Shown here: positions 1 to 64,000 of the stretch, one piece after another
How the letters are laid out: each line of letters begins with the position of its first letter
Numbering within the stretch: position 1 is the stretch's first letter
Origin: Candidatus Poribacteria bacterium
GTDB taxonomy: Bacteria > Poribacteria > WGA-4E > JAJDTR01
Assembly: GCA_028820655.1 (NCBI GenBank)
Contig: JAPPIK010000014.1
Coordinates: 1 to 64,000, forward strand
DNA: 64,000 nucleotides
Direction of reading: 5' to 3'
Notes under the pieces: generated by a model
Databases searched by the model: none
The model's input: the letters and a program-made list of their open reading frames with translations, nothing else
Told to the model about the DNA's origin: nothing
Made by a program: the position numbers and the translations under genes

Positions 1-233
1 CTATCAAGAACGAGCAGACCATCAGTCAGATTGCCAGTGAATACGGTGTCAATCCGGCACAAGTTAGCCAATGGAAAAAACAGGTTCTTGAGGAATTACC
101 TCAACTGTTTGCCAATGGACGTTCAAAACCGGCTTCCGACAACGACAAGTTAGTGTCTGAACTGTATCGCCAGATCGGTCAGTTGAAGGTAGAACTGGAC
201 TGGCTTCAAAAAAAAACTTCGCGCCTCCGTTGA
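1..233 (+). CDS. IS3-family transposase OrfA, C-terminal part
   Basis: Reading from base 3 gives a helix-turn-helix stretch (TISQIASEYGVNPAQVSQWK) followed by a leucine-rich coiled region (LYRQIGQLKVELDWLQKK), the usual DNA-binding and multimerisation part of IS3 OrfA. The frame closes at TGA 231-233, straight after a run of nine A residues at 208-216. The sequence WLQKK should continue as LRASVEQKRQL, which is found in the frame of orfB, so the two proteins are joined only if the A run is read one base short. The start codon is outside the window. Confidence 0.8.
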   Translation, partial: IKNEQTISQIASEYGVNPAQVSQWKKQVLEELPQLFANGRSKPASDNDKLVSELYRQIGQLKVELDWLQKKTSRLR

Positions 234-270
234 ACAGAAGCGGCAGCTTGTTGAACCGGAGTGCAGTTCA

Positions 271-1050
271 TTGTCGATTGCAAGGCAGTGCGAGCTCTTA
301 GGCTTGTCTAGAGCATCGTTCTATTACTCTCCTATAGGGGAGTCACCGCAAAATCTGCTGTACATGCGTCTGTTAGATGAACAGTACACCAAGAGGCCGT
401 CCTACGGGGTGCCTAAGTTAACGAAATGGCTTCGTTGTCAAGGATACGCCGTCAATCCGAAACGGGTAGCACGGTTAATGCGGAAGATGGGATTAGTTGC
501 TATCTATCCCAAGCCCAAGACCTCCAGAATGGGCAAACCGTCGAAAGTGTACCCCTATCTGTTGAAAGGATTAAGCATCGCCAGACCGAACCACGTCTGG
601 GCAACTGACATCACCTATATTCGCTTGAACAATGGCTTCGTTTATCTGATAGCCATTATGGATTGGTTTTCCCGTTATGTGTTGTCATGGGAACTTTCAA
701 ACTCCCTCGACGTGTTCTTTTGCCTATCGGCTCTGGAACGAGCACTTGGTAAAGCGAGCCCATTAATATTCAACAACGACCAAGGAAGTCAATTTACTTC
801 CGAGGCGTTTACTGCTAGACTTGAATCTTCAGACATAGCCATTAGTTGGAACGGTAGAGGCCGTTACTTTGACAACATCTTCGTTGAACGACTTTGGCGC
901 AGTGTTAAGTATGAGGAGGTCTACCTCAACGACTATGACTCGATGAACACGGCTCGGAGTCGCTTGAGAGATTATTTCAACTTTTACAACCGAGAGCGAT
1001 TTCATCAATCGCTCGATTACCGTACACCTTACGAGGTGTATTTCCAATAA
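271..1050 (+). CDS. IS3-family transposase OrfB (DDE integrase core)
   Basis: This is the catalytic subunit of an IS3 transposase, which copies the element out and joins it to a new target. The rve/DDE core is complete: first Asp in WATDITYI, second Asp in FNNDQGSQFT, Glu in DNIFVERLWRS. The N-terminal HTH_21-like part (YTKRPSYGVPKLTKWL) precedes it and the protein ends with the normal FHQSLDYRTPYEVYF tail. TTG 271 is the first start in this frame, but the frame is open back to the A9 tract and the residues upstream (LRASVEQKRQL) belong to the family. The natural product is therefore probably an OrfAB fusion made by slippage on the A tract. Confidence 0.88.
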   Translation: MSIARQCELLGLSRASFYYSPIGESPQNLLYMRLLDEQYTKRPSYGVPKLTKWLRCQGYAVNPKRVARLMRKMGLVAIYPKPKTSRMGKPSKVYPYLLKGLSIARPNHVWATDITYIRLNNGFVYLIAIMDWFSRYVLSWELSNSLDVFFCLSALERALGKASPLIFNNDQGSQFTSEAFTARLESSDIAISWNGRGRYFDNIFVERLWRSVKYEEVYLNDYDSMNTARSRLRDYFNFYNRERFHQSLDYRTPYEVYFQ

Positions 1051-1133
1051 CTTCAGGCGTTTGAGTTTGACTAGGTTGAGTCGGATTTCATTACTTAAAT
1101 CTTGTCATTTACTGTCTAAAGGATGGGGGTAAG

Positions 1134-2618
1134 TTATAGATAAGGAGCCGCAAGCGTAGAGTTATTCCATGTTCTACCCGCCAAAGCCGGAAAACTCCCT
1201 AGCTCTACATGGGACGTAGGGTTGACTTCTAGCATTACGACATCTCCAGATTCAGCTTGTACAAGCAATAAATCGTCGACCAAGATTATTTGGCCATGTC
1301 CATATCGTCCTCTCTTCCATGTCCGTTTACCATTAGAAATATCTATGCAGACGAGAATTCCATCGTCAAGCCCGTAAACATACCCATGTCTGTAGACAAC
1401 ATTCGTGAACTTCGCCTTTAGGCCTCGGCTTTCCCAGAGGACGTGCGCTTGTAGTTTTCCGCCTATGCTGCGCTGGATCTGGAAAAGCTTGGATCCAATC
1501 CCGTAGCCGCTGGACACGAGCAGTTGGTCGCCGGGAAGTGGAACCGGCTGGGCAACCGATTCCGCGCTGGGCCATGCGTAGCGCCAAAGAGGGTGTCCCG
1601 TATTCGGATCGTGGGACACGACACTCTTGTAGTTGAAGATAAGGATTTGCGGTATGCCTGCAAGTGTTCTCAGTTGCGGCGAACTGTAACCTGAAGGATC
1701 GTCCCCTCCCCTCCATACGATTTCCCCGGTGTCTTTGTGATATGCCACCAGAGAACTGCCGTCCGTCCCGCCCGCGCTCACAATGACTGCATTTTTGGTT
1801 ACTAGCGGTGATCCGCTCATGCCCCAGTCTGTAACCCTCGACTTATTATTGTTAATTATGTCTGTCGACCAGATGGGTTTTCCGGTTACAAAGTCCAGGC
1901 AATTCAGTAGTCCCGTGGCCCCTAAGGTGTATACTCGATCACCGGCAATTGTTGGAGTGGCACGGGGACCAATCCCCGCCGGAGCTACTTCAAACCGTGC
2001 AAAATCGCTATGACTCCATTGTAACTCACCTGTCGTTAAATCATAGCAGACGACGTTCTCATTTTCTCCTTCTTGCGCCTGTGTGATCGCCGAGTTCCCG
2101 ACAACTGCGAATGCCGACCAACCTTCGCCTATCGGTTGACGCCATATCAGGCGCGGCGGACGTATCGACCAATCTCGCGCAAGATTTATTCCGTGTAGTG
2201 TAGCGTTACGGTTGGGTCCCAAAAACTGGGGATAGTCGATAGCCAGAATTCCTGATACCGCTTCATGATCTGTTACCGTTGGCTCGCCGGACGTACTTGA
2301 CCAACGCCATTCTAGAATAGGCACCAAATCACCGGTGAAACCGCGGATACGAAAGAGGGCGATGCAAAGTAAGATGGCCAGGAGAATTCCCCCGAAAGAA
2401 ATAAAGCGAATTCGCCATTTTAGCCGAGAAAAGATTAGCAGCCAGCAAAGAGATAAGAAGAGAGAGATAATTGCTACAAATACGGCTTGAAAAACCTTCT
2501 CCTGTCGCTGCCCGGCCTCGGAAGTCCAGATCCAGATACTCGCCAAAACAGCGATTGCGATAATGGTTATAAGAAGCCACCAGCGAGCGCCTTTGGAATA
2601 CGCATTCGAGCTGCTCAA
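1134..2618 (-). CDS. PQQ-type beta-propeller membrane protein, 3' end cut by IS
   Basis: 494 residues. The first ~110 hold three hydrophobic helices (about 13-33, 43-63, 70-90), which anchor a large extracytoplasmic domain. That domain has repeated PQQ/BamB-like blades (GDRVYTLGATGLLNCLDFVTG, LLQAESGDVVMLEVNP and similar), typically a seven- or eight-bladed propeller that binds proteins or quinone-like ligands. No dehydrogenase active site is evident, so the function is unassigned. The protein stops at NNSTLAAPYL. Relatives known to me normally continue with roughly 15 more residues of the last blade, and the stop codon here is supplied by the IS3 end. It is therefore probably a slightly truncated gene; whether it still folds is unknown. 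Confidence 0.8.
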   Translation of the reverse strand: MSSSNAYSKGARWWLLITIIAIAVLASIWIWTSEAGQRQEKVFQAVFVAIISLFLSLCWLLIFSRLKWRIRFISFGGILLAILLCIALFRIRGFTGDLVPILEWRWSSTSGEPTVTDHEAVSGILAIDYPQFLGPNRNATLHGINLARDWSIRPPRLIWRQPIGEGWSAFAVVGNSAITQAQEGENENVVCYDLTTGELQWSHSDFARFEVAPAGIGPRATPTIAGDRVYTLGATGLLNCLDFVTGKPIWSTDIINNNKSRVTDWGMSGSPLVTKNAVIVSAGGTDGSSLVAYHKDTGEIVWRGGDDPSGYSSPQLRTLAGIPQILIFNYKSVVSHDPNTGHPLWRYAWPSAESVAQPVPLPGDQLLVSSGYGIGSKLFQIQRSIGGKLQAHVLWESRGLKAKFTNVVYRHGYVYGLDDGILVCIDISNGKRTWKRGRYGHGQIILVDDLLLVQAESGDVVMLEVNPTSHVELGSFPALAGRTWNNSTLAAPYL

Positions 2619-3061
2619 TGGAACTGTCTATCCTCCGATTCATGTTTCGAATTGGTTTGAGAGTTCTCGTTTTGGCGAACTCTACCAAACATGACTTCGC
2701 TCGAAATTCTATCAAAAGTTGATTGGTTACATCAATACAAAGTGTTCTGGATCTGTTGTGTCAATGACCTCAGTTCGTCTTCGGGAAGAAGTGGATCGGT
2801 CCATCTGCACCGTCCCGTCAATTTTTTTGGGTCGAATACCCTTTTTTCTTGAGATTGAAATTGACCTGTGCTAGACTCTTCCGATCGTGTAGGAATCGCG
2901 AAAATCAGCCGACACCTTTCATTAGAGAACAGCGATAGCCCCCGTTCAACAGTACCGCACTCCCAAAACATGAATCCGTCTCGAATGGTCGATTGAGGGT
3001 GAGAATGCGCCTTGAATGTTGCTGGTTCTAGAGGAATCGAAATCCGGAAAGGGAATTATCC
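2619..3061. other. Intergenic stretch, no recognised gene
   Basis: About 440 bp between the divergent PQQ gene and coaD. A minus-strand frame of 79 codons exists at 2732-2971, but it has no recognisable domain and no good ribosome-binding site. The region should hold the promoters of both neighbours, yet I find no convincing -35/-10 pair with proper spacing. Confidence 0.5.
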
Positions 3062-3586
3062 TTGTCAAGAAAAATTGCAATTTTCCCCGCTAGTTTCGAT
3101 CCCGTGACCAACGGCCACGTAGATCTGATAGATAGAATCTCTAGGCTTGCTCTCTTTGATGAAATTGTAATTGCTATCGGCATTAACCTTTCCAAACCGC
3201 CGCGTTTTACATTTGAAGAGCGCAAGGAAATGCTGGAGACCGTGACAGCGAATTATAACCACATCACGATTGAGCAATATTCGGGTCTCACTGCACATTA
3301 TGCGCTGGAACGCGGGGCTTGCACCGTTATTCGCGGTCTGCGAGAGATGTCTGACTTTGAAGATGAATTTCAGATGGCACGTATGAATCACCAGATTGCG
3401 CCCGGAGTGGACACGCTGTTCATGATGGCAAGCGCCAAATACGCTTATCTCAGCTCAACGTTGGTTGTCGAGATATTTCAAATGGGCAGTACGAAGATGA
3501 GCGATGAAAAGTTGCTCGAAATTGTGCCGCCTGTTGTCGTAAAAATGTTGCGAAAGAAATTTGAGCCAAGTTCTGGCAATGGATAA
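3062..3586 (+). CDS. coaD: Pantetheine-phosphate adenylyltransferase CoaD
   Basis: CoaD transfers AMP from ATP to 4'-phosphopantetheine, the penultimate step of coenzyme A synthesis, in the cytoplasm. The 174-residue protein has the nucleotidyltransferase fold signatures: FPASFDPVTNGHVDLI with the T/HxGH motif near the N-terminus, the RGLREMSDFEDE segment, and the YLSSTLVVEI loop (usually ISSS.VRE). Length is slightly above the usual 160. The start is TTG 3062, because no ATG lies near the conserved N-terminus and GGAAAGGG sits about 8 bases upstream. It appears to be a single-gene unit; the next gene is 118 bp away. Confidence 0.95.
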   Translation: MSRKIAIFPASFDPVTNGHVDLIDRISRLALFDEIVIAIGINLSKPPRFTFEERKEMLETVTANYNHITIEQYSGLTAHYALERGACTVIRGLREMSDFEDEFQMARMNHQIAPGVDTLFMMASAKYAYLSSTLVVEIFQMGSTKMSDEKLLEIVPPVVVKMLRKKFEPSSGNG

Positions 3587-3704
3587 CGACTGGGTGTCCA
3601 CATGCCGCGGTTTGTTGGCGCGAGAATCGAATATGGAAAATTTCTATCTTATACCTTATGTGGGAGAAGCTTAGTTAATACAACCGCAAACGAAAGGACT
3701 ATTT

Positions 3705-5903
3705 ATGGAATATGCAGTAGAAATAGGCGGACTCAAGGTTGCCAATTGTCTGTATAAGTTAGTGCAGGACGAGATCGCGCCGGGCACAGGGGTGGACAGC
3801 GATGATTTTTGGTCGGAACTTGGCAAGATTGTCAGAGATTTAGGCGAAAAGAATGGAACATTGCTGGAAAAGCGCGATGTGCTGCAGCGACAGATTGACG
3901 AATGGCATCTGGCGCGAAGAGGTCAGCCGATTGAAATGAACGAGTATAAAGATTTCCTGAGTGAAATTGACTATCTTCTTCCCGAGGGTGAAGGTTTTCG
4001 GGTAACGACAGAAAATGTCGATCCGGAAATATCGACTATTGCGGGGCCTCAATTGGTTGTACCTGTTGACAATGCTCGCTACGCACTAAATGCGGCAAAC
4101 GCGCGTTGGGGTAGCTTATATGACGCCTTGTATGGCACCGATGTGATTTCAGAAGAGGACGGCGCGGAGAAAAGATTGACGTATAACCCTATTCGCGGTG
4201 CGCTTGTAATTGCGGAGACGTCAGCGTTTTTGGATGAGACCATCGCCCTGGAAAATGGCACGTATTCAGAGGTTACACGATTCGAGGTTAATCGCGGGCA
4301 ACTGATCGTATGGCTTGGTAAAGATCGAAAAGTGGGTTTGGCAGATCCGAACAAATTCGCTGGGTTTACGAAGAACGGAGATGAATTAAACAGCATATTG
4401 CTGAGAAACAACGGACTGCATATCGAAATACTATTAGATCCTCAGAGTCCGGTAGGAAAAACTCATCCTGCGGGAATAAAAGACATCCTGTTGGAAGCTG
4501 CTGTTACTACAATTCAAGACTGTGAAGACTCCGTCGCCGCCGTTGATGCGTTTGATAAAGCAAGAGTGTACAGTAATTGGACCGGCATAATGAAGGGAAC
4601 ACTTGAAGCCTCTCTCGTGAAAGGTGGAGAGTCAATAATCCGTCGACTGAATCCCGACAAGACGTTCCTGACGCCCGAAGGAGCTATCCTTACCTTACCG
4701 GGACGAAGTTTGCTACTTATACGCAACGTCGGAATGCATATGTATACCGATGCAGTGGTTACATCAGACGGTGACGAGATTCCGGAAGCCTTCCTTGATG
4801 CCATGGTCACATCGCTGGCCGCCATGCACGACTTGAAGGGAATCGGAAAGTACACCAATAGTCGTGCGGGAAGCATTTACATCGTTAAACCGAAATTTCA
4901 TGGACGAGATGAAGTAGAGTCGACGGTCGAACTGTTTCAGAGGACTGAAGACGCGCTCGGACTTGAAAGAAATACCATTAAAATCGGCGTTATGGACGAG
5001 GAACGCCGCACTACTGTTAATTTGAAAGAAATTCTGCGTGTTGCCAAGGAGCGTGTTGTATTCATCAACACCGGATTCTTGGACCGGACTGGAGATGAGA
5101 TTCACACGAGTATGGAACTCGGACCGGTGCTGCCCAAAATGGAGATTAAGAACCAACCGTGGATGAATGCCTATGAGGATTGGAATGTAGATATCGGAAT
5201 TGAAACCGGGCTTGTTGGTAAGGCTCAAATCGGCAAGGGGATGTGGGCGATGCCAGATTTAATGCGAGATATGTGCGAAACCAAGATTAGTCATCCGCTG
5301 GCAGGAGCCAGCACTGCTTGGGTTCCCTCTCCCACAGCCGCCGTGCTCCATGCGATCCATTACCATAAAGTGAGTGTGGTGAAGAGGCAGAGCGATCTCG
5401 CAAGCAGGGGACGTGCGAATCTGAATCAAATCTTGACTCCACCCATCTTGGACAGAGAATTGTCAGCTTCAGAAATTCAACAGGAGTTGAACAATAATGC
5501 TCAAGGCATTCTGGGGTACGTCGTTCGCTGGGTGGATCAGGGGATCGGTTGTTCCAAGGTGCCCGATATTCACGAAGTCGCATTGATGGAGGATCGGGCG
5601 ACGCTGCGAATATCGAGTCAGCACATCGCCAATTGGCTACATCACCAGATTGTAACCAAGGAGCAAGTTGTTGAGACATTCAAGCACATGGCGGAGGTTG
5701 TTGACGAGCAGAATGCGGCGGATGAAAACTATCGGAACATGGCGCCTGAATTTGACGAGAGCATTGCATTTCAAGCTGCGCTTGACTTGGTTTTTGACGG
5801 CAGAGTAGTATCGAACGGGTATACCGAGCCGGTGCTCCACCGTCGGCGCAGGCAAGTCAAAGCCGCGAGCGGAATTGGCGCTGCCTCGAGTCAACCGGAG
5901 TAG
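3705..5903 (+). CDS. glcB: Malate synthase G
   Basis: 732 residues, the size of the monomeric G-type enzyme (about 720), which condenses glyoxylate and acetyl-CoA to malate. Recognisable blocks include the N-terminal [20 protein letters not shown], the TIM-barrel motifs [18 protein letters not shown] and [17 protein letters not shown], and [20 protein letters not shown]-like sequence before the C-terminal plug domain. ATG 3705 is preceded by AAAGGA at 3693-3698. No isocitrate lyase is encoded in the window, so the glyoxylate may come from glycolate oxidation or from an isocitrate lyase elsewhere. Confidence 0.96.
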
Positions 5904-6096
5904 GCGGCAATCCGTTAAGCCCCCATTTTGAACCTGAAGCACAGTTCGACCGTAGTTATTGCAATGAGTTTTGGGACATCAACGTTAATCGTGTGCGTGA
6001 TGGAACATTGTCTAAATTTAGGGAGAATCGCGGAATAATCGTTAACCGAATGGGATTACTTTACTGAGAATATTCCAGAGCCAAAAGGATGTAAAT

Positions 6097-6582
6097 ATGA
6101 AATGGTCGTGTTTGATTTTGATTTTTGCTAATTTTTCAGTGATGCATGAGGTTATCTGTCTTGCCCAAAATGCGGATGTGGCTAGTGAAGGCGGTACTAT
6201 CAGGGGACATATTGAAGACACGACGGCGCAGCGAAACCCCATTGAGGGTGTTGTAGTAATCGTAAAAGACGTTTCGGGTGACGAATTGACAACGACGACG
6301 GATGAACATGGGGAGTACGAGATTACAAATCTGCGGACGGGCAGATATTTTGTCAGCATCTATAAAGATGGTTATGGAGATAGGGTGGGCAAACCGGTCA
6401 TGGTGGTTGCTGGCGGTGACAGGTATTTTCCGCTGAAGATGACAAAAAAAGACAATATTGATATGTTGTCTCAAAAGATGGGATTTGTCTTCTGGCCATT
6501 GGCGCTATTGACCATTGTCGCCCTCACGTTGATTCTTTTGATTGTCGTGCGTAGACTGAGCAGGAGTGATTCCGTGGAATGA
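6097..6582 (+). CDS. Truncated paralogue of the fused ExbB-like protein
   Basis: 161 residues: a signal peptide (1-24), a carboxypeptidase-regulatory / CnaB-like beta domain (about 32-108), and one membrane helix (about 130-150), ending in RRLSRSDSVE. It matches the first ~145 residues of the ExbB-like protein at 18770-19777 nearly residue for residue; both share SIYKDGYGDRVGKPV, VVAGGDRYFPLKMTKKDNI and QKMGFVFWPLAL. It stops where the MotA/TolQ/ExbB proton-channel domain should begin. ATG 6097 has AAAAGGATG just upstream. It could be a decayed copy or a genuine regulator or membrane anchor; the intact reading frame and clean start favour a product being made. Confidence 0.75.
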   Translation: MKWSCLILIFANFSVMHEVICLAQNADVASEGGTIRGHIEDTTAQRNPIEGVVVIVKDVSGDELTTTTDEHGEYEITNLRTGRYFVSIYKDGYGDRVGKPVMVVAGGDRYFPLKMTKKDNIDMLSQKMGFVFWPLALLTIVALTLILLIVVRRLSRSDSVE

Positions 6583-6612
6583 TCGCGGAGATAGATGTCG
6601 CGTACGTTTCTA

Positions 6613-6641
6613 TTGAATCACAAAGTACATTATGGTATACT
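6613..6641 (+). promoter_or_regulatory. Sigma70-type promoter for the BMC-H/pduL pair
   Basis: TTGAAT at 6613-6618 and TATACT at 6636-6641, separated by 17 bases. It lies about 87 bases before the start of the microcompartment shell gene, in the only space between it and the truncated ExbB-like gene. This implies that the shell gene and pduL are expressed as their own unit. Confidence 0.65.
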
Positions 6642-6727
6642 GCAATTGAATAGAGTCTCCAGCAATCTATTAAACGCAGAACCATTTCAACATTAGATTT
6701 TGGAGTTCGAGGGGAGAATTGTAGAGT

Positions 6728-7057
6728 ATGGCTAGAGATGCATTGGGCTTAGTTGAAACGAGAGGTTTGGTGGGGAGTGTGGAAGCTGCGGACGCGATGG
6801 TAAAAGCCGCAAATGTGCAACTCATTGGATACGAGAAAATTGGCGGCGGATATGTGACCGTAATGGTACGCGGCGATGTTGGGGCGGTAAAAGCAGCGAC
6901 CGATGTCGGAGCGGAAGCGGCCGGAAAAGTCGGAGAGGTTGTTTCAGTGCACGTGATTCCGAGGCCGCATGCGGAAGTTGAATCGATTCTACATTCGATC
7001 ACTGGGAATGGGCCTGTATTGCCCCTCGGTCTAAGTGACGAAGATTCTTCAAGCTGA
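6728..7057 (+). CDS. BMC-H microcompartment shell protein (EutM/PduA/CcmK type)
   Basis: 109 residues with a single BMC domain ([22 protein letters not shown] to [11 protein letters not shown]), the hexagonal tile that forms the facets of protein-bound organelles. The pore-lining loop reads KIGGGYVTV, which suits small polar or charged metabolites. After the BMC domain there is a short tail (about residues 88-109) ending in an acidic [15 protein letters not shown] sits upstream of ATG 6728. It is 18 bp from pduL, so the two are co-transcribed. Only one BMC-H copy is present here; a functional shell would also need a vertex protein (found at 47964) and usually more tiles. Confidence 0.95.
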
Positions 7058-7075
7058 ATCTAGGGCCCATCACGC

Positions 7076-7783
7076 ATGCGCGACCAGGCGTTAATCGAAA
7101 CAATTACCCGCAAGGTGCTAGAGCAGATTGGCGGCGATCAACCGTGCAGCGGTTGCGCATTACGGGTTTGCGATGCGGGCGAGCGAGCCTGCGACGCCGC
7201 GATCTCTCAGAGCAAAATCCCTGTCGGCGTTTCAGCGAGACATGCACATGTTTCCCAGGAGCACTTGGACATTCTTTACGGTAGGGGACATCAATTAACC
7301 ACTCTTGCACCACTATATCAACCAGGCGCGTTTGCGGCACAGGAGACTTTGACCGTAGTTGGACGGAGAATGCGGTCAATTGAAGGCGTGCGAATCTTGG
7401 GACCATCAAGAGACTACACGCAGGTCGAACTTGCTCGTACCGATGCTATTCGATTGGGATTGGATCCACCAATTCGCGATTCAGGCGACCTCGCGGGCTC
7501 AGAACCGATAAGCCTGATTGGACCGGCAGGATCGTTATACCTGAACGAGGGCGCAATATTGGCGACCCGGCACATTCATATGACACCTCAGGTTGCTAAG
7601 TCTTTCGGTGTAGAAGATGGTGATTCACTAAAGGTGCGAATTCCGGGCAATCGTGCTTTAACACTTGAGAACATTCGACCGAAGATTTCTCCCTCCTATG
7701 TTTTGCAGATGCATTTGGACACCGACGATTCAAACGCCGCGGGACTACGCGGCGGCGAAGCTGTCGAGTTGCTGCGAGACTAA
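7076..7783 (+). CDS. pduL: PduL-type phosphate acyltransferase with Cys-rich N-terminus
   Basis: PduL exchanges CoA and phosphate on an acyl group (acyl-CoA to acyl-phosphate), recycling CoA inside microcompartments. Both halves of the PduL fold are present: the first with SARHAHVS (zinc-binding His pair) and GAFAAQETLTVVG, the second with TRHIHMTPQVAKSFGVEDGD. The 235 residues exceed the usual ~210 because of an N-terminal extension. An amphipathic helix (ALIETITRKVLEQIGG, residues 5-20) looks like an encapsulation peptide. It is followed by a linker with Cys24, Cys27, Cys32 and Cys39 (CX2CX4CX6C). ATG 7076 lies 18 bp after the shell gene. Confidence 0.93.
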   Translation: MRDQALIETITRKVLEQIGGDQPCSGCALRVCDAGERACDAAISQSKIPVGVSARHAHVSQEHLDILYGRGHQLTTLAPLYQPGAFAAQETLTVVGRRMRSIEGVRILGPSRDYTQVELARTDAIRLGLDPPIRDSGDLAGSEPISLIGPAGSLYLNEGAILATRHIHMTPQVAKSFGVEDGDSLKVRIPGNRALTLENIRPKISPSYVLQMHLDTDDSNAAGLRGGEAVELLRD

Positions 7784-8666
7784 ACGAATTCTTGGCGCCG
7801 CGATGCGGGATTGCTAACATTGCCGTTGCGTTGAAAGTGCCGTAGTCACGGTTTCGTTGCAGAAACTTGGCATTTGATCTGTCTACAAGCCGAACAGATA
7901 TTGCTAGCGGAATCAGACGCAATTCAAGTGAATATCGGTAATCCGCCATATTAGCTGGATTGTTGTACCTCGGAAGGTTTTTTTCTGATAGCGATGATTG
8001 AAGCTTCTTGGCAAAATTCATAATGTCAAGCAATTTGAATGAGAGTGAGGAGACTATTTCTAACTGCCCTTGAGTGTCCGGAAACTCCTCTAAACAAGAC
8101 CATTCCACCCAATCTGATCTTCGCAAAGAGTGTATTTGGATGAAAGGACGAATTGGCAATCTTTTAACTTCCACGCAATCTTTCAAGACGTTGCGGTTAT
8201 TTGGCATTAAAATTGTAAGGTAAAATAGCATCGCTCTCATGCTTTGAGCGGCGGGATATGTTCAAATTGGAGTAGTGTGGTAGGCAATTCGAGTCTCTGA
8301 TTGCCGCATCGGTTATAATCGACTACCCCCCGGCTGTCTAGGGTGGGTGGAAATTGATGCAGCAATAGCTGCACTGCCATTGTGAGAATTAGTTCGGTCT
8401 GGACTTGATGTTTTTCATGCGTAAGCCTAATTACGAATCTAAAATAGAGATCTACCGTCGGACATTGCATGAAATGGGAAAAGGTATCAGATTTACGACA
8501 GATTGTACCACTATTACTACAAGTTGGAAGTGGAGCCACGGCGGACCGCATCGGATCTAAAACTAGAAGCTGCCTGACAACTGTTTATTGCGGCTATGGC
8601 ACGTAAGATTATCGCACTTGAGTAAATTGATGAGTATTTGGATTTACGTCAGTTTTAGGAGAGATT
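7784..8666. other. Long intergenic stretch with two weak minus-strand frames
   Basis: About 880 bp with no recognised gene. On the minus strand an open frame 8237-8551 (104 codons) overlaps the next one, 7596-8240 (214 codons), by ATGA. However, the second frame runs 188 bp into the 3' end of pduL on the opposite strand, and neither translation shows a domain or a good ribosome-binding site. Either this is a decayed gene or the frames are chance. No tRNA and no terminator is apparent. Confidence 0.4.
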
Positions 8667-10253
8667 ATGATGAGCGCCCGAATTAACCCTTTGCATCTGT
8701 TGGTACTGATAGGTTGCCTATTTATGCTTTCCGCACCGACGGCAATCGTGGCTGACTATGACTATAGTCAGTATTCCGATCGGTTAAGCCGTGAACATCG
8801 GGCAGGTAACGATGTCGATGAGTGGATAGAACGAGGTAATGCAACAATTAACGCTAGTCCAGTCTTTGAAGAAGGGGCTCGCTTAACGGCTTGGGCAAGC
8901 AAGTACATTCAGGAGGATGATTACGAATTTGCCATAGCGAGTGCGGTTTACTTATTTGAAATTCCGCCTCGAGCGCAGTACATTGAAATCCTGGTGCGCT
9001 ACCGGGGAGAACCCAACGAACCCTACATTGATGATTACGAATCAATTGCGGGTCGCGTTTGGATTCGAAACACCAAGCGTGCGTATACACGGCGCGGTTA
9101 TGATGACAAACATGCCGATGAAACTCGCTACGGTGATACGTTTGTGCTGAGATCCCGGCGGCGATCGGAGACCATTAAGATTCCCGCTGCGGGCCATGTT
9201 GATGATGGTTTACTTGAGGTGCATATTGTTGCCCAAGACGGCGAGCAGCTTGACGTAGAGTACGTCGATGTCGTAACTTACCGAAAACAACGCCATATTC
9301 ATAGGTATCACAGATATGCAAGGAGCTATCAATGGCGCCCGTGGCACCACTACACCTACCTGTATTTTTACGACGGTCCTTGCTACTATGCAACAGATCA
9401 CGGCTACTATATACGATGGAGCTACCCCCTCTATGATCGTCACTACTTCGCGGTGCGATATTCATACGGCAATTACCTACATCGTTACTACACCTATCAT
9501 CCGACGTTCTGTTATAGGTCATATTCGAACCCGAGGTACGTTTATTCAGGGCCCAAGTCTTCGGTAAAGAAGAGGCGGACACAACTGAATCAATGGAGCC
9601 AGGAGCACGAGAATATCCGCCGCCAATACAGTAGGAGCCGACTCTCAGTAGCACGCAGAGCGAATAAGCAGGTAAATGTCCAACCCAGAGTCCGGGCAGT
9701 TATTGAGAAGCATCGTGACCGACAGCCGGTCTTGAACGATCACGTAGAACAGAACGCAACCATTTCGACCAAGCGTGAGCGCACGAGTTATCGTGCAAGA
9801 TCAAACACGCTGAGGGATCGTCTCAACACTATGGGCTTGAACCGAAGATCATCCGTCAAGAGAAGCTCTGTGGACGCGCCGAACGACAGAGTCTATTCTC
9901 GAGGTTCCGCTCATGAAGACGGTAAAAGAAATAGGCGCATTCGCTCAAATTCTGAACGGCGCACACAGCTGTACAATCGTTCGAAATCCTACTCAGGCAG
10001 AACTCGTGTATCATCTCCGCGCGAGTCCAATTTGCGTTCAGGTTCAAAGCAGAAGCGAGCTGAGAAATCGACACCTTCACGTACTCGGTCAATCAGATCG
10101 ACCTCTCCTTCGCAGCCATCACGTTCAAGAGTATCGGCGGCTCCCAGCCGGCAGTCGTCAAGTACAAGTAGCAATGACGACGACGATCAGAATAATCGTT
10201 CTAGTGATCGCACTCGCAATACGGAACGCACATCGAGACGACGAAGCCGATAA
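8667..10253 (+). CDS. Secreted Tyr/His-rich protein with long basic Arg/Ser tail
   Basis: 528 residues, no known family recognised. A signal peptide (about 1-29, ending near IVADYDYS) leads into a globular, beta-rich part to about residue 200. Next comes a strikingly Tyr/His/Arg-rich block at about 210-295 (YHRYARSYQWRPWHHYTYLY and repeats of similar composition). The last ~230 residues are a low-complexity, very basic Arg/Ser/Asn tail ending in RRRSR. ATG 8667 (or 8670) follows TAGGAGAG. It may bind polyanions such as nucleic acid or acidic polysaccharide outside the cytoplasm, or carry redox or cross-linking tyrosines; this is inference from composition only. Confidence 0.75.
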   Translation: MMSARINPLHLLVLIGCLFMLSAPTAIVADYDYSQYSDRLSREHRAGNDVDEWIERGNATINASPVFEEGARLTAWASKYIQEDDYEFAIASAVYLFEIPPRAQYIEILVRYRGEPNEPYIDDYESIAGRVWIRNTKRAYTRRGYDDKHADETRYGDTFVLRSRRRSETIKIPAAGHVDDGLLEVHIVAQDGEQLDVEYVDVVTYRKQRHIHRYHRYARSYQWRPWHHYTYLYFYDGPCYYATDHGYYIRWSYPLYDRHYFAVRYSYGNYLHRYYTYHPTFCYRSYSNPRYVYSGPKSSVKKRRTQLNQWSQEHENIRRQYSRSRLSVARRANKQVNVQPRVRAVIEKHRDRQPVLNDHVEQNATISTKRERTSYRARSNTLRDRLNTMGLNRRSSVKRSSVDAPNDRVYSRGSAHEDGKRNRRIRSNSERRTQLYNRSKSYSGRTRVSSPRESNLRSGSKQKRAEKSTPSRTRSIRSTSPSQPSRSRVSAAPSRQSSSTSSNDDDDQNNRSSDRTRNTERTSRRRSR

Positions 10254-10318
10254 CATAGGGCCGAAACTTAATCGAATGTGCTAGTGAAGGTTCTATCAGG
10301 TCGTTTGAAGATTTTTTA

Positions 10319-10348
10319 TTGACAGCGGATTAAGACTTTCGGTATTAT
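10319..10348 (+). promoter_or_regulatory. Sigma70-type promoter before the DUF5683-like gene
   Basis: A perfect TTGACA at 10319-10324 and TATTAT at 10343-10348 with an 18-base spacer, 60 bases before the chosen start of the next gene. Confidence 0.6.
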
Positions 10349-10408
10349 TGTATAGTCGCGAAGGTTGCAGCAGGAAAGTTCAACAGTAGGTTGTTGGGTG
10401 GCTGGCAA

Positions 10409-10927
10409 GTGAAGATTCTGACAATTGTACTGTTTTTTTTGGCTTTCGCGCAGGTTTGCTTTTCCCAAACTGACGAACTCCGCCTTATATCTCCAATTGG
10501 CTCTGTCGTTCGATCAGCATTTGTACCTGGCTGGGGGCAATTTCATTCGCGCAGTCCAATTCGGGGTACACTGTCGGTGATAGGAGTGGGGGCATGCCTT
10601 TCCGGAGCGCTAGTCGCACATAACTCCTTCCTGAATATCTATAATAATCAGTACATTCCTGCCGCAACTATCGACCCGAAATCCGAGGAGGCTGCTGCAC
10701 AGTATAAGCGCTCGAACGAGCGGTATAAGGTTAGGCAGTTTTTCTTGTATGCTGCAATTGGTGTATGGGCATATAGTGTTATCGATTCCTATGTTGGTGC
10801 CAAGTTTTATAATGCAAAGATAAGGGTTGATTCGCTCATAGAGGAAGCTAAAGAGATCGAGAAATTAGGTGTGAGTGTAGATGCAACGCCGACTAAAATT
10901 GCTCTGATTCTGAATAAATCATTTTAA
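10409..10927 (+). CDS. DUF5683-like small membrane protein
   Basis: About 172 residues with a signal peptide (VKILTIVLFFLAFAQVCFSQ), then the motif RSAFVPGWGQFHSRSPIRGT, which resembles the PGWGQ.Y....KG signature of DUF5683 proteins, a membrane segment near residues 50-65, a charged Lys/Glu/Arg stretch and a second membrane helix (FFLYAAIGVWAYSVIDSYVGA). These proteins are found in diderm envelopes but their role is unknown. GTG 10409 is chosen because it begins the signal peptide directly; an upstream in-frame TTG at 10391 would add six residues. Confidence 0.65.
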   Translation: MKILTIVLFFLAFAQVCFSQTDELRLISPIGSVVRSAFVPGWGQFHSRSPIRGTLSVIGVGACLSGALVAHNSFLNIYNNQYIPAATIDPKSEEAAAQYKRSNERYKVRQFFLYAAIGVWAYSVIDSYVGAKFYNAKIRVDSLIEEAKEIEKLGVSVDATPTKIALILNKSF

Positions 10928-11066
10928 GAGTAGCTCATTTGAAGATGACGTGGCCTCAGCGCGGTCTTGGAAAATCTGGCAGTCGAGAGAGTGAGATAGA
11001 CTAATCGGTATAAATTGCCGAGGCCCAATGTGTTCGTATATGTAAGTCTTGCGGAGGTTGTCTGTG

Positions 11067-11630
11067 ATGTTCAGGAAATTTGCCAACGTAGTTTGTTCAT
11101 TACTCACCGTTGTCGTGGCATTAAGCCTTTTGAGTTGCGGCGATGTGGAGAAGGTCGGTGCGCCAAGATCTCAAGAATTAGCTGAAATTGAGGCAGTGTT
11201 GAGGGCGTGGCGTACCGGGTATGAAACCGAAGATGTAGATGCTTACATCAATGTCTTTTGGGCCGACGGGTTTCGTTATGTATCGGATATGGGGACACCT
11301 GACGATACCACTGATGATGTGAAGTTTGATGATATTCGTGAAGAGAGAGAGTCAGCAATTCGGGTATTCTCGCTGTACCAAGACATTGAGATAGAGCTCG
11401 ACGAACCGCCTGAGGTGGAATTAAACACAGAACGTAACAGGGCTGAAGTAAGAGTCCATTACAGAATCCAGGGGTTCGTGGCGGACGGCGTATCTCTTGA
11501 AGGCGGATTCACAGGCTGGTATGCGGAAGGGGACAATTTGTTTATCTTTGAACTTAGAGATGGCGAATGGCGCATAACAGAGTGGATTGACGAAGCATTT
11601 AGCAAAGAACAGATTGAAGCGGCTCGCTAG
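11067..11630 (+). CDS. Lipoprotein with NTF2/SnoaL-like domain
   Basis: 187 residues. The signal peptide ends in a lipobox (LSLLSCGD), so the mature protein should carry a lipid on Cys and sit on a membrane face. The rest fits the cone-shaped NTF2-like fold: EIEAVLRAWRTGYETEDVDAYI at the first helix and the strands GFTGWYAEGDNLFIFEL and GEWRITEWID at the end. The ligand is unknown. ATG 11067 is preferred over an in-frame start at 11049, because GGAGG at 11053-11057 lies nine bases before it. Confidence 0.75.
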   Translation: MFRKFANVVCSLLTVVVALSLLSCGDVEKVGAPRSQELAEIEAVLRAWRTGYETEDVDAYINVFWADGFRYVSDMGTPDDTTDDVKFDDIREERESAIRVFSLYQDIEIELDEPPEVELNTERNRAEVRVHYRIQGFVADGVSLEGGFTGWYAEGDNLFIFELRDGEWRITEWIDEAFSKEQIEAAR

Positions 11631-11804
11631 TTTAGGGATTTCCACACGGCGGCATCCAATTCTCTATTTATCCCGACGAACGCGCCTATGACCGAGGATT
11701 GGAGTTGCGCCTTTGCGGCCCGTCTTGATCTATGAATTGAAGTAGAGACAACGAAAGGAGCAACGGTTCTTCGCTCGTTAACGGAGGAAGGAATCACAGA
11801 TTCG

Positions 11805-13889
11805 ATGCCTCAAAAGGAGGTCCACTTACGCGATTACCTTGCGGTAATACAGAAGTACGATTTCATTATATGTTTGTGCTTCTTGTTGATTGTAGGTACT
11901 GCTCTTGTAATTAGTTTACACCTGCCCAAAACTTACGTAGCGTCTGCGCTGCTAGAGTTTAACCAACCGGCATCAAGCCCACCAATACCATCCGGTAATG
12001 TTGTTCAAAGCGTCCTATCTGGCGGAGTTGACCGCAGCGAAATGGAAACTGTCGGTCAACGATTTCTGTCGGAGTCTATGATAATGGCGGCGATTGAACA
12101 ACTCGAGGAATCGGAAATCGGCGGTGTTTCCCATTTGCCCCCCGTCGGTAAAATAAGACGCAATCTCAAATCAAAGAGTCGTACCGATTCTCACAACATT
12201 GAACTTTCGCTGTCACTTTCTGAAGGGGAAGGCGGCGAGCGTAATGCGGCTCTCCTGATTAATCATTTAGTTGCTGAGATGCAAGAACACCGCCGAATGC
12301 AGAACTCCGGCAAATTGAAGCAACGCCAACAATTACTACGCGAAACAATGAAAGAATTGCGGAAGGAGGTGGAGAATAAAGAAGACCAAGCGCTTGAGTT
12401 TGTTCGACAGAAAGGTGGTCCTGGAACCTGGCGAGAAAAACTCTCTAGTCTTTTCCTACGACGGGCATCTCTACGAGGGAACTTGGAACAACTCGAGTTG
12501 GGAATTGGTTCGTCTGAGAAGGAATTGGAGCATCTTAGGGAAGAAATCAAGAACCACCCCGAATATACAAAACTCACAGAGACAGTGGGTACTAATCCAA
12601 TCTGGTTGTCTCAAATGGAGAGGCTTATTGCTCTTGAGGTCCAAAGAACCGGGCTAATTGCTTCTGGAACAGGTGAGAACGCTCCGGGGATGCAGTCTAT
12701 CGAAGCGCAAATTAAGGACATTGAGGACAGATTGTCCACCTCCATATCTAATGAAGCTATTACTTCGGTGGCTAACGGTGTATCTCCACTCTATAATGCT
12801 GTTCAGGAGCGATTGATAAATCTACGAACGAGCATCATTCGAGCACAACACAACCTTCCGTTAGTCAAGGCTCAGCTGGAGAAGGTTGAAAGCGAGTTGA
12901 CGCAACTACTTGGTGCCATACCTGAGAATGAGATGCTGATTGAAAAGATGGAGCGGGAGATTGAATTTAGGCACGAGTTGACAAAAGAGACCTTCGCGCG
13001 GATTCTGCAAACCGACATTTTAATAAACGAATCGGATCCGTCACATGCTACATCAGGAGCCGGTAATTCCATAGGAGGACTTGAAGTCGTTGACGGTGCG
13101 GTGCCTCGCAAGATTCCCACCAGTCCCAGAGTCAAGGCAATTGTAGCAATCGCCGGCATCGTCGGCTTGGCGCTCGGGGTTTCTGTTGCCCTTCTCATGG
13201 AGTATTTTAGCACTACCTATAGCTCATTAGAGGAGGTAGAATCCGACTTGGACACAGCCCATTTGGGGCGCGCTCCCGAACCGAATGGTACAAGCCTAGG
13301 TGACCACAGTATATCGGAAGGATTTCAGGAAATCGCAGCAAACATCAATCTTTCAAATCCCGGCATTAACAAGCAGGTGATAATGTTTGCCGGATGCGAT
13401 CACGACGACCATGTATCTGAGATTACGGCCAATCTGGGCGTCACACTTGCTTTGGCGAAAACCCCTGTCTTAGTGGTTGACTGCAATCTACTTGCACAAA
13501 AGCAGCGTGAGACATTCGGTATAGCATCTGATACCATTCGACAACCTACACAGATCGAGACGTTTACGGATTGGCAGCAGGCGATTCAGAAGACTGAATT
13601 TGCGCATGTTGATTTATTCAGTATCAGTAGTGTTGCGTCTACACCGGTTGAATTCCTTGACTCTTCTCGCCTTCAAGTACTCTTCGAACAGTTCCGTGAA
13701 CATTATGAGCTTGTGTTGATTGACGCGCCGCCGCTTCTTGCTTCGGCAGATGGACTGGCTCTAGGTACTCACGCTGATGCCATTGTATTGATTTTCAATC
13801 TCTCCACGACTTCACGTCAATCATTGAGGACAGCCCGCGATAGAGTGACTCATGCCAATCTCTCTCTTCATGGGTTCATAACGACCTAG
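11805..13889 (+). CDS. Wzz/BY-kinase-like polysaccharide co-polymerase with defective P-loop
   Basis: 694 residues. The N-terminal part is a Wzz-type chain-length determinant: TM1 at about 19-38, then a long extracytoplasmic coiled coil (about 170-400). TM2 lies at about 445-465, preceded by the Pro-containing region PRKIPTSPRVKA typical of this class. The C-terminal ~200 residues have the BY-kinase/MinD fold: Walker A' (VLVVDCNL) and Walker B (VLIDAPPLLASADGL) are clear. The Walker A position reads MFAGCDHDDHVSEITANLG and lacks the Gly-Lys-Ser/Thr needed to hold ATP phosphates. There is no C-terminal tyrosine cluster. It may regulate capsule or exopolysaccharide length without kinase activity. 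No glycosyltransferase neighbours are in the window. Confidence 0.85.
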   Translation: MPQKEVHLRDYLAVIQKYDFIICLCFLLIVGTALVISLHLPKTYVASALLEFNQPASSPPIPSGNVVQSVLSGGVDRSEMETVGQRFLSESMIMAAIEQLEESEIGGVSHLPPVGKIRRNLKSKSRTDSHNIELSLSLSEGEGGERNAALLINHLVAEMQEHRRMQNSGKLKQRQQLLRETMKELRKEVENKEDQALEFVRQKGGPGTWREKLSSLFLRRASLRGNLEQLELGIGSSEKELEHLREEIKNHPEYTKLTETVGTNPIWLSQMERLIALEVQRTGLIASGTGENAPGMQSIEAQIKDIEDRLSTSISNEAITSVANGVSPLYNAVQERLINLRTSIIRAQHNLPLVKAQLEKVESELTQLLGAIPENEMLIEKMEREIEFRHELTKETFARILQTDILINESDPSHATSGAGNSIGGLEVVDGAVPRKIPTSPRVKAIVAIAGIVGLALGVSVALLMEYFSTTYSSLEEVESDLDTAHLGRAPEPNGTSLGDHSISEGFQEIAANINLSNPGINKQVIMFAGCDHDDHVSEITANLGVTLALAKTPVLVVDCNLLAQKQRETFGIASDTIRQPTQIETFTDWQQAIQKTEFAHVDLFSISSVASTPVEFLDSSRLQVLFEQFREHYELVLIDAPPLLASADGLALGTHADAIVLIFNLSTTSRQSLRTARDRVTHANLSLHGFITT

Positions 13890-14111
13890 CCAACGCTTCG
13901 AGGTTAACTCCGCGCACATATCACTCACCGGATTCCGACGGCCCCGCCACATTAATGAGCACTCTAATTGTAGACTTCCCTTAGTGTTGGAAAGTAGTTG
14001 TTTCTGATTGGATGCAATCTGCGAGAAAGGCATGAATTTTAATCTCATCATTGAGTGTTCTTCGCGCAAATTCGAAGTAAACAGTTAAACTAGATTTAGG
14101 AAAAAAAAGTC

Positions 14112-14140
14112 TTGACAGATATTACCAGAAGTGATATCTT
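14112..14140 (+). promoter_or_regulatory. Strong sigma70 promoter upstream of outer-membrane protein cluster
   Basis: TTGACA at 14112-14117 and TATCTT at 14135-14140 with a 17-base spacer, preceded by an A-rich run (UP-like) at about 14100-14108. Transcription starting near 14147 would give a leader of about 300 nt before the first open frame at 14452. Confidence 0.65.
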
Positions 14141-14346
14141 AAAGGCTCATTTGCTGAAAACTACCTGTTTTCCGCGTAATGAGACAGTGCAGAGTCTTAC
14201 GGCAGCCAGCTTTTAGATGGCCGCGAGAATTAACAGATCCGTCGTGATTTCGCGGAATTCGTAGTTAACAAATAGTGAAGTTACCGGACTTCTGTTTTCC
14301 CGAAATCGTGCAGAATTGATTTGATACTATCGAGACCGGGATATTG

Positions 14347-14661
14347 AATTGATCAGCAGGCATCTCATTCCTGCTGTTTGCTTTGATTATCACATGTTTT
14401 GCCGGATTTGGCTGCATTCCAATTGCTCGGTAGAGTCAAGGAAAAGCGATAATGTTAAACCCACAGCTAAGCATTGTCTCCGTAGTCACATGTAGCTTGA
14501 CTTTTTTCATCTGGTATGGCTGCGGAGCGTCAAGTCCGGTGGTGCCTCAAGAACCATTACAGTCAACAATTGAACGGCAGTCAAAATTCGCGGATCGATT
14601 CAGATTGGAAGAAGAGCCTCAATTCTTTTATGACCTGTTTGGAGACGAGTTGCTAAGCAGC
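14347..14661 (+). repeat. Direct repeat, copy 1 of the leader and N-terminal coding part
   Basis: This stretch and 15080-15390 are diverged direct repeats offset by about 734 bp. The similarity starts in the untranslated leader (shared ATCT..TTCCTG.TGTTT) and runs through the lipoprotein signal and the first ~70 codons of the large outer-membrane protein. Confidence 0.7.
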
Positions 14662-14869
14662 AATAAATCTTCAGCTGAAATATGTGGTTGCGGTGCAGCG
14701 AATCCGACACGCCAAGAACCGATGTTGCTTTCAATGAAAGGGCAGTCAATTTTTTCTAATCGATTCCGATTGGGAGAGGGCCTAAATACTTTTATAACGT
14801 GTTTGGAGAAGATTTGCTAAATGGTGATGAATCTTCAGGTGAAATACGTGAAAATGAGTTGCTTAAGAG
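14452..14869 (+). pseudogene. Decayed N-terminal copies of the large outer-membrane lipoprotein
   Basis: The open frame 14452-14820 (122 codons) starts with a lipoprotein signal (lipobox WYGC) and the module PQEP.....QSKFADRFRLEEEPQ plus FFYDLFGDELL, the same as the start of the 1,113-residue protein downstream. A second, shorter module follows (14677 on: CGCGAANPTRQEP, FSNRFRLGEG). Near 14788 the reading frame slips: one frame gives NTFITCLEKIC and stops at 14818-14820, while the neighbouring frame restores FYNVFGEDLLNGDESS. So there are two remnant modules, the second frameshifted. A short lipoprotein could still be made from the first. Confidence 0.7.
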
Positions 14870-15079
14870 TAATAGAATTAGATTGTGGTACCTTGATTAG
14901 CAAGGAAAAAGTTGCGGACTAGCGCACTTTGAGGGTACCTCAGGATAGACATTGCCGTACCGTGTATATGACGGATCGGAGGGCAGTGAATTGTTTGGTT
15001 TCGCGAACACTTTTATGTGGTGTAGTTTAGAATGGAATTAGTGCTTTGGAGACAGAGAGACGGTTGAACAATTGATACT

Positions 15080-15390
15080 GTATTGATTAACGGGTATCTA
15101 CTTCCTGTTGTTTACTCTGCTTTTCACTTTTTCGTCGGTTTCAAAATAAATCCAATTTACTTTATGGAGGCAAGAAAAAATGAATATGTTGAAACGGTGG
15201 TTAAATACTGTTTCTGTGATTGCATGTATCTTGAGTTGTTTCATCTTGTACGGTTGTGGTGCGTCAAGTCTGGGACCTCAAGAGCCATTGCTACCAACGA
15301 TTGAAGGACAGTCAAAGTTCTCTGATCGTTTCCAATTGGAAGAAGAACCCCAGTTCTTCTATGACCTATTTGGAAAAGAGTTACTTGAGG
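15080..15390 (+). repeat. Direct repeat, copy 2 of the leader and N-terminal coding part
   Basis: This is the intact partner of 14347-14661. It covers about 100 bp of leader and the first ~70 codons of the full-length outer-membrane protein. Methionine codons 14452 and 15186 occupy equivalent positions. Confidence 0.7.
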
Positions 15391-18300
15391 GTAATGAGGT
15401 TTTTAATTATCGCGAGCGAAAAGAATTCGATCAGAACGGTGAACTCATCGCCGGTTGGACGGGACAACTCGATAGCGAAAGATTTTCCGCACAGTTGGAC
15501 CGTACGATCCTTACCACGGATAGCTTCCGAGGCAGGCATAGCGAGTTCGCAATCGGGGACAACATGCGTATCAAGCCTTCCACGCTATTCCCCAATCGGT
15601 ACATCATTTTCAAAACAGAATTTGATGGGTTTAGGTGGGACCTATCTTTTTCACAAGAGCGACACCTCTTTACCTTGCTGAATTCACGTATCTCTAACCC
15701 CGTTAGGCTTTCAGACGCGGCTGCCAACCTTGCACCGACACTCGGTCGTAGAAATGGCTTAAACGACGACGCCCAGTTGCGACATATTGAGAATGCTCGT
15801 TTGATAGGATTTCGCGCTCAAGGGCTTTTGGGCGATATTTTCCGTGTAGGGGTTACCTACATGAATTTGCACAAGGAACACCCTGAACGAGTTGAAAATC
15901 CGCTGCTAGGTACGGTGCCTAACACGCCGCCCGAACGCATCACCGTAGTCTTCCGCGATGATTCGCCAGAGGATAACCACCCGAGGGCGTTTCTGGGACT
16001 GAGCCGCACCCGCGACGCCGAGCTAATTCAAGGGGGTGTAGGAGCGGCGGTGAAGGATATTAAGGTCACGATTGTTACTCAGGCGGAAGAGGAGATTACT
16101 CGAACCGAGCGGATCCAAGGCGTGGAGCCGGGGCTTTTGCCGGAGGAGACGACTGTCATAAGTGCGGCGAATGGGTCGTTCGACCTCGGATCCGACATCT
16201 CTCCCGTATCGGGTAGTAGGCCACCGCAAAACTCTGAGGACGGGCTTTGGAAGATAGTTGAAGGATTCCAAGCGATGAAGTATGACTTGGTTCTCGCGGA
16301 TCACAACATTGATCCAAGGCAAGTCAAGTCAGTAGCTTTTGATTTGGTGGTTGCCGGTGACTATAATATCGTCGTCATGGGCTTTAGCGAAGCCAATAAG
16401 GCCGAAGATGATCCCGAACTGCAAGAATGGATTAAGACAGAGGATGGTCACATTGAGATGCCATTTCGGGATGTGATTCAAGCTCCGGGCAATTTCGGTC
16501 AATCTTCGGTATATGCTGAAAACCGTGATAGCCTCGCCTATAATCCTAGCCAGTGGACCGAAGAGGGGAGACCACGAAAGATTCACTACCGCTACGGCGC
16601 TGCCCGTGCGGCAATTCTTTACGGTCTCGACCTTGAAGGTACCCTGTTCAACACATTTATACGTGCGCATTACTCAATCAACAGCAAGCATAAGCAATAT
16701 CCGACAGTACCCAAGGATAAGGTCGGCTTCAGTCGACTAAAGGAAGAGATCGTTACACCTGACGGTACGGAGTCCACGGGCATTAGTATTGACCGTCGCT
16801 CTTTGCTCCCCGAAGACGCCAATGGCATACCCACTTATTCCGAAACTGAAGGAGAACAGTTTGAAGCCCGATTGGGTGGCGATGGAACTCCCGAAGTTGG
16901 GGATGGGGAATTGGGACGCGAAGTTGCTTGGTTTGTCAATCTCAAGCAACGTTTTGGGAAGTTATTCCTTGAGGAAACTTTCTATCATATTGATCCCGGA
17001 TATACAACGACATATCGGAATTGGGGTGCCAACAGCGATAGAGATCAGACGTACTCCTTACCGCGTACTCCCGAATCTTCGTCAGAGGTCGATCCATTCG
17101 ATGAAATTGATTATCAGCTCATTGAAGACGATGATGATGATGACGATTGGCCCGATGATATCGATTTCGATGGCGTTCTGCCGCGTGCTGATGATCGTGA
17201 CCAGAATGGAATCCTAGACTTTCAGGAAGACTTTCTTATCTTTGAAGCAGATCCGCCCGTCTTCACGGATCTTGTCGATCTAAACAATAACGGAACAATC
17301 GATTCGCTAGAAGATGATTTTGAGCCGCAATACGAGTACGGAATTGACCGTGAGGGATACCACCTCGTCGCCAGCTATGACGTACTCGACAACCTGACGC
17401 TGAAGGTCGGATGGTTGAACGAAAGCGAAGTTTCCAGCCGGCGCCAGAATGACTCAAGATATTTTCACGTCACCTATCAGCGTGATATTCCGGATTTTGG
17501 TACAATTTTGTTCCAAAATCGTTTGGTTCGCGTTAAAGACGACATCCCGGATTACACAATTACCTTGCGTGTTGGAGAACTCGAACCTGTTCAGATATCT
17601 GATGAACTTGATTTCTACAACTCACGGGTGAACACTACCGCTCTTCAATTTCTCTATACGGCAATTCCGAACTTGACTTTAGAAGCAAAGTTCCTGGTTG
17701 CCTTGCAGAAACAATTTCAACCGGACGATGAGGCTGCCATTTCACTAGACCGGGTGGATGATGAGGAGGCAACGCGAACCGGAAATGAGCGGAATGAGCG
17801 GACTGATTTCATGGTACCAATCGAGCAGGTGCGCGATTCGGGTGAGAAGCGAGAATTTCCGTTCTATCCTGACCATGGAATCAACCCATTGGACCGAGGG
17901 GATACCGGGTTGATTTATGATTCAGACAACTGGAAACCCCGACGGTACGATGAAAAAACTATCCGCAACCAAGTGACCATTTTGCGGGCGAAATATGAAA
18001 TCCCGTTGGGCGATATTGGATTCGTGAAGAATATCGGTGAAGACTTGACCGTCACACCGATGGCGAAGTATATCTGGGAGAAAGTCTTCGACCACACTGC
18101 CGACGATATCGCCGCCGGTGTATATGTTTCGCCGCTCAATCCACGCCTTTACGTTCCCACAGACACTGAACCGATTGAGTACCTCCGATTCAACAAAAGA
18201 AGTCGCGAGGATGTCTTGGGGGTTCGATTGGATTACCAATTTACACAGAGAATGAACGTCCTTGGTGGTTTCCAATATCGCAAATTTACCAACCGTGATA

Positions 18301-18521
18301 GTAACTTCAAGGAGTTCTTGACAAACTTCCCGTCAGATGAGGAAGTACCCATTCTATTCCGTCCTAACCTCCGAACACGAATCTTTGAAATTCAAGCAAT
18401 TAACCGCGGTGAATGGCTTGGATTTAATATCGTGATTCTCGCCGGTTACAGACGAACAACCATTTTGCTTGAAGACACAACAAGCAACACGACATTTGTT
18501 CGTGCGATGATGGGATTCTAA
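15180..18521 (+). CDS. Large outer-membrane beta-barrel-like lipoprotein
   Basis: 1,113 residues, not assigned to a known family. The N-terminus is a lipoprotein signal (lipobox LYGC at about residues 24-27). The body is rich in alternating, amphipathic strands with many Arg/Tyr/Asp residues. It carries an acidic insert at about 645-660 (IEDDDDDDDWPDD) and calcium-loop-like segments (DRDQNGILD, DLNNNGTIDSLEDD) at about 670-715. The C-terminal third (about 720-1113) looks like barrel strands (YHLVASYDVLDNLTLKVGWL and others), and the last residue is Phe after VRAMMGF, as in many outer-membrane proteins. ATG 15180 follows GGAGG at 15166-15170. The following genes encode an ExbB/ExbD motor, so it may be the motor's client or receptor. 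Confidence 0.75.
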   Translation: MNMLKRWLNTVSVIACILSCFILYGCGASSLGPQEPLLPTIEGQSKFSDRFQLEEEPQFFYDLFGKELLEGNEVFNYRERKEFDQNGELIAGWTGQLDSERFSAQLDRTILTTDSFRGRHSEFAIGDNMRIKPSTLFPNRYIIFKTEFDGFRWDLSFSQERHLFTLLNSRISNPVRLSDAAANLAPTLGRRNGLNDDAQLRHIENARLIGFRAQGLLGDIFRVGVTYMNLHKEHPERVENPLLGTVPNTPPERITVVFRDDSPEDNHPRAFLGLSRTRDAELIQGGVGAAVKDIKVTIVTQAEEEITRTERIQGVEPGLLPEETTVISAANGSFDLGSDISPVSGSRPPQNSEDGLWKIVEGFQAMKYDLVLADHNIDPRQVKSVAFDLVVAGDYNIVVMGFSEANKAEDDPELQEWIKTEDGHIEMPFRDVIQAPGNFGQSSVYAENRDSLAYNPSQWTEEGRPRKIHYRYGAARAAILYGLDLEGTLFNTFIRAHYSINSKHKQYPTVPKDKVGFSRLKEEIVTPDGTESTGISIDRRSLLPEDANGIPTYSETEGEQFEARLGGDGTPEVGDGELGREVAWFVNLKQRFGKLFLEETFYHIDPGYTTTYRNWGANSDRDQTYSLPRTPESSSEVDPFDEIDYQLIEDDDDDDDWPDDIDFDGVLPRADDRDQNGILDFQEDFLIFEADPPVFTDLVDLNNNGTIDSLEDDFEPQYEYGIDREGYHLVASYDVLDNLTLKVGWLNESEVSSRRQNDSRYFHVTYQRDIPDFGTILFQNRLVRVKDDIPDYTITLRVGELEPVQISDELDFYNSRVNTTALQFLYTAIPNLTLEAKFLVALQKQFQPDDEAAISLDRVDDEEATRTGNERNERTDFMVPIEQVRDSGEKREFPFYPDHGINPLDRGDTGLIYDSDNWKPRRYDEKTIRNQVTILRAKYEIPLGDIGFVKNIGEDLTVTPMAKYIWEKVFDHTADDIAAGVYVSPLNPRLYVPTDTEPIEYLRFNKRSREDVLGVRLDYQFTQRMNVLGGFQYRKFTNRDSNFKEFLTNFPSDEEVPILFRPNLRTRIFEIQAINRGEWLGFNIVILAGYRRTTILLEDTTSNTTFVRAMMGF

Positions 18522-18535
18522 ACTCTGTTGATTCT

Positions 18536-18584
18536 ATGCTCTCCCCTGAACCTTGGCTCGCTATAGGGGAGAGCATGTTTTCTT
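18536..18584 (+). terminator. Hairpin terminator after the outer-membrane protein gene
   Basis: A perfect 12-bp stem (ATGCTCTCCCCT at 18536-18547 with AGGGGAGAGCAT at 18565-18576), a 17-nt loop, and a T-rich tail GTTTTCTT. It begins 15 bases after the stop codon, so the outer-membrane protein and the ExbB gene are probably transcribed separately. Confidence 0.75.
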
Positions 18585-18769
18585 GAGGTGGAGGCGCAAC
18601 TTCCCTCCGGTGCTGGTGTTTATAGTCTCGGTTTGCTTGGGGGATGTGATCCTGTGAAAGGTTTGGCCCTAATAGAAAATCCATTACATCTGGAAATAAG
18701 CTAGGGACATAATATTAGCAAATCGAATCAATGTCCCAAAAATTTTTGTCTATCTAAAAGGAGGCAGAT

Positions 18770-19777
18770 ATGAAGCGGTTGGGTTTAGTTTTAGCAATTG
18801 CGATTCTTTCCACGATGGGTAGCATTATCACCGTTGCCCAAGAAGCAGAAGTGTCCGGTGGGGGTGGTACTGTTCGCGGAACCATCGAAGACACTACAAC
18901 TGCGCGAGCCCCCATTCAGGGCGTGCAAGTGATTATCAAGGATGTCTCTGGTAATGAATTCACGGCGGAGACTGATGACGCCGGAGAATACGAAATTACA
19001 AATCTACCTACCGGCAGATATTTCATTAGTATCTATAAAGATGGTTACGGCGACAGAGTGGGCAAGCCGGTAAACGTGGTTGCCGGCGGAGACAGGTATT
19101 TTCCGCTCAAAATGACAAAGAAAGACAACATAGTTACCTTCTTTCAAAAGATGGGATTTGTCTTTTGGCCGTTGGCGCTGTGCTCTATTACAGCATTGAC
19201 ATTTATTATCGAAAGATTCTTTACGTTTGCCCGTGCGAGATCGAAAATCGGTGCAGAGCAATTCATGGCTAGTATTACGGATTCGCTGCGCAATGAAAAC
19301 ATAATGGAAGCTGTCTCTACATGCGAGGATGCCGGCGGACCGCTTGCCAACGTGTTGAAAGCTGGGCTGTTAAGGTACAGTCAGGCGCAAATTGAAGAAC
19401 GCGAAATCACCAAAGACGAGATTCAGGAATCCATTGAGGAAGCGGAATTGCTTGAGACTCCGGAATTGGAAAAGAATCTTCCGGTTCTTGGTACGATCGC
19501 GGTCGTCTCACCTCTCTTCGGTCTTCTTGGAACCGTTACTGGTATGATTAACGCCTTTACAACAATTGCATTGGAAGGTACCGGTGATCCGCAACAGTTG
19601 GCGGGAGGTATTTCTCAGGCGTTGTTAACAACAGCGGCTGGTCTCACCATCGCTATACCTTGCCTAATCTTCTATCAATTATTTGATAGTTGGGTCAACA
19701 GGTATGTTCTTGAGATTGGCCAGGTTTCAACGGAAATCGTCAATCAGCTTGTTCTTGGCCAAGAAAACGCCGCATAA
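18770..19777 (+). CDS. exbB: ExbB/TolQ-type proton channel fused to a periplasmic carboxypeptidase-regulatory domain
   Basis: 335 residues. Signal peptide 1-24, then a carboxypeptidase-regulatory/CnaB-like beta-sandwich (about 32-108), then the MotA/TolQ/ExbB domain. This has TM1 at about 127-148 (GFVFWPLALCSITALTFIIE), a cytoplasmic helical region, and TM2/TM3 at about 240-320 with the signature LGTIAVVSPLFGLLGTVTGM and ALLTTAAGLTIAIPCLIFYQ. ExbB uses the proton gradient to drive TonB-type or other envelope motors. The N-terminal domain is unusual; classical ExbB is ~240 residues with no such domain. AAAGGAGG precedes ATG 18770. exbD genes follow at once. Confidence 0.93.
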   Translation: MKRLGLVLAIAILSTMGSIITVAQEAEVSGGGGTVRGTIEDTTTARAPIQGVQVIIKDVSGNEFTAETDDAGEYEITNLPTGRYFISIYKDGYGDRVGKPVNVVAGGDRYFPLKMTKKDNIVTFFQKMGFVFWPLALCSITALTFIIERFFTFARARSKIGAEQFMASITDSLRNENIMEAVSTCEDAGGPLANVLKAGLLRYSQAQIEEREITKDEIQESIEEAELLETPELEKNLPVLGTIAVVSPLFGLLGTVTGMINAFTTIALEGTGDPQQLAGGISQALLTTAAGLTIAIPCLIFYQLFDSWVNRYVLEIGQVSTEIVNQLVLGQENAA

Positions 19778-19792
19778 AATTGGGCTTATTGG

Positions 19793-19837
19793 CTTGCTAG
19801 AAATCTGTCTACTGAAGAAAGACAGATTTCTAGCAAG
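19793..19837 (+). promoter_or_regulatory. 18-bp perfect inverted repeat between exbB and exbD1
   Basis: Arms CTTGCTAGAAATCTGTCT (19793-19810) and its exact complement (19820-19837) enclose the 9-nt loop ACTGAAGAA. There is no T-tract after it, so it is not a typical terminator. It may set the exbB:exbD ratio as an RNA processing or stability hairpin, or be a small mobile palindrome. Confidence 0.8.
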
Positions 19838-19905
19838 TGTACCTTGGGCAGAAGTTCAAGTACTTTCGGATTGGGATTGTCATCGGTCCGCAGGGAGGTG
19901 TCGAT

Positions 19906-20361
19906 ATGCAGCAAGTAGCAAGCAGCGTAAAGAAACAAACATTGCTTTCCACAAGACTTAGAGAGAGAAAAGCGCCTACTCTCAGTATGGCTCCTATGAT
20001 TGATTGTGTGTTCCTGCTCTTGATTTTCTTCATGGTTTCAACCACCTTCTCGCCAATGCCGGGAATCCGTGTTCAGCTCCCTCCGCCAGGTAAGCCAAAT
20101 ACGGAAAAGCCGAAAGGGCTGATTGTGAGGATTGCCAACCCGTCCGACGGGCAGCGCGAGGGAGTCATGGTCCTGAATGATGAGGTTGTCGAGATTGAAC
20201 AGATGTTTAGTCGATTCATCAATGCGAATGAAGAGCAGAAGAATATGCTGATTATTCAATCGGAGCGAAGGGTTTTGCACGAACAGATTGTTCAAATCAT
20301 GGATAGAGCTAAGCAAGCAGGTATTGATAAGATAGGTTTTGCGGTTGTAGCGCGAGAATAA
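19906..20361 (+). CDS. exbD: ExbD/TolR biopolymer transport protein, copy 1
   Basis: About 151 residues: short basic cytoplasmic start, then the ExbD signature LSMAPMIDCVFLLLIFFMVS with the membrane Asp that conducts protons, then a periplasmic domain ending in MDRAKQAGIDKIGFAVV. ATG 19906 is chosen because GGAGG at 19895-19899 precedes it; an in-frame start at 19837 would lie in the hairpin and add 23 atypical residues. It partners the ExbB-like channel upstream and the second ExbD 29 bp downstream. Confidence 0.92.
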   Translation: MQQVASSVKKQTLLSTRLRERKAPTLSMAPMIDCVFLLLIFFMVSTTFSPMPGIRVQLPPPGKPNTEKPKGLIVRIANPSDGQREGVMVLNDEVVEIEQMFSRFINANEEQKNMLIIQSERRVLHEQIVQIMDRAKQAGIDKIGFAVVARE

Positions 20362-20390
20362 TCGCGAACATTAGGAAAGGAGATTTCAAA

Positions 20391-20801
20391 ATGATAAAGC
20401 GGAAACAGAAAGATAGAGATGAAGATATACCGATGGCGCCTATGATTGATTGCGTGTTTCTGCTCTTGATCTTCTTTATGGTTTCGGCAATTATGCGCAT
20501 CCCACCGCCGTTTTCGGTTAATCTGCCAGATTCTGCTACCAAACATGAATTCCCACGAAAGAAATACAACGTGTTTATTAGTCAAGATGGGCGTTTGTCG
20601 GTGGATGATCAAGAAATGCTAACTCTTGAAGATCTGGATTTATTCTTGGCAGCGAACGAAAACAAGATTAGCACGCTGATAATCAAGGCGGATAGGAGGG
20701 CCGAGCACGGAGTTGTGATTGATGTGATGGAGCGTGCTAAACAGCGATTCAGCAAACCAGAAGGACAGGAAATCGCGTTGGCGGTTTCAGAAGAGACTTG
20801 A
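20391..20801 (+). CDS. exbD: ExbD/TolR biopolymer transport protein, copy 2
   Basis: 136 residues with PMAPMIDCVFLLLIFFMVSA as the proton-conducting helix and a periplasmic domain ending in VMERAKQRFSKPEGQEIALAV. The periplasmic domain is clearly different from copy 1, so the motor may use a heterodimeric ExbD pair, as in several Gram-negative ExbB-ExbD1-ExbD2 systems. ATG 20391 has AAAGGAG at about 20378-20384. No tonB gene is visible in the window. Confidence 0.92.
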   Translation: MIKRKQKDRDEDIPMAPMIDCVFLLLIFFMVSAIMRIPPPFSVNLPDSATKHEFPRKKYNVFISQDGRLSVDDQEMLTLEDLDLFLAANENKISTLIIKADRRAEHGVVIDVMERAKQRFSKPEGQEIALAVSEET

Positions 20802-20835
20802 TTCAGCACTAGACACGCACGCAAGAAGCGATTTG

Positions 20836-20863
20836 AAAAAGGCAGCGCAAGCTGCCTTTTTTT
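20836..20863 (+). terminator. Intrinsic terminator of the exbB-exbD unit
   Basis: GGCAGC - GCAA - GCTGCC stem-loop (20841-20856) flanked by AAAAA and seven T residues (20857-20863). The A run makes it able to act in both directions. Confidence 0.92.
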
Positions 20864-20926
20864 GTGGCCGTTTATATTTGGGAGAGGTTATATTTCGGCA
20901 AATGTACCGGCCAGACTAGTAGCCAA

Positions 20927-21826
20927 TGGTGCTAGTTTGAAATTTGGAGGTTGATAGGCCTAACATTCCGTTTTGGCTTTGCTTTGGTGCAAAATGTGTC
21001 ATGGTCATGAGACGATTTCCTCAATTCTTCCGTTAATTTGAGAATCAGTAGTTATCAAATAACGGGAGGAAATCTAGACTCATGACCATAGAAGATTTTA
21101 TCACAGAATTGTTTTGTTGTGTTGATGATAAACTCTCACAGTGCGGCAAGAATCGTAAGCACAGCCAAGCCAAACTCTAACCGTCCGAAGTGGTTACGAT
21201 TGCCATGCTTTTTGCACTCAAAGGCGTGAGCAATCGAGCCTTCTATCGCTGGATAGCAAACAATTTCAAACACTTATTCCCGAGATTACCCCATCGCACT
21301 CGATTGCTCCGCTTGATTGATGGGCATCGACGTCTAATTGACGTTTTCATGGCAAAGCCTTCGCTCATCGGCGTAATTGACACTTACGGCATTGAATTGA
21401 TTCACCGGCGTCGAGAAGGACGTTCTAAGCGTCAAATCGGTCGCAAAGGCATTTCTAATCAACGATGGATTGTAGGTGGAAAACTTTGCCTGCTACACAA
21501 TCATCTCAACACCTCATTGATGGAGTCAGTGACCAGATGGTTGTTTTTTGCCGATGAAGGGTTTGCCAAAGCGGATTGGTTTCCTACCAACTTACGTCTG
21601 TGCCGACGTGGCGAGTGGAATTCTCGGATGTTGGTAGAAACAACCTTATCTATGTTGACACTCGATTTTAAGAAAGTCATGCATCGACGTTGGAGTTTCT
21701 TCAAAACGCGAGTCGGCTTTACAATGGCTTTGTTTAATCTTTTGGTGCAATGGGACGGGGTGTCGATTCACGAAAATGGCATTGTGCATTTATCAATCGC
21801 TCAATTTAGTCTCTAAACTAGCACCA
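20927..21826. mobile_element. IS982-family insertion sequence, inactive
   Basis: A 12-bp perfect inverted repeat (TGGTGCTAGTTT at 20927-20938; complement at 21815-21826) encloses a degenerate transposase gene. The inner ends diverge after 12 bp. No clear target duplication is seen next to the repeats, so the ends may extend a few bases either way. It lies between the exbD terminator and the convergent gltD 3' end, where insertion would do little harm. Confidence 0.75.
21082..21816 (+). pseudogene. IS982-family transposase, nonsense mutation and internal loss
   Basis: ATG 21082 opens a typical N-terminus (TIEDFITELFCCVDDKL), but codon 33 is TAA (21178-21180), at a place where the family has an aromatic residue in the YPSE.VTI motif. 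The same frame then continues as PSEVVTIAMLFALKGVSNRAFYRW, GVIDTYGIELIHRRREGRS and IGRKGISNQRWIVGGKLC. Between GGKLCLLHN and FFADEGFAKADW the region that normally carries the middle of the DDE core appears shortened by roughly 30 residues, while the C-terminal CRRGEWNSRMLVETTLSMLT is kept. The element should be unable to move on its own. Confidence 0.85.
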
Positions 21827-21902
21827 AAGGTTTGTAACTGCTTTTGAGGGTCGCGTAGGCGGGAGAATTAGCCATGCAATTGGCAGGAGCCGGAGACGAG
21901 GT

Positions 21903-23408
21903 TTAGCTTAGCATTTGACTGATATCCGAAAGCGTCATCCCGGGTATTGGTAGGTCAGACGACCCCATTAGGTATTTGTCAACCGAATGCGCGGCGCCGC
22001 GTCCTTCGGCAATTGCCCAAACGACCAGCGATTGGCCTCGGCGGCAATCTCCGGCGGCGAATATGCCGTCGACACTGGTAGCGAATCTACCGTATTCTGC
22101 TTTCATGTTTGATCGTTCATCGGTTTCTAAGCCAAATTGCTTAACGAGTGTTTCTTCGGGTCCCAAGAAACCCATCGCAAGAAATACAAGATCGGCGGGC
22201 CACTCTTCTTCACTTCCGGGAATCTCCTTCATCTGAAATCTGCCCGCGTCATCCTTTTCCCATTCAATGCGTACGGTGTGGGCGGCTTTGACTTCGCCGT
22301 TTGCGTTGCCGACAAACTCTTTAGTCACTATGCAGAATTCACGTGGATCTTTACCGAATACGTGCGCCGCTTCTTCGTGACCGTAATCTACACGGTAGAT
22401 TCGTGGGTACTCTGGCCAAGGATTGTTAGGAGCACGCTCAGCCGGTGGTTCAGGAAGAATCTCAAAGTTTGTCAGACTTCTGCACCCATGGCGCATCGAG
22501 GTACCAAGGCAGTCGTTTCCAGTATCTCCACCGCCAATTACGATCACGTGCTTATCCTTGGCGGAAATAAATTGTCCATCTTTAAAGTTGGAATCCAAGA
22601 GACTCTTTGTATTTTGATGTAGAAATTTCACTGCAAAATGGATTCCCTCGAGTTTCCGGCCGGGGACCGGTAAATCACGTGGGTGAGTCGCGCCGCAGGC
22701 AAGAACAATAGCGTCAAACTCTTCGCGCAGCGTATCTATCTTGACATCGATTCCTACATTTGCATTGGTGACAAATTCAACACCTTCTTCTGCCATTAGG
22801 TCGAGTCGGCGTTGCACGATACGTTTATCCAGCTTCATATTGGGAATCCCGTACATCAACAAACCGCCGATGCGGTCGGCTCGTTCGTACACGGTGACTT
22901 TGTGACCAACCTTGTTCAACTGGTCGCTAGCTGCAAGACCAGCCGGTCCCGAACCAATGACGGCAACTGTTTTTCCCGTTCGTGCTTGGGGTGGAGTGGG
23001 TTTAATCCAGCCTTCTTCAAAACCTCGATTGACAATCGCATATTCATTGTCTTTAATGGTGACCGCCGGATCAATGATTCCCAAACAACAGGCTCCTTCA
23101 CACGGGGCAGGGCAAGTTAGTCCCGTGAATTCGGGGAAGTTATTTGTCTTATGGAGTCGATCCAAAGCATCTCTCCACATCCCGCGATAGATTAGATCGT
23201 TCCATTCGGGAATTAAGTTGTCGATTGGACATCCTGTGGCAGATTGGCAAAAAGGGATGCCGCAATCCATACAACGTGCTCCCTGAATTCGGCGTTCTTC
23301 TTCATCAAGTGTGAGATGAAAAAGATTGAAATCTCTAATGCGTTCGCCGGGTGGTCGATCACGACTTTTTTTTCGGCCGTATTCGATAAATCCTGTCGCT
23401 TTACCCAT
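21903..23408 (-). CDS. gltD: Glutamate synthase (NADPH) small subunit
   Basis: 501 residues. The N-terminal domain has the two cysteine clusters for 4Fe-4S centres ([27 protein letters not shown]). It is followed by FAD binding ([17 protein letters not shown]) and NADPH binding ([20 protein letters not shown]), and the closing [18 protein letters not shown] motif. It passes electrons from NADPH to the large subunit for glutamine-to-glutamate conversion. It lies 70 bp after gltB on the same strand and is slightly longer than the usual 470-490. Confidence 0.97.
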
Positions 23409-23478
23409 ATATTGACTTCCTCAATTCTAGCCCAATTCCCGAAGTTTTGCGGACCCTCCAAGCCGATTTTCAGTGCGC

Positions 23479-26400
23479 CTAGATCTGACCTTGAAGCACC
23501 CGTTTGTAGTCGGTTGGCATGACTTTTACAAACTGATCCGGCACGTATTTCTCGTAGACATCAAGGATTCGCTTCGCTACGTCAGAACCCGTGTAGCGAT
23601 AATGAAGTTCAATCAAATTTCGTACTTCGGCGCTCTCTTCATCTGATTCTATCTTCTCCAACTCAACCATACCAAGGTTGCATCGTGCGGCAAATTCGCC
23701 GTCAACGTCCCAAACGTACGCAATACCTCCAGACATGCCCGCAGCAAAGTTGCGCCCGGTAAGCCCTAATACAACTACACGTCCACCAGTCATGTACTCA
23801 CAGCCATGATCGCCTACTCCTTCAATAACCGAATGTACCCCGGAATTTCGAACAGCGAACCGTTCTGCCGCCATGCCTCGAAAGAATGCTTGACCTGAAA
23901 TGGCGCCATACAGTGCAACATTTCCGATGATGATGTTGTCTTCAGCCTTGAAGGTTGAGTTTTTAGGCGGGTATACAATCAATTTTCCGCCAGATAATCC
24001 TTTGCCCGTGTAGTCGTTCGCATCCCCTTCCAACTCAAGGCTGACGCCGGGAACTAACCAAGCGGCCAAACTTTGGCCTGCGGATCCGTCGAGTTTGATG
24101 TGAATTGTGTCATCCGGTAACCCCTCAAATCCGTATGTCTTTGACACCTCGTGGCTAAGCATTGTGCCAACCACTCGGTTGATATTCTGCACGGGTAGTT
24201 CAATATCAACCTTCTCGCCGCGCGTCAAAGCCGGTCTAGCCAACCGAATAAGCTCATTGTCCAATGCGTGTTCCAAACCGTGGTCTTGCTTGATGGTGCA
24301 GTAAACTTCAACGCCCGGATGAGGTTTCTTTGCGGGTGTAAGAATGCTTGTCAGGTCTAAGTCTCGAGCCTTCCAGTGTTCAATCGCCTTGTCGACCTCA
24401 AGCCTATCAACGCGACCGACCAGTTCATCTATTGTTCGGAATCCAAGTTCAGCCATTATTTTTCGCGTATCTTCAGCCACCATGAAAAAGTAGTTGACAA
24501 CATGCTCCGGTTTTCCCGTAAATTTGGCTCTAAGTTCCGGATCTTGTGTTGCAACTCCCACCGGACAAGTGTTCAAATGGCATTTCCGCATCATGATACA
24601 ACCCAGCGTGATCAATGGCGCTGTGGCAAAGCCAAATTCCTCGGCGCCCAAGAGGGCCGCAATTACGACATCGCGTCCCGTCATTAACTTGCCGTCTGTT
24701 TCCAATCGCACGCGAGATCGCAAATCGTTCAACACCAATGTCTGGTGTGTTTCGGCGATCCCCAATTCCCACGGTAACCCTGCGTGCATAATTGACGTCC
24801 ATGGTGAAGCTCCTGTGCCACCTTCATGACCGGAAATTAAAATATGGTCGGCATGTCCCTTGGCGACTCCCGCGGCGATAGTTCCAACGCCTACCTCGGA
24901 AACCAATTTGACGCTAATCCGTGCAGATGGATTGGCATTCTTCAAGTCGTGGATTAGCTGTGCCAGATCCTCGATAGAGTAAATGTCGTGGTGTGGTGGA
25001 GGGCTGATCAGTCCAACGCCGGGAGTGGTATGTCGCGTGGCTGCTATTTCCTCGTTTACCTTGTGACCTGGTAATTCTCCACCTTCTCCAGGCTTTGCAC
25101 CTTGAGCAATTTTTATCTGAAGTTGGTTGGCATTTGTCAAATACCAGGAGGTTACCCCGAACCTGCCCGACGCGACTTGCTTAATCGCAGATCGTTTGCT
25201 GTCACCGTTCGACATGAGTTTGAACCGCTCATAATCCTCGCCTCCCTCACCTGTGTTGGACTTTCCGCCCAAGCGATTCATCGCAATGGCTAACGTTTCA
25301 TGCGTTTCTCTTGAGATAGAACCGAAACTCATCGCGCCGGTACAGAAACGCTTGACAATTTCCTTTGCGGGTTCAACCTCTTCTAGCGGCACCGCTGTTC
25401 CTTGTTTAAACGTCAACAGACCGCGCAATGTGCATCTATTTCGATGGTAATCGTCAATGAATGAGGCAAACTTTTCGTAGGCGTCGGAACTATCCGCTCG
25501 AGCGGCAACTTGCAGATCCATGATAGTTTCCGGGTTGTATAGGTGTTGTTCGCCACCGCTGCGCCAGTGGAATTGACCGTCATTGGGCAGCACGGAAAGA
25601 TTGACGCTTTCGCGTGTAGGATATCCTAATTCATGCCGCCGCAGTGCCTCTACGGCAAGCACATCAAAGCCAACACCTTGAATTCGACTGGATGTTCCCG
25701 CAAAACACCGTTCGATCACCTCATCATTCAGGCCGACAGCTTCGAACACCTGAGCGCCTTTGTAGCTTGCCAATGTTGAAATACCCATCTTGGACATCAC
25801 CTTCAGAATCCCCTTGCATACACCCGTAATATAGGAAGTGCGTATCTCGTCATCCGTCGAGATGCTGTCGAATGCCCCATCTCGTCTCAATTGGGATAAC
25901 GTCTCAAAGGCGATATACGGATTCACAGCGTCCGCTCCATAGCCGACAAGCAGACAGAAGTGATGAACTTCGCGCGCTTCACCGCTTTCTACTATAATTC
26001 CGATTCGTGTGCGTTTCTCCATGCGCACTAAGCGATGGTGTACCGCACCCGTGGCAAGGAGCGAACTAATTGCGACCCGATCCGACGCCACATTGCGGTC
26101 AGATAGGACAATTAACTGATTACCGTCTTCAATTGCCGTCACCGCTTCGTCGCAAACACGCTCCAAAGCAACTTCTAACCCGACTACTCCTTCGTCCTTC
26201 GAATAAGTGATATCAATAATTTTCGACCGCCACCCTCTATAGTTCAAACACTTAATCGCGGCGAGTTGATCATTGGTCAAAATCGGTTGCGGTATATGCA
26301 GGCGGCCACACTGTGTTTCCGTCGTATCCAATAGATTCCCCTCGGGACCGACAAAACATTCGAGAGTCATTATGATTTCTTCCCGAATGGAATCAATCGC

Positions 26401-28002
26401 GGGATTTGTCACCTGCGCGAACAACTGCTTAAAGTAGTCATAAAGTAGCCGAGGCGTGTCCGACAAACATGCTAGTGCCGCATCGTTGCCCATCGATCCT
26501 ACCGGATCCTTTTTTGCCTCGACAATGCCTGTTAACATGAATTCCAACGTTTCGACTGTGTAGCCGAAAGCTTGCATTCGCACCAACAGTGTATCTAAGT
26601 CGTAGCCTTGTGCCGGTTGCTGTTCCGGAAGTTCACTCAGTTTAATCCGTTGTTTCGCCAGCCATTTACCATAGGGTTTATACGTGGCAATTTCGTGCTT
26701 GAGTTCGTCATCCGGTACTAATCGTCCCTGTTCAAAATCGACCAAAAACATCCGACCGGGCTGCAGTCGCCCCTTAATCTTCACCTGTTCGGGCGGTAGC
26801 GGTAAGACCCCGACTTCGCTAGCCATAATCACCCGATCGTCGTGAGTAACATAGTAGCGGCTAGGCCGCAAGCCGTTTCTGTCTAATACTGCACCTATAT
26901 GTTTTCCATCGGTGAACGCAATTGAGGCAGGCCCGTCCCACGGTTCCTGTAGACAGGAGTGGTATTCATAGAAATCGCGCTTGGCAGGGGAGATTGATTC
27001 ATGATTTTCCCACGCCTCCGGAATCATCATCACGATTGATTCAGGCAACGAACGCCCCGCCATGAGCAATAGCTCCAAGGCATTGTCAAAATTACCGGAG
27101 TCCGAGCAATCAGGTTCTATAAGCGGAAACAACTTCCCCAAGTCATCGCCAAACAGGGAACTTCGCATCACGCCTTGACGAGCATTCATCCAGTTAGTGT
27201 TACCGCGTAGGGTGTTAATTTCCCCATTATGACACATAAAACGATTCGGCTGCGCACGATCCCAAGATGGAAAGGTATTCGTCGAAAATCGCGAGTGGAC
27301 CATGGCAAGGTGAGACTCGTAATCGGACGCAGTCAAATCGGGGTAGTAGACCATCAACTGGCTGGAGAACATCTGGCCCTTGTAGACGATAACGTTCTTC
27401 GACAAACTGCATACGTAGAACATCTTTGCCTGCCGCAGGTTGCTATTTATGCGAAGTCGATGGCTTGCACGTTTTCGAATCACATAAAGCTGGCGCTCAA
27501 AAGCTTCGGCATCCAGATTATCTGCCGCACCGATAAACAACTGTTCGATGACTGGTTCGACCAAACGAGCTGACGGACCAATGTCGGCTTCCTCCGAGTT
27601 CACAGGAACGCTTCGCCATCCTATTAAGAATTGTCCTTGATCAGAGATGATTTTCTCTACGGTCGACTTACAAACCCGCCGTTCGATTTCATCAGTGGGT
27701 AAGAAAACCAATCCAGCTGCAAATTTTCCTGGACCTGGAAGGCTTGCATTCAAGTCTTCGGCTGCGACTCGCCGCAAAAATTCATACGGTAACGCCGTAA
27801 GCATACCGGCGCCATCACCCGTGTTCACTTCCGCGCCGCGTGCGCCGCGGTGATCCATATGGCACAGGATCTTTTCGGCATCAATGATAACCTGATGTGA
27901 ACGCGTACCTTTTATGTCTGCAATAAACCCTACACCGCAACTGTCATGTTCGAATGCAGGATCGTATAAACCGTGCTTTTCCGGGTAAGTAAATGTTTGC
28001 AT
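23479..28002 (-). CDS. gltB: Glutamate synthase large subunit
   Basis: 1,507 residues, the normal size. The amidotransferase domain starts after a short propeptide: HDSCGVGF places the catalytic nucleophile at Cys22. The central and FMN-binding synthase domains contain [10 protein letters not shown] and [20 protein letters not shown]. The 3Fe-4S cluster motif is [20 protein letters not shown]. The C-terminal GXGXG repeat region ([20 protein letters not shown] and [11 protein letters not shown]) is complete. With gltD it assimilates ammonium via the GS-GOGAT cycle. Confidence 0.98.
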
Positions 28003-28803
28003 TGCATTTCCTCATACGGCATCCGGATTCGTGGTGTGACCGGTGCAAGAGGCAAAACCGCTGTAACTACCGGCTGTGAAAGCCGAGCAATACTGACACA
28101 TGGTTGATGAAACAGTTATTTTGGACACAATGTATCGCTTAAAGTTCGTTTAAGTTCCACACTCGTTCGCTAGAGCCAGTCCCGATCGAAAGAGACTTCT
28201 TAACCAACATTGCGTTTGCACCGAATAAGACCAATCACCCTACAGTATGTCTAATCCCTAGACGTACGAGGCGACTTTGCATTATTCCGCAGTTCAGTAT
28301 TGAAATGCTTCGATGGTTGGACGAAACGTAGGTTGGAAGAAAGGGGACATCCTGTGGTGATGTGCCGTGTTCTTCTGGATTGAGGCGGAATCGTTGTATA
28401 ATGCCACATAAGGATACATCAAATTCCGCGGCGTGTCAAGCGAATTTGCGCCGTTTCAATACACTTTCTCGTCGACATTTGATTGCTATTTACGAACGGT
28501 CTCAGCCATGGATTGACATGTGAAAACTTCGAGTGCCACCCAGCACATTATCCGCAAACAGACGATACCAAACGTACAGGTGAAAGGGCATCAATGGCAA
28601 GGACTGCGCAGTGGAGTCTCGTTAGAGCTTCGAGGGACTCTACCCGACTTCATATTTACCGTGCATTATTGTTCGCAACAGACGACCACGTGCGGTTGTC
28701 TACTTTCGACCAAAAGTAATCGAAATCGCCGCGTGCATCGTTTAACTAGTGCGGCATTCGTCATTGGGGGTAAAATATAAGTTGTCTACGGAGGGAGTTA
28801 AGA
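28003..28803. other. Intergenic region upstream of gltB
   Basis: 800 bp between divergent gltB and the HepT-like gene. It contains a candidate cobalamin-riboswitch-like stretch on the plus strand (28031-28100) and a TATAAT hexamer at 28397-28402 without a convincing -35. No coding frame with a recognisable domain was found on either strand. Confidence 0.5.
28031..28100 (+). ncRNA. Cobalamin-riboswitch-like stretch (weak candidate)
   Basis: On the plus strand the order ACCGGTGCAAGA (28039-28050), ACCGCTGTAACT (28057-28068), GTGAAAGCCGAG (28076-28087), AATACTGACAC (28089-28099) follows the order of the conserved cobalamin riboswitch blocks (GGTGnAA, CCGC-CTGTAA, AAGCC, ATACCTGCC). A partial closing stem joins GTGT (28034) and ACAC (28096-28099). 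The matches are imperfect, two or three core bases are missing, and no vitamin B12 gene lies downstream. It is antisense to the gltB leader. It could be a relic, a variant class or coincidence. Confidence 0.25.
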
Positions 28804-29286
28804 ATGTCACAGGTTGATAATAGCAATTCGGCGAACAATGCGTACAATCCAGTCAAAGGAAAACTCGCGTCAATGCAAGAATGTCTCACACAGTTAGCAC
28901 GGGTGCTGCCCGATAGCAAGCAGGAGTATGTAACGGCTGACCGCATGACGCACTCATTCGTAAAGAGTTGCTTTTCGATGACTTTACAGCGAGTAATTGA
29001 CATAAATCATGTTTTTATTGAGAGCCGAGGAGAGGAACTTCCGCATAACAAATTCCGTTCTTTCTTCCTGATTTGGCAAAGTGGTTCCATCGATGATGAA
29101 ACACTCGACTTTTTTAAACACGCTCTTGATTGCTACAAAAAGCTTTTAGATCCCTACAAAGATTTATCCGATTCCCAATTCTACGAAATCACGCGTGCAC
29201 TATTGAAACACGGTAGGAAATACATTGATCAGATGAATGAATTCTTTATAGGACCAAGTGAAGTCCCCTCCCTGTCTCGTACATAG
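28804..29286 (+). CDS. HepT-like (DUF86-type) helical protein without the RNase motif
   Basis: 160 residues, mostly helical. The core (DRMTHSFVKSCFSMTLQRVI to ALLKHGRKYIDQMNEF) resembles the HEPN/HepT fold of MntA-HepT modules. The catalytic R-X4-6-H motif, usually RN..VH.Y, reads KKLLDPYKDL here and has no Arg-His pair. No nucleotidyltransferase (MntA) partner is adjacent. If the assignment is right, this is a non-catalytic HEPN protein. The start ATG 28804 is well supported by GGAGGGAG upstream. The family call is from pattern only. Confidence 0.5.
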   Translation: MSQVDNSNSANNAYNPVKGKLASMQECLTQLARVLPDSKQEYVTADRMTHSFVKSCFSMTLQRVIDINHVFIESRGEELPHNKFRSFFLIWQSGSIDDETLDFFKHALDCYKKLLDPYKDLSDSQFYEITRALLKHGRKYIDQMNEFFIGPSEVPSLSRT

Positions 29287-29690
29287 TCCTCCAGCGAGAA
29301 AATCGCCGCTTATTTCGACTGATCCTACGCCCCATTCAATTCGCTAAAATTTGGAACCAGCAGGATTGGAATATTCGCATTAGGCCATGGTGCACGATCT
29401 AACAGGTAATGACTTGAGTCAGCCTCCGAAGCCGCTTGAAGAAAAAATCTCCGATATATTCCTGCATGATGCGGAAAACCAGATTGTAGAAGTGCACATC
29501 TCAACAAACTGAGGAATTGATGGCGTTACACGCGTTCCCTCGTACGAATCCTCTCTATGCGTAGTTCCTCTTTTTGTACAAATTCTCGCAAACAGCGGAA
29601 CGTAACCTAATTGACAAACGGGTTCAGTCTGACTATAATCTACCGAACTTGCCGAGAAGCGGTGACTTCATCTGTCCTTGGAGGTCAAAT
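29287..29690. other. Intergenic stretch, nothing recognised
   Basis: About 400 bp between the HepT-like gene and ribokinase. I see no gene, strong promoter or hairpin terminator in it. Confidence 0.4.
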
Positions 29691-30620
29691 ATGGAGCAAC
29701 ATAATCCAAAGGTTGTTGTGGTAGGCAGTTTCAATATGGACCTCGTAATCAAATCCGAACGGAGACCGCAAAAAGGCGAAACGCTTATTGGCGAGGAGTT
29801 CGGAATGTTCATCGGAGGAAAGGGTTCCAATCAAGCGATTGCCGCATCAAGGTTGGGCGCCGATGTTACTATGATTGGGCGTTTAGGCACAGATCTGTTC
29901 GGCGAAACATTCCTTTCTGAATTCGCGAAGGAAAAAATTAATACCGGCTTCGTAGTCCATGACGCGTCAGTTGGCACGGGCGTTGCGTCGCCTGTCATTG
30001 ACGCGGATGGCGATAACAGTATTATAATTGTTCCTCGAGCCAATATGCGTCTTGACGTAGAAGACGTGGAGCGTGCGTCGAGCAAAATCGCAGATGCCGA
30101 TGTTCTTCTTTTGCAACTGGAAGTCCCAATTAAGGCTTCCCAAAGGGCGGCAGAAATTGCTAGATCCAATGGAGTGGAAGTCATTCTGAACCCTGCGCCG
30201 GCGTGCGAACTGCCGGATGATTTCCTCGGATTGGTGGATGTTCTGATTCCAAACGAAGTAGAAACCGAATTCCTCTCAAAAGTTACGGTTGCCGACGATG
30301 AAGGCGCGCGGCTCGCGGCGCAAGTTCTGTTTGAGAAAGGCATCTCGACGATAGTTTTGACGTTAGGTAGTCGAGGCGCATTGCTTCTCACCAGCCAACA
30401 GAGCGACCTAGTTCCTGCATATAATGTCAAGGTCGTGGACACAACGGCTGCGGGTGACGCATTCTGCGGAGCATTAGCTACTGCTTTGGCAGATGGAAAG
30501 AGGATTTTCGATGCGGTGGCTTTTGCAAACGCGGCAGGTGCTTTGGCGGTAACAGTGCTCGGTGCCGCACCTTCAATGCCGACTGCCGATCAAGTCCATG
30601 CGTTATTGTCAGCCAACTAA
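29691..30620 (+). CDS. rbsK: Ribokinase (PfkB family sugar kinase)
   Basis: 309 residues. PfkB signatures are present at both ends: VVGSFNMDLV and FIGGKGSNQAIAASRLGADV (first signature), DTTAAGDAFCGALATAL (second signature with the catalytic Asp and the anion hole). It phosphorylates ribose or a similar sugar with ATP. ATG 29691 is chosen over an in-frame start at 29574, because GGAGG lies at 29680-29684 and the protein then begins at the usual family position. No ribose transporter is adjacent. Confidence 0.9.
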   Translation: MEQHNPKVVVVGSFNMDLVIKSERRPQKGETLIGEEFGMFIGGKGSNQAIAASRLGADVTMIGRLGTDLFGETFLSEFAKEKINTGFVVHDASVGTGVASPVIDADGDNSIIIVPRANMRLDVEDVERASSKIADADVLLLQLEVPIKASQRAAEIARSNGVEVILNPAPACELPDDFLGLVDVLIPNEVETEFLSKVTVADDEGARLAAQVLFEKGISTIVLTLGSRGALLLTSQQSDLVPAYNVKVVDTTAAGDAFCGALATALADGKRIFDAVAFANAAGALAVTVLGAAPSMPTADQVHALLSAN

Positions 30621-30685
30621 CCTTTCGTAGACTATGTGTGCTTACCACACAACTGGCAGTTACGTTCACATTGAGGTGGCGTATA

Positions 30686-33526
30686 ATGAAACCCGATAAT
30701 CGGCTTTTAACTTTCTTGGCATTTTTTGTTCTTGGGCATTACTTCATTGGAGCATTGGCTTTGAACTGCACCGCTGAAGAATGGCAGCAAGACATGAGAA
30801 ATGATTATGCCAGGGTTATCCTTGAGACGAAGAAACCAGCGGAACACCATCGGAATTTGGTCAGAAAATGGCACGAAGGCGGACATCTGCACGAATTAAT
30901 TCAGTTGTATGAAAGTAATCACCACCAATCTGCGCCATACTATTACGGGTTAGGCTATGCGAATGCTTTGCTAGGAGGGCGTGAAATGCTTAACAAGGCG
31001 CACGAGGCATTTCAGCAGGCAATTGCACTTAACCCGAGGATGGCATGGGCACATTTCAGTCTTGGCGGCCTTTACCAGCAAATGAAGTCGTACGAGAAAG
31101 CATTAGGAGCGTTGGAAACGTGTATTCGTGTGAATCCCAATTTCTATTTGGCTCACTATAAGATCGGCGAAATTCGTTTGAAGTTGGAAAGGTACGATCT
31201 TGCACTTGAAGCGTTTCGCTCGGCGCAAAACATAAACAGGAAATGGAAATTCCCTTATTACGGAATAGGACTTGTCCACTTCGCACAAGGGCGTGACAAC
31301 GAAGCATGGGACGCGTTTAGCGAGGTGATTGCTCGTGACAAGAAGTTCGCCCGAGCCCGTTTCAAACTTGGGCAGCTATTGGCCAAAAAACGGTTCTTTA
31401 AAGAAGCATTGGACCAATATAATGAAGCAACTCAATATGAGGCTGCGACCGCAAAGACTTTATACGAACTGGGCGTAATCTTTGTAGAACAAGAGAATAC
31501 ATCAGTGGGGATAAGATTGCTCAAGAATGCCATTGAAGTAGACGCAGACTTCGCTCCGGCTCATGTTCAATTGGGCGAAGTGTACTTTGTTTCTGATCGA
31601 ATCAGCCTTGCGTTAGAGCATTACAGACGGGCAATCGAGGTTGATCCAACGCTGCGGAATTTCTTCATTAACAAGCTTGAGCCGTATCACCATGGGCAGA
31701 TGTCCTCAGAGGAGGCAAGCTCCCTTCTGAAAATATCACTTGAGGTTGTACCAAACGATCCAAGAGCACATTTTTATTATGCGGAGATTGAGTCGAAAAC
31801 CGGCCGTATCGAATCTGCCATTCGCCACTATAAGGATGTTGTCACACTCATTGAGCAAGACACGCGGAATCTGGAGCTTGAACTCCAAAAGGGCAAGCTA
31901 CTAGACGCGTATCTACATCTCGGCAATCTCTATTATCGGCAAGGAGTTTTGGACAAAGCCACGACCGCGTTCCGACAAGCAATTGCACGAAACCCGGAAT
32001 TGGAAAATCATTTTTATGAGATAGGTAAAACGGAATTCGATGAAGGAGATTTCAACCAAGCCCTTACGCCTCTTGCGAAATTTCTTCTAGTCTTTCCGGA
32101 ACATGCCGATGCTACCTATCTTTTGGCGCGCAGTTATGGCGCTTTGGGAAATGTCGACGAGGCCCTGAAACTCTACCGACAGACGATTGAATTGGCACCC
32201 TCGCACACGGAGGCATTGTTCCACACGGTAGAAATCTACCGTAATCGGAGTGATTTGCCTAATGCACTCAAAATGCTGAAAAAGCTAATTGACATCGATC
32301 CAGATAACTCCGAGACTCACTATCTCTCTGCTGTTGTCAATTTGGAACTTGATCGCCATGACGACGCTCTTCTCGCATTTCTAGCGACTTCAAGCCTTGC
32401 CCCAAACCGTGCCGACGCCCATTATCAAGCGGGACTCTTATACGAAAAGAAGGGTGATATTGACAACGCCGTGAAGAAATATGAGCGCACAATCACGCTA
32501 GACGCGCAGAATGCGGCTCCATTCTTTAGGCTAGGCTCAATCTATCTCAAACGCGGCGACAAAGACAATGCGACACGGGTCTATGAGCCAGCACTGGAGA
32601 TTGAGCCCGACCATCCTCAGGAACAGTACGATCTTGCTGTTATCTTTGAGGAACGGGAAGAGAGCGAGAAGTCCATCAAACATTTCGGTTTGGCAAATCA
32701 ATTCGACAGCACAAATTTCGAGTGGCATTTTCGTTACGCACGTCTATTGACACGGCATGCAGAAACTCTGGAGGATTATGACGATTACGCGGCGTTGGCG
32801 ATTCAAGAATATACAGCGACGGCGGCGCTCAAACCTGACCATGCCGAAGCGTATTTCTACCGTGGGTTAGTTGCTCGAAAATACAAACAGATTGGCGATA
32901 AACTATATCGTAGCAGCGAGATAGCTCAAGATTTTGAGCAGGTTATAAAATTGCAGCCAAACAACCCTGATGCACATTACTACCTTGGCTTATCATTTGT
33001 GGATCTTGATGAGTGGCAAAAGGCCAAGCATTCATTCAAAAAAGTTCTGATGCTAGACTCCAAATTCCCTGGTGCGAACTTACAACTAGGTTTAATCGAG
33101 GAACGAGAACAGAGATATAAAAAAGCCATCGAACACTATCAAGCCGAAGTTGCAATTGGTTCGGAGTCCGCAATGGTTTACCAGCACTTGGGCGACCTGT
33201 ACAGTTCATACCTGTTGGATTTCGGACGGGCAGAAGCGGCGTTCCAAAAAGCTCTCGAAATAGAACCCAATCATGTGCCCACTCTTCTAAATTATGGGAA
33301 CGCACTCTATAATCTAAATCGCTTGGGAGCGGCTGCAGAGCAATTCGAATTAGCGTTGCAACTTGATCCAAGAGATTTAACAGCCAATTACAACCTAGCA
33401 CTGATATATGAATATTCAGGAAAGAAACAGCAAGCCTTGGGACGCTGGAAACGCTTTCTTAAGTTAAACCCGCCCGCACAGTGGAAATCGGACGCCGAGC
33501 GGCATGTGCAACAACTGCAGCAATAA
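30686..33526 (+). CDS. Exported protein of more than twenty TPR repeats
   Basis: 946 residues from ATG 30686 (GAGGTGG upstream). A signal peptide or N-terminal anchor (about 1-27, FLAFFVLGHYFIGALALNC) precedes an almost unbroken run of tetratricopeptide repeats to the C-terminus, with the canonical W/L-G-Y-A-F-A-P spacing (for example AHFSLGGLYQQMKSYEKALG and AHYYLGLSFVDLDEWQKAKH). TPR superhelices are protein-binding scaffolds. Likely a periplasmic or outer-envelope assembly scaffold; the partner is not evident. The start at 30638 would put a long, non-hydrophobic extension before the signal peptide. Confidence 0.88.
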   Translation: MKPDNRLLTFLAFFVLGHYFIGALALNCTAEEWQQDMRNDYARVILETKKPAEHHRNLVRKWHEGGHLHELIQLYESNHHQSAPYYYGLGYANALLGGREMLNKAHEAFQQAIALNPRMAWAHFSLGGLYQQMKSYEKALGALETCIRVNPNFYLAHYKIGEIRLKLERYDLALEAFRSAQNINRKWKFPYYGIGLVHFAQGRDNEAWDAFSEVIARDKKFARARFKLGQLLAKKRFFKEALDQYNEATQYEAATAKTLYELGVIFVEQENTSVGIRLLKNAIEVDADFAPAHVQLGEVYFVSDRISLALEHYRRAIEVDPTLRNFFINKLEPYHHGQMSSEEASSLLKISLEVVPNDPRAHFYYAEIESKTGRIESAIRHYKDVVTLIEQDTRNLELELQKGKLLDAYLHLGNLYYRQGVLDKATTAFRQAIARNPELENHFYEIGKTEFDEGDFNQALTPLAKFLLVFPEHADATYLLARSYGALGNVDEALKLYRQTIELAPSHTEALFHTVEIYRNRSDLPNALKMLKKLIDIDPDNSETHYLSAVVNLELDRHDDALLAFLATSSLAPNRADAHYQAGLLYEKKGDIDNAVKKYERTITLDAQNAAPFFRLGSIYLKRGDKDNATRVYEPALEIEPDHPQEQYDLAVIFEEREESEKSIKHFGLANQFDSTNFEWHFRYARLLTRHAETLEDYDDYAALAIQEYTATAALKPDHAEAYFYRGLVARKYKQIGDKLYRSSEIAQDFEQVIKLQPNNPDAHYYLGLSFVDLDEWQKAKHSFKKVLMLDSKFPGANLQLGLIEEREQRYKKAIEHYQAEVAIGSESAMVYQHLGDLYSSYLLDFGRAEAAFQKALEIEPNHVPTLLNYGNALYNLNRLGAAAEQFELALQLDPRDLTANYNLALIYEYSGKKQQALGRWKRFLKLNPPAQWKSDAERHVQQLQQ

Positions 33527-33691
33527 ACCGCCTTTTTCCCTAGGACGACCCTCACGGTCGAGTCTTACCCATCAATTAACGCAACGTTGACGACATGAAT
33601 TCACCAATCCGGAGGTCGCGAAGTCACAGGGCGGCTTGAGTCGGATTGCGCGGTTTCAAAGTAGATTTTGATTGCCGGGAGTTCCTCTGTG

Positions 33692-34483
33692 ATGACAGAG
33701 CACGAGATTCGTTACGGACTGCGAACTCGGGTCATCGGACAGTCGATTGAGATTTATAGTCGAGTGGAATCGACCAATCAGCTTGCCTTGCGGCGCGGCT
33801 ACGCCGGTGCAGCGGAGGGCACGATCGTCTTAGCGGAGTACCAGACTGCGGGACGTGGTCGCCATGGAAGAGTGTGGCATTCGCCCCATGGATCCAGTCT
33901 TCTCGCCTCGCTGATATTACGCCATCGACTCTTACCGAACCAGCTCGGAATCCCAAGTTTAATGGGGGCTGTTTCCATAACGAATGCTCTTCGAGAACTG
34001 CTCAATCTCCCTGCGATGATCAGGTGGCCAAATGATGTGTTGGTTTGTGGAAAAAAAATTTCCGGTGTGCTCGCAGAATTAGACTACGATCAGAATCAAC
34101 GACCGTTCTTCATTGTCGGGTTTGGAGTGAACGTCAACATTGCTTCCGCCGAATTCCCTTTATCACTTCGTTCTTCGGCTACTTCCATTCAAATCGAATT
34201 TGGCCGTAATGTATCCCGTGTTTCAGTTCTCCGCGCTATCTTGCATCATCTGGAAGAGATTTATTCGAACTTGAAACTAGGCAGCACAGCACCTATTATC
34301 GATTGTGCAACGGATCTGTCCACTACAATTGGAAAGAAGGTACAGCTTGAGACGCTCGACGGATCCTTCAACGGAATAGCGGAGCGAATTGATGCCGAGG
34401 GTAAACTCACACTTCGCGATCAATCAGGTCGGTTACACCTATTCTCAAGCGGAGATGTGGTTCACGCGGAAGATTGCGTTTGA
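33692..34483 (+). CDS. birA: Biotin-[acetyl-CoA-carboxylase] ligase, monofunctional
   Basis: About 263 residues. It attaches biotin to the acetyl-CoA carboxylase carrier protein through biotinyl-AMP. Motifs: ESTNQLALRRG, the ATP/biotin loop AGRGRHGRVWHSP, RWPNDVLVCGKKISGVLAE, and GFGVNVN. The N-terminal DNA-binding domain of E. coli BirA is absent, so it should not repress biotin genes. ATG 33692 or GTG 33689 both fit GGGAG at about 33677-33681; an upstream TTG at 33668 is less likely. Confidence 0.92.
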   Translation: MTEHEIRYGLRTRVIGQSIEIYSRVESTNQLALRRGYAGAAEGTIVLAEYQTAGRGRHGRVWHSPHGSSLLASLILRHRLLPNQLGIPSLMGAVSITNALRELLNLPAMIRWPNDVLVCGKKISGVLAELDYDQNQRPFFIVGFGVNVNIASAEFPLSLRSSATSIQIEFGRNVSRVSVLRAILHHLEEIYSNLKLGSTAPIIDCATDLSTTIGKKVQLETLDGSFNGIAERIDAEGKLTLRDQSGRLHLFSSGDVVHAEDCV

Positions 34484-34574
34484 TATCCGAAAAGGTTAGC
34501 ACCCACAGTCTTGTAACCTGCGATCCATTGAGGAATTCCCACTGTGGAACCGCAATTGAAACAACCCTGTGAAT

Positions 34575-36479
34575 ATGGAAAATAAAGACACGTCCACTCG
34601 CCTAAATATTGACTCGAAATACCGTGCTCTACAAGGCGGCTGGAAATGGCTTTTCGAGTCGATTGCCGTGATGTTCGTGCTTTTTTATGTTCTGGGTGCG
34701 GGCTTCGGCACGCCTGGGGAAGAATATCACGTAGGGCTTTATCTACTCCTCACATTCCTACTGATTGGAATCTTTTACCGCTTCAACCTGAACTCTCCCT
34801 CTTCCAGACCCTCTGTGGTGGATGTCGTTCTCCTCGGATTGACGGTGTTAGCCATCGGGTATTGGATTCTTGAATACAAGACGCTTGCCAACCGCGCCGG
34901 TGCGTATAACAAGCTGGATGTAATTGTTGGCGCTGTCGCGCTGATACTCAGTTTGGAATTTTCCCGGCGTACCGTCGGCTGGGCACTAACAATTATAGCG
35001 GGAGTCGCCATTCTGTATGCCCTATTCGGCAGGTCAATGCCAGCCGCCATTGAACACAAGGGTTTCACGTTACAGAGAATCGTCGAATACAGCTTCTTTA
35101 GCCAAGCCGGTATTTTTGGCATTATGGCAAACGTGATGGCGACCTATGTCATTCTCTTCATCTTCTTCGGCGCGTTTCTAGAAAAATCCGGCGTAGGGCA
35201 GTTTTTCATTGACCTGCCCATGGCTTTAGCGGGGAAGTCGATAGGGGGACCTGCCAAAGTAGCCATTACCGCGTCTGGATTCTTCGGATCCGTAGCCGGA
35301 AGCGCGATTGCTAACACCGTCGCGACCGGCGCGTTTACAATTCCGCTGATGAAGCGCACAGGATTTCGACCCCATGTTGCCGGTGCGGTTGAAGCCACCG
35401 CTTCTGTCGGAGGTCAATTCTTGCCGCCAGTAATGGGTGCTGGCGCATTCATTATGGCGGAGCGCACAGAACTTCCTTACAGCCACATTGCTCTTATTTC
35501 GGTGGCTCCGGCACTGCTTTACTTTTTCGCCGTTTGGGTAATGGTGCATTTAGAAGCAAAGAAGTGGAACATCAAGGGATTGCCGAAAGAAGACTTACCT
35601 CAACTCCTTCCGCTACTTAAGCGCCAATGGTATTGCTTGGTGCCCTTGCTTATACTAATTGCAACTCTGATTTCCGGTTCCACCGCGTCCAAAGCAGCTT
35701 TTTTTGCTATATTAGCTACTATTGTAGTGAGTTACATTCGACCGGATACCCGCCTCACGCCAAGACGGCTGTGGGAAGCGATGGTTTTGGGAGCACGGAA
35801 TTCATTGGCAATTGGGGGCGCAGTTGGTTGCATTGGCATTATCATCGCTGTTATCGATCTCACAGGATTAGGGCGAATCTTCCCTGACCTTGTGTTGTCA
35901 ATTGCCGGCAATAATGGTGTGATCGCTATTCTGCTACTGGCGGTAGCGTCATTGGTGTTGGGAATGGGAATTCCCGTGACCGCGGCGTATCTCATAACTT
36001 CTGAGCTTGCAGTCCCGATACTTACAAGCCCGGAAATGGGTATTTCCTTCGTTGCCGCGCACCTAATCATATTTTGGCTAAGCCAAGATTCGAATATTAC
36101 GCCGCCTGTCGCATTAGGGGCATACGCAGGTGCGGCGATTGCTAGATCCAATCCATGGCAGACCGGGTGGGCCTGTTTTAAGTTTGCCAAGCTTCTTTAC
36201 GTCATGCCGTTACTGTTCGCATACACGCACATCCTCATGGATGGCACGCTCATTCAGAATATTTTGTCTGTTACTACCGCGGTAGTAGGAACGTTCATAT
36301 TCTCGCTGGTTACGATGGGATATTTTGTCCGAAAAACGCGGTGGATGGAGTGGATTGCGCTTGCTGTCGCGGCGTTTTTGGCATTCATTTATAATTTTGT
36401 TACGTTCGTGATCGCATTGGGCTTACTGGCAGCAGTGTATGTCATACAGAAACGCCCCAAGTTGCAGCCGCGTGATTGA
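34575..36479 (+). CDS. TRAP transporter fused permease (TAXI type)
   Basis: 634 residues and about 16 membrane helices, with the small and large TRAP permease parts fused. Typical TAXI-type blocks: GPAKVAITASGFFGSVAGSA, GAFTIPLMKRTGFRPHVAGA, ASVGGQFLPPVMGAGAFIMA and VLGMGIPVTAAYLI. It drives uptake of organic acids with a sodium or proton gradient, but needs a periplasmic TAXI binding protein, which is not found in the window. ATG 34575 is preferred over GTG 34569. Confidence 0.92.
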   Translation: MENKDTSTRLNIDSKYRALQGGWKWLFESIAVMFVLFYVLGAGFGTPGEEYHVGLYLLLTFLLIGIFYRFNLNSPSSRPSVVDVVLLGLTVLAIGYWILEYKTLANRAGAYNKLDVIVGAVALILSLEFSRRTVGWALTIIAGVAILYALFGRSMPAAIEHKGFTLQRIVEYSFFSQAGIFGIMANVMATYVILFIFFGAFLEKSGVGQFFIDLPMALAGKSIGGPAKVAITASGFFGSVAGSAIANTVATGAFTIPLMKRTGFRPHVAGAVEATASVGGQFLPPVMGAGAFIMAERTELPYSHIALISVAPALLYFFAVWVMVHLEAKKWNIKGLPKEDLPQLLPLLKRQWYCLVPLLILIATLISGSTASKAAFFAILATIVVSYIRPDTRLTPRRLWEAMVLGARNSLAIGGAVGCIGIIIAVIDLTGLGRIFPDLVLSIAGNNGVIAILLLAVASLVLGMGIPVTAAYLITSELAVPILTSPEMGISFVAAHLIIFWLSQDSNITPPVALGAYAGAAIARSNPWQTGWACFKFAKLLYVMPLLFAYTHILMDGTLIQNILSVTTAVVGTFIFSLVTMGYFVRKTRWMEWIALAVAAFLAFIYNFVTFVIALGLLAAVYVIQKRPKLQPRD

Positions 36480-36545
36480 TAGTGGAACTCAAGGAATCGG
36501 GTGAATCTTTACTTTTTCTGTGAATGTGATAGCAATATTCATTGC

Positions 36546-37211
36546 ATGGAAGCCAATTTATTGACCAACAAAAAACGCCCTCCAATCGACTTCAAGCTAT
36601 ACGCGATCACCGACAGATGGATATGTGAACCGCGCCCACTATATGACGTGATTCGCGAGCTTTTGGACGTAGGTGTGACAGCGATTCAGCTTCGTGAAAA
36701 AGATCTGGGAGACTTAGAATTCTACAGTTTGGCTGCACCGATTGCGGAGCTTTGCCACACATATTCAGCACGGTTGTTTGTTAATTCACGGGTCAAAATC
36801 GCATTGGAGCTTGAAGTCGCCGGGTTACACTTTCCAGCTAATGCACCCGGAGGGGAGCGCATCAAGACACAAGCGGGGAAAAATCTGCTAATCGGCGGTT
36901 CTATTCACAGTCTTAGTGAAGCACTAGCGCGGGAGAAGGATGGCGTCGACTTTGTCACTTACAGTCCAATATTCACCACTGCAAGCAAACCGGGATATGG
37001 CCCCGCCGTAGGATTAAAAGGGCTGAACACTTTGGCATCAGCGATTGATACCCCCATCTTCGCATTAGGGGGAGTTTCTCCCGATCACGTGTCGGAGTGC
37101 ATGGAGGCTGGAGCGTATGGTGTGGCGGCGATGTCGTCGCTGATGTTGCCGGAGACAGGCGGAACCCAGGCGCGGGAATATCTAACCGAATTAGAGAGAT
37201 ACAATTCTTGA
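36546..37211 (+). CDS. thiE: Thiamine-phosphate synthase / TenI family protein
   Basis: 221 residues from ATG 36546; an in-frame start at 36501 would add 15 residues without homology-like character. TIM-barrel signatures: KLYAITDRW, GVTAIQLREKDLGD, GGSIHSLSEAL, VTYSPIFTTASKPGYGP, IFALGGVSPD. In ThiE two Asp residues hold Mg-pyrophosphate in IINDRVD and GVHLGQED; here these read LFVNSRVKIA and GLHFPANAP, so both acids are missing. That points to TenI (aminopyrimidine aromatase) or a catalytically altered ThiE. The tight link to thiD (4 bp) supports a role in thiamine synthesis. Confidence 0.8.
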   Translation: MEANLLTNKKRPPIDFKLYAITDRWICEPRPLYDVIRELLDVGVTAIQLREKDLGDLEFYSLAAPIAELCHTYSARLFVNSRVKIALELEVAGLHFPANAPGGERIKTQAGKNLLIGGSIHSLSEALAREKDGVDFVTYSPIFTTASKPGYGPAVGLKGLNTLASAIDTPIFALGGVSPDHVSECMEAGAYGVAAMSSLMLPETGGTQAREYLTELERYNS

Positions 37212-37215
37212 TAAG

Positions 37216-38025
37216 ATGATACAGGTTCTAACCATCGCGGGTTCTGATTCAGGAGGGGGTGCTGGCGTTCAGGCTGACATCAAATCTATTCACGCGAATG
37301 GCGGCTTTGCGATGTCCGTTCTTACGTCGGTAACGGCACAGAATTCTTTAGAAATTACGCGTGCTTACGAATTGCCAATAGACCTTATCGAGGCACAGTT
37401 TGATGCAGTTTTCACAGATTTCGAGGTGTCTGCCGTTAAAACGGGTATGTTGTCGTCTTCAACCGTTGTACAGACCGTTGCGAGGAAGTTGGGAGAAATT
37501 GAAGCAAAAAATATTGTTGTCGACCCCGTCATCTTTTCCAAGAGTAAATATTCCCTTCTTGAGACGGAGGCAATTGACATCTTGAAAGCGACTCTGATTC
37601 CTCTGGCGACACTGATTACTCCCAATTTGCATGAAGCAGAATCATTAGCGGAATGCAAGATTGAGACACTAGACGACGCGAAACGGGCCGCAAAGGTCAT
37701 CCATAACTACGGATGTAAAGCTGTGTTGGTAAAGGGCGGGCATCTGCCGGGCAATCGATCAATAGATGTCTTGTATAATGAAGGAGAATTCACACTCTTT
37801 GATGAAGCGCGGATAGAAACAAAAAATACACATGGCACGGGCTGCACCTACTCGGCAGCAATCGCGACCCGCCTTGCTCAAGGGTTAAATATGGTAGAAG
37901 CCGTAGAAACAGCGAAAGAATACATTACCAATGCCATTCGAGATGCGCTTGATATTGGACACGGGCACGGTCCCACCAACCACTTCTATTTTTTGGATAG
38001 GGACTGGCGCTCGGCAAAGTCCTAG
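37216..38025 (+). CDS. thiD: Hydroxymethylpyrimidine/phosphomethylpyrimidine kinase
   Basis: 269 residues, ribokinase-like fold. VLTIAGSDSGGGAGVQADIK at the N-terminus, VVDPVIFSKS in the middle and NTHGTGCTYSAAIATRLAQG (catalytic Cys/anion hole) at the end are diagnostic. ThiD phosphorylates HMP and HMP-P to HMP-PP for thiamine synthesis. It starts 4 bp after thiE/tenI. No TPP riboswitch is recognisable upstream of this pair. Confidence 0.96.
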   Translation: MIQVLTIAGSDSGGGAGVQADIKSIHANGGFAMSVLTSVTAQNSLEITRAYELPIDLIEAQFDAVFTDFEVSAVKTGMLSSSTVVQTVARKLGEIEAKNIVVDPVIFSKSKYSLLETEAIDILKATLIPLATLITPNLHEAESLAECKIETLDDAKRAAKVIHNYGCKAVLVKGGHLPGNRSIDVLYNEGEFTLFDEARIETKNTHGTGCTYSAAIATRLAQGLNMVEAVETAKEYITNAIRDALDIGHGHGPTNHFYFLDRDWRSAKS

Positions 38026-38059
38026 AGCAAGCGCATGACCGTGTGGAAGAGTTGGTCTG

Positions 38060-38443
38060 TTATAGCGGCTGTCTTCCGGCGAATCCAGCGTCGACATCGT
38101 GCCAATAGCGAATCTCGTCTTCGCCAAACTGCCAGCAGAGATAAACTTCTCGTCCATCTCGCAGGTGAGGAAAGTCCACAAGGCCGGGGTCTATGTTTTT
38201 TATCACACAACCGTAGGAATTTATCCGTTCGATAGCTCCACGAAACTGCGAAGATAATCGAAGAAATTCTGGCGTTTTGCGATGACCGCCGTTGAAATGT
38301 ACGTTTTCAAAAAGCGCCGACATCTCTACACCGAGAGCTTCCAACTGCTTTCGCAGAGATTTCAGTTCCAAGATGTCTTTCTCTAGCAAGGGAATAAATC
38401 GATTCGCCTCTTCGACCGTTATAGTTCTCTTTCTTTCAGGCAT
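38060..38443 (-). CDS. DUF2203 family protein
   Basis: 127 residues with an N-terminal helical part (TVEEANRFIPLLEKDILELK) and the highly conserved C-terminus LVDFPHLRDGREVYLCWQFG, EDEIRYWHDVDAGFAGRQPL that defines DUF2203. Function unknown. It is on the minus strand with its 3' end 34 bp from the convergent thiD. Confidence 0.93.
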   Translation of the reverse strand: MPERKRTITVEEANRFIPLLEKDILELKSLRKQLEALGVEMSALFENVHFNGGHRKTPEFLRLSSQFRGAIERINSYGCVIKNIDPGLVDFPHLRDGREVYLCWQFGEDEIRYWHDVDAGFAGRQPL

Positions 38444-38761
38444 TTCAGATATCCCTTCCAGCGAATCTTCGTACAGTGGGAATTACCACTCGGCTGCATC
38501 TATGTTGCCGCATCCAGCACAGTCAGTCGGACAACGTCGGGCTTAAGTCATCGATTTCTGCGCAGTTGCAAAACACCGAGCTGTTTGCCCCTCCACCTTG
38601 AGAAGAATTCAAACTCGATGCAAATCGGGCGCAACAACACTCAAACGGTACACCCAGAGACGTCATTGACTCGTGAGGATTCACCAGTGTACCTTACGGC
38701 CGCATAAATGTCAAATTAAGTCTGGTAGAACAGTTTGCTTATGACGCCTAGTGGAGGTCAG
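38444..38761. other. Intergenic stretch between DUF2203 and murJ
   Basis: About 320 bp separating two divergent genes. It must contain both promoters, but no pair of hexamers stands out. No hairpin terminator or RNA gene seen. Confidence 0.4.
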
Positions 38762-40381
38762 ATGGAAGGAGAAAACCCTACGACGATAACAAAATCGGCG
38801 GGAATCGTCGGGGTCGCCGTAATGGTTTCTCGATTGCTTGGACTGATGCGAGAGCAGGCAATTGCATATTTATTCGCCGCTGGTATTGGCGCCGATGCCT
38901 TTTATGCCGCATTCCGTATACCAAACTTGGTTCGAGACCTCTTCGGAGAAGGCGTATTGAGCAAGGCATTCGTAAGAACGTTCACGGCAACAGAACTTGA
39001 AGATGGAAAAGAAGCCGCTCAACGACTTGCAAGCCAAATCTTCAATTTGACGGCTGTGGTGCTTGCGATTCTCTGCTTAATCGGGATATTTGCCGCTCCA
39101 TCGATTGTAAAATTAATGACCGGTGGGGAAGGCTTCGACAATCCGTTAGCCTCCGATGAAATATATGGCTTGACCGACAAACGAGACCTCACGGTTTATC
39201 TTACGCGAATCATGTTTCCGTTCTTGATACTTGTTTCATTTGCGGCAATTGCGATGGGGTTGTTGAACAGCAAAGGCAAATTTGGGGTGCCTGCCTGCGC
39301 CTCATCTTTTTTTAATTTGGGGTCGCTAATTGTTGGTGTTTGGGGATACTATGTCTGTCGGGAAGTGGGACTGCATCCCACCACGGGGTTAGCGGTAGGT
39401 GTGTTAGTCGGTGGGGCACTGCAGTTTCTCGTTCAAACCCCATCAATGTGGCGCGTCGGATTTCGTTACCGCCCGAGCTTGAGTTTTCGCGATCCTCGAG
39501 TCTTGCAAGTCGTAAGACTGATTACCCCTGCAGTCATCGGAGCCGCCGCATTACAAATCAACCTTTTCATCAATATAAGGTTTGCTTCGCAAGGCGAGGG
39601 TTGGATCACCTATTTGGTTCGAGCATTTCGCCTCATGCACCTTCCGATTGGAGTATTTGGTGTGGCAATTTCGACAGCGGCATTGCCGAATTTATCCAAA
39701 ATGGTCGTACAGGACAGGATTGCGGACTATCGCAAATCTTTCTCGTATTCATTGCGCTTGATAATATTGTTTACACTGCCTGCGTCCGTAGGATTGATGG
39801 TGCTGTCTGAACCTATATGCCGTTTGATTTTTGAATGGGGAAAATCAACTCAAGTTGACACGCTACAGACGGCAGGGGCGCTATTTTTTTATGCCATTGG
39901 GCTGTGTAGCTTTTCCGCAGTGAAAATCACAACCGATGGATTTTACGCCTTCAACAATACTCGGACACCGGTAATAGTTAGTATACTTACGGTAGTGGTA
40001 AACATTGTGCTAAACTATGTGTTCATCTTTCATCTGAGGCTAGATCATCGGGCAATAGCGTTTTCCATTTCGTGTACAACTACCCTAAATTTCTTTGTGC
40101 TGCTGATATTATTACACCGAAAAGTGGGAGGTTTAGGCTTGGAAAAGGTGTGGATTCTATTGGCAAAGGTAATTGTGTCTTCAATCATAATGGGTGCGAT
40201 TTGCTGGACGATGAGTTCCTGGATTGAAAGTGTGATTGGCGTCGACGGTGTATACGTGCGCTTGATAAGCGTGTTTTCTACAATAATCTTGGGGCTCATC
40301 ACGTTGCTCTGTCTCTGTAAGCTATTGCGCGTCAAGGAGCTGGACCATTTGGTGAACGCTCTTTTGCGTCGTAGGGTTTAG
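38762..40381 (+). CDS. murJ: Lipid II flippase MurJ
   Basis: About 539 residues, 14 membrane helices, MOP-superfamily flippase that moves lipid II across the inner membrane for peptidoglycan synthesis. Signatures: ITKSAGIVGVAVMVSRLLGL, REQAIAYLFAAGIGADAFYAAFR and FRIPNLVRDLFGEGVLSKAFV. Arg residues in helices that line the lipid II cavity are kept (SRLLG, RIPNLVRDLF). ATG 38762 is preceded by GGAGG at 38753-38757, which is a little close; ATG 38741 in frame is the alternative. Its presence shows the organism has a normal peptidoglycan pathway. Confidence 0.95.
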   Translation: MEGENPTTITKSAGIVGVAVMVSRLLGLMREQAIAYLFAAGIGADAFYAAFRIPNLVRDLFGEGVLSKAFVRTFTATELEDGKEAAQRLASQIFNLTAVVLAILCLIGIFAAPSIVKLMTGGEGFDNPLASDEIYGLTDKRDLTVYLTRIMFPFLILVSFAAIAMGLLNSKGKFGVPACASSFFNLGSLIVGVWGYYVCREVGLHPTTGLAVGVLVGGALQFLVQTPSMWRVGFRYRPSLSFRDPRVLQVVRLITPAVIGAAALQINLFINIRFASQGEGWITYLVRAFRLMHLPIGVFGVAISTAALPNLSKMVVQDRIADYRKSFSYSLRLIILFTLPASVGLMVLSEPICRLIFEWGKSTQVDTLQTAGALFFYAIGLCSFSAVKITTDGFYAFNNTRTPVIVSILTVVVNIVLNYVFIFHLRLDHRAIAFSISCTTTLNFFVLLILLHRKVGGLGLEKVWILLAKVIVSSIIMGAICWTMSSWIESVIGVDGVYVRLISVFSTIILGLITLLCLCKLLRVKELDHLVNALLRRRV

Positions 40382-40581
40382 AGTTGAATCTGCCGTGGAA
40401 CACAGACTGTAATCGGTTTGCTGTATTGGGTATATTCATCGCCTGCGGTCAAATTGCCTCGTCAGATGAACCGCCGTCATCAAACAGATTCCGCCGCTGG
40501 CGACAGTTGAATGAAAAACTCCACCGAGATGTACAGCATCCTTGAAAACGTACCATAACCTGCGAAACGAGGGAGATTAGT

Positions 40582-41625
40582 GTGAAAATTGCGATGCTTC
40601 GGGGGCCACGAGACCTGCACATTGAAGAGCATGAACTCGACACAAACAATCTCGAGCCGGACGAAGTCTGGATTAAAACGGAAATATCTGCCCTGAAAAT
40701 TGGAACCGACCGCGGTAATTATGAGGGAGCCGAGCGCGTGCCCGGCGCACCTGACTATCCTAGAGGCGTCGGAGACAGTAATTTCGGAGTTGTGCAAGGA
40801 TTCGGAGATGCCGTCAAGCGTTTTCAGGTAGGCGATCGTGTGGTAACCCAGCAAAACCATCAATCCGAATATATAATCAGAGATGCTCCAAGCATTGTCA
40901 AGGTCCCTGAAGGCGTTCATCCGGAAAACGCGGTCTACACACACCTTTATAATCTCAGCTCCCTCTGCTACCGGAAGGCATATTTCCAACCGGGCGAGAA
41001 TGTAGCAGTCGTGGGCTTGGGCGTGCTTGGACTGGGTGCAATAGCACTGGGACAGGTCTTCGGGGCAAGAGTAATCGGAATCGGAAACAGTGGCATCCGG
41101 CTTGAGATGGCAGAGCGAATGGGGGCGCATGCCGTATTCATGTCCGATGATTCGCAACTGGGTACGAAGCTTGATTCTCTGACCGATAGTGTTGGAGTTG
41201 ACCTTGTGATTCTTACGGCCAATCCGTGGCCCGCGTTTCGCACGTCCTTGCAAATCGTTCGGCGAAACGGCAGGGTCTCGATTGTTAGTCTCCTCGGTCG
41301 TGGAGAGCCGCCGCTCGATTTTAACCCGCTAGCAATGGAGTTGTTCTATAGCAAAGGGATATCCATCATTGCCGTGTCGGGGGCAGCGGGGAATTTGTAT
41401 CCAGCTGCCAATCAGGATACTCCATATGCTGCACAAGATGCGAAAGATCGATTCGCCGTGGATCAATCTGCTGGTTACATCCTCTCGTTGATGGGAGACG
41501 GTCGCTTAGAACCGAAGCGGTTAGTCACCCATCGTTTCCACTACACTGAAATGGCGAAGGCCTACGAGATGATTTACCGCAGAGAGAAGGAGATGTTGGG
41601 AGTCATCTTCGAATGGGGAGATTAG
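40582..41625 (+). CDS. Medium-chain dehydrogenase/reductase, zinc site absent
   Basis: 347 residues of the MDR superfamily: N-terminal GroES-like domain, then a Rossmann NAD(P) domain with VAVVGLGVLGLGAIALGQVF (GxGxxG). The catalytic-zinc motif normally near residue 40 (CG.CG.D) reads SALKIGTDRG and the GHE motif reads GVGDSNFG, so the enzyme is zinc-independent. It resembles a dehydrogenase group often found next to TIM-barrel and dioxygenase genes in uncultured bacteria; the substrate is unknown. The amidase gene follows 82 bp downstream. Confidence 0.85.
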   Translation: MKIAMLRGPRDLHIEEHELDTNNLEPDEVWIKTEISALKIGTDRGNYEGAERVPGAPDYPRGVGDSNFGVVQGFGDAVKRFQVGDRVVTQQNHQSEYIIRDAPSIVKVPEGVHPENAVYTHLYNLSSLCYRKAYFQPGENVAVVGLGVLGLGAIALGQVFGARVIGIGNSGIRLEMAERMGAHAVFMSDDSQLGTKLDSLTDSVGVDLVILTANPWPAFRTSLQIVRRNGRVSIVSLLGRGEPPLDFNPLAMELFYSKGISIIAVSGAAGNLYPAANQDTPYAAQDAKDRFAVDQSAGYILSLMGDGRLEPKRLVTHRFHYTEMAKAYEMIYRREKEMLGVIFEWGD

Positions 41626-41707
41626 GGTACTTCGGGAGGTGCCGAAGATCCACTTGATTTTTAAGTGTGCGATTGGAAGCCAAAACAGTTCCGAGAAAGG
41701 ATTAAGT

Positions 41708-43126
41708 ATGGCAAATTTGGAGGTTTGTTTCCTTACTGCTACTGAACTGGCGCGACGCATCCGTGCCAAAGATATCTCCGCGACAGAAGTCGTTGAGGCC
41801 CACTTGGCACAGATCGAGCGCGTCAATCCGAAAGTGAATGCGATTGTCACGTTACATGCGGAGCAAGCGCTGGATGCAGCCAAGGCTGCGGACGAGAGTC
41901 TTGTGCGGGGCAATGAAGTCGGGCCGCTGCACGGCTTGCCGATTGCCCACAAAGACTTGGTACCGACGAAAGGGATGCGTACCACCATGGGTTCCCTTGT
42001 CTACAAAGATTCCGTGCCGGATCACAATGGGCTCATTGTGGAACGATTGAAAGAGGCGGGCGCTATCACAGTCGGTAAAACCAATGTGCCGGAGTTTGGG
42101 GCGGGTGCGCAAACCTACAATGAAGTATTTGGTGAGACTTTCAATCCTTACGACACGTCCAAGACTTGCGGGGGAAGTAGTGGTGGTGCCGCCGTATCTT
42201 TGTCATGTGGAATGCAACCCATTGCGGATGGCAGCGACAGCGGGGGCTCTCTGCGCCTTCCCGCTAGCTTCTGCAACGTAGTCGGATTGCGCCCCTCTCC
42301 CGGAAGAGTACCCATTTGGCCATGCCTTCTCGGATGGTACCCCATATCGGTGCAGGGACCGATGGCTCGTACGGTTGAGGATACCGCACTATTGTTGAGT
42401 GCCATCGCGGGCCCAGATTCACGTTCACCGATTGCGATCACCGAGCCGGGCAGTTTATTCTTGCGCCCGTTGCATCGCGATTTTGAGGGAGTGCGCATTG
42501 CTTGGAGCCGCGATTTGGGTGAACTTCCAGTGGATCCACGTGTGACGGCGGTGATTGACGGTGAGCGTCATATCTTCGAGTCTATCGGTTGCCGCCTTGA
42601 AGACGTAGAACCCGACTTCAAAGATGCCGATGAAATCTTCCAAGTTTGGCGAGCTTGGCGTTTTGAAGTCATGCTTGGAAAACTGCTGGAGACCAATCGG
42701 GATCAAATTAAGGATTCTGTAGTCTGGAATACTGAATTAGGCATGAAGTTAACTGGTCCACAGATTGGGGAAGCTGAACGCAAGCGGACAGAACTTTATC
42801 ACCGCCTTCGAGAATTCATGCGGACTTACGAGTTTCTGATTCTTCCCGTGAGCCAAGTGCCTCCATTCGACATTAAACAGCGATATATTACCGAGATTAA
42901 CGGCGTAAAAATGGATACGTATATTGATTGGATGAAATCCTGTTATTACATCAGTGTGGTTGGTCTTCCCGCTATCTCGGTGCCGTGTGGGTTCACATCC
43001 GAAGGATTGCCGGTGGGAATTCAAATAATCGGGCGACACCAAGACGATTTCGGAGTGCTCCAGTTGGCCCACGCCTTTGAAAAGGCGACGGGTTACTGGA
43101 AGAGACGACCGCCAGTGTCAGCATAA
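41708..43126 (+). CDS. Amidase (amidase-signature family)
   Basis: 472 residues. The Ser-cisSer-Lys triad is present: Lys in PIAHKDLVPTKG, the glycine/serine-rich SCGGSSGGAAVSLSCGM-like stretch (TCGGSSGGAAVS), and the nucleophilic Ser in GSDSGGSLRLPASFCN. It hydrolyses carboxamides, substrate unknown. It is not GatA, because no gatB/gatC genes are near and the C-terminus differs. ATG 41708 follows GAGAAAGG; the earlier in-frame start at 41639 is unlikely. Probably co-transcribed with the MDR gene. Confidence 0.9.
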   Translation: MANLEVCFLTATELARRIRAKDISATEVVEAHLAQIERVNPKVNAIVTLHAEQALDAAKAADESLVRGNEVGPLHGLPIAHKDLVPTKGMRTTMGSLVYKDSVPDHNGLIVERLKEAGAITVGKTNVPEFGAGAQTYNEVFGETFNPYDTSKTCGGSSGGAAVSLSCGMQPIADGSDSGGSLRLPASFCNVVGLRPSPGRVPIWPCLLGWYPISVQGPMARTVEDTALLLSAIAGPDSRSPIAITEPGSLFLRPLHRDFEGVRIAWSRDLGELPVDPRVTAVIDGERHIFESIGCRLEDVEPDFKDADEIFQVWRAWRFEVMLGKLLETNRDQIKDSVVWNTELGMKLTGPQIGEAERKRTELYHRLREFMRTYEFLILPVSQVPPFDIKQRYITEINGVKMDTYIDWMKSCYYISVVGLPAISVPCGFTSEGLPVGIQIIGRHQDDFGVLQLAHAFEKATGYWKRRPPVSA

Positions 43127-43266
43127 TCAGGTGGTTTATTTCCACGCCATGCAGAGTTGATAAAGAAGCCGACGGATATTTTCCGCCGTGACATTTTCCT
43201 TACACTCCAATTTCGGGCTTGACACAATGAATGAAAAAGGCACGATGCGAAAACGGGAGGCGCCTC

Positions 43267-43989
43267 ATGATTAGACCCACAAAGGCTGAAACGGCTCAAT
43301 GGGAAGAGCTCGGTTATTTAGTCTTCGACAACGCGATTCAGGGCGAGGAATTGAAAAGGTTGCAGGAAGTATTTGACTATTGGGCGGAAAGGTGCAAATC
43401 AGACTGGTTAGGTCGTATTGATGCCGGACAAGTACCTGCGTCGTTTTACGACATTCCCAATCCTTTTGACAAGGACGAGATCTTTGTTGACCTGATTGAT
43501 CACCCGAGTTATTACGGTTACCTCATGGATTTTACGGATGACAATCTCATTTTGTTGGGACCGCAGGTTCGCACGGTTCCACCTGGTCCGGTTTGTTATT
43601 CGGGTTGGCACCCCGATGTACCTCATAGCAATCCGCTGCACATCAAGGTTCAAATCTACGTGAACGATGTCGAACCTGGGGCTGGGGAATTCGCTTATGT
43701 CCCGGGGAGTCACAAGTCAGACAGCGGCCCATATTCGGGCCCAAATCGCTTGGAGGCCATGCCCGGTCACAAACGGTTTCCGGGCAAAGCGGGTACTGCA
43801 ATAATGTTCAACTCGTATGGCTGGCACACCGCCATGGATAATTACAATGAGACGCCGAGAAAATCCCTTATTCTCATTTATGAAAAATGGACGCCTGAGC
43901 GGGTTGACTCAAAACGGTTTGAATCCATCGCGCATCTTTGCACGACATCGGAGCGCAGGAGACTGTTTGGATTGGAAGGTAACGGTTAA
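43267..43989 (+). CDS. Phytanoyl-CoA dioxygenase (PhyH) family oxygenase
   Basis: 240 residues, Fe(II)/2-oxoglutarate-dependent double-stranded beta helix. The HxD iron motif is in GWHPDVPHSN, the distal His in FNSYGWHTAMDNYN, and the 2-oxoglutarate-binding Arg follows in TPRKSLILIYE. Substrate unknown; these proteins are expanded in Poribacteria and act on diverse lipids or small molecules. ATG 43267 is chosen because GGGAGG (about 43255-43260) precedes it; an in-frame ATG at 43231 is farther out and adds a basic extension. Confidence 0.9.
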   Translation: MIRPTKAETAQWEELGYLVFDNAIQGEELKRLQEVFDYWAERCKSDWLGRIDAGQVPASFYDIPNPFDKDEIFVDLIDHPSYYGYLMDFTDDNLILLGPQVRTVPPGPVCYSGWHPDVPHSNPLHIKVQIYVNDVEPGAGEFAYVPGSHKSDSGPYSGPNRLEAMPGHKRFPGKAGTAIMFNSYGWHTAMDNYNETPRKSLILIYEKWTPERVDSKRFESIAHLCTTSERRRLFGLEGNG

Positions 43990-44490
43990 GCGAAGAAGGA
44001 ACGAATTCTATGTCCTGTATGGAAGTGGCAGCGGTATCCTAGTTCTGCCGCAGAATCGCCAATCATTCATGCGTTTTGTTATAGAGTATCCTGTCTAAAA
44101 TGTTTCCAAGTCTCCAAGATCACGGTTCATTTGTGGCCTCAACGAATGTCGGGTTTTTGGAGATTGCCTTGACCGGGTGCTCTCTCAAGTAACACTCGAC
44201 ATTGCACTCCGCTGGAGTGCAGACGCGGTGAGGAACCGTGTTCTATTGACATCTCACTCCTCTGGAGTGAAAACCAGACCACGAAGGAACACTTTTTACA
44301 GCCAGTCATAAAGCGAAAAATGAATGTGTCCCGCTGATGGATTGCGATCGCAAACTAACAGTTTGCGGTACAAAAGTGTTACTTGCAGAATGAATTATCG
44401 CGACAGGGATAATGGCGCGCTACCACGGAATTACTTCCAATGTAATCATCCCACGCTGTGGAGCGTGGCTCAACCGAAAGAGAGTAATAC
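43990..44490. other. Non-coding stretch with a cluster of palindromes
   Basis: About 500 bp between a dioxygenase and the convergent VWA gene, without a coding frame of interest. Its second half holds four short inverted repeats, listed separately. Confidence 0.6.
44204..44468. repeat. Four short palindromes, two nearly identical 50 bp apart
   Basis: (1) GCACTCC-GCT-GGAGTGC at 44204-44220; (2) TCACTCC-TCT-GGAGTGA at 44254-44270, starting exactly 50 bp later, both preceded by GACAT; (3) GCAAACT-AAC-AGTTTGC at 44350-44366, overlapping the 12-bp palindrome TTGCGATCGCAA at 44342-44353; (4) CCACGCT-GTGG-AGCGTGG at 44451-44468. All have 7-bp arms with 3-4 nt loops. They look like REP/MITE-type elements rather than terminators, since no T-tract follows any of them. 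Confidence 0.75.
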
Positions 44491-47262
44491 TTACCGTTCG
44501 CTTCGGGTGCGCCCGCTGGCGCGTTTTCGCGCTCGATTCAATGCATCAAGCATTTTCTCTCGCTCGGGTGGTGTCTGGCGCCCATCTGGTTCATCGGGGT
44601 CACCCTGCTCTGCTGGAGAAGGTGATGCCGCCGCGAATTGATCGACAGTGCGGTCTTCTCGAAATGTGCGTGCTGCCTTGGGTTCAGTCTTTTTCCGTCC
44701 GTGTCTCATTGAGATTAATCCGGTGCGTCGTTCCAAGATTTCAACAAGCAGGAGGATGAGTGCTGCAATCAGTAGCCACGGCTTGAGTTCAAGCAGCCGG
44801 GGCTCGCGCGGCAAGTCGTTCCAGATCGCACCAAAGTTGATTCGTGTTTTCCCGCCAGTAGCGTGCGCAAGGCGTTCCATCGTTTCACGACCGGATTCAG
44901 CCGTTGCGGGCCTAAATTCGGGGGAATAAGGCAAGCAAACCGGGGGCAGCGAGAAATTCCCTGCTCCCGGTACTTCAACCGTAGCCAGAACAGTTTCGCT
45001 GCCGTGAATCGGAATGTCTACTGCGAGGGTGTCTGCCGATGCCCAAGACAGGTTGAATTCCTCCACCGTAGGCTTTTGCCCAACAATTCCCCGGAGTAGG
45101 GTTGCGCGGGGAGGTTCTCTGAAAGGGTCACCTTGTCGTTCCGGGTCGAGGTGGAGTTCCACCACATTGATCCCATTCTTGACCTCTTGAGTAAGCAACA
45201 TCTCTCTTGGCATATCGCCCGAATCGCCGGCGGTCCAACGGACCAAGCTGGTTAGGAAATCTCCGACGCCGTTCCAACCAGCGATAGCGCCCGTATAATC
45301 CCCGTCCACTTCACCGGTAAAACAGAGAACTCGCCCAATCTCCGCCTGCCACGCCGCTACAACCGGAGCCTTGTACTCATCCTCTGTCACCGCTGCGAGA
45401 TTTGCATCAGGGCGAATGTAGCAGAGGTTATAGCCGCCAATCGGATAGGGTATCTGATACTGGTTCCCGGTCAGGGTGACCATGCCGCCTGTTGTCCGAA
45501 TTTCAACGGGTTCTTCGACGAACGTGCTTCGCGCCACTACGAATGTATCTTGTGCAAACAGGCGGGGAAGTTCCTCGGCGTTCTGTGTAAATAAGCATCG
45601 TCCCTCGCCTCGACGCGCGATATCGCGAAGCAGTTCGGCATCCACGTCGGTGGCGGTCCCCAATCCTACGACGCTCACGGTGATGTTGGCACTTCGACAC
45701 TTCTCGAGCAATTCCTTGTATTTACCGGGTTCCTCTGAATCGGCGGCGTCAGCGAATAGGATTATATGTCGAGTGCCCGCCTCCGCATTTAACAACATAT
45801 TGGATGCGGCAAAAAGCGCTTCGTAGACAAAGATGCCGCCACCCCCGGTATCAATCCGTAGGATTCTGCTCCGAACCTGTGCGCTATTCTCCACACTTGA
45901 AAGGTCCGCTATGATGTGTGGCGAACTGTCGACTGCAATGACGCCAAACTCGTCCATCGGTGATAGCATATCCAGCACTTCGGCAGTAGCAAGGTTGGCG
46001 AGGCGCATCTTCGTTCTGCCTCCACTCACGGGCATTGACATACTCCCGGACCTATCCATGGCTACCACGATGGCAAGTGATAGTTTTCGGTGTTCACGCC
46101 TCAATTCCATAGAGACTGGCATTATCGGTTCAAGCGGCGATTTGAAATAACCGCCCTGCCCGAAGGCCTGTTCTCCACCAGTCATCATGAAACCAGCCCC
46201 GGTTTCTTTGACCCAGACAGCGAGGTTTTCCATCCCGTACAAACCAATCTTGTCTGCGGGCACGTTTTCTACGAGCACGGCGGAATACCCGGACAGTGCG
46301 TCCAGAGACCATCCATTTTCCGTTGGAAGAGCTGTTTCGACGTCCAATCCGCCCTCTTGAAGGACACGTGCAAAACTAGAATTGGGCGAAGTAGTAACAT
46401 GCAAAACCGGGCGCGGGCCATGAATACCCACCAAGACTTTTGCCGTGTTGTTTTCGGGAACCGGATCCGTCTCCGTTCCCTTGATTCTCACTGTGTATTG
46501 GTGAGTTCCCGCTTGGGTTGCTTTGTCGCGAAAGACGAGGCGACTCAGACCGGACGCAACCGTTCGCCGGCCCGATGCGAGACGATGATTTCCGCGACTG
46601 AATTCGAATGAAACCTCGTCTCGAATCGGCGAATGGATCCATGCAGACAGCATAAACGATTCCCCGGGAGCCGCCGCATTTGGTGCGTCTACTTGTGTGA
46701 TGGCGATGTCACTTGTCGAGTCTCTTCGTATTAGACGATGGTCAATCGCAATACCTCGCGCGGCGGCTTGAGCTGCAGCCGCCGATGGGTTTTTTCCGGT
46801 CCAGAGCGCGTCGGAGAGCAGCAGTATCCTTCCGGGAGAGCCTTGAGGAATCAGGGCGAGAGCCGTCTCGATCGCCCCGTTTAGGTCAGAGGCGTCATCG
46901 TGGACATCTCCGACGAATCCGGCGAATTTACCGCTTTGAGGTGGTTGTTCAATGGCGGGGGTTCGACCGAAGGACACAACCGCTAGATTTGAATCACTCC
47001 CCTGAAAGGTTTGGATCAGATTGATTGCTTCCCGGTGTCTTGATTCGCTGTCGAGAGGCATTGACCGGCTTCTGTCTGCCACGACTACAACTGTGCCCGC
47101 CTGCGTGCGTAATCTTAGGGAGAATCCGCACATAGCCAACAGAATTAAAGATAACATTGCAAAACGCAGGATCAACAGAAGACGAGACGAAAGCTGCCAC
47201 ACACGCACCGATATGATGATCGGAACAAACAATATGAGCCAAATTGGATGGAGGACTTCCAT
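44491..47262 (-). CDS. Large membrane protein with two VWA domains and a GATase1-like domain
   Basis: 923 residues. Two N-terminal membrane helices (about 4-20 and 28-50) lead into VWA domain 1 (about 57-185, MIDAS DRSRS). A beta-sandwich follows (about 200-285), then a class-I glutamine-amidotransferase-like segment (about 285-390; LENVPADKIGLYGMENLAVW-like and TGGEQAFGQGGY, without catalytic Cys). VWA domain 2 is at about 395-570 (MIDAS DRSGSMSMP). Then come a beta region and a C-terminal membrane helix (KPWLLIAALILLLVEIL) followed by a charged tail. This layout fits BatA-like or gliding/aerotolerance-type envelope proteins; the exact role is unknown. Confidence 0.85.
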   Translation of the reverse strand: MEVLHPIWLILFVPIIISVRVWQLSSRLLLILRFAMLSLILLAMCGFSLRLRTQAGTVVVVADRSRSMPLDSESRHREAINLIQTFQGSDSNLAVVSFGRTPAIEQPPQSGKFAGFVGDVHDDASDLNGAIETALALIPQGSPGRILLLSDALWTGKNPSAAAAQAAARGIAIDHRLIRRDSTSDIAITQVDAPNAAAPGESFMLSAWIHSPIRDEVSFEFSRGNHRLASGRRTVASGLSRLVFRDKATQAGTHQYTVRIKGTETDPVPENNTAKVLVGIHGPRPVLHVTTSPNSSFARVLQEGGLDVETALPTENGWSLDALSGYSAVLVENVPADKIGLYGMENLAVWVKETGAGFMMTGGEQAFGQGGYFKSPLEPIMPVSMELRREHRKLSLAIVVAMDRSGSMSMPVSGGRTKMRLANLATAEVLDMLSPMDEFGVIAVDSSPHIIADLSSVENSAQVRSRILRIDTGGGGIFVYEALFAASNMLLNAEAGTRHIILFADAADSEEPGKYKELLEKCRSANITVSVVGLGTATDVDAELLRDIARRGEGRCLFTQNAEELPRLFAQDTFVVARSTFVEEPVEIRTTGGMVTLTGNQYQIPYPIGGYNLCYIRPDANLAAVTEDEYKAPVVAAWQAEIGRVLCFTGEVDGDYTGAIAGWNGVGDFLTSLVRWTAGDSGDMPREMLLTQEVKNGINVVELHLDPERQGDPFREPPRATLLRGIVGQKPTVEEFNLSWASADTLAVDIPIHGSETVLATVEVPGAGNFSLPPVCLPYSPEFRPATAESGRETMERLAHATGGKTRINFGAIWNDLPREPRLLELKPWLLIAALILLLVEILERRTGLISMRHGRKKTEPKAARTFREDRTVDQFAAASPSPAEQGDPDEPDGRQTPPEREKMLDALNRARKRASGRTRSER

Positions 47263-47963
47263 GATTAGCCTTCTAATGTTGATTTAAGTAACGCCAAATT
47301 CGTTACTCTGCGATATGGGGGATTGATGTTAGAAAGGCTTTTTCTGGCTAGATTCAAACCCAGAATCTGAGGTCGATGAAGATTACCGAGGTGTCTAAAT
47401 ACCATGGGCGACCGGTGATCGATTAATTGGAGTTTCTGGATACTCCGCCAACTCTAATTTATATCATTATGGGAATCCTGCGTCAAGGTAGACAACCGCC
47501 CAGCGATTCAATTGGTCATAACATGATAATTCCCTCCGTGAAGGTGCGATCTTCCTATGATTGCGCAGAGCAAGCTGCGTAAAACGGAGTGAGAAGGGCG
47601 TTCTCCGGTCAAAGTTGGCAGGGTAAACGATTTCAATTCCACGCACTATTCATCTATTCAAACACCGATGTCGGAAGAATTTAGCGACACGTTCCAAGAA
47701 GCCATGCAAACGGTTGTCCAAGCGAAATGAGGTTACAAACGACTCCAGACATAACGAAAAATGAAGCATGCGTGCGAGATGGTTGCCTGACGCAAGAACC
47801 ATCCACTTCATTAAGCGTTCGTGTTTTGGAACGGGCGTGTTCACGGTGTCGACACTGACAAAAAACTTGACTTTTTAATGGCTTGAGTTTACTATAAACA
47901 CCATTGCTGGACGATCCAAAAGATGTTTCTAAGAAGATAATCTAGAACAGAAGGATTCATTGG
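47263..47963. other. Intergenic stretch before the BMC-P operon
   Basis: About 700 bp between the divergent VWA gene and the BMC-P gene. Only the promoter at 47867-47895 is convincing. No tRNA can be folded, and no coding frame has a recognisable domain. Confidence 0.5.
47867..47895 (+). promoter_or_regulatory. Sigma70-type promoter of the BMC-P/two-component operon
   Basis: TTGACT at 47867-47872 and TACTAT at 47890-47895 with a 17-base spacer, about 69 bases before the BMC-P start codon. Confidence 0.65.
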
Positions 47964-48251
47964 ATGACGCTTGGGAAAGTCACAGGAACCATCGTTGCTA
48001 CCAAAAAAGACGCGAAGCTTGTCGGCAGTAAGTTGATGATTATTCAAGACGTAGACTTGGATGGCAATCTACTCAAGACGTACAATGCGGCGGTAGATGC
48101 TGTTGGCGCCGGCATTGGCGAGTTGGTGCTGGTTGCAACGGGAAGTTCGGCGCGACAAACAACGGTTACAAGAGACAAGCCGGTTGATGCCGTCATCATG
48201 GCAATCGTTGATTTCGTTGAAGTGCATGGCGAGATTCGGTATCAGAAGTGA
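47964..48251 (+). CDS. BMC-P microcompartment vertex protein (EutN/CcmL type)
   Basis: 95 residues forming the EutN/CcmL beta-barrel (LGKVTGTIVATKKDAKLVGS, KLMIIQDVDLDGN, VDAVGAGIGELVLVATGSSA, VDAVIMAIVDFVEV). Pentamers of this protein cap the vertices of icosahedral microcompartments. The BMC-H tile and PduL lie about 41 kb upstream; here the gene is followed by a sensor kinase 45 bp later. It is the only vertex gene in the window, so the two loci probably serve the same organelle. Confidence 0.95.
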   Translation: MTLGKVTGTIVATKKDAKLVGSKLMIIQDVDLDGNLLKTYNAAVDAVGAGIGELVLVATGSSARQTTVTRDKPVDAVIMAIVDFVEVHGEIRYQK

Positions 48252-48296
48252 TTGTGAGACTGTACTTTTCCGGGAAACGCATGAGGTCTTGTTTTA

Positions 48297-50081
48297 GTGA
48301 TACAGGGTGTATCTCCTCAGTCTCCTGATGTGAATCGAGAACTCCCATTCAAGGTTGAACTAATCAAGCAGATTGCTTGGCTTGCGCGGTTGCGTTGGAT
48401 TGCGATCGGTGGAGTATTTGTCACCGTCGGAATTGCATGGTGGTTAGGCGTAATCAATCAACCTCTTCCGCTGTATCTCATCGCCGTTTTCATGGTGCTC
48501 TACAATTTCGAGCCGCAACTATACTCGAAACATGTGAGCAAGAAACGGTTGGTGTCGATCAAACGCCATGCTTGTACACACATTCTGCTTGATTTATTTT
48601 CCTTAACAGCGTTAATTCATTTCAGCGGAGGTGTAGAAAACCCGTTTATATTTTACTTCGTGTTCCACCTTGTTATCGCAAGCATCATTCTGTCCAAAAA
48701 AGTCAGTTACATCCTCGCCACTCTCAACACCGCTCTACTTAGTTCCGTTATTTTCTTGGAATATTTCGGGATCCTACCACATCATCATCTGAACAATTTC
48801 CTTCCGATGACTCTCTGGCAACACCCCATTTATGTGGCGAGTGTGTTGTTCGTCTTCACGAGCACTCTGTTTTTCTCTGTTTATTTGGCTACGACAATAA
48901 CGGATACTGCAAGGTCGCGCGAGGAAGAAACGCGAGATCTAAAGGAAAATCTTGAGGAGAAAGTACTGGAATTGGAAGCTGCGCGGAAGGACGTTCTTTT
49001 TGAGCGAAACAAACTCAAGTCGATAATTGAATGTATGCACGAGGGCGTAGTCTTTGTTGATGAAAGAAATCAAGTAGCGCTCTCGAATAAAGCCGCCCAA
49101 CAGATTCAAGAGGAACAATCTGAATCTGCAGTCGCTACGGTACCCGCTTCGGGATCAGTGGACTCGCAACAACTATCGAATAATTACAATCTTCTGTCAC
49201 AGATGGTGCGTGATTTGTCGGAAGGTAGTGAAATAATTGAGCAAAAGAGTGTTCGGATAAAGGACAGGCATTTTGAGAACACCGTCGCAGCGGTCCGCGA
49301 CGCTGAAGAAGGGCATTTGGGAACCGTGCTGGTGTCGCGTGATGTGACAGATCGAAAACGGATGGAACAACAGTTAATCTTCTCTGAAAAAATGGCGGCA
49401 ATTGGTGAAGTTGCCGCAGGCGTTGCACACGAGATAAATAACCCGCTTGATGGACTGATAAACTGCATTCTTCGAATCAAGCGAGATCCGGAAAATACCC
49501 ACCAAACGAAAGAGTATTTGGACCTCATGGAAGAAGCCTTGCGACGTATTGAGTCAACGGTCACACAGCTTCTGGACTTCTCGCGACACCATGAACTTAG
49601 TCTAGCCTCAATCTCATTGAATGAAGTTGTGGATGAAGTCACCGGACTGATTGAATATAGCGCCCAAGAAAAAGGAATCAAAATTGAAAAGCGATTCGAT
49701 TCAGATCTCGCAACAATCCTCGGGGACAAACATTTGCTTGAACAGGTTGTACTGAATCTGGCATTAAATGCTGTTGCAGCGATGCCTGATGGAGGCACGC
49801 TAATTTTAAAAACAGGCCCCGTAGAACCCGATGTGTTCGAGAGGGCGCAAATGGTCTACGTGCGGGTTACAGATACGGGAATCGGTATTCCCCATGCAAT
49901 TCAGGATCGGATTTTCGACCCGTTTTATACCACAAAAATATCAGAAAAAGGAACGGGGCTTGGCCTTTCTGTGTCTGATAGGATTGTAAGGCAGCACGAA
50001 GGAACTCTTGAATTCGAGAGCAAACTTGGTCAAGGTTCGACCTTTAAGGTGAACTTGCCAGTCGCGACAGAGCGGGTTTGA
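48297..50081 (+). CDS. Membrane sensor histidine kinase with PAS domain
   Basis: 594 residues from GTG 48297. Six membrane helices (about 35-200) form an integral sensor without a large periplasmic loop. A coiled coil (about 205-240) and a PAS-like domain (about 240-350) follow. HisKA has its phosphate acceptor at His378 (GVAHEINNPLDG). HATPase_c has the N box NLALNAVAAMPDGG, G1 VTDTGIGIP and G2 KGTGLGLSVSDRIV. It belongs to the NtrB/AtoS group that pairs with NtrC-like regulators, and the next gene (4-bp gap, stop overlapping an alternative start) is its regulator. The signal is unknown. Confidence 0.95.
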   Translation: MIQGVSPQSPDVNRELPFKVELIKQIAWLARLRWIAIGGVFVTVGIAWWLGVINQPLPLYLIAVFMVLYNFEPQLYSKHVSKKRLVSIKRHACTHILLDLFSLTALIHFSGGVENPFIFYFVFHLVIASIILSKKVSYILATLNTALLSSVIFLEYFGILPHHHLNNFLPMTLWQHPIYVASVLFVFTSTLFFSVYLATTITDTARSREEETRDLKENLEEKVLELEAARKDVLFERNKLKSIIECMHEGVVFVDERNQVALSNKAAQQIQEEQSESAVATVPASGSVDSQQLSNNYNLLSQMVRDLSEGSEIIEQKSVRIKDRHFENTVAAVRDAEEGHLGTVLVSRDVTDRKRMEQQLIFSEKMAAIGEVAAGVAHEINNPLDGLINCILRIKRDPENTHQTKEYLDLMEEALRRIESTVTQLLDFSRHHELSLASISLNEVVDEVTGLIEYSAQEKGIKIEKRFDSDLATILGDKHLLEQVVLNLALNAVAAMPDGGTLILKTGPVEPDVFERAQMVYVRVTDTGIGIPHAIQDRIFDPFYTTKISEKGTGLGLSVSDRIVRQHEGTLEFESKLGQGSTFKVNLPVATERV

Positions 50082-50083
50082 AC

Positions 50084-51445
50084 ATGAAGGTACTTGTTGT
50101 CGACGACGAAAAAATTAAACGGATTACACTCCGAGATGACCTTCGGGAAGCGAACTACGACGCAATCGCGGTCGAATCTCCGGCTACCGGACTGCAGTTG
50201 CTGGAAAATGAGCATTTTGACGTTCTGGTATCTGACTTGCGAATGCCTCGAATGCACGGGATCGATTTTCTAAAGCGAGTTAAGAAAGAGCAACCGCATG
50301 TAACGGTTATAATTATGACCGCCTATGCCACGGTCGAAACCGCAGTCGAAGCCATGAAATTCGGCGCCCACAACTACATCAAGAAGCCGTTTTCCAGCGA
50401 AGAACTGGTTGCCATGCTGGACAAGCTGAAGAGACTGCATCAAGAGAGCGGTCAAGCAGCGAGCGGGGACATCATGCTGTCTTCCAACAACACTGGCAGA
50501 CTTACACCGCATCAGAATATCGTTGGAAGGAGTCAGCAGATTCAAGAGGTTCTAGTCGCCCTCGACACCGTGGCTGAATCCAATAGCAATGTATTGATAT
50601 ACGGTGAACGGGGCGTCGGTAAAGCGTTGCTCGCAAAGTCAATTCATTCGAATAGCCGGCGCAGATACCAGCCCTATGTGCGTGTAAACTGCTCAAAGCA
50701 ATCGTCCGCCGCGTTGCACGATGACATGTTTGGGAACGAAATGATCGCCGACGGTCGGCAGCCTGGCAGACTTGAACTCTCTCATGGCGGCACTCTCTTT
50801 TTGGCTGATATAGAAAATTTGCCGTACGAGATACAGGTCAAGCTTCTTCAGGTGCTTGAAGATGGAGAATTTGTGAATAATGAATGCACAGATAGCACCG
50901 GATTGGACGTACGCATGATCGCCGCAACTACGGTGAATCTTCGGGAGAAAGTCAGAATAGGCGAATTCCGAGAAGATCTGTACTATCGATTAAATGTCGT
51001 CCCTCTATTTTTGCCGCCCCTCCGGGAGCGAATGGAAGACATATCGCTTCTTATCAGTCATTTCGTAGAATTATTCTCCCCCCGTCGAGATACTTATTTA
51101 GTTCCGGAGGCTATCGATTTACTCGCAGCGTATACATGGCCCGGAAATGTAAGCGAACTCGAAAATCTAATCGAACGTCTTGTTACGATGGGCGGTGGCC
51201 GGCCGATCACTGTAGAAGATATTCCAATTGAGCTGAAAGTTCCCACTCCCGTCAATATAGATGACACCTTGTCCGGAACCTCGTTTCGTGAGATTGTGCA
51301 GTCGACGGAACGCGAGCTGATTGCTTGGGCGATGAGGAAAACCAAGGGGAACAAGACTCAATCAGCGAAGCTGCTCAACATGAAGCCTTCCACCTTTCGA
51401 GATGCGCTTGCCAAATATATCGATGAAATCGGGTGGGAAGCATGA
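50084..51445 (+). CDS. NtrC-family response regulator lacking the sigma54 contact motif
   Basis: 453 residues: receiver (1-120, acceptor Asp51 in VLVSDLRMP, DDE acidic pocket, Thr in IIMTAY, Lys in IKKPF), AAA+ domain (about 145-375), and a Fis-type HTH (about 410-450, TKGNKTQSAKLLNMKPSTFRDAL). Walker A reads GERGVGKALLAK. The GAFTGA loop that contacts sigma54 is missing: where family members have HEKGAFTGA there is GNEMIADGRQPGR. Walker B reads GGTLFLADIENL, with Ala-Asp in place of Asp-Glu. Arg fingers (FREDLYYRLNV) remain. It probably acts as a DNA-binding regulator without sigma54 activation. ATG 50084 lies two bases after the kinase stop. Confidence 0.92.
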   Translation: MKVLVVDDEKIKRITLRDDLREANYDAIAVESPATGLQLLENEHFDVLVSDLRMPRMHGIDFLKRVKKEQPHVTVIIMTAYATVETAVEAMKFGAHNYIKKPFSSEELVAMLDKLKRLHQESGQAASGDIMLSSNNTGRLTPHQNIVGRSQQIQEVLVALDTVAESNSNVLIYGERGVGKALLAKSIHSNSRRRYQPYVRVNCSKQSSAALHDDMFGNEMIADGRQPGRLELSHGGTLFLADIENLPYEIQVKLLQVLEDGEFVNNECTDSTGLDVRMIAATTVNLREKVRIGEFREDLYYRLNVVPLFLPPLRERMEDISLLISHFVELFSPRRDTYLVPEAIDLLAAYTWPGNVSELENLIERLVTMGGGRPITVEDIPIELKVPTPVNIDDTLSGTSFREIVQSTERELIAWAMRKTKGNKTQSAKLLNMKPSTFRDALAKYIDEIGWEA

Positions 51446-51487
51446 GTCTACGAATCGCGCTGCGCCATATTTCGCGTGCACCAGGGG

Positions 51488-52084
51488 ATGTCCGTGACAG
51501 TTTCTAACTGCAGCGAATATATTACAGGGGAGGAGAGACGTCAACGAATTCGCGAAGAAGCAATCCGTAGACGTGACAGAATCCCTCCGAAGGTCCGTAG
51601 TGAGTCAAGCAGGACCATTTGCACAAGGGTGATTGACTTCATTGAGGCGCGCGCAATAAATGCGGTAATGCTCTACCTTAACATGCGGAGCGAAGTTGAA
51701 ACGCGCGATCTGCTTGTTTATTTGTTGCGCACCAATAAGGTTACTCTAGCGCCGGCGATAGAGGCTAAGCGCCTTGTCCCTCGACGCATCGCTGATGCCG
51801 GTACGCAGTTTGTGCGCCATCGTTACGGAATGTACCAGCCAAACCAAGATGTTTGCCCCGAGTTCCCTCTAAACCAAATCGAACTGATTATTGTTCCCGG
51901 AGTTGCCTTCGATTTAAAAAAGTATCGTATCGGATATGGAGGTGGATATTATGATCGATTCCTTCCGAATTGTCCGAATGCCATTTCGATGGGATTGGCG
52001 TTCAAGGAACAGGTGATTCAGGACACAATGCCGCGGTCATGGGATGTGGCATTGCACAATATCATTTCCGAGAAATGTGATTGA
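51488..52084 (+). CDS. 5-formyltetrahydrofolate cyclo-ligase
   Basis: About 198 residues. It converts 5-formyl-THF to 5,10-methenyl-THF with ATP. Signatures: the N-terminal RIREEAIRRRDRIPPKVR basic helix, PAIEAKRLVPRRI, and the C-terminal GYGGGYYDRFLPN that closes the ATP site. The start is not certain: ATG 51488 or the in-frame GTG 51476; no good ribosome-binding site marks either. It lies 42 bp after the response regulator and may be read through from it. Confidence 0.9.
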   Translation: MSVTVSNCSEYITGEERRQRIREEAIRRRDRIPPKVRSESSRTICTRVIDFIEARAINAVMLYLNMRSEVETRDLLVYLLRTNKVTLAPAIEAKRLVPRRIADAGTQFVRHRYGMYQPNQDVCPEFPLNQIELIIVPGVAFDLKKYRIGYGGGYYDRFLPNCPNAISMGLAFKEQVIQDTMPRSWDVALHNIISEKCD

Positions 52085-52189
52085 GGGGTAGATCGGAATT
52101 ACGGACAGGCAAGCTGTCGGTGACGAGTTTAGCTACAGCGATCACCTATCAAAACCGGATTTACATATGAAAGGTAAGTGCAACACAAA

Positions 52190-52981
52190 ATGAAAATTGG
52201 CATAACACAACTTCTACTTGGGAACATGCCGCTCGACGACGTGCTCGAGTTATGCCTTGATGCTGGTTATGAAGCCATTGAACTCACATTCGGCGAGGGT
52301 AAGGAGCTTGATATCAGCATGAGCCCAACCGAAATTGCTGAGGTTAGTGAAAAGTGTACCATGGCGGGAATTGAAATTAGCAGCATCATCGCCAACTACA
52401 GTGACAGTGGAAATTTACTAAGTCTGGATACTCGTCAACAGGAGAAAGGCATCAAATCCGTGAATCGCAGCTTGGAGATTGCTGGAACGCTAGGTGTTGA
52501 CACCATACTCCTGCACCCTGGACAACTTACAGTCGAGGGTACCTATCAAACGGTTTGGGACAATCTTCTCCGTATTTTGATGGATCTTGCCTCCGTTGCA
52601 GCTTCAAATAGAGCCGCAATCGGCCTCGAAAATGTGTGGAATAAGTTCCTGCTAAGTCCTAAAGAAACACGCGAATTCATTGATGCGGTCGGTAGCGAAT
52701 GGATTGGGGTTTACCTAGACACAGCCAATATGATGGCTTACGGCTATCCGGAACATTGGATTCGCGAACTTGGGTTGAGAATCAAGTGCGTCCATTTCAA
52801 GGACTTTAGGCGCGGCGAGCACCAATTTGTCAATCTTCTTGATGGCGACACCGATTGGCCCGTGATCATGAGTGAATTTAGGGATATCCATTATGATCGG
52901 TATGTTATTCACGAAGTAGGCGGCGATCGTACTGCACAACTAGACATCGCCAAACGTATGCGCCAAATTGTCGGTATGTAA
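52190..52981 (+). CDS. Sugar phosphate isomerase/epimerase-like TIM barrel, first of two
   Basis: 263 residues of the AP-endonuclease-2/xylose isomerase-like superfamily. The four metal-ligand positions are visible: Glu in AAIGLENVWN, Asp/His region in YLDTANMMAYG, His in CVHFKDFRRG and Glu in VIHEVGGD. Such proteins isomerise or epimerise ketoses and inositols; the substrate is not known. ATG 52190 is preferred over an in-frame start at 52178. The related protein at 53100 is 118 bp downstream. Confidence 0.88.
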   Translation: MKIGITQLLLGNMPLDDVLELCLDAGYEAIELTFGEGKELDISMSPTEIAEVSEKCTMAGIEISSIIANYSDSGNLLSLDTRQQEKGIKSVNRSLEIAGTLGVDTILLHPGQLTVEGTYQTVWDNLLRILMDLASVAASNRAAIGLENVWNKFLLSPKETREFIDAVGSEWIGVYLDTANMMAYGYPEHWIRELGLRIKCVHFKDFRRGEHQFVNLLDGDTDWPVIMSEFRDIHYDRYVIHEVGGDRTAQLDIAKRMRQIVGM

Positions 52982-53099
52982 CGATTTCAATGAGGTTGAA
53001 TCAATCGCACGCTTAGTCAATTCAACTTGACGCATGATTGCCGCAAGAACGGCGCTCCAGTGAGTGTTAGATGAAGATGTGGACAGAAAGGACAATCTC

Positions 53100-53894
53100 G
53101 TGAAGTACACAATCGGCTGCACAACCCGTCCCTACGAATCAATTACATTTTCCGAAGCATGTGATCACATTTCCGCTGCTGGATATTCCGATGTCGCCGT
53201 GTTTGCCAACGCGGGTAAGAATCCAGTAAGATCCGACAGCACGAGGAAGGAAATCACGGAGACCAGCAAAGCAGCAGCTAATGCCGGGTTAACCCCTTCA
53301 GCCGTGATGGGAAGTGTCCGACACCTGAATGAGGGTTTGGAAGTCTGTCTTGACGATTACAAACGGCTCATTGACAACGTAGCCGCGCTCGGTGCCACAT
53401 GGTTGCTTGATTGCGGTACTTCGAACGTTGAGCACTACAGCGCCTACTTTGAACTAATGCGCCGAGCTGCTCCCCATGCTGATCAAGCTGGAGTCAATAT
53501 TGCCTTGAAGCCGCATGGCGGAATAAGTTTAACGGTGCACGATCTCGTCAAAGCAGACCGGGAAGTTAGCCACTCGGGGTTTGGTATTTGCTTCGATCCC
53601 GGTAACATCATTTACTATACAAAAGGCGAACTTCGACCGGAATCCGATATCGGCGAAATCGCGCCGAAGGTCACCACCGTGATCATAAAGGACTGTGCTG
53701 TGCAGAACGGTGAACCTGATGTCATGGTCACTCCTGGTGAAGGCTTGGTGGATTTCGAGCGAGTCCTGAATGGGCTTGTCGCAGAAGGATTCAATGGGCC
53801 GCTATACGTTGAGTGTGTAGCCGGATCCAAGTTAAACGAAATTAACGCGAATGTTGAGTCGACGCTCAAATTTGTGAAGCGCCTTCTAGCGTGA
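53100..53894 (+). CDS. Sugar phosphate isomerase/epimerase-like TIM barrel, second of two
   Basis: 264 residues, same superfamily as the gene before it but diverged. The first metal Glu is replaced in NIALKPHGGISL (Lys), and the third ligand His is replaced in VTTVIIKDC; Asp in CFDPGNIIYY and Glu in LYVECVAGS are kept. It may therefore have lost or altered the metal site. GTG 53100 has GAAAGGA at about 53086-53092; the earlier in-frame start at 53064 has none. Confidence 0.85.
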   Translation: MKYTIGCTTRPYESITFSEACDHISAAGYSDVAVFANAGKNPVRSDSTRKEITETSKAAANAGLTPSAVMGSVRHLNEGLEVCLDDYKRLIDNVAALGATWLLDCGTSNVEHYSAYFELMRRAAPHADQAGVNIALKPHGGISLTVHDLVKADREVSHSGFGICFDPGNIIYYTKGELRPESDIGEIAPKVTTVIIKDCAVQNGEPDVMVTPGEGLVDFERVLNGLVAEGFNGPLYVECVAGSKLNEINANVESTLKFVKRLLA

Positions 53895-54017
53895 GATGGT
53901 TGCTGGATGTCTCGTTAAAGGGCGCTGTACCGGACAAATTCCTGGTTCTATGGTCGGCAAACGCCGAAGTCATGCACCGAGGAAAGTAAGTCCTGACGCA
54001 TTGGAAGGCAGAGTGGA

Positions 54018-54827
54018 GTGAGAGAAGAAAGAGACGTGCCGTTGAATGGTAAGTCTGCGATGTTTGAAGCAAAGGCAAACCGGACACTGTTTGAACACTT
54101 CCGGAAGCACGGTCATGTCGTTCTTAAGCATGCTCTCACCCCTGGCGAAGTCAGGCATTTCGTCCAACTTTATGACAATGATCGGGAAAAGTTCGGCCCG
54201 CCAAATTGCTGGCATCCGTTCGATGTACATCAAACACGAAACTGCCACGCTCTTGTCACCTCACCGGGATTCGATAAGTTGCTGCGCCATCCTTAAATCT
54301 TGCCTATCGTTACATTCCTTATGGGCGGGCAGGTGTGTTTCTCCGAGATTTGCCTCCGCCATATGGCTCCGTACGACGGAGAGCCACGCCAATACTTTCA
54401 TCGGGACCGTCCTCATTGGGAGAAACATCCACTACGAATGGACTATTTGCAACTTATGCTGTACCTCACCGACGTTGACGAGAATACGCATTGCTTTTCT
54501 ATTTCGCCTGAGTCCGTCAACAATCCCATTTTGGATCGAGATTCCCAACTCGAAAGAGACGGATCCGTGGATGTCCATGGTCTGGCTGGCCCGATAGTGC
54601 TTTTCAATATTGCTCTGCTCCACACCGCAACGGTTCGCGCAACGCAAAGAGAGCGAAAAACCGTACAAGCTTACTATGGGCACCGCTTTCGCCCATTCTT
54701 GAGCAACTGTTCAGTGATACCGCCGCGTTTTTGGCGCAATTCCTCGGATTCTGAGGTACGCGCGTTTTACGGCAATCTTAACGATACCAGCAGGGCCTTC
54801 CAGCCGGCGTTTTTACTTGCGGGTTGA
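54018..54827 (+). pseudogene. Phytanoyl-CoA dioxygenase family gene with an in-frame nonsense codon
   Basis: One reading frame interrupted by TAA at 54294-54296. Before it: FEHFRKHGHVVLKHALTPGE to DKLLRHP. After it, in the same frame: ILPIVTFLMGGQVCFSEICL, RQYFHRDRPHW (HxD iron motif), LLHTATVRATQRERKTVQ (distal His and Arg) and RPFLSNCSVIPPRFW. A Lys codon AAA to TAA change explains the break. All catalytic residues lie in the second part, which lacks a good start. Likely a recent pseudogene; a sequencing error or readthrough cannot be excluded. The most likely original start is ATG 54060. Confidence 0.85.
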
Positions 54828-54977
54828 GGACGTTTTCTCTCCCACTAGACTACAGAGCATAGTCGTTTTTCGTTGAACAGAAATGTCACTGCATCATTGT
54901 TTGGACATATAAGGATGGTACCCCGACAGCCGAATAGTAGAAAAACTGCATACCACCAGAAAAAAGCGCAAATAAAC

Positions 54978-55006
54978 TTGACATTGAAGATCTGATTTGG
55001 TATAAT
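54978..55006 (+). promoter_or_regulatory. Consensus sigma70 promoter
   Basis: TTGACA at 54978-54983, 17-base spacer, TATAAT at 55001-55006: a perfect match to consensus. Expected transcription start is about 55013. It faces the str operon and lies about 440 bp before rpsL. Confidence 0.92.
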
Positions 55007-55012
55007 TCGACG

Positions 55013-55153
55013 CTTGGTGTCACATTGTCCCTACTGACTGTTGCAGAAAGGGAGGCGATCCGGTCCGAAAAACCTTTATTATCTTTCGTTAGTTAATGCT
55101 GGTTTTTAATTGAGAAGAATGCCTATGTGAGCCCCTTTCGGGGCTTTCTTTTT
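55013..55153 (+). ncRNA. Candidate short leader RNA between promoter and terminator
   Basis: A transcript from the consensus promoter would end about 140 nt later at the hairpin 55130-55153. It contains GAAAGGGAGGCGATCCGG (55046-55063) and no protein frame longer than a few residues. It could be an attenuator leader that lets ribosome-operon transcription through under some condition, or an independent small RNA. No known RNA family was recognised. Confidence 0.4.
55130..55153 (+). terminator. Intrinsic terminator/attenuator before rpsL
   Basis: AGCCCC-TTTC-GGGGCT stem-loop (55130-55145) followed by TTCTTTTT. About 125 nt after the predicted transcription start of the consensus promoter and 290 nt before rpsL. 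Confidence 0.85.
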
Positions 55154-55326
55154 GTCTATAGCATTGAATTGAATCTGTTTCTCTTTGTATTCAGTTATTG
55201 TGCCACTGTCTTGAAGTCACGCTTCATTCTCGAAACAGGTAAATACACGTGCCATTGGGAATTCCAAGAGTTAAATCGAACGCGACCATCTCATGGCTCC
55301 CATTGAGTGAACTGCCCTTCCGGTGA

Positions 55327-55356
55327 TTGTTGTTGCTTTTTTAATAACGCTAGAAT
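55327..55356 (+). promoter_or_regulatory. Possible second promoter for the str operon
   Basis: TTGTTG at 55327-55332 and TAGAAT at 55351-55356, 18 bases apart, about 87 bases before rpsL and after the terminator. Moderate match only. Confidence 0.4.
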
Positions 55357-55443
55357 CCCTATTTCAACGCAATTTGGCCTTACTTTTAACGCCCAGGTGT
55401 AATTTAACGAGAAGAATTGTCTTAAACCTCGCCGGAGTTGAAA

Positions 55444-55815
55444 ATGCCTACAATTAATCAATTGGTAAGAAAACCTCGAAAAAAGAGCACCAAACAGACA
55501 AAATCCCCGGTGCTTCAAAGTTGCCCGCAGCGGCGAGGAATCTGCTTACAGGTAAAGACTGTGAACCCCAAAAAGCCGAATTCCGCTTTGCGAAAAGTTG
55601 CGCGTGTGCGATTTACAACCGGGCTTGAAGCGACATGTTACATTCCTGGAATAGATCACAATCTCCAAGAGCACTCCGTAGTATTGGTGCGAGGCGGTAG
55701 GGTAAAGGATTTGTCCAACGTCAGATATCACATCGTCCGAGGAACGTTGGATACCGCGGGGGTTGAAAATCGTCGACAAGGACGATCAAAGTATGGAGCA
55801 AAAAGAGCTAACTAA
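55444..55815 (+). CDS. rpsL: Ribosomal protein S12
   Basis: 123 residues, aligning without gaps to E. coli S12 through residue 100 ([39 protein letters not shown]). S12 lies at the decoding centre and controls accuracy. Lys43, Lys88 and the methylthiolated Asp89 are kept, but positions 91-92, Pro-Gly in nearly all bacteria, are Ser-Asn ([11 protein letters not shown]). In E. coli, changes at Pro91 alter streptomycin response and accuracy. ATG 55444 is used; the in-frame start at 55438 would add two residues. First gene of the str operon. Confidence 0.98.
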
Positions 55816-55867
55816 AAAAAGCCGCTGACGATTCGGTGTCCATTTTGGATCTCGGATGGAGGACGTT

Positions 55868-56338
55868 ATGCCAAGACGAAAGATCGCTGTAAAGCGGGAG
55901 TTAATTCCCGACCCCAAATTTGAAAGCACGCTGATAACAAAGTTTGTAAATTGTTTAATGTTGGATGGGAAACGCAGTACGGCTCAGCGGGTACTGTACG
56001 GGAGCTTGGACATCGTAGCTACTAGAACCAAACAAGATGGTCTTGCCGTTTTTCGTCAAGCGATAAACAATGTGAAGCCCGTCTTGGAGGTGCGCTCGCG
56101 ACGAGTCGGTGGACAAACCTACCAAGTTCCTGTCGATGTTAAAGCGGAACGCCGCACGACCTTGGCGTTTCGATGGATACTCCAATCGGCAAGGGCACGG
56201 GGAGAAAAAACAATGGAAGCACGACTGGCGGGGGAACTGTTAGATGCTTCGAAAAACGAAGGCGCAGCGATTCGAAGGAAGTTTGAACAGCATCGAATGG
56301 CAGAAGCAAACCGAGCGTTTGCACATTATCGATGGTAG
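55868..56338 (+). CDS. rpsG: Ribosomal protein S7
   Basis: 156 residues, the standard length (MPRRKIAVKRELIPDPKFES to MAEANRAFAHYRW). It nucleates assembly of the 30S head on 16S rRNA and in many bacteria represses the str operon. ATG 55868 has GGAGG just upstream at 55858-55862. It follows rpsL by 52 bp. Confidence 0.98.
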   Translation: MPRRKIAVKRELIPDPKFESTLITKFVNCLMLDGKRSTAQRVLYGSLDIVATRTKQDGLAVFRQAINNVKPVLEVRSRRVGGQTYQVPVDVKAERRTTLAFRWILQSARARGEKTMEARLAGELLDASKNEGAAIRRKFEQHRMAEANRAFAHYRW

Positions 56339-56392
56339 AAGTTTCCCAGTGAGAGTTCTCGAAAGCAGTGCTCACACGATGGTGAGGTTCAC

Positions 56393-58534
56393 GTGGCGAA
56401 GAATGAGGAAAAACAACAGTCCATGTTTGAAGGCCGAAAATCAATCGATCCGCGCCGTTTTGAATTAGCTTCCACACGGAACATCGGCATCATGGCACAC
56501 ATTGATGCTGGCAAAACGACAGTAACCGAGCGGATTCTATACTACACCGGCCGCGTGCATCGTTTAGGTGAAGTGCATGAAGGCACGACAACGATGGATT
56601 GGATGGTCCAAGAACAGGAGCGAGGAATCACTATCACCGCAGCTGCCACCGCCTGTCGATGGAAAGACAACCGCATTAATATCATCGATACTCCCGGGCA
56701 CATAGATTTTACTGTCGAAGTTGAAAGATCCTTGAGGGTGCTGGACGGCGCTGTAGCCGTGTTTTGTGCTGTTGGCGGTGTGGAACCGCAATCAGAAACT
56801 GTCTGGCGGCAAGCAGATAAATACCATGTGCCACGCATCGCTCTCATTAACAAGATGGATCGAACTGGTGCCGATTTCTTTCGTACAGTTGAGATGATGA
56901 CCGATCGACTTGGCACGACAACCGTTCCCATACAGTTGCCGATCGGGTCGGCGGAACAATTTAGGGGCATCGTGGATCTTATCGAACTCAAGGGCCTCGC
57001 GTGGGATGAGGCGAATCTAGGCTCGACTGTCCATGAAATCGCCATTCCCGACGAGATGATGGGCATGGTTAACGAATACCGTGAGAAACTGATTGAAACC
57101 GTCGTCGAATGGGATGACGATCTGTTGGGAAAGTATTTCGATGGTCTCGAACTATCTAGTACGGAGATTCGAACAGGCTTGAGAAATGCTGCATTGAGCG
57201 GGAAAGTTGTCCCCATTCTATGCGGCTCGGCTTTGAAAAACAAGGGCGTGCAACCGCTTTTGGATGCGATAGTTTCGTATCTGCCCTCACCTATGGATGT
57301 CCCTGCTATTGAAGCTCTGAACCCTGAAACTCAGGCGATGGAAGAGCGTCTTCCAAGTGACGATGAACCATTCTGTGCACTGGCGTTCAAAATTATGACG
57401 GATCCACATGTGGGCAAATTGACATTCCTGCGCGTTTATTCGGGCATTTTAACCAGGGGAGCGTCCGTATACAATTGCACACGTGGTAAACGTGAAAGAA
57501 TTGGAAGGCTCATGCAGATGCATGCCAACAAACGTGAAGAGCGGGATGCCGTTTATGCCGGCGACATTGTTGCTGCAATTGGCCTCAAGGACATCGCAAC
57601 AGGAGATACCATTTGCGATCCGGACGCAAGAATTACATTAGACACAATGGCTTTTCCGTTACCGGTTATGTCTGTCGCCGTGGAACCTTCCACGAAATCT
57701 GATGTAGATAAGTTGAATCTTGCGCTCCTTAAACTGGCGGAAGAGGATCCAACATTTAAGGTGCATCAGGACGCTGAAACGGGTCAAACGCTGTTATCTG
57801 GGATGGGAGAACTACATCTTGAGATTATTGTAGATCGCCTGACTCGTGAGTTCAACGTCTCGGCAAACATCGGCAATCCGCAGGTTGCCTATCGCGAAAC
57901 GATTCAGAGGCATGCTACATCAGAGGGGCGCTTTGTAAGACAGTCCGGTGGACGCGGGCAATTTGGACATGTAGCGATTGAGATATTTCCGCTGGAAAAA
58001 GGCTCGGAATATGAATTCATTGATGACACCAAAGGCGGGGTCATACCTCAAGAATACATCCCGGCAGTCAACAAGGGCATCCAAAATGCTATGAATACGG
58101 GAGTATTGGCCGGATATCCCGTTGTCGATGTAGGCGTGCGGTTGTACGACGGATCCTTCCATGCCGTAGATTCGTCTGAGATGGCGTTTTCAATCGCGGC
58201 ATCCATGGCCTTTAAGGAGGGTGTGAAGCGCGCCGGTCCTGTTCTGCTTGAACCAATCATGAAGGTGGAAGTCATTGTCCCCGATGAGTATTTGGGCAAG
58301 GTTATCGGGGATTTGAATTCACGTCGCGCACAGATTCTTCAAACAAATCTTCAACCAAAATCGCGTGTCCATGTGATTCAAGCCGCAGTACCTCTTTCTG
58401 AAATGTTTGGATATGTGAAATCGCTTCGTTCTTTAACGCAGGGACGCGCGACGTATTCCATGGAGTTTTCGCATTACAGTAGTGTGCCTTCCGGGGTTGC
58501 GCAAGATGTTATTTCCTTGAAGGAAGTTTCATAG
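56393..58534 (+). CDS. fusA: Translation elongation factor G
   Basis: 713 residues. G1 [20 protein letters not shown], switch [18 protein letters not shown]3 [10 protein letters not shown]4 NKMDRTGAD. Domains II-V are complete, including the C-terminal [21 protein letters not shown] moves tRNAs and mRNA through the ribosome with GTP. GTG 56393 start, 54 bp after rpsG. A short insertion before the G domain ([17 protein letters not shown]) is a little longer than usual. Confidence 0.98.
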
Positions 58535-58640
58535 TGTCTTTGTTGTAATCTGGTATCGTATTCACGTATCTAGTATTGTTTAGACTCACCAAGGCTTAAG
58601 GATTCTTGGTATATCTATTCGAGGAGGAATTTGAACGAAA

Positions 58641-59840
58641 ATGGCGAAAGAAAAATTTGATAGAACCAAACCGCACGTCAATATTGGTACCATTGGCCAT
58701 GTTGACCATGGAAAAACTACGTTAACTGCGGCAATAACCATGGTTCTCTCAAATCTTGCAAGCAAAGACTACGTGATGACCTATGATGAGATTGACAAAG
58801 CTCCTGAGGAAAAAGAGCGTGGCATAACCATCAACACGGCACACGTAGAATATGAAACTGAGAACCGGCACTACGCTCACGTGGATTGTCCTGGCCATGC
58901 TGACTATATCAAGAACATGATCACGGGTGCGGCTCAGATGGACGGAGCCATCCTTGTAGTCTCTGCTGCTGATGGTCCTATGCCTCAAACACGAGAGCAC
59001 GTTCTTCTTGCCCGACAGGTTAACGTGCCTTCTCTCGTCGTATTCTTGAATAAGGCGGACATGGTAGACGACCCCGAATTGCTTGAGTTGGTCGAATTGG
59101 AGGTTCGGGAGTTGCTAGATGAATACAACTTCCCGGGCGACGATATACCGGTCGTGTCAGGATCCGCGTTGGATGCCATGGAATCCAGCGGAGACCCGAA
59201 TAGCGAAGCATGTGCCCCGATTCTAGATTTGATGGCGCAGGTCGATGACTATATTCCCGAACCTGTAAGAGATGTTGACAAGCCGTACTTAATGCCCGTC
59301 GAGGATATCTTTACGATTAGTGGGCGCGGCACAGTGGTAACAGGTCGTGTGGAGCGCGGAATCGTACATGTAGGAGACACTGTAGAAATTGTTGGGCTCC
59401 GACCGACGCACTCTACCGTAGCAACGGGTGTGGAGATGTTCCGCAAACTTCTTGATGAAGGGCGCGCCGGAGACAATGTCGGTGTCCTGATTCGCGGCGT
59501 GGAGCGTAAAGAAGTTGAGCGTGGTCAGGTATTGGCTGCCCCCGGAACGATTACACCGCACACCAAATTTGAAGCTGAGACTTACATTCTGAAAAAAGAA
59601 GAAGGTGGTCGGCACACGCCATTTTTCAGCGGCTATCGTCCTCAATTTTATTTTCGCACCACTGATGTCACCGGTAACATGCAACTTCCGGAAGGCGTTG
59701 AGATGATTATGCCCGGCGACAATACTCGGATCACTGTAGAGCTTTCCAAACCGATTGCGTTAGAGGAGGAACTCAGATTCGCAATCCGAGAAGGCGGGCA
59801 AACTGTAGGTGCAGGTGTTGTTTCGAAGGTCATTGAGTAG
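58641..59840 (+). CDS. tuf: Translation elongation factor Tu
   Basis: 399 residues. [18 protein letters not shown] (P-loop), [15 protein letters not shown] (switch I), DCPGHADYI (with His for GTP hydrolysis), NKADM (guanine specificity). Domains II and III are normal. It delivers aminoacyl-tRNA to the ribosome. ATG 58641 is preceded by GAGGAGG at about 58621-58627. It is 106 bp from fusA. Confidence 0.98.
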
Positions 59841-59894
59841 AATTAGTCGTGCCGAGACGCGTTCTACAAAGTCGTACACCCAATAGGAAGCGAG

Positions 59895-60206
59895 ATGGAC
59901 AATCAGAAAATTCGCATTCGCCTTAAGGCATTCGATCACCGATTATTGGACAAATCGTCGAGCCAGATAGCGGATACAGCCAAACGAACGGGAGCAATTG
60001 TGTCTGGCCCTATACCGCTTCCGATGAAAAAGCATGTCTACACGGTGCAGAGATCGACTTTTAAGGATAAGAAATCGCGTGAACAATTCGAAATGCGAAT
60101 TCACAAGCGGTTATTGGACATTTTGGAAACAACCCCAAAGACCGTAGACGCATTGATGCACCTAGATCTTCCTGCTGGTGTTGATGTGAAGATCACACTT
60201 CTATAA
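59895..60206 (+). CDS. rpsJ: Ribosomal protein S10
   Basis: 103 residues, the usual length ([20 protein letters not shown] to [12 protein letters not shown]). S10 is in the 30S head and, as NusE, takes part in transcription antitermination. It is the first gene of the S10 operon, joined here to the str operon 54 bp after tuf. Confidence 0.98.
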
Positions 60207-60260
60207 TCATGTCGAGACGGTACGTGACGGACTGCCGCCGCCATTCTAGGAATGCGATAG

Positions 60261-60899
60261 ATGCTTAAAGGAATAATAGGCAAAAAGGTTGGAATGACCC
60301 AAGTTTTCGATGAATCCGGGAATGCGTTTCCCGTAACTGTAATCGAAGCTGGACCGTGCCCGATTGTGCAGATTAAGACGGAGAGCCAAGACGGCTACCA
60401 GGCTGTCCAACTAGGCTTTGGGACACGTAAGCAAAACAAAGTCAATCGACCGGAAAACGGACATATCCAGAAGGCAAACGTTTCTCCTCCACGGGCACTG
60501 CGTGAGATCCGTGTCGATAACGCCGATCAACTGTCAGTGGGCTCAATGATTGATTCAGGTATTTTTTCGGTTGGAGACTACGTTGATGTGACTGGTACCT
60601 CGAAAGGTCTGGGTTTCACGGGAGTGGTCAAACGGCATGGATTTTCCGGTGGAAAGAAGAGCCATGGTGGTGAGCAGGACCTTCGGCGACCGGGTTCAAT
60701 CGGTGCAAGTTCATATCCATCGCGGGTGTTTAAAGGTAAGCGAATGCCTGGAAGGCATGGGGGCAGGCGAGTCACGGTTCAGAATCTGGAGGTCATTCAA
60801 GCGGACGCTGAAAGAAGCCTTCTTTTGGTTAAAGGTTCCGTTCCCGGGCCAGCGAATGGATTGCTGTTGATCAACAAAGCTGTTAAGGCCGGCGACTAG
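60261..60899 (+). CDS. rplC: Ribosomal protein L3
   Basis: 212 residues (MLKGIIGKKVGMTQVFDESG at the N-terminus, central loop FSGGKKSHGGEQDLRRPGSIG, RMPGRHGGRRVTVQNLEV). L3 starts 50S assembly and reaches to the peptidyl-transferase centre. It lies 54 bp after rpsJ. Confidence 0.98.
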   Translation: MLKGIIGKKVGMTQVFDESGNAFPVTVIEAGPCPIVQIKTESQDGYQAVQLGFGTRKQNKVNRPENGHIQKANVSPPRALREIRVDNADQLSVGSMIDSGIFSVGDYVDVTGTSKGLGFTGVVKRHGFSGGKKSHGGEQDLRRPGSIGASSYPSRVFKGKRMPGRHGGRRVTVQNLEVIQADAERSLLLVKGSVPGPANGLLLINKAVKAGD

Positions 60900-60937
60900 T
60901 ACCCACGAGACGGTCATGTGACTGAAGGGCGATGATT

Positions 60938-61600
60938 ATGGCAACATACGACGTATACAACCGTTCGGGAGAGGTAGTCAACCAAAAGGAATTATCGGAC
61001 CGATTCACGGACGCTCCGGTGAACACTGATGTTCTACATCAGTGTGTTGTTGCATATCTCGCAAACCGACGGAGTGGCACGGCCTCCACCAAGAACCGTG
61101 CTGCAGTTAAAACGAGCGGCAGGAAATTGCATCGCCAAAAAGGAACCGGTCGTGCTCGTGTAGGGGATGCCGGATCGCCTATCAGAGTTCACGGAGGTGT
61201 TGCGTTCGGGCCAAACCTACGCAGCTATCATCATCACGTTCCCAAAAAGGTTCGAAAACTTGGGCTTTGCTCTGCACTCGTAGACAAGTTTCAGAATGGC
61301 CAATGTGTTCTCATTGACAGTTTCACCTTAGATAGACCGAAGACCAAAGATGTCGTTCAACTTATAGATACTCTCGGTTTGGAAGGTAAGCTTCTCCTAG
61401 TCCTCGATCAGCGAGATCAAAATGTCCAGTTGTCTGTTCGTAACATCCCTCACGTAAGTACATGTATATGGGACGTGCTCAATGTCTACGATGTTTTGGC
61501 ACATGACAGGATTGTAATTACCGAATCGGCTGCCGAGAAATTGGAAGGGAGATTCTTTCCACCAACTAGCGCTTTGAATGAGCAAATGTCGGAACAATGA
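60938..61600 (+). CDS. rplD: Ribosomal protein L4
   Basis: 220 residues. The extended loop that reaches the exit tunnel is clear (GRKLHRQKGTGRARVGDAGSP followed by HGGVAFGPNLRS). L4 also regulates S10 operons in some bacteria. ATG 60938 or the in-frame ATG 60932 could be used; the first residues MATYDVYNR favour 60938. It overlaps rplW by 4 bp. Confidence 0.97.
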   Translation: MATYDVYNRSGEVVNQKELSDRFTDAPVNTDVLHQCVVAYLANRRSGTASTKNRAAVKTSGRKLHRQKGTGRARVGDAGSPIRVHGGVAFGPNLRSYHHHVPKKVRKLGLCSALVDKFQNGQCVLIDSFTLDRPKTKDVVQLIDTLGLEGKLLLVLDQRDQNVQLSVRNIPHVSTCIWDVLNVYDVLAHDRIVITESAAEKLEGRFFPPTSALNEQMSEQ

Positions 61601-61899
61601 AAGATTTATATCAGATTCTATTGAAACCTTTAGTAACAGAGAAAAGCACGGATCTTCGCGAATCGTCCAATAAATATTCATTTGTAGTGGATGTCAACGC
61701 GACCAAAGGAGAGATTCGCCAAGCAGCAGAAGAACTGCTCGATCTTAAAGGGAAGATTCTTGATGTAAGTACATTGCGTGTTCGCGGCAAGCCAAAAGGC
61801 AAACTATTTCAGCACCGACGTGGAAGACGACCCCACTGGAAAAAAGCAATCATTACGGTTGAGCCAGGCACGGACGTCCAGATTTTCGAATCCATCTAA
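61597..61899 (+). CDS. rplW: Ribosomal protein L23
   Basis: 100 residues (LYQILLKPLVTEKSTDLRES, YSFVVDVNATKGEIRQA, KGKLFQHRRGRRPHWKKAII). It lies at the tunnel exit and docks trigger factor and SRP. ATG 61597 overlaps the rplD stop (ATGA), showing translational coupling. Confidence 0.97.
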   Translation: MKDLYQILLKPLVTEKSTDLRESSNKYSFVVDVNATKGEIRQAAEELLDLKGKILDVSTLRVRGKPKGKLFQHRRGRRPHWKKAIITVEPGTDVQIFESI

Positions 61900-62025
61900 T
61901 GTGAGAGCGAAGAAGCAGAAGATTGTGCGCCGGTGGGTCTGCCTCCGTTCGGTAGGTTGCAACACTCCTACTTGATTCCGGCTGGAAGTTATGTATTCGT
62001 TATGTTCGATTGAGGATTATTGATT

Positions 62026-62850
62026 ATGGCAGTCAAAATTTACTCGCCCGTGACACCAAGCCGGCGGTCTATGACCGGGCACTCTTTTGAGGAAATCACC
62101 CGTCATAAGCCGGAGAAATCCTTGGTGAAAGGATTAAAGGAGCATGCCGGGCGCAACGACACTGGCCGAATGACGGTCAGAAGGCGTGGGGGTGGTCACA
62201 AGCGACGGTATCGACATATCGACTTTCGGCGCAATAAGCTTGGTGTGCCAGCAAAAGTAGCCACGATTGAATACGATCCTAACCGCTCGGCGCGGATAGC
62301 ATTATTGCACTACGTGGATGGCGAAAAGCGTTACATCTTGGCTCCCTTGGGGCTTCAAGTCGGTGAGATGTTGAATTCCGGTCCGGATGCGGAGATTAAA
62401 GTGGGCAACGCGCTGCCACTCGACAGAATTCCCCTTGGGTCGGCAGTACATAATGTGGAGATGATTCCCGGCGCTGGCGGACAGTTGGTTCGGAGTGCCG
62501 GCGTGGCGGCACAACTCATAGATCGCGAGGGGAAACATGCACGCCTTCGGATGCCATCTGGGGAAATTCGGTTGCTTCCTGTAAGATGTATGGCGACGGT
62601 TGGGCAAGTTGGAAACGTCGACCATTCAAACATATCGATAGGAAAAGGCGGACGTTCTTGCTGGATGGGGCGGCGCCCGAAAGTGCGCGGTGTTGCAATG
62701 AATCCGGTCGATCATCCACATGGCGGTGGTGAAGGAAAGAGTTCGGGAGGCAGGCATCCTGTGACGCCGTGGGGCGTTCCGACCAAAGGGTATAAAACGC
62801 GAAATCCGAAAAAGAAATCGGGTCAATTTATCGTGACGCGCCGCAAGTGA
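62026..62850 (+). CDS. rplB: Ribosomal protein L2
   Basis: 274 residues. RNA-binding [19 protein letters not shown], and the C-terminal [13 protein letters not shown] near the peptidyl-transferase centre, with the essential His. ATG 62026 follows GAGGA at 62012-62016; the in-frame TTG 62020 is unlikely. 126 bp from rplW, with no promoter seen between. Confidence 0.98.
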
Positions 62851-62917
62851 TTCTAATTAAGATTCAACCAGAGCGTTGTCCCTATCAAGGGACAATCTAT
62901 GGAGAAGGAGAGAAGCA

Positions 62918-63187
62918 ATGCCACGTTCTGTGAAGAAAGGTCCCTATATCGATCCGAAACTTCAGAAGAAAATTGAGACTCTGGAACGATCCGGCACAAA
63001 ACGTGTCATACGCACTTGGTCTCGCCGCTCAACGATTACACCGGAGCTTATTGGTCACACACTTGCAATCCACAATGGGAAAAAATTCTTTCCGGTGTAC
63101 ATTACAGAGAATATGGTAGGCCATAAGCTAGGCGAGTTTGCTCCCACCCGCACATTCAGATCGCACGCACGAGGTGCTCGCGCTTAG
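62918..63187 (+). CDS. rpsS: Ribosomal protein S19
   Basis: 89 residues ([57 protein letters not shown]). With S13 it contacts the A-site region of the 30S head. ATG 62918 has GGAGAAGGAGAG just before it; a start at 62876 would add 14 residues without homology. Confidence 0.98.
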
Positions 63188-63214
63188 AAAGGCGCATTGG
63201 GGGAGGGTTATTTG

Positions 63215-63562
63215 ATGGAAGCGAGAGCAAGCATAAAAAATGTTCCGGTTGCTCCAAGGAAAGCGCGTTTGGTGGCGGATTTAATCAGGGACAGATTTGT
63301 CGAAGATGCACTGAATCAGTTGGCATTTATTCATAAATCGACATCGGCGACCATTCGGAAATTGATTCAATCTGCCGTGGCAAACGCACAACATCAAGAC
63401 TCGACCATTGATTCAAGTAATCTCTTCATCAAGAGAATCTTCGTTGACGAGGGTTTGACACGAAAATGGATTCGACCGAGAGCGCGCGGAATGGCAAATA
63501 GGATTCTTCGGCGCAGGTGCCATATTACTGTTGTGCTTGATGAGGAAAGAGATGAAAGTTAA
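63215..63562 (+). CDS. rplV: Ribosomal protein L22
   Basis: 115 residues. The hairpin that lines the exit tunnel is present (KRIFVDEGLTRKWIRPRARG, MANRILRRRCHITVVLDE). ATG 63215 is preceded by GGGAGGG at 63201-63207. It is 27 bp after rpsS. Confidence 0.97.
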   Translation: MEARASIKNVPVAPRKARLVADLIRDRFVEDALNQLAFIHKSTSATIRKLIQSAVANAQHQDSTIDSSNLFIKRIFVDEGLTRKWIRPRARGMANRILRRRCHITVVLDEERDES

Positions 63563-63655
63563 GTTGATGATTTCTCTCAAAATGGTATTTTGGGTATTTC
63601 CCAGTGTAGAGTGTCCGGTAAGGGGAGCGGCATAATTTCGACGTTGGAGGTTTGA

Positions 63656-64000
63656 GTGGGACAAAAAACGCATCCGCGTGGGCTACGCCTTGGAATAATA
63701 GAGACTTGGGATTCGAAGTGGTATAGTGAAAAAGAGTATGCCCTTTGGCTTCACGAGGATCTGCAGATTCAGGGGTTCGTCAAGGACAAACTGTCACGCG
63801 CAGGCATTTCACGCGTTGAGGTCGAGCGTGTTGCAGATAGGTGTTCCATAAATATACACACAGCGCGTCCCGGTATTGTCATCGGGCGTCGTGGTGTTGA
63901 AGCAGAGAAACTACAGGTGGAGTTGGAGAAATTTATCGGACGATCGGTTAGGATCAATGTAACTGAGATTAAAACTCCCGAACTTGATGCTCAACTGGTC
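63656..64000 (+). CDS. rpsC: Ribosomal protein S3, N-terminal part
   Basis: 115 codons read from GTG 63656 (TTGGAGG just upstream at 63644-63650) to the end of the window. The protein starts VGQKTHPRGLRLGIIETWDS and reaches the KH-domain GXXG (PGIVIGRRGVEAEKLQVELE). S3 is at the mRNA entry channel. The gene continues past the window. Confidence 0.96.
   Translation, partial: MGQKTHPRGLRLGIIETWDSKWYSEKEYALWLHEDLQIQGFVKDKLSRAGISRVEVERVADRCSINIHTARPGIVIGRRGVEAEKLQVELEKFIGRSVRINVTEIKTPELDAQLV

What the first reader, a model, noticed from the sequence alone, without database searches (positions are those of the whole stretch)
6728..51445. Microcompartment genes split over 41 kb, with a two-component system at one half
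The BMC-H tile and PduL (6728-7783) and the BMC-P vertex protein (47964-48251) are in different transcription units, yet each is the only copy in the window. Established knowledge: BMC loci are normally compact and carry their signature enzymes alongside; regulators next to them are usually AraC, GntR or two-component types. Inference: this organism builds a shell from scattered parts, with the vertex protein (which closes the shell) controlled together with the kinase/regulator, and the core enzymes elsewhere. No aldehyde dehydrogenase or signature lyase is in the window.
Basis: partly seen in the sequence, partly recalled or inferred. Interest (0 to 1): 0.72.

Follow-up and report, generated by a model that had tools for sequence, protein, structure and literature searches.

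The report
Scattered microcompartment genes in sponge bacteria
A bacterium of the sponge-associated phylum Poribacteria encodes the protein shell and core enzymes of one tiny metabolic organelle in four separate places on its chromosome; this was already reported for the phylum, and new here is that it looks like a broken-up sugar-aldehyde organelle whose original first enzyme was lost in this group and perhaps replaced.

Summary
The genes are real. The window is from a Ca. Poribacteria genome with 2 BMC-H, 3 BMC-P, 1 PduL and a microcompartment-type aldehyde dehydrogenase, in four loci: BMC-H1+PduL; BMC-P1; BMC-P2+P3; BMC-H2+ALDH. No compact locus exists, also not in six one-contig relatives. 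The split itself is known (Kamke 2014; 'FRAG' type, Sutter 2021).

Added here: the three vertex proteins match one-to-one those of a compact aldolase-type (PVM-like) locus in Latescibacterota. Deep Poribacteria still carry aldolase-BMC-H-ALDH. The window's order has lost that aldolase and has a rhamnulose-phosphate-aldolase-like protein instead (71 of 73 order genomes, 0 of 12 outside), which directly follows BMC-P1 in one family. ALDH and PduL keep encapsulation-peptide-like N-termini; tested BMC genes are under purifying selection.

The kinase/regulator beside BMC-P1 is present in only 17 of 42 relatives, and its regulator lacks the sigma-54 contact loop and Walker B acid, so 'vertex controlled with the kinase' is not general.

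Best reading: a dispersed PVM-derived metabolosome oxidising a short aldehyde (probably lactaldehyde) to acyl-CoA and acyl-phosphate. Substrate and the new aldolase's role are inferred.

The parts
6613..6641 (+). sigma-70-like promoter TTGAAT-17-TATACT (extended -10) upstream of BMC-H1/PduL
   Evidence: score alone is not above chance (75 of 500 shuffles as high), but the hexamers are kept in some relatives (L166, L170, L103) with a changed spacer
6728..7057 (+). BMC-H1, hexameric shell tile
   Evidence: PF00936 105 bits; nearest solved relatives are BMC-H proteins of the HO, EUT and PDU types; dN/dS 0.10 against G001
7076..7783 (+). PduL phosphotransacylase; residues 1-20 resemble an encapsulation peptide, followed by a C-x2-C-x4-C-x6-C linker
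   Evidence: PF06130 222 bits; aligns to solved PduL 5cuo with both His motifs; only PduL in the genome; dN/dS 0.035
47867..47895 (+). sigma-70-like promoter TTGACT-17-TACTAT upstream of BMC-P1
   Evidence: not above chance alone (83 of 500 shuffles), but several relatives have TTGA..-17-TATAAT or a close form 87-127 bases before the same gene
47964..48251 (+). BMC-P1, pentameric vertex protein
   Evidence: PF03319 98 bits; nearest solved relative is the BMC-P of the HO shell (5v74); groups with Latescibacterota P1 (83/97); dN/dS 0.007
48297..50081 (+). histidine kinase (PilS-like membrane part, PAS, HisKA, HATPase); lineage-specific neighbour, probably not an organelle component
50078..51445 (+). 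NtrC-type response regulator without GAFTGA loop and Walker B acid; lineage-specific neighbour
51476..52084 (+). 5-formyltetrahydrofolate cyclo-ligase; the more constant downstream neighbour of BMC-P1 in the phylum
   Evidence: PF01812 121 bits; linkage

Best explanation
The window holds two of four pieces of one dispersed metabolosome of Ca. Poribacteria. SHOWN: the organelle gene set of this genome is 2 BMC-H, 3 BMC-P, PduL and an acylating-type aldehyde dehydrogenase, in four loci (BMC-H1+PduL; BMC-P1; BMC-P2+P3; BMC-H2+ALDH), and this set and split recur throughout the order, including closed chromosomes. The three vertex proteins are one-to-one counterparts of those in a compact aldolase-type (PVM-like) locus of Latescibacterota. 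Two deep-branching Poribacteria still have aldolase, BMC-H and ALDH side by side; the window's order lacks that aldolase. INFERRED: the pieces assemble into one shell; ALDH and PduL are drawn inside by N-terminal helices; ALDH turns a short aldehyde, most likely L-lactaldehyde from deoxysugar phosphates, into acyl-CoA with NAD+, and PduL makes acyl-phosphate and frees CoA. Each piece is transcribed from its own housekeeping-type promoter, so stoichiometry does not depend on an operon. In this order a divergent rhamnulose-phosphate-aldolase-like protein may have taken over as aldehyde source. The kinase/regulator next to BMC-P1 is a lineage-specific neighbour.
For: Gene set and place. Constancy: exactly 3 BMC-P in 54 of 59, 2 BMC-H in 55 of 59 and 1 PduL in 57 of 59 order genomes; in six one-contig genomes the loci are at least about 300 kb apart, except the two BMC-H loci of G012, 25 kb apart. 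Pairings kept: BMC-H2+ALDH in 25 of 26 loci read (the other cut by a contig end), BMC-P2+P3 in all 26. Orthology: POR_P3+LAT_P3 100/98, POR_P2+LAT_P2 98/67, POR_P1+LAT_P1 83/97; compact Latescibacterota locus PduL-H-H-P1-ALDH-P2-P3-aldolase, acetate kinase nearby in some. Aldolase beside BMC-H and ALDH in G065 and G068, with a C-terminal encapsulation-peptide-like helix. EP-like N-termini on ALDH, PduL and the flavoprotein-fold neighbour. dN/dS 0.007-0.13. ALDH nearest solved relatives are BMC-type acylating dehydrogenases. Transcription of the BMC-H/PduL pair and immunolabelling of the BMC-H protein in Poribacteria are published (PMC5087111).
Against: The helix amphipathicity test was only suggestive (ALDH better than all but 0.5-12% of background N-termini, PduL 9-36%). 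Published immunolabelling showed ring-shaped, membrane-associated BMC-H signal rather than icosahedra (PMC5087111). The substrate rests on ancestry: the canonical aldolase is gone in this order. PduL is not adjacent to BMC-H in G009. The BMC-H tree is unresolved. Promoter matches in the window are not above chance by score. Acetate kinase and an alcohol dehydrogenase for NAD+ recycling were not searched for.
Confidence: 0.7

Rival explanations
1. A complete conventional BMC operon exists elsewhere and the window genes are spare or satellite copies.
For: Axen et al. 2014 raised this for Poribacteria because the single-cell genomes were incomplete (PMC4207490).
Against: Genome-wide searches find no further BMC-H or BMC-P gene in this genome; six one-contig relatives also have no locus that combines BMC-H and BMC-P; PduL is single-copy.
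Confidence: 0.03
2. The genes are decaying leftovers of a lost organelle.
For: The signature aldolase is missing and the EP-bearing flavoprotein-fold gene next to PduL is missing from its usual place in the window's genus.
Against: Intact frames, dN/dS 0.007-0.13, near-invariant gene set over 59 genomes, published strong transcription of the BMC-H gene (PMC5087111).
Confidence: 0.06
3. A B12-dependent 1,2-propanediol microcompartment, as proposed by Jahn et al. 2016.
For: PduL and an ALDH are present; the authors report PduP, PduW and PduQ homologues (PMC5087111).
Against: No diol dehydratase large subunit (PF02286) in 13 genomes including G000 and six one-contig relatives, but the search had no positive control. 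The ancestral neighbour of BMC-H and ALDH is a class II aldolase, not a dehydratase.
Confidence: 0.12
4. The shell proteins do not close into polyhedra but form sheets or patches at the membrane.
For: Ring-shaped BMC-H signal associated with the cell membrane in Poribacteria (PMC5087111); separate loci could allow separate use.
Against: Three vertex (pentamer) paralogues are kept under purifying selection throughout the order, which is hard to explain without closed vertices.
Confidence: 0.15
5. The vertex protein is deliberately co-regulated with the kinase/regulator pair so that shell closure responds to a signal.
For: BMC-P1, kinase and regulator are tightly spaced on one strand here (46 bp, then overlapping), and a different kinase/NtrC-type pair precedes BMC-P2/P3 in most genomes read. 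Kamke et al. 2014 noted two-component genes in three of four poribacterial BMC groups (PMC3909097).
Against: The BMC-P1 pair is absent in 24 of 42 genomes examined; there the cyclo-ligase (20 genomes) or the aldolase-like gene (3 genomes) follows instead. The regulator lacks GAFTGA and the Walker B acid. No sigma-54-like site recurs before the shell genes and no shared upstream word over the loci.
Confidence: 0.12

Closest known systems
Poribacterial BMC groups A-D (Kamke et al. 2014, PMC3909097; group A studied by Jahn et al. 2016, PMC5087111)
   Same: Same phylum, same scatter of BMC-H and BMC-P genes, BMC-H+PduL pair, two-component genes beside BMC genes; the authors already suggested a scattered system.
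   Different: They had incomplete single-cell genomes and left open loss of function. Here the set is shown to be constant and scattered in one-contig genomes, the ALDH locus is placed, and the origin from an aldolase-type locus is traced.
FRAG BMC types (Sutter et al. 2021, PMC8217296)
   Same: Shell genes in several genomic places, three BMC-P genes, occasional nearby ALDH, no known signature enzyme, found in candidate phyla.
   Different: That text does not name Poribacteria; assignment to FRAG1-7 needs their shell-protein colour scheme, which was not available here.
PVM / PVM-like BMC (fucose and rhamnose aldolase type; PMC4207490, PMC8217296)
   Same: Three BMC-P, PduL and ALDH; [quoted passage not shown] one-to-one vertex orthologues of a compact PVM-like locus in Latescibacterota; class II aldolase beside BMC-H and ALDH in deep Poribacteria.
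   Different: No single locus, no canonical EP-bearing class II aldolase in the window's order, no acetate kinase beside the genes that were read.
[quoted passage not shown] 2014, PMC4207490)
   Same: Each locus alone lacks either BMC-H or BMC-P.
   Different: Strict satellite loci require a main locus elsewhere; here there is none.
NtrC-type regulators without GAFTGA (Caulobacter, Rhodobacter; PMC10274813)
   Same: Deletion in loop L1 that removes the sigma-54 contact, with the receiver domain kept.
   Different: The poribacterial one also lost the Walker B acid and belongs to an unrelated phylum; its targets are unknown.

Membership tests
Bacterial microcompartment (metabolosome) | BMC-H and BMC-P shell proteins in the genome | tested here: met
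   2 BMC-H, 3 BMC-P over the family cut-offs
Bacterial microcompartment (metabolosome) | acylating-type ALDH and phosphotransacylase with encapsulation peptides | tested here: inconclusive
   ALDH and PduL are present and BMC-type; N-terminal helices look like encapsulation peptides, but amphipathicity alone is only suggestive
Bacterial microcompartment (metabolosome) | closed polyhedral organelle with encapsulated enzymes | not testable with these tools
   needs microscopy or in vitro assembly
PVM / PVM-like BMC | one compact locus with BMC-H, BMC-P, PduL and ALDH | tested here: not met
   four loci
PVM / PVM-like BMC | class II aldolase as signature enzyme | tested here: not met
   no hit with the Latescibacterota aldolase in 59 genomes (no in-search positive control); PF00596 finds only a divergent protein in G000, plus a separate ordinary class II aldolase-family protein without an EP in G004 and G012, while the Latescibacterota controls ring; canonical aldolase is present in deep Poribacteria
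PVM / PVM-like BMC | shell proteins orthologous to the compact type | tested here: met
   BMC-P tree; BMC-H tree unresolved
FRAG BMC (Sutter 2021) | shell genes in several genomic places, a BMC-P triplet, no recognised signature enzyme | tested here: met
   definition from PMC8217296
FRAG BMC (Sutter 2021) | shell-protein subtype composition of FRAG1-7 | not tested
   reference HMMs are not held here
Satellite locus (Axen 2014) | a non-satellite main BMC locus in the same genome | tested here: not met
PDU (1,2-propanediol) BMC | B12-dependent diol dehydratase | tested here: inconclusive
   no PF02286 match in 13 genomes, but no positive control rang
sigma-54 activator (regulator at 50078-51445) | GAFTGA loop and intact Walker motifs | tested here: not met
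   loop deleted and Walker B acid changed in the four lineages aligned; the BMC-P2/P3 regulator keeps both, as GAYTGA or a close variant

The most novel reading that the evidence does not exclude
In this order of Poribacteria the encapsulated class II aldolase of an ancestral PVM-type microcompartment was replaced by a new, order-specific rhamnulose-1-phosphate-aldolase-like protein (own copy G000:C37:16084-17136, minus strand). It has an altered metal site (HxH changed to HxQ) and a conserved C-terminal (L/V/I)YNYP or NLFNY tail that might be a new targeting signal, and it feeds a shell whose parts are expressed from four independent promoters.
Probability: 0.3. Interest if true: 0.68.

Novelty: new variant of a known kind. 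Interest (0 to 1): 0.5.

Why it matters
Scattered ('FRAG') microcompartments are one of the open cases of the BMC field: no signature enzyme and no function assigned. Kamke 2014 and Axen 2014 could not tell whether the poribacterial organelle was incomplete, scattered or dead. One-contig genomes settle that it is scattered, constant and conserved. The comparison with Latescibacterota and deep Poribacteria gives it an ancestry (aldolase type), a point of loss of the signature enzyme, and a named candidate for the replacement that can be tested in vitro. It would also show that a shell with several paralogous parts can be maintained without an operon.

Tried and rejected
Sigma-54 promoters upstream of the BMC genes: scanned 350 bases before the BMC-H and BMC-P genes in the loci then held, no recurring strong site. 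Shared operator over the four loci: no 8-mer reached 20% of sequences in two or more upstream groups. Remnant of the EP-flavoprotein gene (c15) between PduL and the next gene in the window: none by tblastn. Canonical class II aldolase in the order: none of the PVM type; the ordinary PF00596 hits of G012 and G004 are separate proteins without an EP, the G012 one next to an acireductone-type dioxygenase and an enolase-phosphatase-like frame, so probably MtnB of methionine salvage (naming is my own knowledge). Diol dehydratase: no match but no positive control. BMC-H phylogeny: too little signal. Hydrophobic-moment test of encapsulation peptides: only suggestive. Laying the whole genome for a scan of all N-termini was not available. 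Caulobacter-type precedent for GAFTGA-less NtrC proteins was read to judge the regulator.

Full report
Observation. The window is contig C15, bases 1-64000, of a 5.88 Mb, 95% complete genome. PduL matches Ca. Poribacteria records at up to 92%. In the same-genus genome G001, BMC-P1 and BMC-H1 lie 41.6 kb apart on one contig, so the 41 kb spacing is not a join.

Whole-genome inventory. The genome has two BMC-H genes (C15:6740 and C44:24034), three BMC-P genes (C15:47964, C15:382206, C15:382508) and one PduL. BMC-P2 and P3 are tandem, preceded by a histidine kinase and an NtrC-type regulator and followed by a rhomboid protease. BMC-H2 is followed by an aldehyde dehydrogenase whose nearest solved relative is 4c3s and which passes the NCBIfam model PRK15398.

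Constancy. In 59 genomes of the order, 54 have exactly three BMC-P, 55 exactly two BMC-H and 57 one PduL. Six of them are single contigs. In five of these the four loci are at least about 300 kb apart; in G012 the two BMC-H loci are 25 kb apart and the other two far away. There is no conventional locus to be a satellite of. The scatter was reported by Kamke et al. 2014 from partial single-cell genomes (PMC3909097). Axen et al. 2014 called these loci satellite-like and asked whether a core locus was unsequenced (PMC4207490). Sutter et al. 2021 define FRAG BMCs with shell genes in up to six places (PMC8217296). The finding itself is therefore not new; the closed genomes answer the question left open.

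Conserved pairings. BMC-H1+PduL, BMC-P2+P3 and BMC-H2+ALDH recur over families. The kinase/regulator at BMC-P1 does not: 17 of 42 order genomes have it, one has a regulator-like gene alone, and 24 have neither. In 20 of those 24, and in two deep Poribacteria, 5-FTHF cyclo-ligase directly follows BMC-P1; the genomes with the pair mostly have the same ligase after the regulator (counted by me from its output). The simplest reading is an insertion of the pair between two older neighbours. The regulator lacks the GAFTGA loop and the Walker B acid in all four lineages aligned, while the one at BMC-P2/P3 keeps GAYTGA, GAYTDA or GAFTDA and the Walker B acids. NtrC proteins without GAFTGA act on sigma-70 promoters in Caulobacter and Rhodobacter (PMC10274813). 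Sigma-70-like hexamers stand before BMC-P1 and BMC-H1. Their score alone is not above chance, but hexamers recur in several relatives with changed spacers. No sigma-54 site and no common upstream word links the loci.

Origin. PduL relatives outside the phylum come mostly from Latescibacterota and genomes filed as Gemmatimonadota. There the homologues form one compact locus, typically PduL-H-H-P1-ALDH-P2-P3-class II aldolase, with acetate kinase nearby in some. A maximum-likelihood tree puts each poribacterial vertex protein with its counterpart: P3 100/98, P2 98/67, P1 83/97. The aldolase of that locus ends in an encapsulation-peptide-like helix, as in PVM-type organelles. The BMC-H tree is unresolved.

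Loss and possible replacement of the signature enzyme. The canonical aldolase is present in deep-branching Poribacteria. In G065 (L350) and G068 (L352) it stands beside BMC-H and ALDH on one strand, and in G065 it carries a C-terminal encapsulation-peptide-like helix; G069 has a copy cut by a contig end. The window's order lacks it. Instead 71 of 73 order genomes, and 0 of 12 genomes of the phylum outside the order, have a single-copy protein of about 350 residues. Its best NCBIfam models are rhamnulose-1-phosphate aldolases, 49-52 bits over most of the model but far below the cut-off. It keeps the catalytic Glu and two of the three metal-binding His motifs; the HxH is HxQ in all 48 loci where the motif could be read (loci overlap, so fewer genomes). 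In the three genomes of family f3 it starts 9-12 bases after BMC-P1. Elsewhere it is unlinked. This makes it the best candidate for a replacement signature enzyme, not a proven one.

Mechanism. Inferred route: an aldolase outside or inside the shell releases lactaldehyde; ALDH (EP-like N-terminus MAEINPDQIEEIVSQVISNLRSEG) makes acyl-CoA with NAD+; PduL (EP-like N-terminus MRDQALIETITRKVLEQIGG) makes acyl-phosphate and recycles CoA; a kinase outside would make ATP. The ALDH and PduL pieces and the shell genes are shown; substrate, encapsulation and assembly are inferred. Purifying selection supports function (dN/dS 0.007 for BMC-P1 to 0.13 for BMC-P2), as do published transcription and immunolabelling (PMC5087111). 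A third EP-bearing protein follows PduL in 62 of 65 poribacterial PduL loci but not in the window's genus. Its model shows an N-terminal helix, a low-confidence linker and a flavoprotein fold like PPC decarboxylase and UbiX, and weak matches to the microcompartment families TIGR02536 and PduM.

Verdict. 'A shell from scattered parts' is right but already known. Control of the vertex by the kinase is not a general feature. What is added is the settled scatter in closed genomes, the PVM-type ancestry, and the loss and possible replacement of the signature aldolase.

Noticed in passing
window 7145-7192 (PduL residues 24-39): Between the encapsulation-peptide-like helix and the catalytic domain PduL has C-x2-C-x4-C-x6-C, kept in the order genomes aligned and in deep-branching G065; Latescibacterota PduL has a different Cys cluster before its helix. 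Possibly a metal or Fe-S site in a PduL linker.
   Followed up: no
window 7784-8666: The EP-bearing flavoprotein-fold gene that follows PduL in 62 of 65 poribacterial PduL loci is missing here and in the two same-genus records (L072, L166); no remnant by tblastn.
   Followed up: partly
G000:C37:16084-17136 (L184, L316): Order-specific aldolase-like protein with HxH to HxQ change and a conserved C-terminal YNYP tail; in families f2 and f3 a capsule-synthesis-like (PGA_cap) gene lies just downstream.
   Followed up: partly
G067 contigs C421 (L346) and C173 (L347): P1 and a cut P2 at the end of one contig, a cut P2 and P3 at the end of another: this hot-spring lineage probably has a P1-P2-P3 triplet, and it has two BMC-H in tandem near ALDH (L348), so it is less dispersed.
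   Followed up: partly
window 48297-51445: NtrC-type regulator with deleted GAFTGA loop and changed Walker B in several lineages, paired with a PilS-like kinase; targets unknown.
   Followed up: partly
window 56393-63562: EF-G followed by frames whose order and sizes suggest EF-Tu and the S10 ribosomal protein cluster; BMC-P1, the kinase pair and the folate gene lie a few kb upstream (only EF-G was checked by Pfam).
   Followed up: no
window 6097-6582 and 18770-19777: Two proteins with a similar carboxypeptidase-regulatory-like domain flank the BMC-H1 region; the second is fused to a MotA/TolQ/ExbB channel, matching the 'BTP' protein of the published BMC-A region (PMC5087111).
   Followed up: no
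window 271-1050: IS3-type transposase (integrase core domain) near the start of the contig.
   Followed up: no

Follow-up and report, generated by a model that had tools for sequence, protein, structure and literature searches.

Ton-type motors are believed to act on the outer membrane by way of TonB, TolA or Glt-like adaptors, and a locus that encodes such a motor beside a large outer-membrane protein, with no TonB gene among its members, raises the question of what the motor drives. We analysed one such locus in a 64,000-nucleotide window (the whole stretch of DNA under study) on contig C15 of a Candidatus Poribacteria genome (G000; 5.9 Mb, 95% complete), whose named relatives are all members of the Poribacteria, a sponge-associated phylum. 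A preliminary description had suggested a possible dedicated, energised transport machine in which a domain fused to ExbB may replace or anchor the TonB-like part. Its reading of the individual genes and their order holds up well; for the function of the motor, we instead favor, at about even probability, a general Ton motor (ExbB, ExbD1, and ExbD2) that drives TonB proteins encoded elsewhere, with the neighboring barrel as a constant partner.

The barrel lipoprotein and the adjacent motor genes

The locus runs from a 1,113-aa lipoprotein through an ExbB fusion, ExbD1, and ExbD2 to an intrinsic terminator (Table 1), rightly described earlier as strong—none of the shuffles folds as well as this hairpin. 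For ExbD1, we prefer the ATG at 19906, which lies behind a ribosome-binding site, to the GTG at 19837 given in the ORF listing. The stretch from 14112 to 15179 falls outside the large gene and holds a promoter-like site, of a kind that showed no enrichment over shuffled sequence, as well as a degenerate copy of the N-terminal part of the barrel gene. This copy is ~68–69% identical to barrel residues 3–73, spans the signal peptide, lipobox, and conserved arm, and is followed by a frameshifted second partial copy; the closest relative, L030, also has a similar short N-terminal copy, and its BMC shell protein shares 91% identity with that of the window. Pfam matches of the Wzz-type protein upstream (PF02706, PF13807, and PF13614) all had weak E-values.

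Table 1. Positions of the features discussed, numbered from the first nucleotide of the window
Feature	Position	Strand	Basis or remark
BMC shell protein, PF00936-type	6728..7057	+	Opens the broader conserved 'BMC-A' neighborhood; context rather than core
PduL phosphate propanoyltransferase	7076..7783	+	PF06130; context
Wzz-type polysaccharide co-polymerase	11805..13889	+	GNVR/Wzz and weak AAA_31 C-terminal region
Promoter-like site TTGACA-N17-TATCTT	14112..14140	+	Consensus scan only
Degenerate copy of barrel gene N-terminus	14452..14820	+	tblastn
Barrel lipoprotein (OMP), 1,113 aa, predicted SlpA-like fold	15180..18521	+	AF2, Foldseek, lipobox
N-terminal arm, residues ~27–148	15258..15623	+	Predicted disordered, very conserved
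Beta-sandwich insert, residues ~250–405	15927..16394	+	AF2
Acidic metal-loop-like insert, residues 641–722	17100..17345	+	Sequence
ExbB fusion, 335 aa	18770..19777	+	Signal peptide, CarboxypepD_reg/CnaB-like domain, MotA_ExbB channel domain
CarboxypepD_reg/CnaB-like domain of ExbB	18869–19096	+	PF13620
MotA_ExbB channel domain of ExbB	19340–19714	+	PF01618
ExbD1, 151 aa	19906..20361	+	PF02472, E 6.4e-25; channel Asp
ExbD2, 136 aa	20391..20801	+	PF02472, E 6.7e-23; channel Asp
Intrinsic terminator hairpin with U tract	20835..20862	+	-22.2 kcal/mol, z -3.9

The large protein opens with a signal peptide and a lipobox (LYGC) whose Cys26 is invariant among 40 order-level sequences and has an equivalent in deeper relatives, and it ends in an invariant Gly-Phe, the C-terminal Phe being an aromatic residue that fits an outer-membrane barrel. 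Searches of Pfam, NCBIfam, and PDB sequences for its family gave no significant match. A first AF2 run on close relatives alone (pLDDT 42, fold search not significant) was superseded by a second, for which we aligned diverse, deeper relatives together with two groups of smaller paralogs; the resulting model (pLDDT 70.9, pTM 0.73) has long, antiparallel strands, of which 21 are clear and 22 likely, and predicts an outer-membrane barrel rather than a fold outside the membrane. Within it, a beta-sandwich (residues ~250–405) was modeled at a pLDDT of mostly ~77–96 over residues 251–400, with one block at 58, and the N-terminal arm at mostly 24–46. Foldseek returned 50 matches at E ≤ 0.001, led by Deinococcus SlpA (8agd, 8ae1, and 7zgx; E 9e-9 to 5e-8) and continuing with SprA, BtuB, Occ porins, FpvA, and LptD; all the matches listed are outer-membrane barrel proteins or complexes of them. 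Given TM-scores to SlpA of just 0.16–0.19, despite a fold E-value of 9e-9, the model supports the class of fold and not its details. The prediction is consistent with the earlier designation of an outer-membrane lipoprotein, and we consider the protein very probably membrane-embedded.

A plug-bearing TonB receptor was rejected as an identity for the barrel because no Plug domain (PF07715) was found at E-values up to 1, nor in any of 52 family members; no TonB box was recognizable in the protein either, and a barrel lacking a recognizable Plug domain is not a standard TonB client. Likewise, an SprA-like identity was rejected for want of profile similarity to SprA.

Segments of the barrel protein differ in their identity to deeper relatives—38% in the sandwich, 51% in the C-terminal strands, and 50–63% in most barrel strands, compared to 72% in about 80 residues of the arm (31–110) and 77% in the acidic insert, the most conserved segment of all. 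This insert, in which calcium-loop-like features had been noticed before, does carry DxNxDG-type loops (DDDDDDDWPDD...DQNGILDFQED...DLNNNGTIDSLEDD), with a likeness to EF-hands at only E 0.56 (Pfam). The lumen of SlpA likewise contains large inserts with acidic metal sites (PMC9388160), in keeping with the acidic loop seen here. The arm, conserved though predicted to be disordered and held on a lipid anchor, is a candidate docking segment.

Domain searches also bear out the earlier account of the motor genes. The ExbB fusion matches PF01618 (E 2.5e-32) and, ahead of its first transmembrane helix, PF13620 (CarboxypepD_reg, E 4.1e-13), corresponding to the extra periplasmic CnaB-like domain noted previously. 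The two ExbDs are distinct proteins, and both retain the transmembrane Asp motif MAPMIDCVFLLLIFFMVS. The fusion domain recurs on the ExbB of deeper relatives and is phylum-wide; it was missing from the two other ExbBs scanned.

Conservation of the barrel and motor across Poribacteria

We compared 62 loci at the order level. Wherever a linked-type locus offered enough sequence downstream (49/49), the order was barrel–ExbB–ExbD1–ExbD2, with a median barrel-to-ExbB gap of 337 bases, and neither in these loci nor in the deeper lineages read were the ExbB/ExbD genes found apart from the barrel. In deeper families, barrel and motor are again adjacent (in L122 with a 4.4-kb TPR gene inserted), and the adjacency is kept at protein identities of ~50–63%. 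Profiles of the barrel and of ExbB both found matches in all 85 phylum genomes searched, with the best match partial or weak in a few (G060 and G084), and the matches listed from a search of genome contigs with the barrel came from Poribacteria only. ExbBD is absent beside ten further barrel copies for which enough sequence was available. These ten and a truncated eleventh group as one clade within the linked copies and so look like a later duplicate.

A longer block is also conserved within the order. A Wzz-type gene lies upstream of the barrel in 31 of 37 order-level loci, as well as in 5 of the 7 deeper ones (L124 and L127 being the two without it), and BMC and PduL matches occur in 31 and 34, respectively, of the 37 linked loci whose upstream sequence was long enough. 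Order-level synteny by itself is therefore weak evidence for a specific tie between barrel and motor, and it is the deeper comparison that carries the weight—there, most flanking genes differ while barrel–motor adjacency persists.

The preliminary description did not recognize this gene set as a described system, but its motor genes had in fact been published in 2014 and 2016. Kamke 2014 defined the group A bacterial microcompartment region, BMC-A (PMC3909097), for which Jahn 2016 listed ExbD, ExbD*, and a MotA/TolQ/ExbB protein with a carboxypeptidase regulatory-like domain (PMC5087111). The three were transcribed at 2.6, 3.3, and 4.9 times the housekeeping level, the ExbB/ExbD genes were read as a polycistron because coverage fell to zero on their flanks, and ExbD* was immunolocalized to membranes (PMC5087111). 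The region shares with our locus the ExbB with its carboxypeptidase-regulatory domain, two ExbDs, a BMC shell protein, PduL, and an exopolysaccharide-synthesis protein, and is very likely the same locus. Also named for the region are an exopolysaccharide protein and a 'RhoGEF' (COG5422) predicted to lie in the outer membrane (PMC3909097, PMC5087111), the latter likely being the barrel gene; in the papers on this region, the outer-membrane protein figures only as that predicted RhoGEF or is not described. What is new here is the barrel assignment, the phylum-wide order and coupling of barrel and motor, and the genome-wide census of motors and TonB.

Candidate clients of the motor

The earlier statement that no TonB gene is present is correct for the locus and incorrect for the genome. 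Two adjacent orphan TonB genes lie on contig C42 of the window genome, and a third, TonB-like gene neighbors a second ExbB on C35, where ExbD is absent; across the phylum, TonB_C proteins were found in 63 of 63 genomes searched. The argument from the absence of TonB thus fails at the genome level, and the suggestion that the fused domain takes its place is not supported. Moreover, the window genome has 15 matches to the plug of TonB-dependent receptors and just two PF02472 ExbDs, both at the barrel locus. Among 64 Poribacteria genomes, most have two or three ExbDs, with strong matches mainly at this locus. The most parsimonious view is that in most of these cells TonB is powered by this motor. 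Taken together, TonB encoded elsewhere, the plug matches, and the sole recognizable ExbDs at the barrel locus indicate that this is probably the cell's general Ton motor, which makes the label 'dedicated' doubtful. Partial dedication is nevertheless possible, given that one deeper-lineage genome, G070, has an extra ExbB–ExbD–TonB cluster on another contig and still keeps the barrel–motor locus.

We propose that ExbB, ExbD1, and ExbD2 form a Ton-type proton motor encoded together with a large outer-membrane barrel lipoprotein. As in other ExbBD motors, ExbB would be five-fold, and each copy would contribute one periplasmic, transthyretin-like CarboxypepD_reg/CnaB domain to a crown that encircles the ExbD tails. 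Proton flow past the conserved aspartates of the ExbDs would rotate or displace their dimer. The motor most likely serves the TonB proteins encoded at other loci, and through them TonB-dependent receptors, as the genome has no other recognizable ExbD; it would also work with the barrel as a constant partner. The conserved, disordered arm of the barrel would hang from its lipid anchor into the periplasm and would be the most plausible docking site for TonB, for the ExbDs, or for the crown of ExbB domains. Several points count against this model: the locus has no TonB and its barrel no recognizable Plug domain, a close relative of the barrel (the unlinked duplicate) is kept away from the motor, and the argument from the only ExbDs would collapse if the genome had a divergent ExbD beyond the reach of PF02472.

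Direct coupling without TonB is possible, and so is direct action on the barrel as a second task of the motor. In its full form, a dedicated TonB-free machine in which the ExbB crown, the ExbD tails, or both engage the barrel arm directly, with the TonB systems separate, is in our judgment unlikely. It would account for an adjacency that persists at ~50–63% protein identity, for an arm that is disordered yet conserved as if for a partner, for the retention of the locus in G070, and for a fusion found, among the ExbBs tested, only on the barrel-linked one. On the other hand, it would leave the TonBs of the window genome without a motor, no other ExbD being recognizable, and TonB is present in every genome searched. 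A more elaborate form, a phylum-wide TonB-independent machine in which the CnaB-like ring and ExbD1/ExbD2 act on the arm of the SlpA-like barrel and thereby move its acidic, metal-bound lumen insert, appears slightly less likely still.

The Wzz-type gene raises the prospect of surface-glycan or polysaccharide export, in which the Wzz-type protein would pass polymer to the barrel and the motor would power the transfer, by analogy with Myxococcus AglRQS and Exo/Nfs, or with barrel translocons paired with OPX proteins. This gene is directly upstream in most lineages, one deeper lineage (L122) has Wza/OPX, Wzz, and barrel genes in a row, and AglRQS also combines one ExbB with two ExbDs (PMC3169522). 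However, the order-level loci read showed no OPX gene, the sole Wza of the window genome is on another contig, L124 and L127 have no Wzz upstream, and inspection revealed no glycosyltransferase cluster beside the locus; the barrel is also much bigger than the published 18-strand translocons. We regard export as rather improbable. A composite OPX translocon was separately rejected as an identity for the barrel, since OPX is adjacent in the single deeper locus L122.

Similarly improbable is that the barrel serves as an SlpA-like scaffold, porin, or outer-membrane tether, and that its adjacency to the motor is merely historical or regulatory. The SlpA structures at the head of the fold search (E ~1e-8) and their large metal-site lumen inserts (PMC9388160) suggest such a role, as do the smaller related barrels, which match the SlpA_C barrel (PF21620) at E 1e-7, under the curated cut-off, and the existence of an unlinked duplicate. 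Against this, Pfam scans of the barrel protein found no SLH domain, the AF2 model has no coiled-coil stalk, and the adjacency outlasts phylum-deep divergence during which most flanking genes change.

We consider it very unlikely that the motor takes the place of GldLM within a type IX-like secretion system of Poribacteria. SprA_N matches occur in 38 of 40 genomes, mostly in frames of ~2,150–2,300 aa, including a frame that looks SprA-like on reading; both PorV-family proteins and T9SS-type sorting domains occur, and GldM_1st (PF12081) was found in 0 of 20 genomes, in a search where no positive control passed the cut-off. Sorting-domain proteins adjoin the barrel duplicate in 6 of 11 loci but none of the 51 linked or truncated loci, and the barrel itself has no profile similarity to SprA. 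Finally, vitamin B12 import beside the microcompartment, as Jahn et al. 2016 proposed for the BMC-A region (PMC5087111), draws on the neighborhood shared with BMC shell and PduL genes within the order and on the published co-localization at membranes, and is scarcely credible for a barrel that is not a plug-bearing receptor and a core set beside which, by inspection, no BMC or PduL gene was recognized in deeper loci.

Relation to known systems

In a dominant sponge symbiont, these results revise how a published and highly transcribed locus is seen, since the outer-membrane partner of the motor had been called a predicted RhoGEF or left hypothetical. An ExbB with its own periplasmic domain, tied phylum-wide to a non-receptor barrel, would also test direct action of ExbBD on the outer membrane.

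TonB-dependent receptors resemble the poribacterial protein in being large outer-membrane barrels with an N-terminal periplasmic segment and adjacent Ton motor genes; the latter, however, has no Plug match or recognizable TonB box and is a lipoprotein with a sandwich insert. The best fold match lies with Deinococcus SlpA/SDBC and OmpM-type barrels, which in SlpA include comparable acidic lumen inserts, whereas the poribacterial barrel is lipid-anchored and lacks the SLH domain and stalk. We know of no ExbBD partner for SlpA. The AglRQS gliding and sporulation motor likewise pairs one ExbB/TolQ-type with two ExbD/TolR-type proteins, but its partners are Glt proteins and no CarboxypepD_reg fusion is reported there (PMC3169522). 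In Myxococcus xanthus, exbB1–exbD1–exbD2–tonB1 serve the barrel Oar and can power export (PMC6434023). This Ton(Oar) system, too, combines a single ExbB with two ExbDs and is linked genetically to one outer-membrane barrel, but includes TonB in its cluster and a plug-bearing receptor; the CarboxypepD_reg domain, which there belongs to receptors, is in Poribacteria carried by ExbB.

Copies of the ExbB N-terminal module

The N-terminal module of the ExbB fusion recurs outside the barrel–ExbB–ExbD1–ExbD2 set. Directly upstream of the BMC shell gene, a free-standing copy retains the signal peptide, the CarboxypepD_reg domain and the first transmembrane helix at 69% identity to the ExbB N-terminus, and further Poribacteria genomes contain short copies of a similar kind. 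This module has the look of a leader that is mobile among Poribacteria, because the secreted proteins of L129 and L130 carry the same signal peptide and CarboxypepD_reg domain—followed, in L129, the one of the two given a domain scan, by a transglutaminase-like domain.

Neighbouring and additional gene sets

Some relatives encode a third ExbD-like gene behind the main set. In the window, a possible DDE-type transposase remnant, suggested by a weak Pfam match, lies just 3' of the terminator. A second conserved ExbB set includes a TonB-like protein, with no ExbD recognised at either of the two loci listed.

Features in the window and at other poribacterial loci
Feature	Location	Details
ExbB N-terminus copy	window 6097-6582	161 aa
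Secreted module-bearing proteins	L129:1961-3781; L130:1231-3021	~600 aa
Third ExbD-like gene	L004:16936-17310; L009:15905-16321; L048:16031-16447; L063:15945-16349	3' of main set
Putative DDE-type transposase remnant	window 21190-21816	E 0.08
Second ExbB set	L104:3010-10169 (G000 C35); L167:105-5988 (G059)	in order: TPR protein; barrel-like protein (~570 aa); ExbB; TonB-like protein
Sorting-domain proteins beside unlinked barrel duplicate	L027; L029; L034; L035; L055; L065	
Smaller barrel relative	L105:8156-11510 (G000 C20)	809 aa; immediately 3' of PorV-family protein
SprA-like protein	L173:5202-11666 (G000 C1)	2,154 aa

Sorting domains and possible type IX-like components

At 6 of its 11 loci, the unlinked barrel duplicate (a single clade nested inside linked copies, with no ExbB or ExbD genes beside any of the ten copies that have sufficient sequence) is next to secreted proteins that carry a T9SS type A-like sorting domain, versus 0 of 51 other loci; TIGR04183 exceeded its cut-off in all three scanned (L034, L055 and L065). 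Close to the smaller barrel relative lies a protein with a FlgD/sorting-like C-terminus. GldM gave no match among 20 Poribacteria genomes, in a search where no control genome passed the cut-off. SprA_N matches occur in 38 of 40 Poribacteria genomes, and PorV-family proteins and T9SS-type sorting domains are also found; Poribacteria may possess a type IX-like system.

Follow-up and report, generated by a model that had tools for sequence, protein, structure and literature searches.

An NtrC-type response regulator family of Poribacteria without GAFTGA and with altered ATPase motifs, encoded beside a microcompartment vertex gene

Regulators of the bEBP family in general activate sigma54, and the names and roles of their motifs are part of general bEBP knowledge. 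These names are used here as in PMC7175178. A few family members have lost the GAFTGA motif. NtrC of R. capsulatus carries a deletion in the L1 loop of its AAA+ domain that removes GAFTGA, and it acts with sigma70 RNA polymerase in a manner that needs ATP binding and not hydrolysis (cited in PMC10274813). NtrC of Caulobacter has lost 8 residues of L1 including GAFTGA and is described as both activator and repressor at sigma70 promoters (PMC10274813, PMC12421884). Its Walker A and B motifs are conserved and both are required for growth on ammonium (PMC10274813), and HTH mutants have linked this GAFTGA-less protein to sigma54-dependent transcripts (PMC12421884). According to PMC10274813, VpsR of Vibrio cholerae, also a bEBP without GAFTGA, works at sigma70 promoters without a need for ATP, uses c-di-GMP and needs no phosphorylation. 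The NtrC-type regulators without GAFTGA that we found described so far belong to Proteobacteria (PMC10274813).

The regulator studied here is encoded in a 64,000-nucleotide stretch of a Candidatus Poribacteria genome, referred to below as the window, within a cassette of the following features:

47866..47896, + strand: TTGACT-N17-TACTAT, a putative sigma70 promoter in front of EutN that is conserved among related genomes
47964..48251, + strand: EutN/CcmL-type BMC vertex gene, first in the cassette (domain match, synteny)
48297..50081, + strand: sensor histidine kinase with a PilS-like membrane region (25 orthologues conserve the HisKA and HATPase boxes)
50084..51445, + strand: response regulator gene with receiver, degenerate AAA+ core, lid and Fis-type HTH (open reading frame of 453 aa, Pfam)
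51476..52084, + strand: 5-formyltetrahydrofolate cyclo-ligase family gene, last of the conserved cassette (domain match, synteny)

Pfam places Response_reg at residues 3-112 of the regulator, Sigma54_activat at 146-308, the AAA lid at 314-386 and HTH_8 at 408-445, and the match to PF00158 (E 3e-45) indicates that the AAA+ sigma54-activation fold is present. The individual motifs were positioned by alignment to bEBP motifs:

50084..50419, + strand: receiver domain with D7, D8, D51, T79 and K101, invariant in 28/28 orthologues
50603..50623, + strand: Walker A GERGVGK (K180), P-loop Lys in 27/28 orthologues
50729..50770, + strand: FGNEMIADGRQPGR, shortened L1 region at the GAFTGA position (alignment with orthologues and paralogues)
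50789..50812, + strand: Walker B GTLFLADI, with A241-D242 in place of Asp-Glu (sequence, alignment)
50930..50932, + strand: sensor I Asn position, occupied by T283 (Asn in 0/28 orthologues)
50969..50989, + strand: Arg-finger positions R296 and R302, kept in the window regulator and lost in f2 orthologues
51152..51154, + strand: sensor II Arg position, occupied by S357 in GNVSELEN (Arg in 9/28 orthologues)
51296..51418, + strand: Fis-type HTH (residues 405-445), with pairwise identity averaging 84% over the family

The original prediction, made from the sequence, had described an NtrC-like regulator with intact receiver and Fis-type HTH, without GAFTGA and with Ala-Asp in Walker B, and each of these features was recovered, the receiver marker residues being present throughout the orthologues. 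Where canonical paralogues read FGHExGAFTGAxxxxxGK, the aligned regulator has FGNEMIADGRQPGR and is 4 residues shorter, with GNEMIADGRQPGR replacing GAFTGA itself. A working GAFTGA elsewhere in the loop had been named as one finding that could overturn the prediction; the motif is absent from the entire 453-aa sequence. The list of losses was incomplete, as the sensor I Asn and the sensor II Arg are, judged by alignment, gone as well. All 15 aligned paralogues of the same genome retain Asp-Glu, the sensor I Asn and the sensor II Arg (17 PF00158 matches in total: the window gene, these 15 and one weak partial match that was left out). Homology supports the predicted failure to activate sigma54 in the normal way, given that GAFTGA is absent family-wide, and likewise the predicted poor hydrolysis of ATP, given the family-wide alteration of Walker B. 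The effect of Caulobacter NtrC on sigma54 transcripts (PMC12421884) can serve as a caution against too strong a version of the former. The suggested look-up of rpoN found the gene in the genome.

A phylum-wide search of 84 genomes (E <= 1e-95) recovered an orthologue in 29 of them: f1 2/2, f4 9/9, genus g2 17/18 and genus g6 1/38, which amounts to 28 of the 29 genomes of f1, f4 and g2. No orthologue was found at this threshold in g10 (0/2), f3 (0/3) or other orders (0/12), and all named relatives at 57-79% identity to the regulator were Candidatus Poribacteria. Missing in 37 of the 38 g6 genomes, the regulator is dispensable. Among the 28 distinct orthologues that were aligned, none has GAFTGA and none an intact Walker B Asp-Glu. 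Compared with canonical paralogues, the loop lacks 4 to about 11 residues and shows no conservation; Walker B reads FIAN in 16 orthologues, FLKD in 5, FLAD in 2, FLDD in 2, and FLAE, FLQD and CLKN in one each. Three further orthologues, one of them identical to L053 over its first 400 residues, also lack GAFTGA and follow the g2 pattern. Since the motif is absent from all 28 orthologues and these three sequences, its loss is not due to chance or sequencing error; as judged from the alignments, the motif losses are a fixed trait of the whole orthologous family. Residual hydrolysis seems possible in the two FLDD orthologues, which keep the first Walker B Asp, and in the FLAE orthologue, which keeps the Glu.

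Groups differ in what else was lost: the Arg fingers and the sensor II Arg are mostly kept in f4, sensor II is lost in f1, and the Arg fingers are lost in f2. The original prediction was right that the window regulator retains the Walker A Lys and both Arg fingers (K180, R296, R302). Its suggestion of ATP-dependent oligomerisation is weakened, however, by the family as a whole, in which the P-loop Lys occurs in 27/28 orthologues but Arg in only 10/28 at the first finger position and 11/28 at the second; this frequency argues that the family does not need trans-acting Arg-finger chemistry. The AAA columns constant in 27 or 28 of the 28 orthologues include G174, E175, G177, G179 and K180 of the P-loop and the switch Asn N202, and the LPPLRER..D stretch leading into the lid is conserved too. 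Their constancy in an otherwise loosened core suggests nucleotide binding without hydrolysis. The orthologue of G024 has diverged (48%), has lost the P-loop Lys and stands without a kinase.

The domains of the regulator were compared with those of two canonical control families, searched in 26 of the 29 known regulator-bearing genomes, in which Walker B is FLDE in 25/25 and 23/23 rows. Mean identities of receiver, AAA core, lid and HTH were.849,.526,.688 and.837 in the regulator family (26 rows), against.685,.791,.624 and.781 (25 rows) and.702,.817,.675 and.700 (23 rows) in the controls. The AAA core is thus the best conserved domain of both control families and the worst conserved of the regulator family, whose receiver and HTH exceed those of both controls. 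Pooled dN/dS values in the same domain order were.017,.125,.092 and.025 for the regulator, and.088,.039,.080 and.037 and.096,.045,.090 and.056 for the controls, so that the AAA core is about three times looser in the regulator (0.125 vs 0.039 and 0.045). These values were pooled from 11 pairs of closely related genomes, or 10 in the case of the second control; the pairs are not all independent, G053 entering twice, and the method was Nei-Gojobori counting in our own implementation. Purifying selection maintains the P-loop, the lid, the phospho-acceptor receiver and the HTH. Identity and dN/dS together therefore indicate that the regulator is maintained and that constraint has shifted away from the motor, towards the switch and the DNA-reading domain.

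An AlphaFold2 model built from 14 sequences (mean pLDDT 78) has the expected receiver and AAA+ folds. Its nearest solved chains are NtrC4, NtrX, NtrC1 and FleQ, and PspF and VpsR are also among the matches. NtrC1, NtrC4, PspF and FleQ, top matches by sequence as well as structure, share the AAA+ clade and fold of the regulator and, as canonical bEBPs, carry the sigma54 motor residues. These residues of canonical bEBPs, as seen in the paralogues of the same genome, are altered in the regulator. The VpsR structure 7v2b aligned over 360 residues (Z 25.1, 22.0 A rmsd over several domains), and VpsR matched the regulator by sequence at E 2.9e-39. In a tree, the 13 included orthologues make up one side of a branch with support of 100/100, their sister group being without resolution. 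The score against the NtrC equivalog TIGR01818 (342.6 bits) is below the cut-off of 558.6, and by this test the protein is not an NtrC orthologue.

With its NtrC-type domain order and an L1 deletion that removes GAFTGA, the regulator on this criterion fits the GAFTGA-less class, and it is best read, by analogy, as a variant of the class known from R. capsulatus NtrC, Caulobacter NtrC and VpsR. Like R. capsulatus NtrC, it is a response regulator with an AAA+ L1 deletion. Unlike in that protein, Walker B and both sensors are altered and the neighbours are BMC vertex and folate genes. The family resembles R. capsulatus NtrC in the parts kept and exceeds it in the parts lost. Caulobacter NtrC shares the L1 deletion but retains the Walker B motif that is lost here, whereas VpsR differs in its use of c-di-GMP and its independence of phosphorylation. 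The marker residues in all 28 receiver rows and an intact adjacent kinase at 25 of 26 loci identify the pair as a two-component system. In a literature search on Poribacteria microcompartments, sigma-54 and GAFTGA-less bEBPs, with subscription journals mostly outside it, the family did not appear.

The cassette itself is well conserved. At 26 regulator loci, the next gene upstream is the kinase in 25; EutN/CcmL lies upstream in 24 and the 5-formyl-THF cyclo-ligase downstream in 23. The exceptions are G024 without a kinase, G004, whose EutN sits on a separate contig, L051 and L102, which reach contig ends, and G052, where another gene follows the regulator. The H, N, G1 and G2 boxes of the kinase are conserved in 25 rows, small changes aside. 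We also observed that the kinases of L097, L102 and L108 (G015, G020, G052) are about 120 residues shorter, apparently without a PAS region. Twelve loci from regulator-less genomes were compared. Nine belong to g6 and g10, which together have 39 genomes of this kind; in these nine the cyclo-ligase comes immediately after EutN, and kinase and regulator are absent. The other three are from f3, and no cyclo-ligase was seen near EutN there.

The original prediction had called the regulator BMC-linked and regarded this as unusual. The link stands through EutN/CcmL at 24 of 26 loci, but it is limited to one vertex gene, BMC-H and PduL (window 6728-7783) being about 43 kb away from the cassette. Because of this distance, the cassette EutN resembles a satellite-like shell locus as defined in PMC4207490. 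The notion that such a regulator is unusual is tempered by the description of scattered poribacterial shell genes with two-component genes near three/four BMC groups (Kamke et al. 2014, PMC3909097). The BMC-group section of that study mentions neither GAFTGA nor ATPase motifs. Malate synthase G, the BMC-H shell protein and the PduL-type phosphotransacylase are clustered at window 3705-7783. A second kinase-regulator pair of the same genome (G000:C15:380659-382113; L124, L130) adjoins two EutN genes and has an intact ATPase; in 14 of 25 orthologues the loop of its regulator is GAFTDA or GAYTDA. A HepT-like ribonuclease family gene, possibly part of a toxin-antitoxin system, lies at window 28804-29286.

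The TTGACT-N17-TACTAT arrangement upstream of EutN (hexamers and spacer at window 47867-47895) also occurs in G001 and six f4 genomes, while several g2 genomes have a weaker-matching TTGACT element there and others none. With up to 3 mismatches allowed, the window contains a single copy of the 31-bp element. Scanning one genome for promoters gave no excess over shuffles (9 found vs 6.7 +/- 2.9 expected), so that support for the promoter comes solely from conservation between genomes. This pattern is good evidence that the f1 and f4 cassettes are transcribed with sigma70. It points only weakly to an action of the regulator at the promoter before EutN: similar elements precede EutN in the regulator-less f3 genomes and the unlinked EutN of G004, and the promoter need therefore not be the regulator's target. 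A strict -24/-12 sigma54 element was found in none of 36 valid EutN upstream regions (23 of regulator loci and 13 others; L101 was dropped as its EutN is cut at a contig end), and a looser TGGC-N8-TGC pattern matched once each in L095 and L113. A search for operators, as dyads and 8-mers in the 300 bp upstream of EutN (22 regulator-bearing vs 13 other regions), found no dyad common to all three clades. The 8-mers common to most regions were pieces of the -35/-10 region, and the remaining ones occurred in few genomes. In L115 of the f3 genome G003, about 111 bases ahead of EutN, the -35 to -10 region falls within a long inverted repeat, TTGACAAATAT ... ATATTTGTCA, possibly the operator of another regulator.

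Taken together, we consider it probable, with some reservation, that the protein is a kinase-switched, ATP-binding and non-hydrolysing DNA-binding regulator at sigma70 promoters, of NtrC/bEBP descent, in which the sigma54 motor has been abandoned. The kinase would phosphorylate D51, and phosphorylation, probably together with bound and unhydrolysed ATP, would set the dimer or oligomer state. The regulator would then act on sigma70-type promoters, most likely including the one before EutN, to activate or repress them through direct contact or occlusion. Such autoregulation of the cassette is a guess, given that the operator search gave none. ATP binding is suggested by the P-loop, and loss of the sensor II Arg could weaken it. 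A more tentative reading, to which we give a modest chance, is that the AAA+ core is a ligand-sensing pseudo-ATPase that reads ATP/ADP or another nucleotide as a second input, since P-loop, N202 and lid were kept while the hydrolysis residues are gone. If true, kinase signal and nucleotide state would jointly set sigma70 transcription of BMC vertex and folate genes in sponge symbionts.

Several alternatives to a non-hydrolysing sigma70 regulator were weighed. The protein might be an anti-activator that damps sigma54 transcription, either by joining intact sigma54 activators of the same cell in mixed rings or by competing with them for binding sites. For this speak rpoN and the 15 other aligned bEBPs of the genome, the two Arg fingers, P-loop and lid of the window regulator, and the altered sigma54-dependent transcripts of Caulobacter NtrC HTH mutants (PMC12421884). 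We nevertheless regard it as unlikely, because the Arg fingers are gone in f2, the AAA core that bears the interface drifts fast, and the strong constraint on the HTH points to DNA sites of its own. It is still less probable that the regulator is a GAFTGA-less activator that continues to hydrolyse ATP, as proposed for Caulobacter NtrC: the dependence of that protein on both Walker motifs on ammonium (PMC10274813) and the P-loop and Arg fingers of the window regulator would fit, but its Walker B acids and both sensors are altered and Asp-Glu occurs in no orthologue.

Sigma54 activation via a different loop or surface would agree with the presence of rpoN and with the activity of the wider bEBP family (PMC7175178). 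Against a shortened and unconserved loop, the loss of catalytic residues and the lack of a strict sigma54 promoter in all 36 EutN upstream regions, we give this explanation very little credence. An equally slim chance is left to a decaying gene heading for loss. Its absence from g10 and most of g6 and the diverged, kinase-less G024 copy without the P-loop Lys would be expected of decay, yet the frames are open throughout, receiver and HTH are tighter than in the controls, and the gene is present in nearly all f1, f4 and g2 genomes. Decay is already contradicted by the selection data, G024 perhaps excepted, and a pseudogene was rejected as dN/dS is well below 1 in every domain.

This would be a family of Poribacteria, far from Proteobacteria, whose losses go beyond GAFTGA to include Walker B and both sensors. 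The intermediates between families form a natural series in which to ask what a bEBP must retain after it has ceased to act on sigma54, and why its P-loop persists longer than hydrolysis. The locus is also a tangible starting point for learning how microcompartment genes of Poribacteria are regulated.

The same genome encodes a 457-aa RpoN-like protein (G000:C55:63441-64811, L019) with a Pfam match to the sigma54 DNA-binding domain only; activator-interacting and core-binding domains were not found in it at E 0.001. Orthologues are present, alongside normal rpoN, in f1, 8/9 f4 genomes (one partial), G069 and G058 (partial). It was considered here because a GAFTGA-less activator might pair with an RpoN-like protein without an activator-interacting domain, and this coupling was rejected, as no strong match was obtained in f2, home of most regulator orthologues. 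A further regulator of the genome (G000:C22:31850-32335, L011) is also without GAFTGA, reading FGIGKRVATAVDQRPGK, and keeps Asp-Glu, the sensor I Asn and the sensor II Arg. Finally, in L083 of Alicyclobacillus mengziensis Walker B, sensors, Arg fingers and GAFTGA are altered while the P-loop Lys is kept, apparently a separate case, so that such erosion occurs elsewhere.
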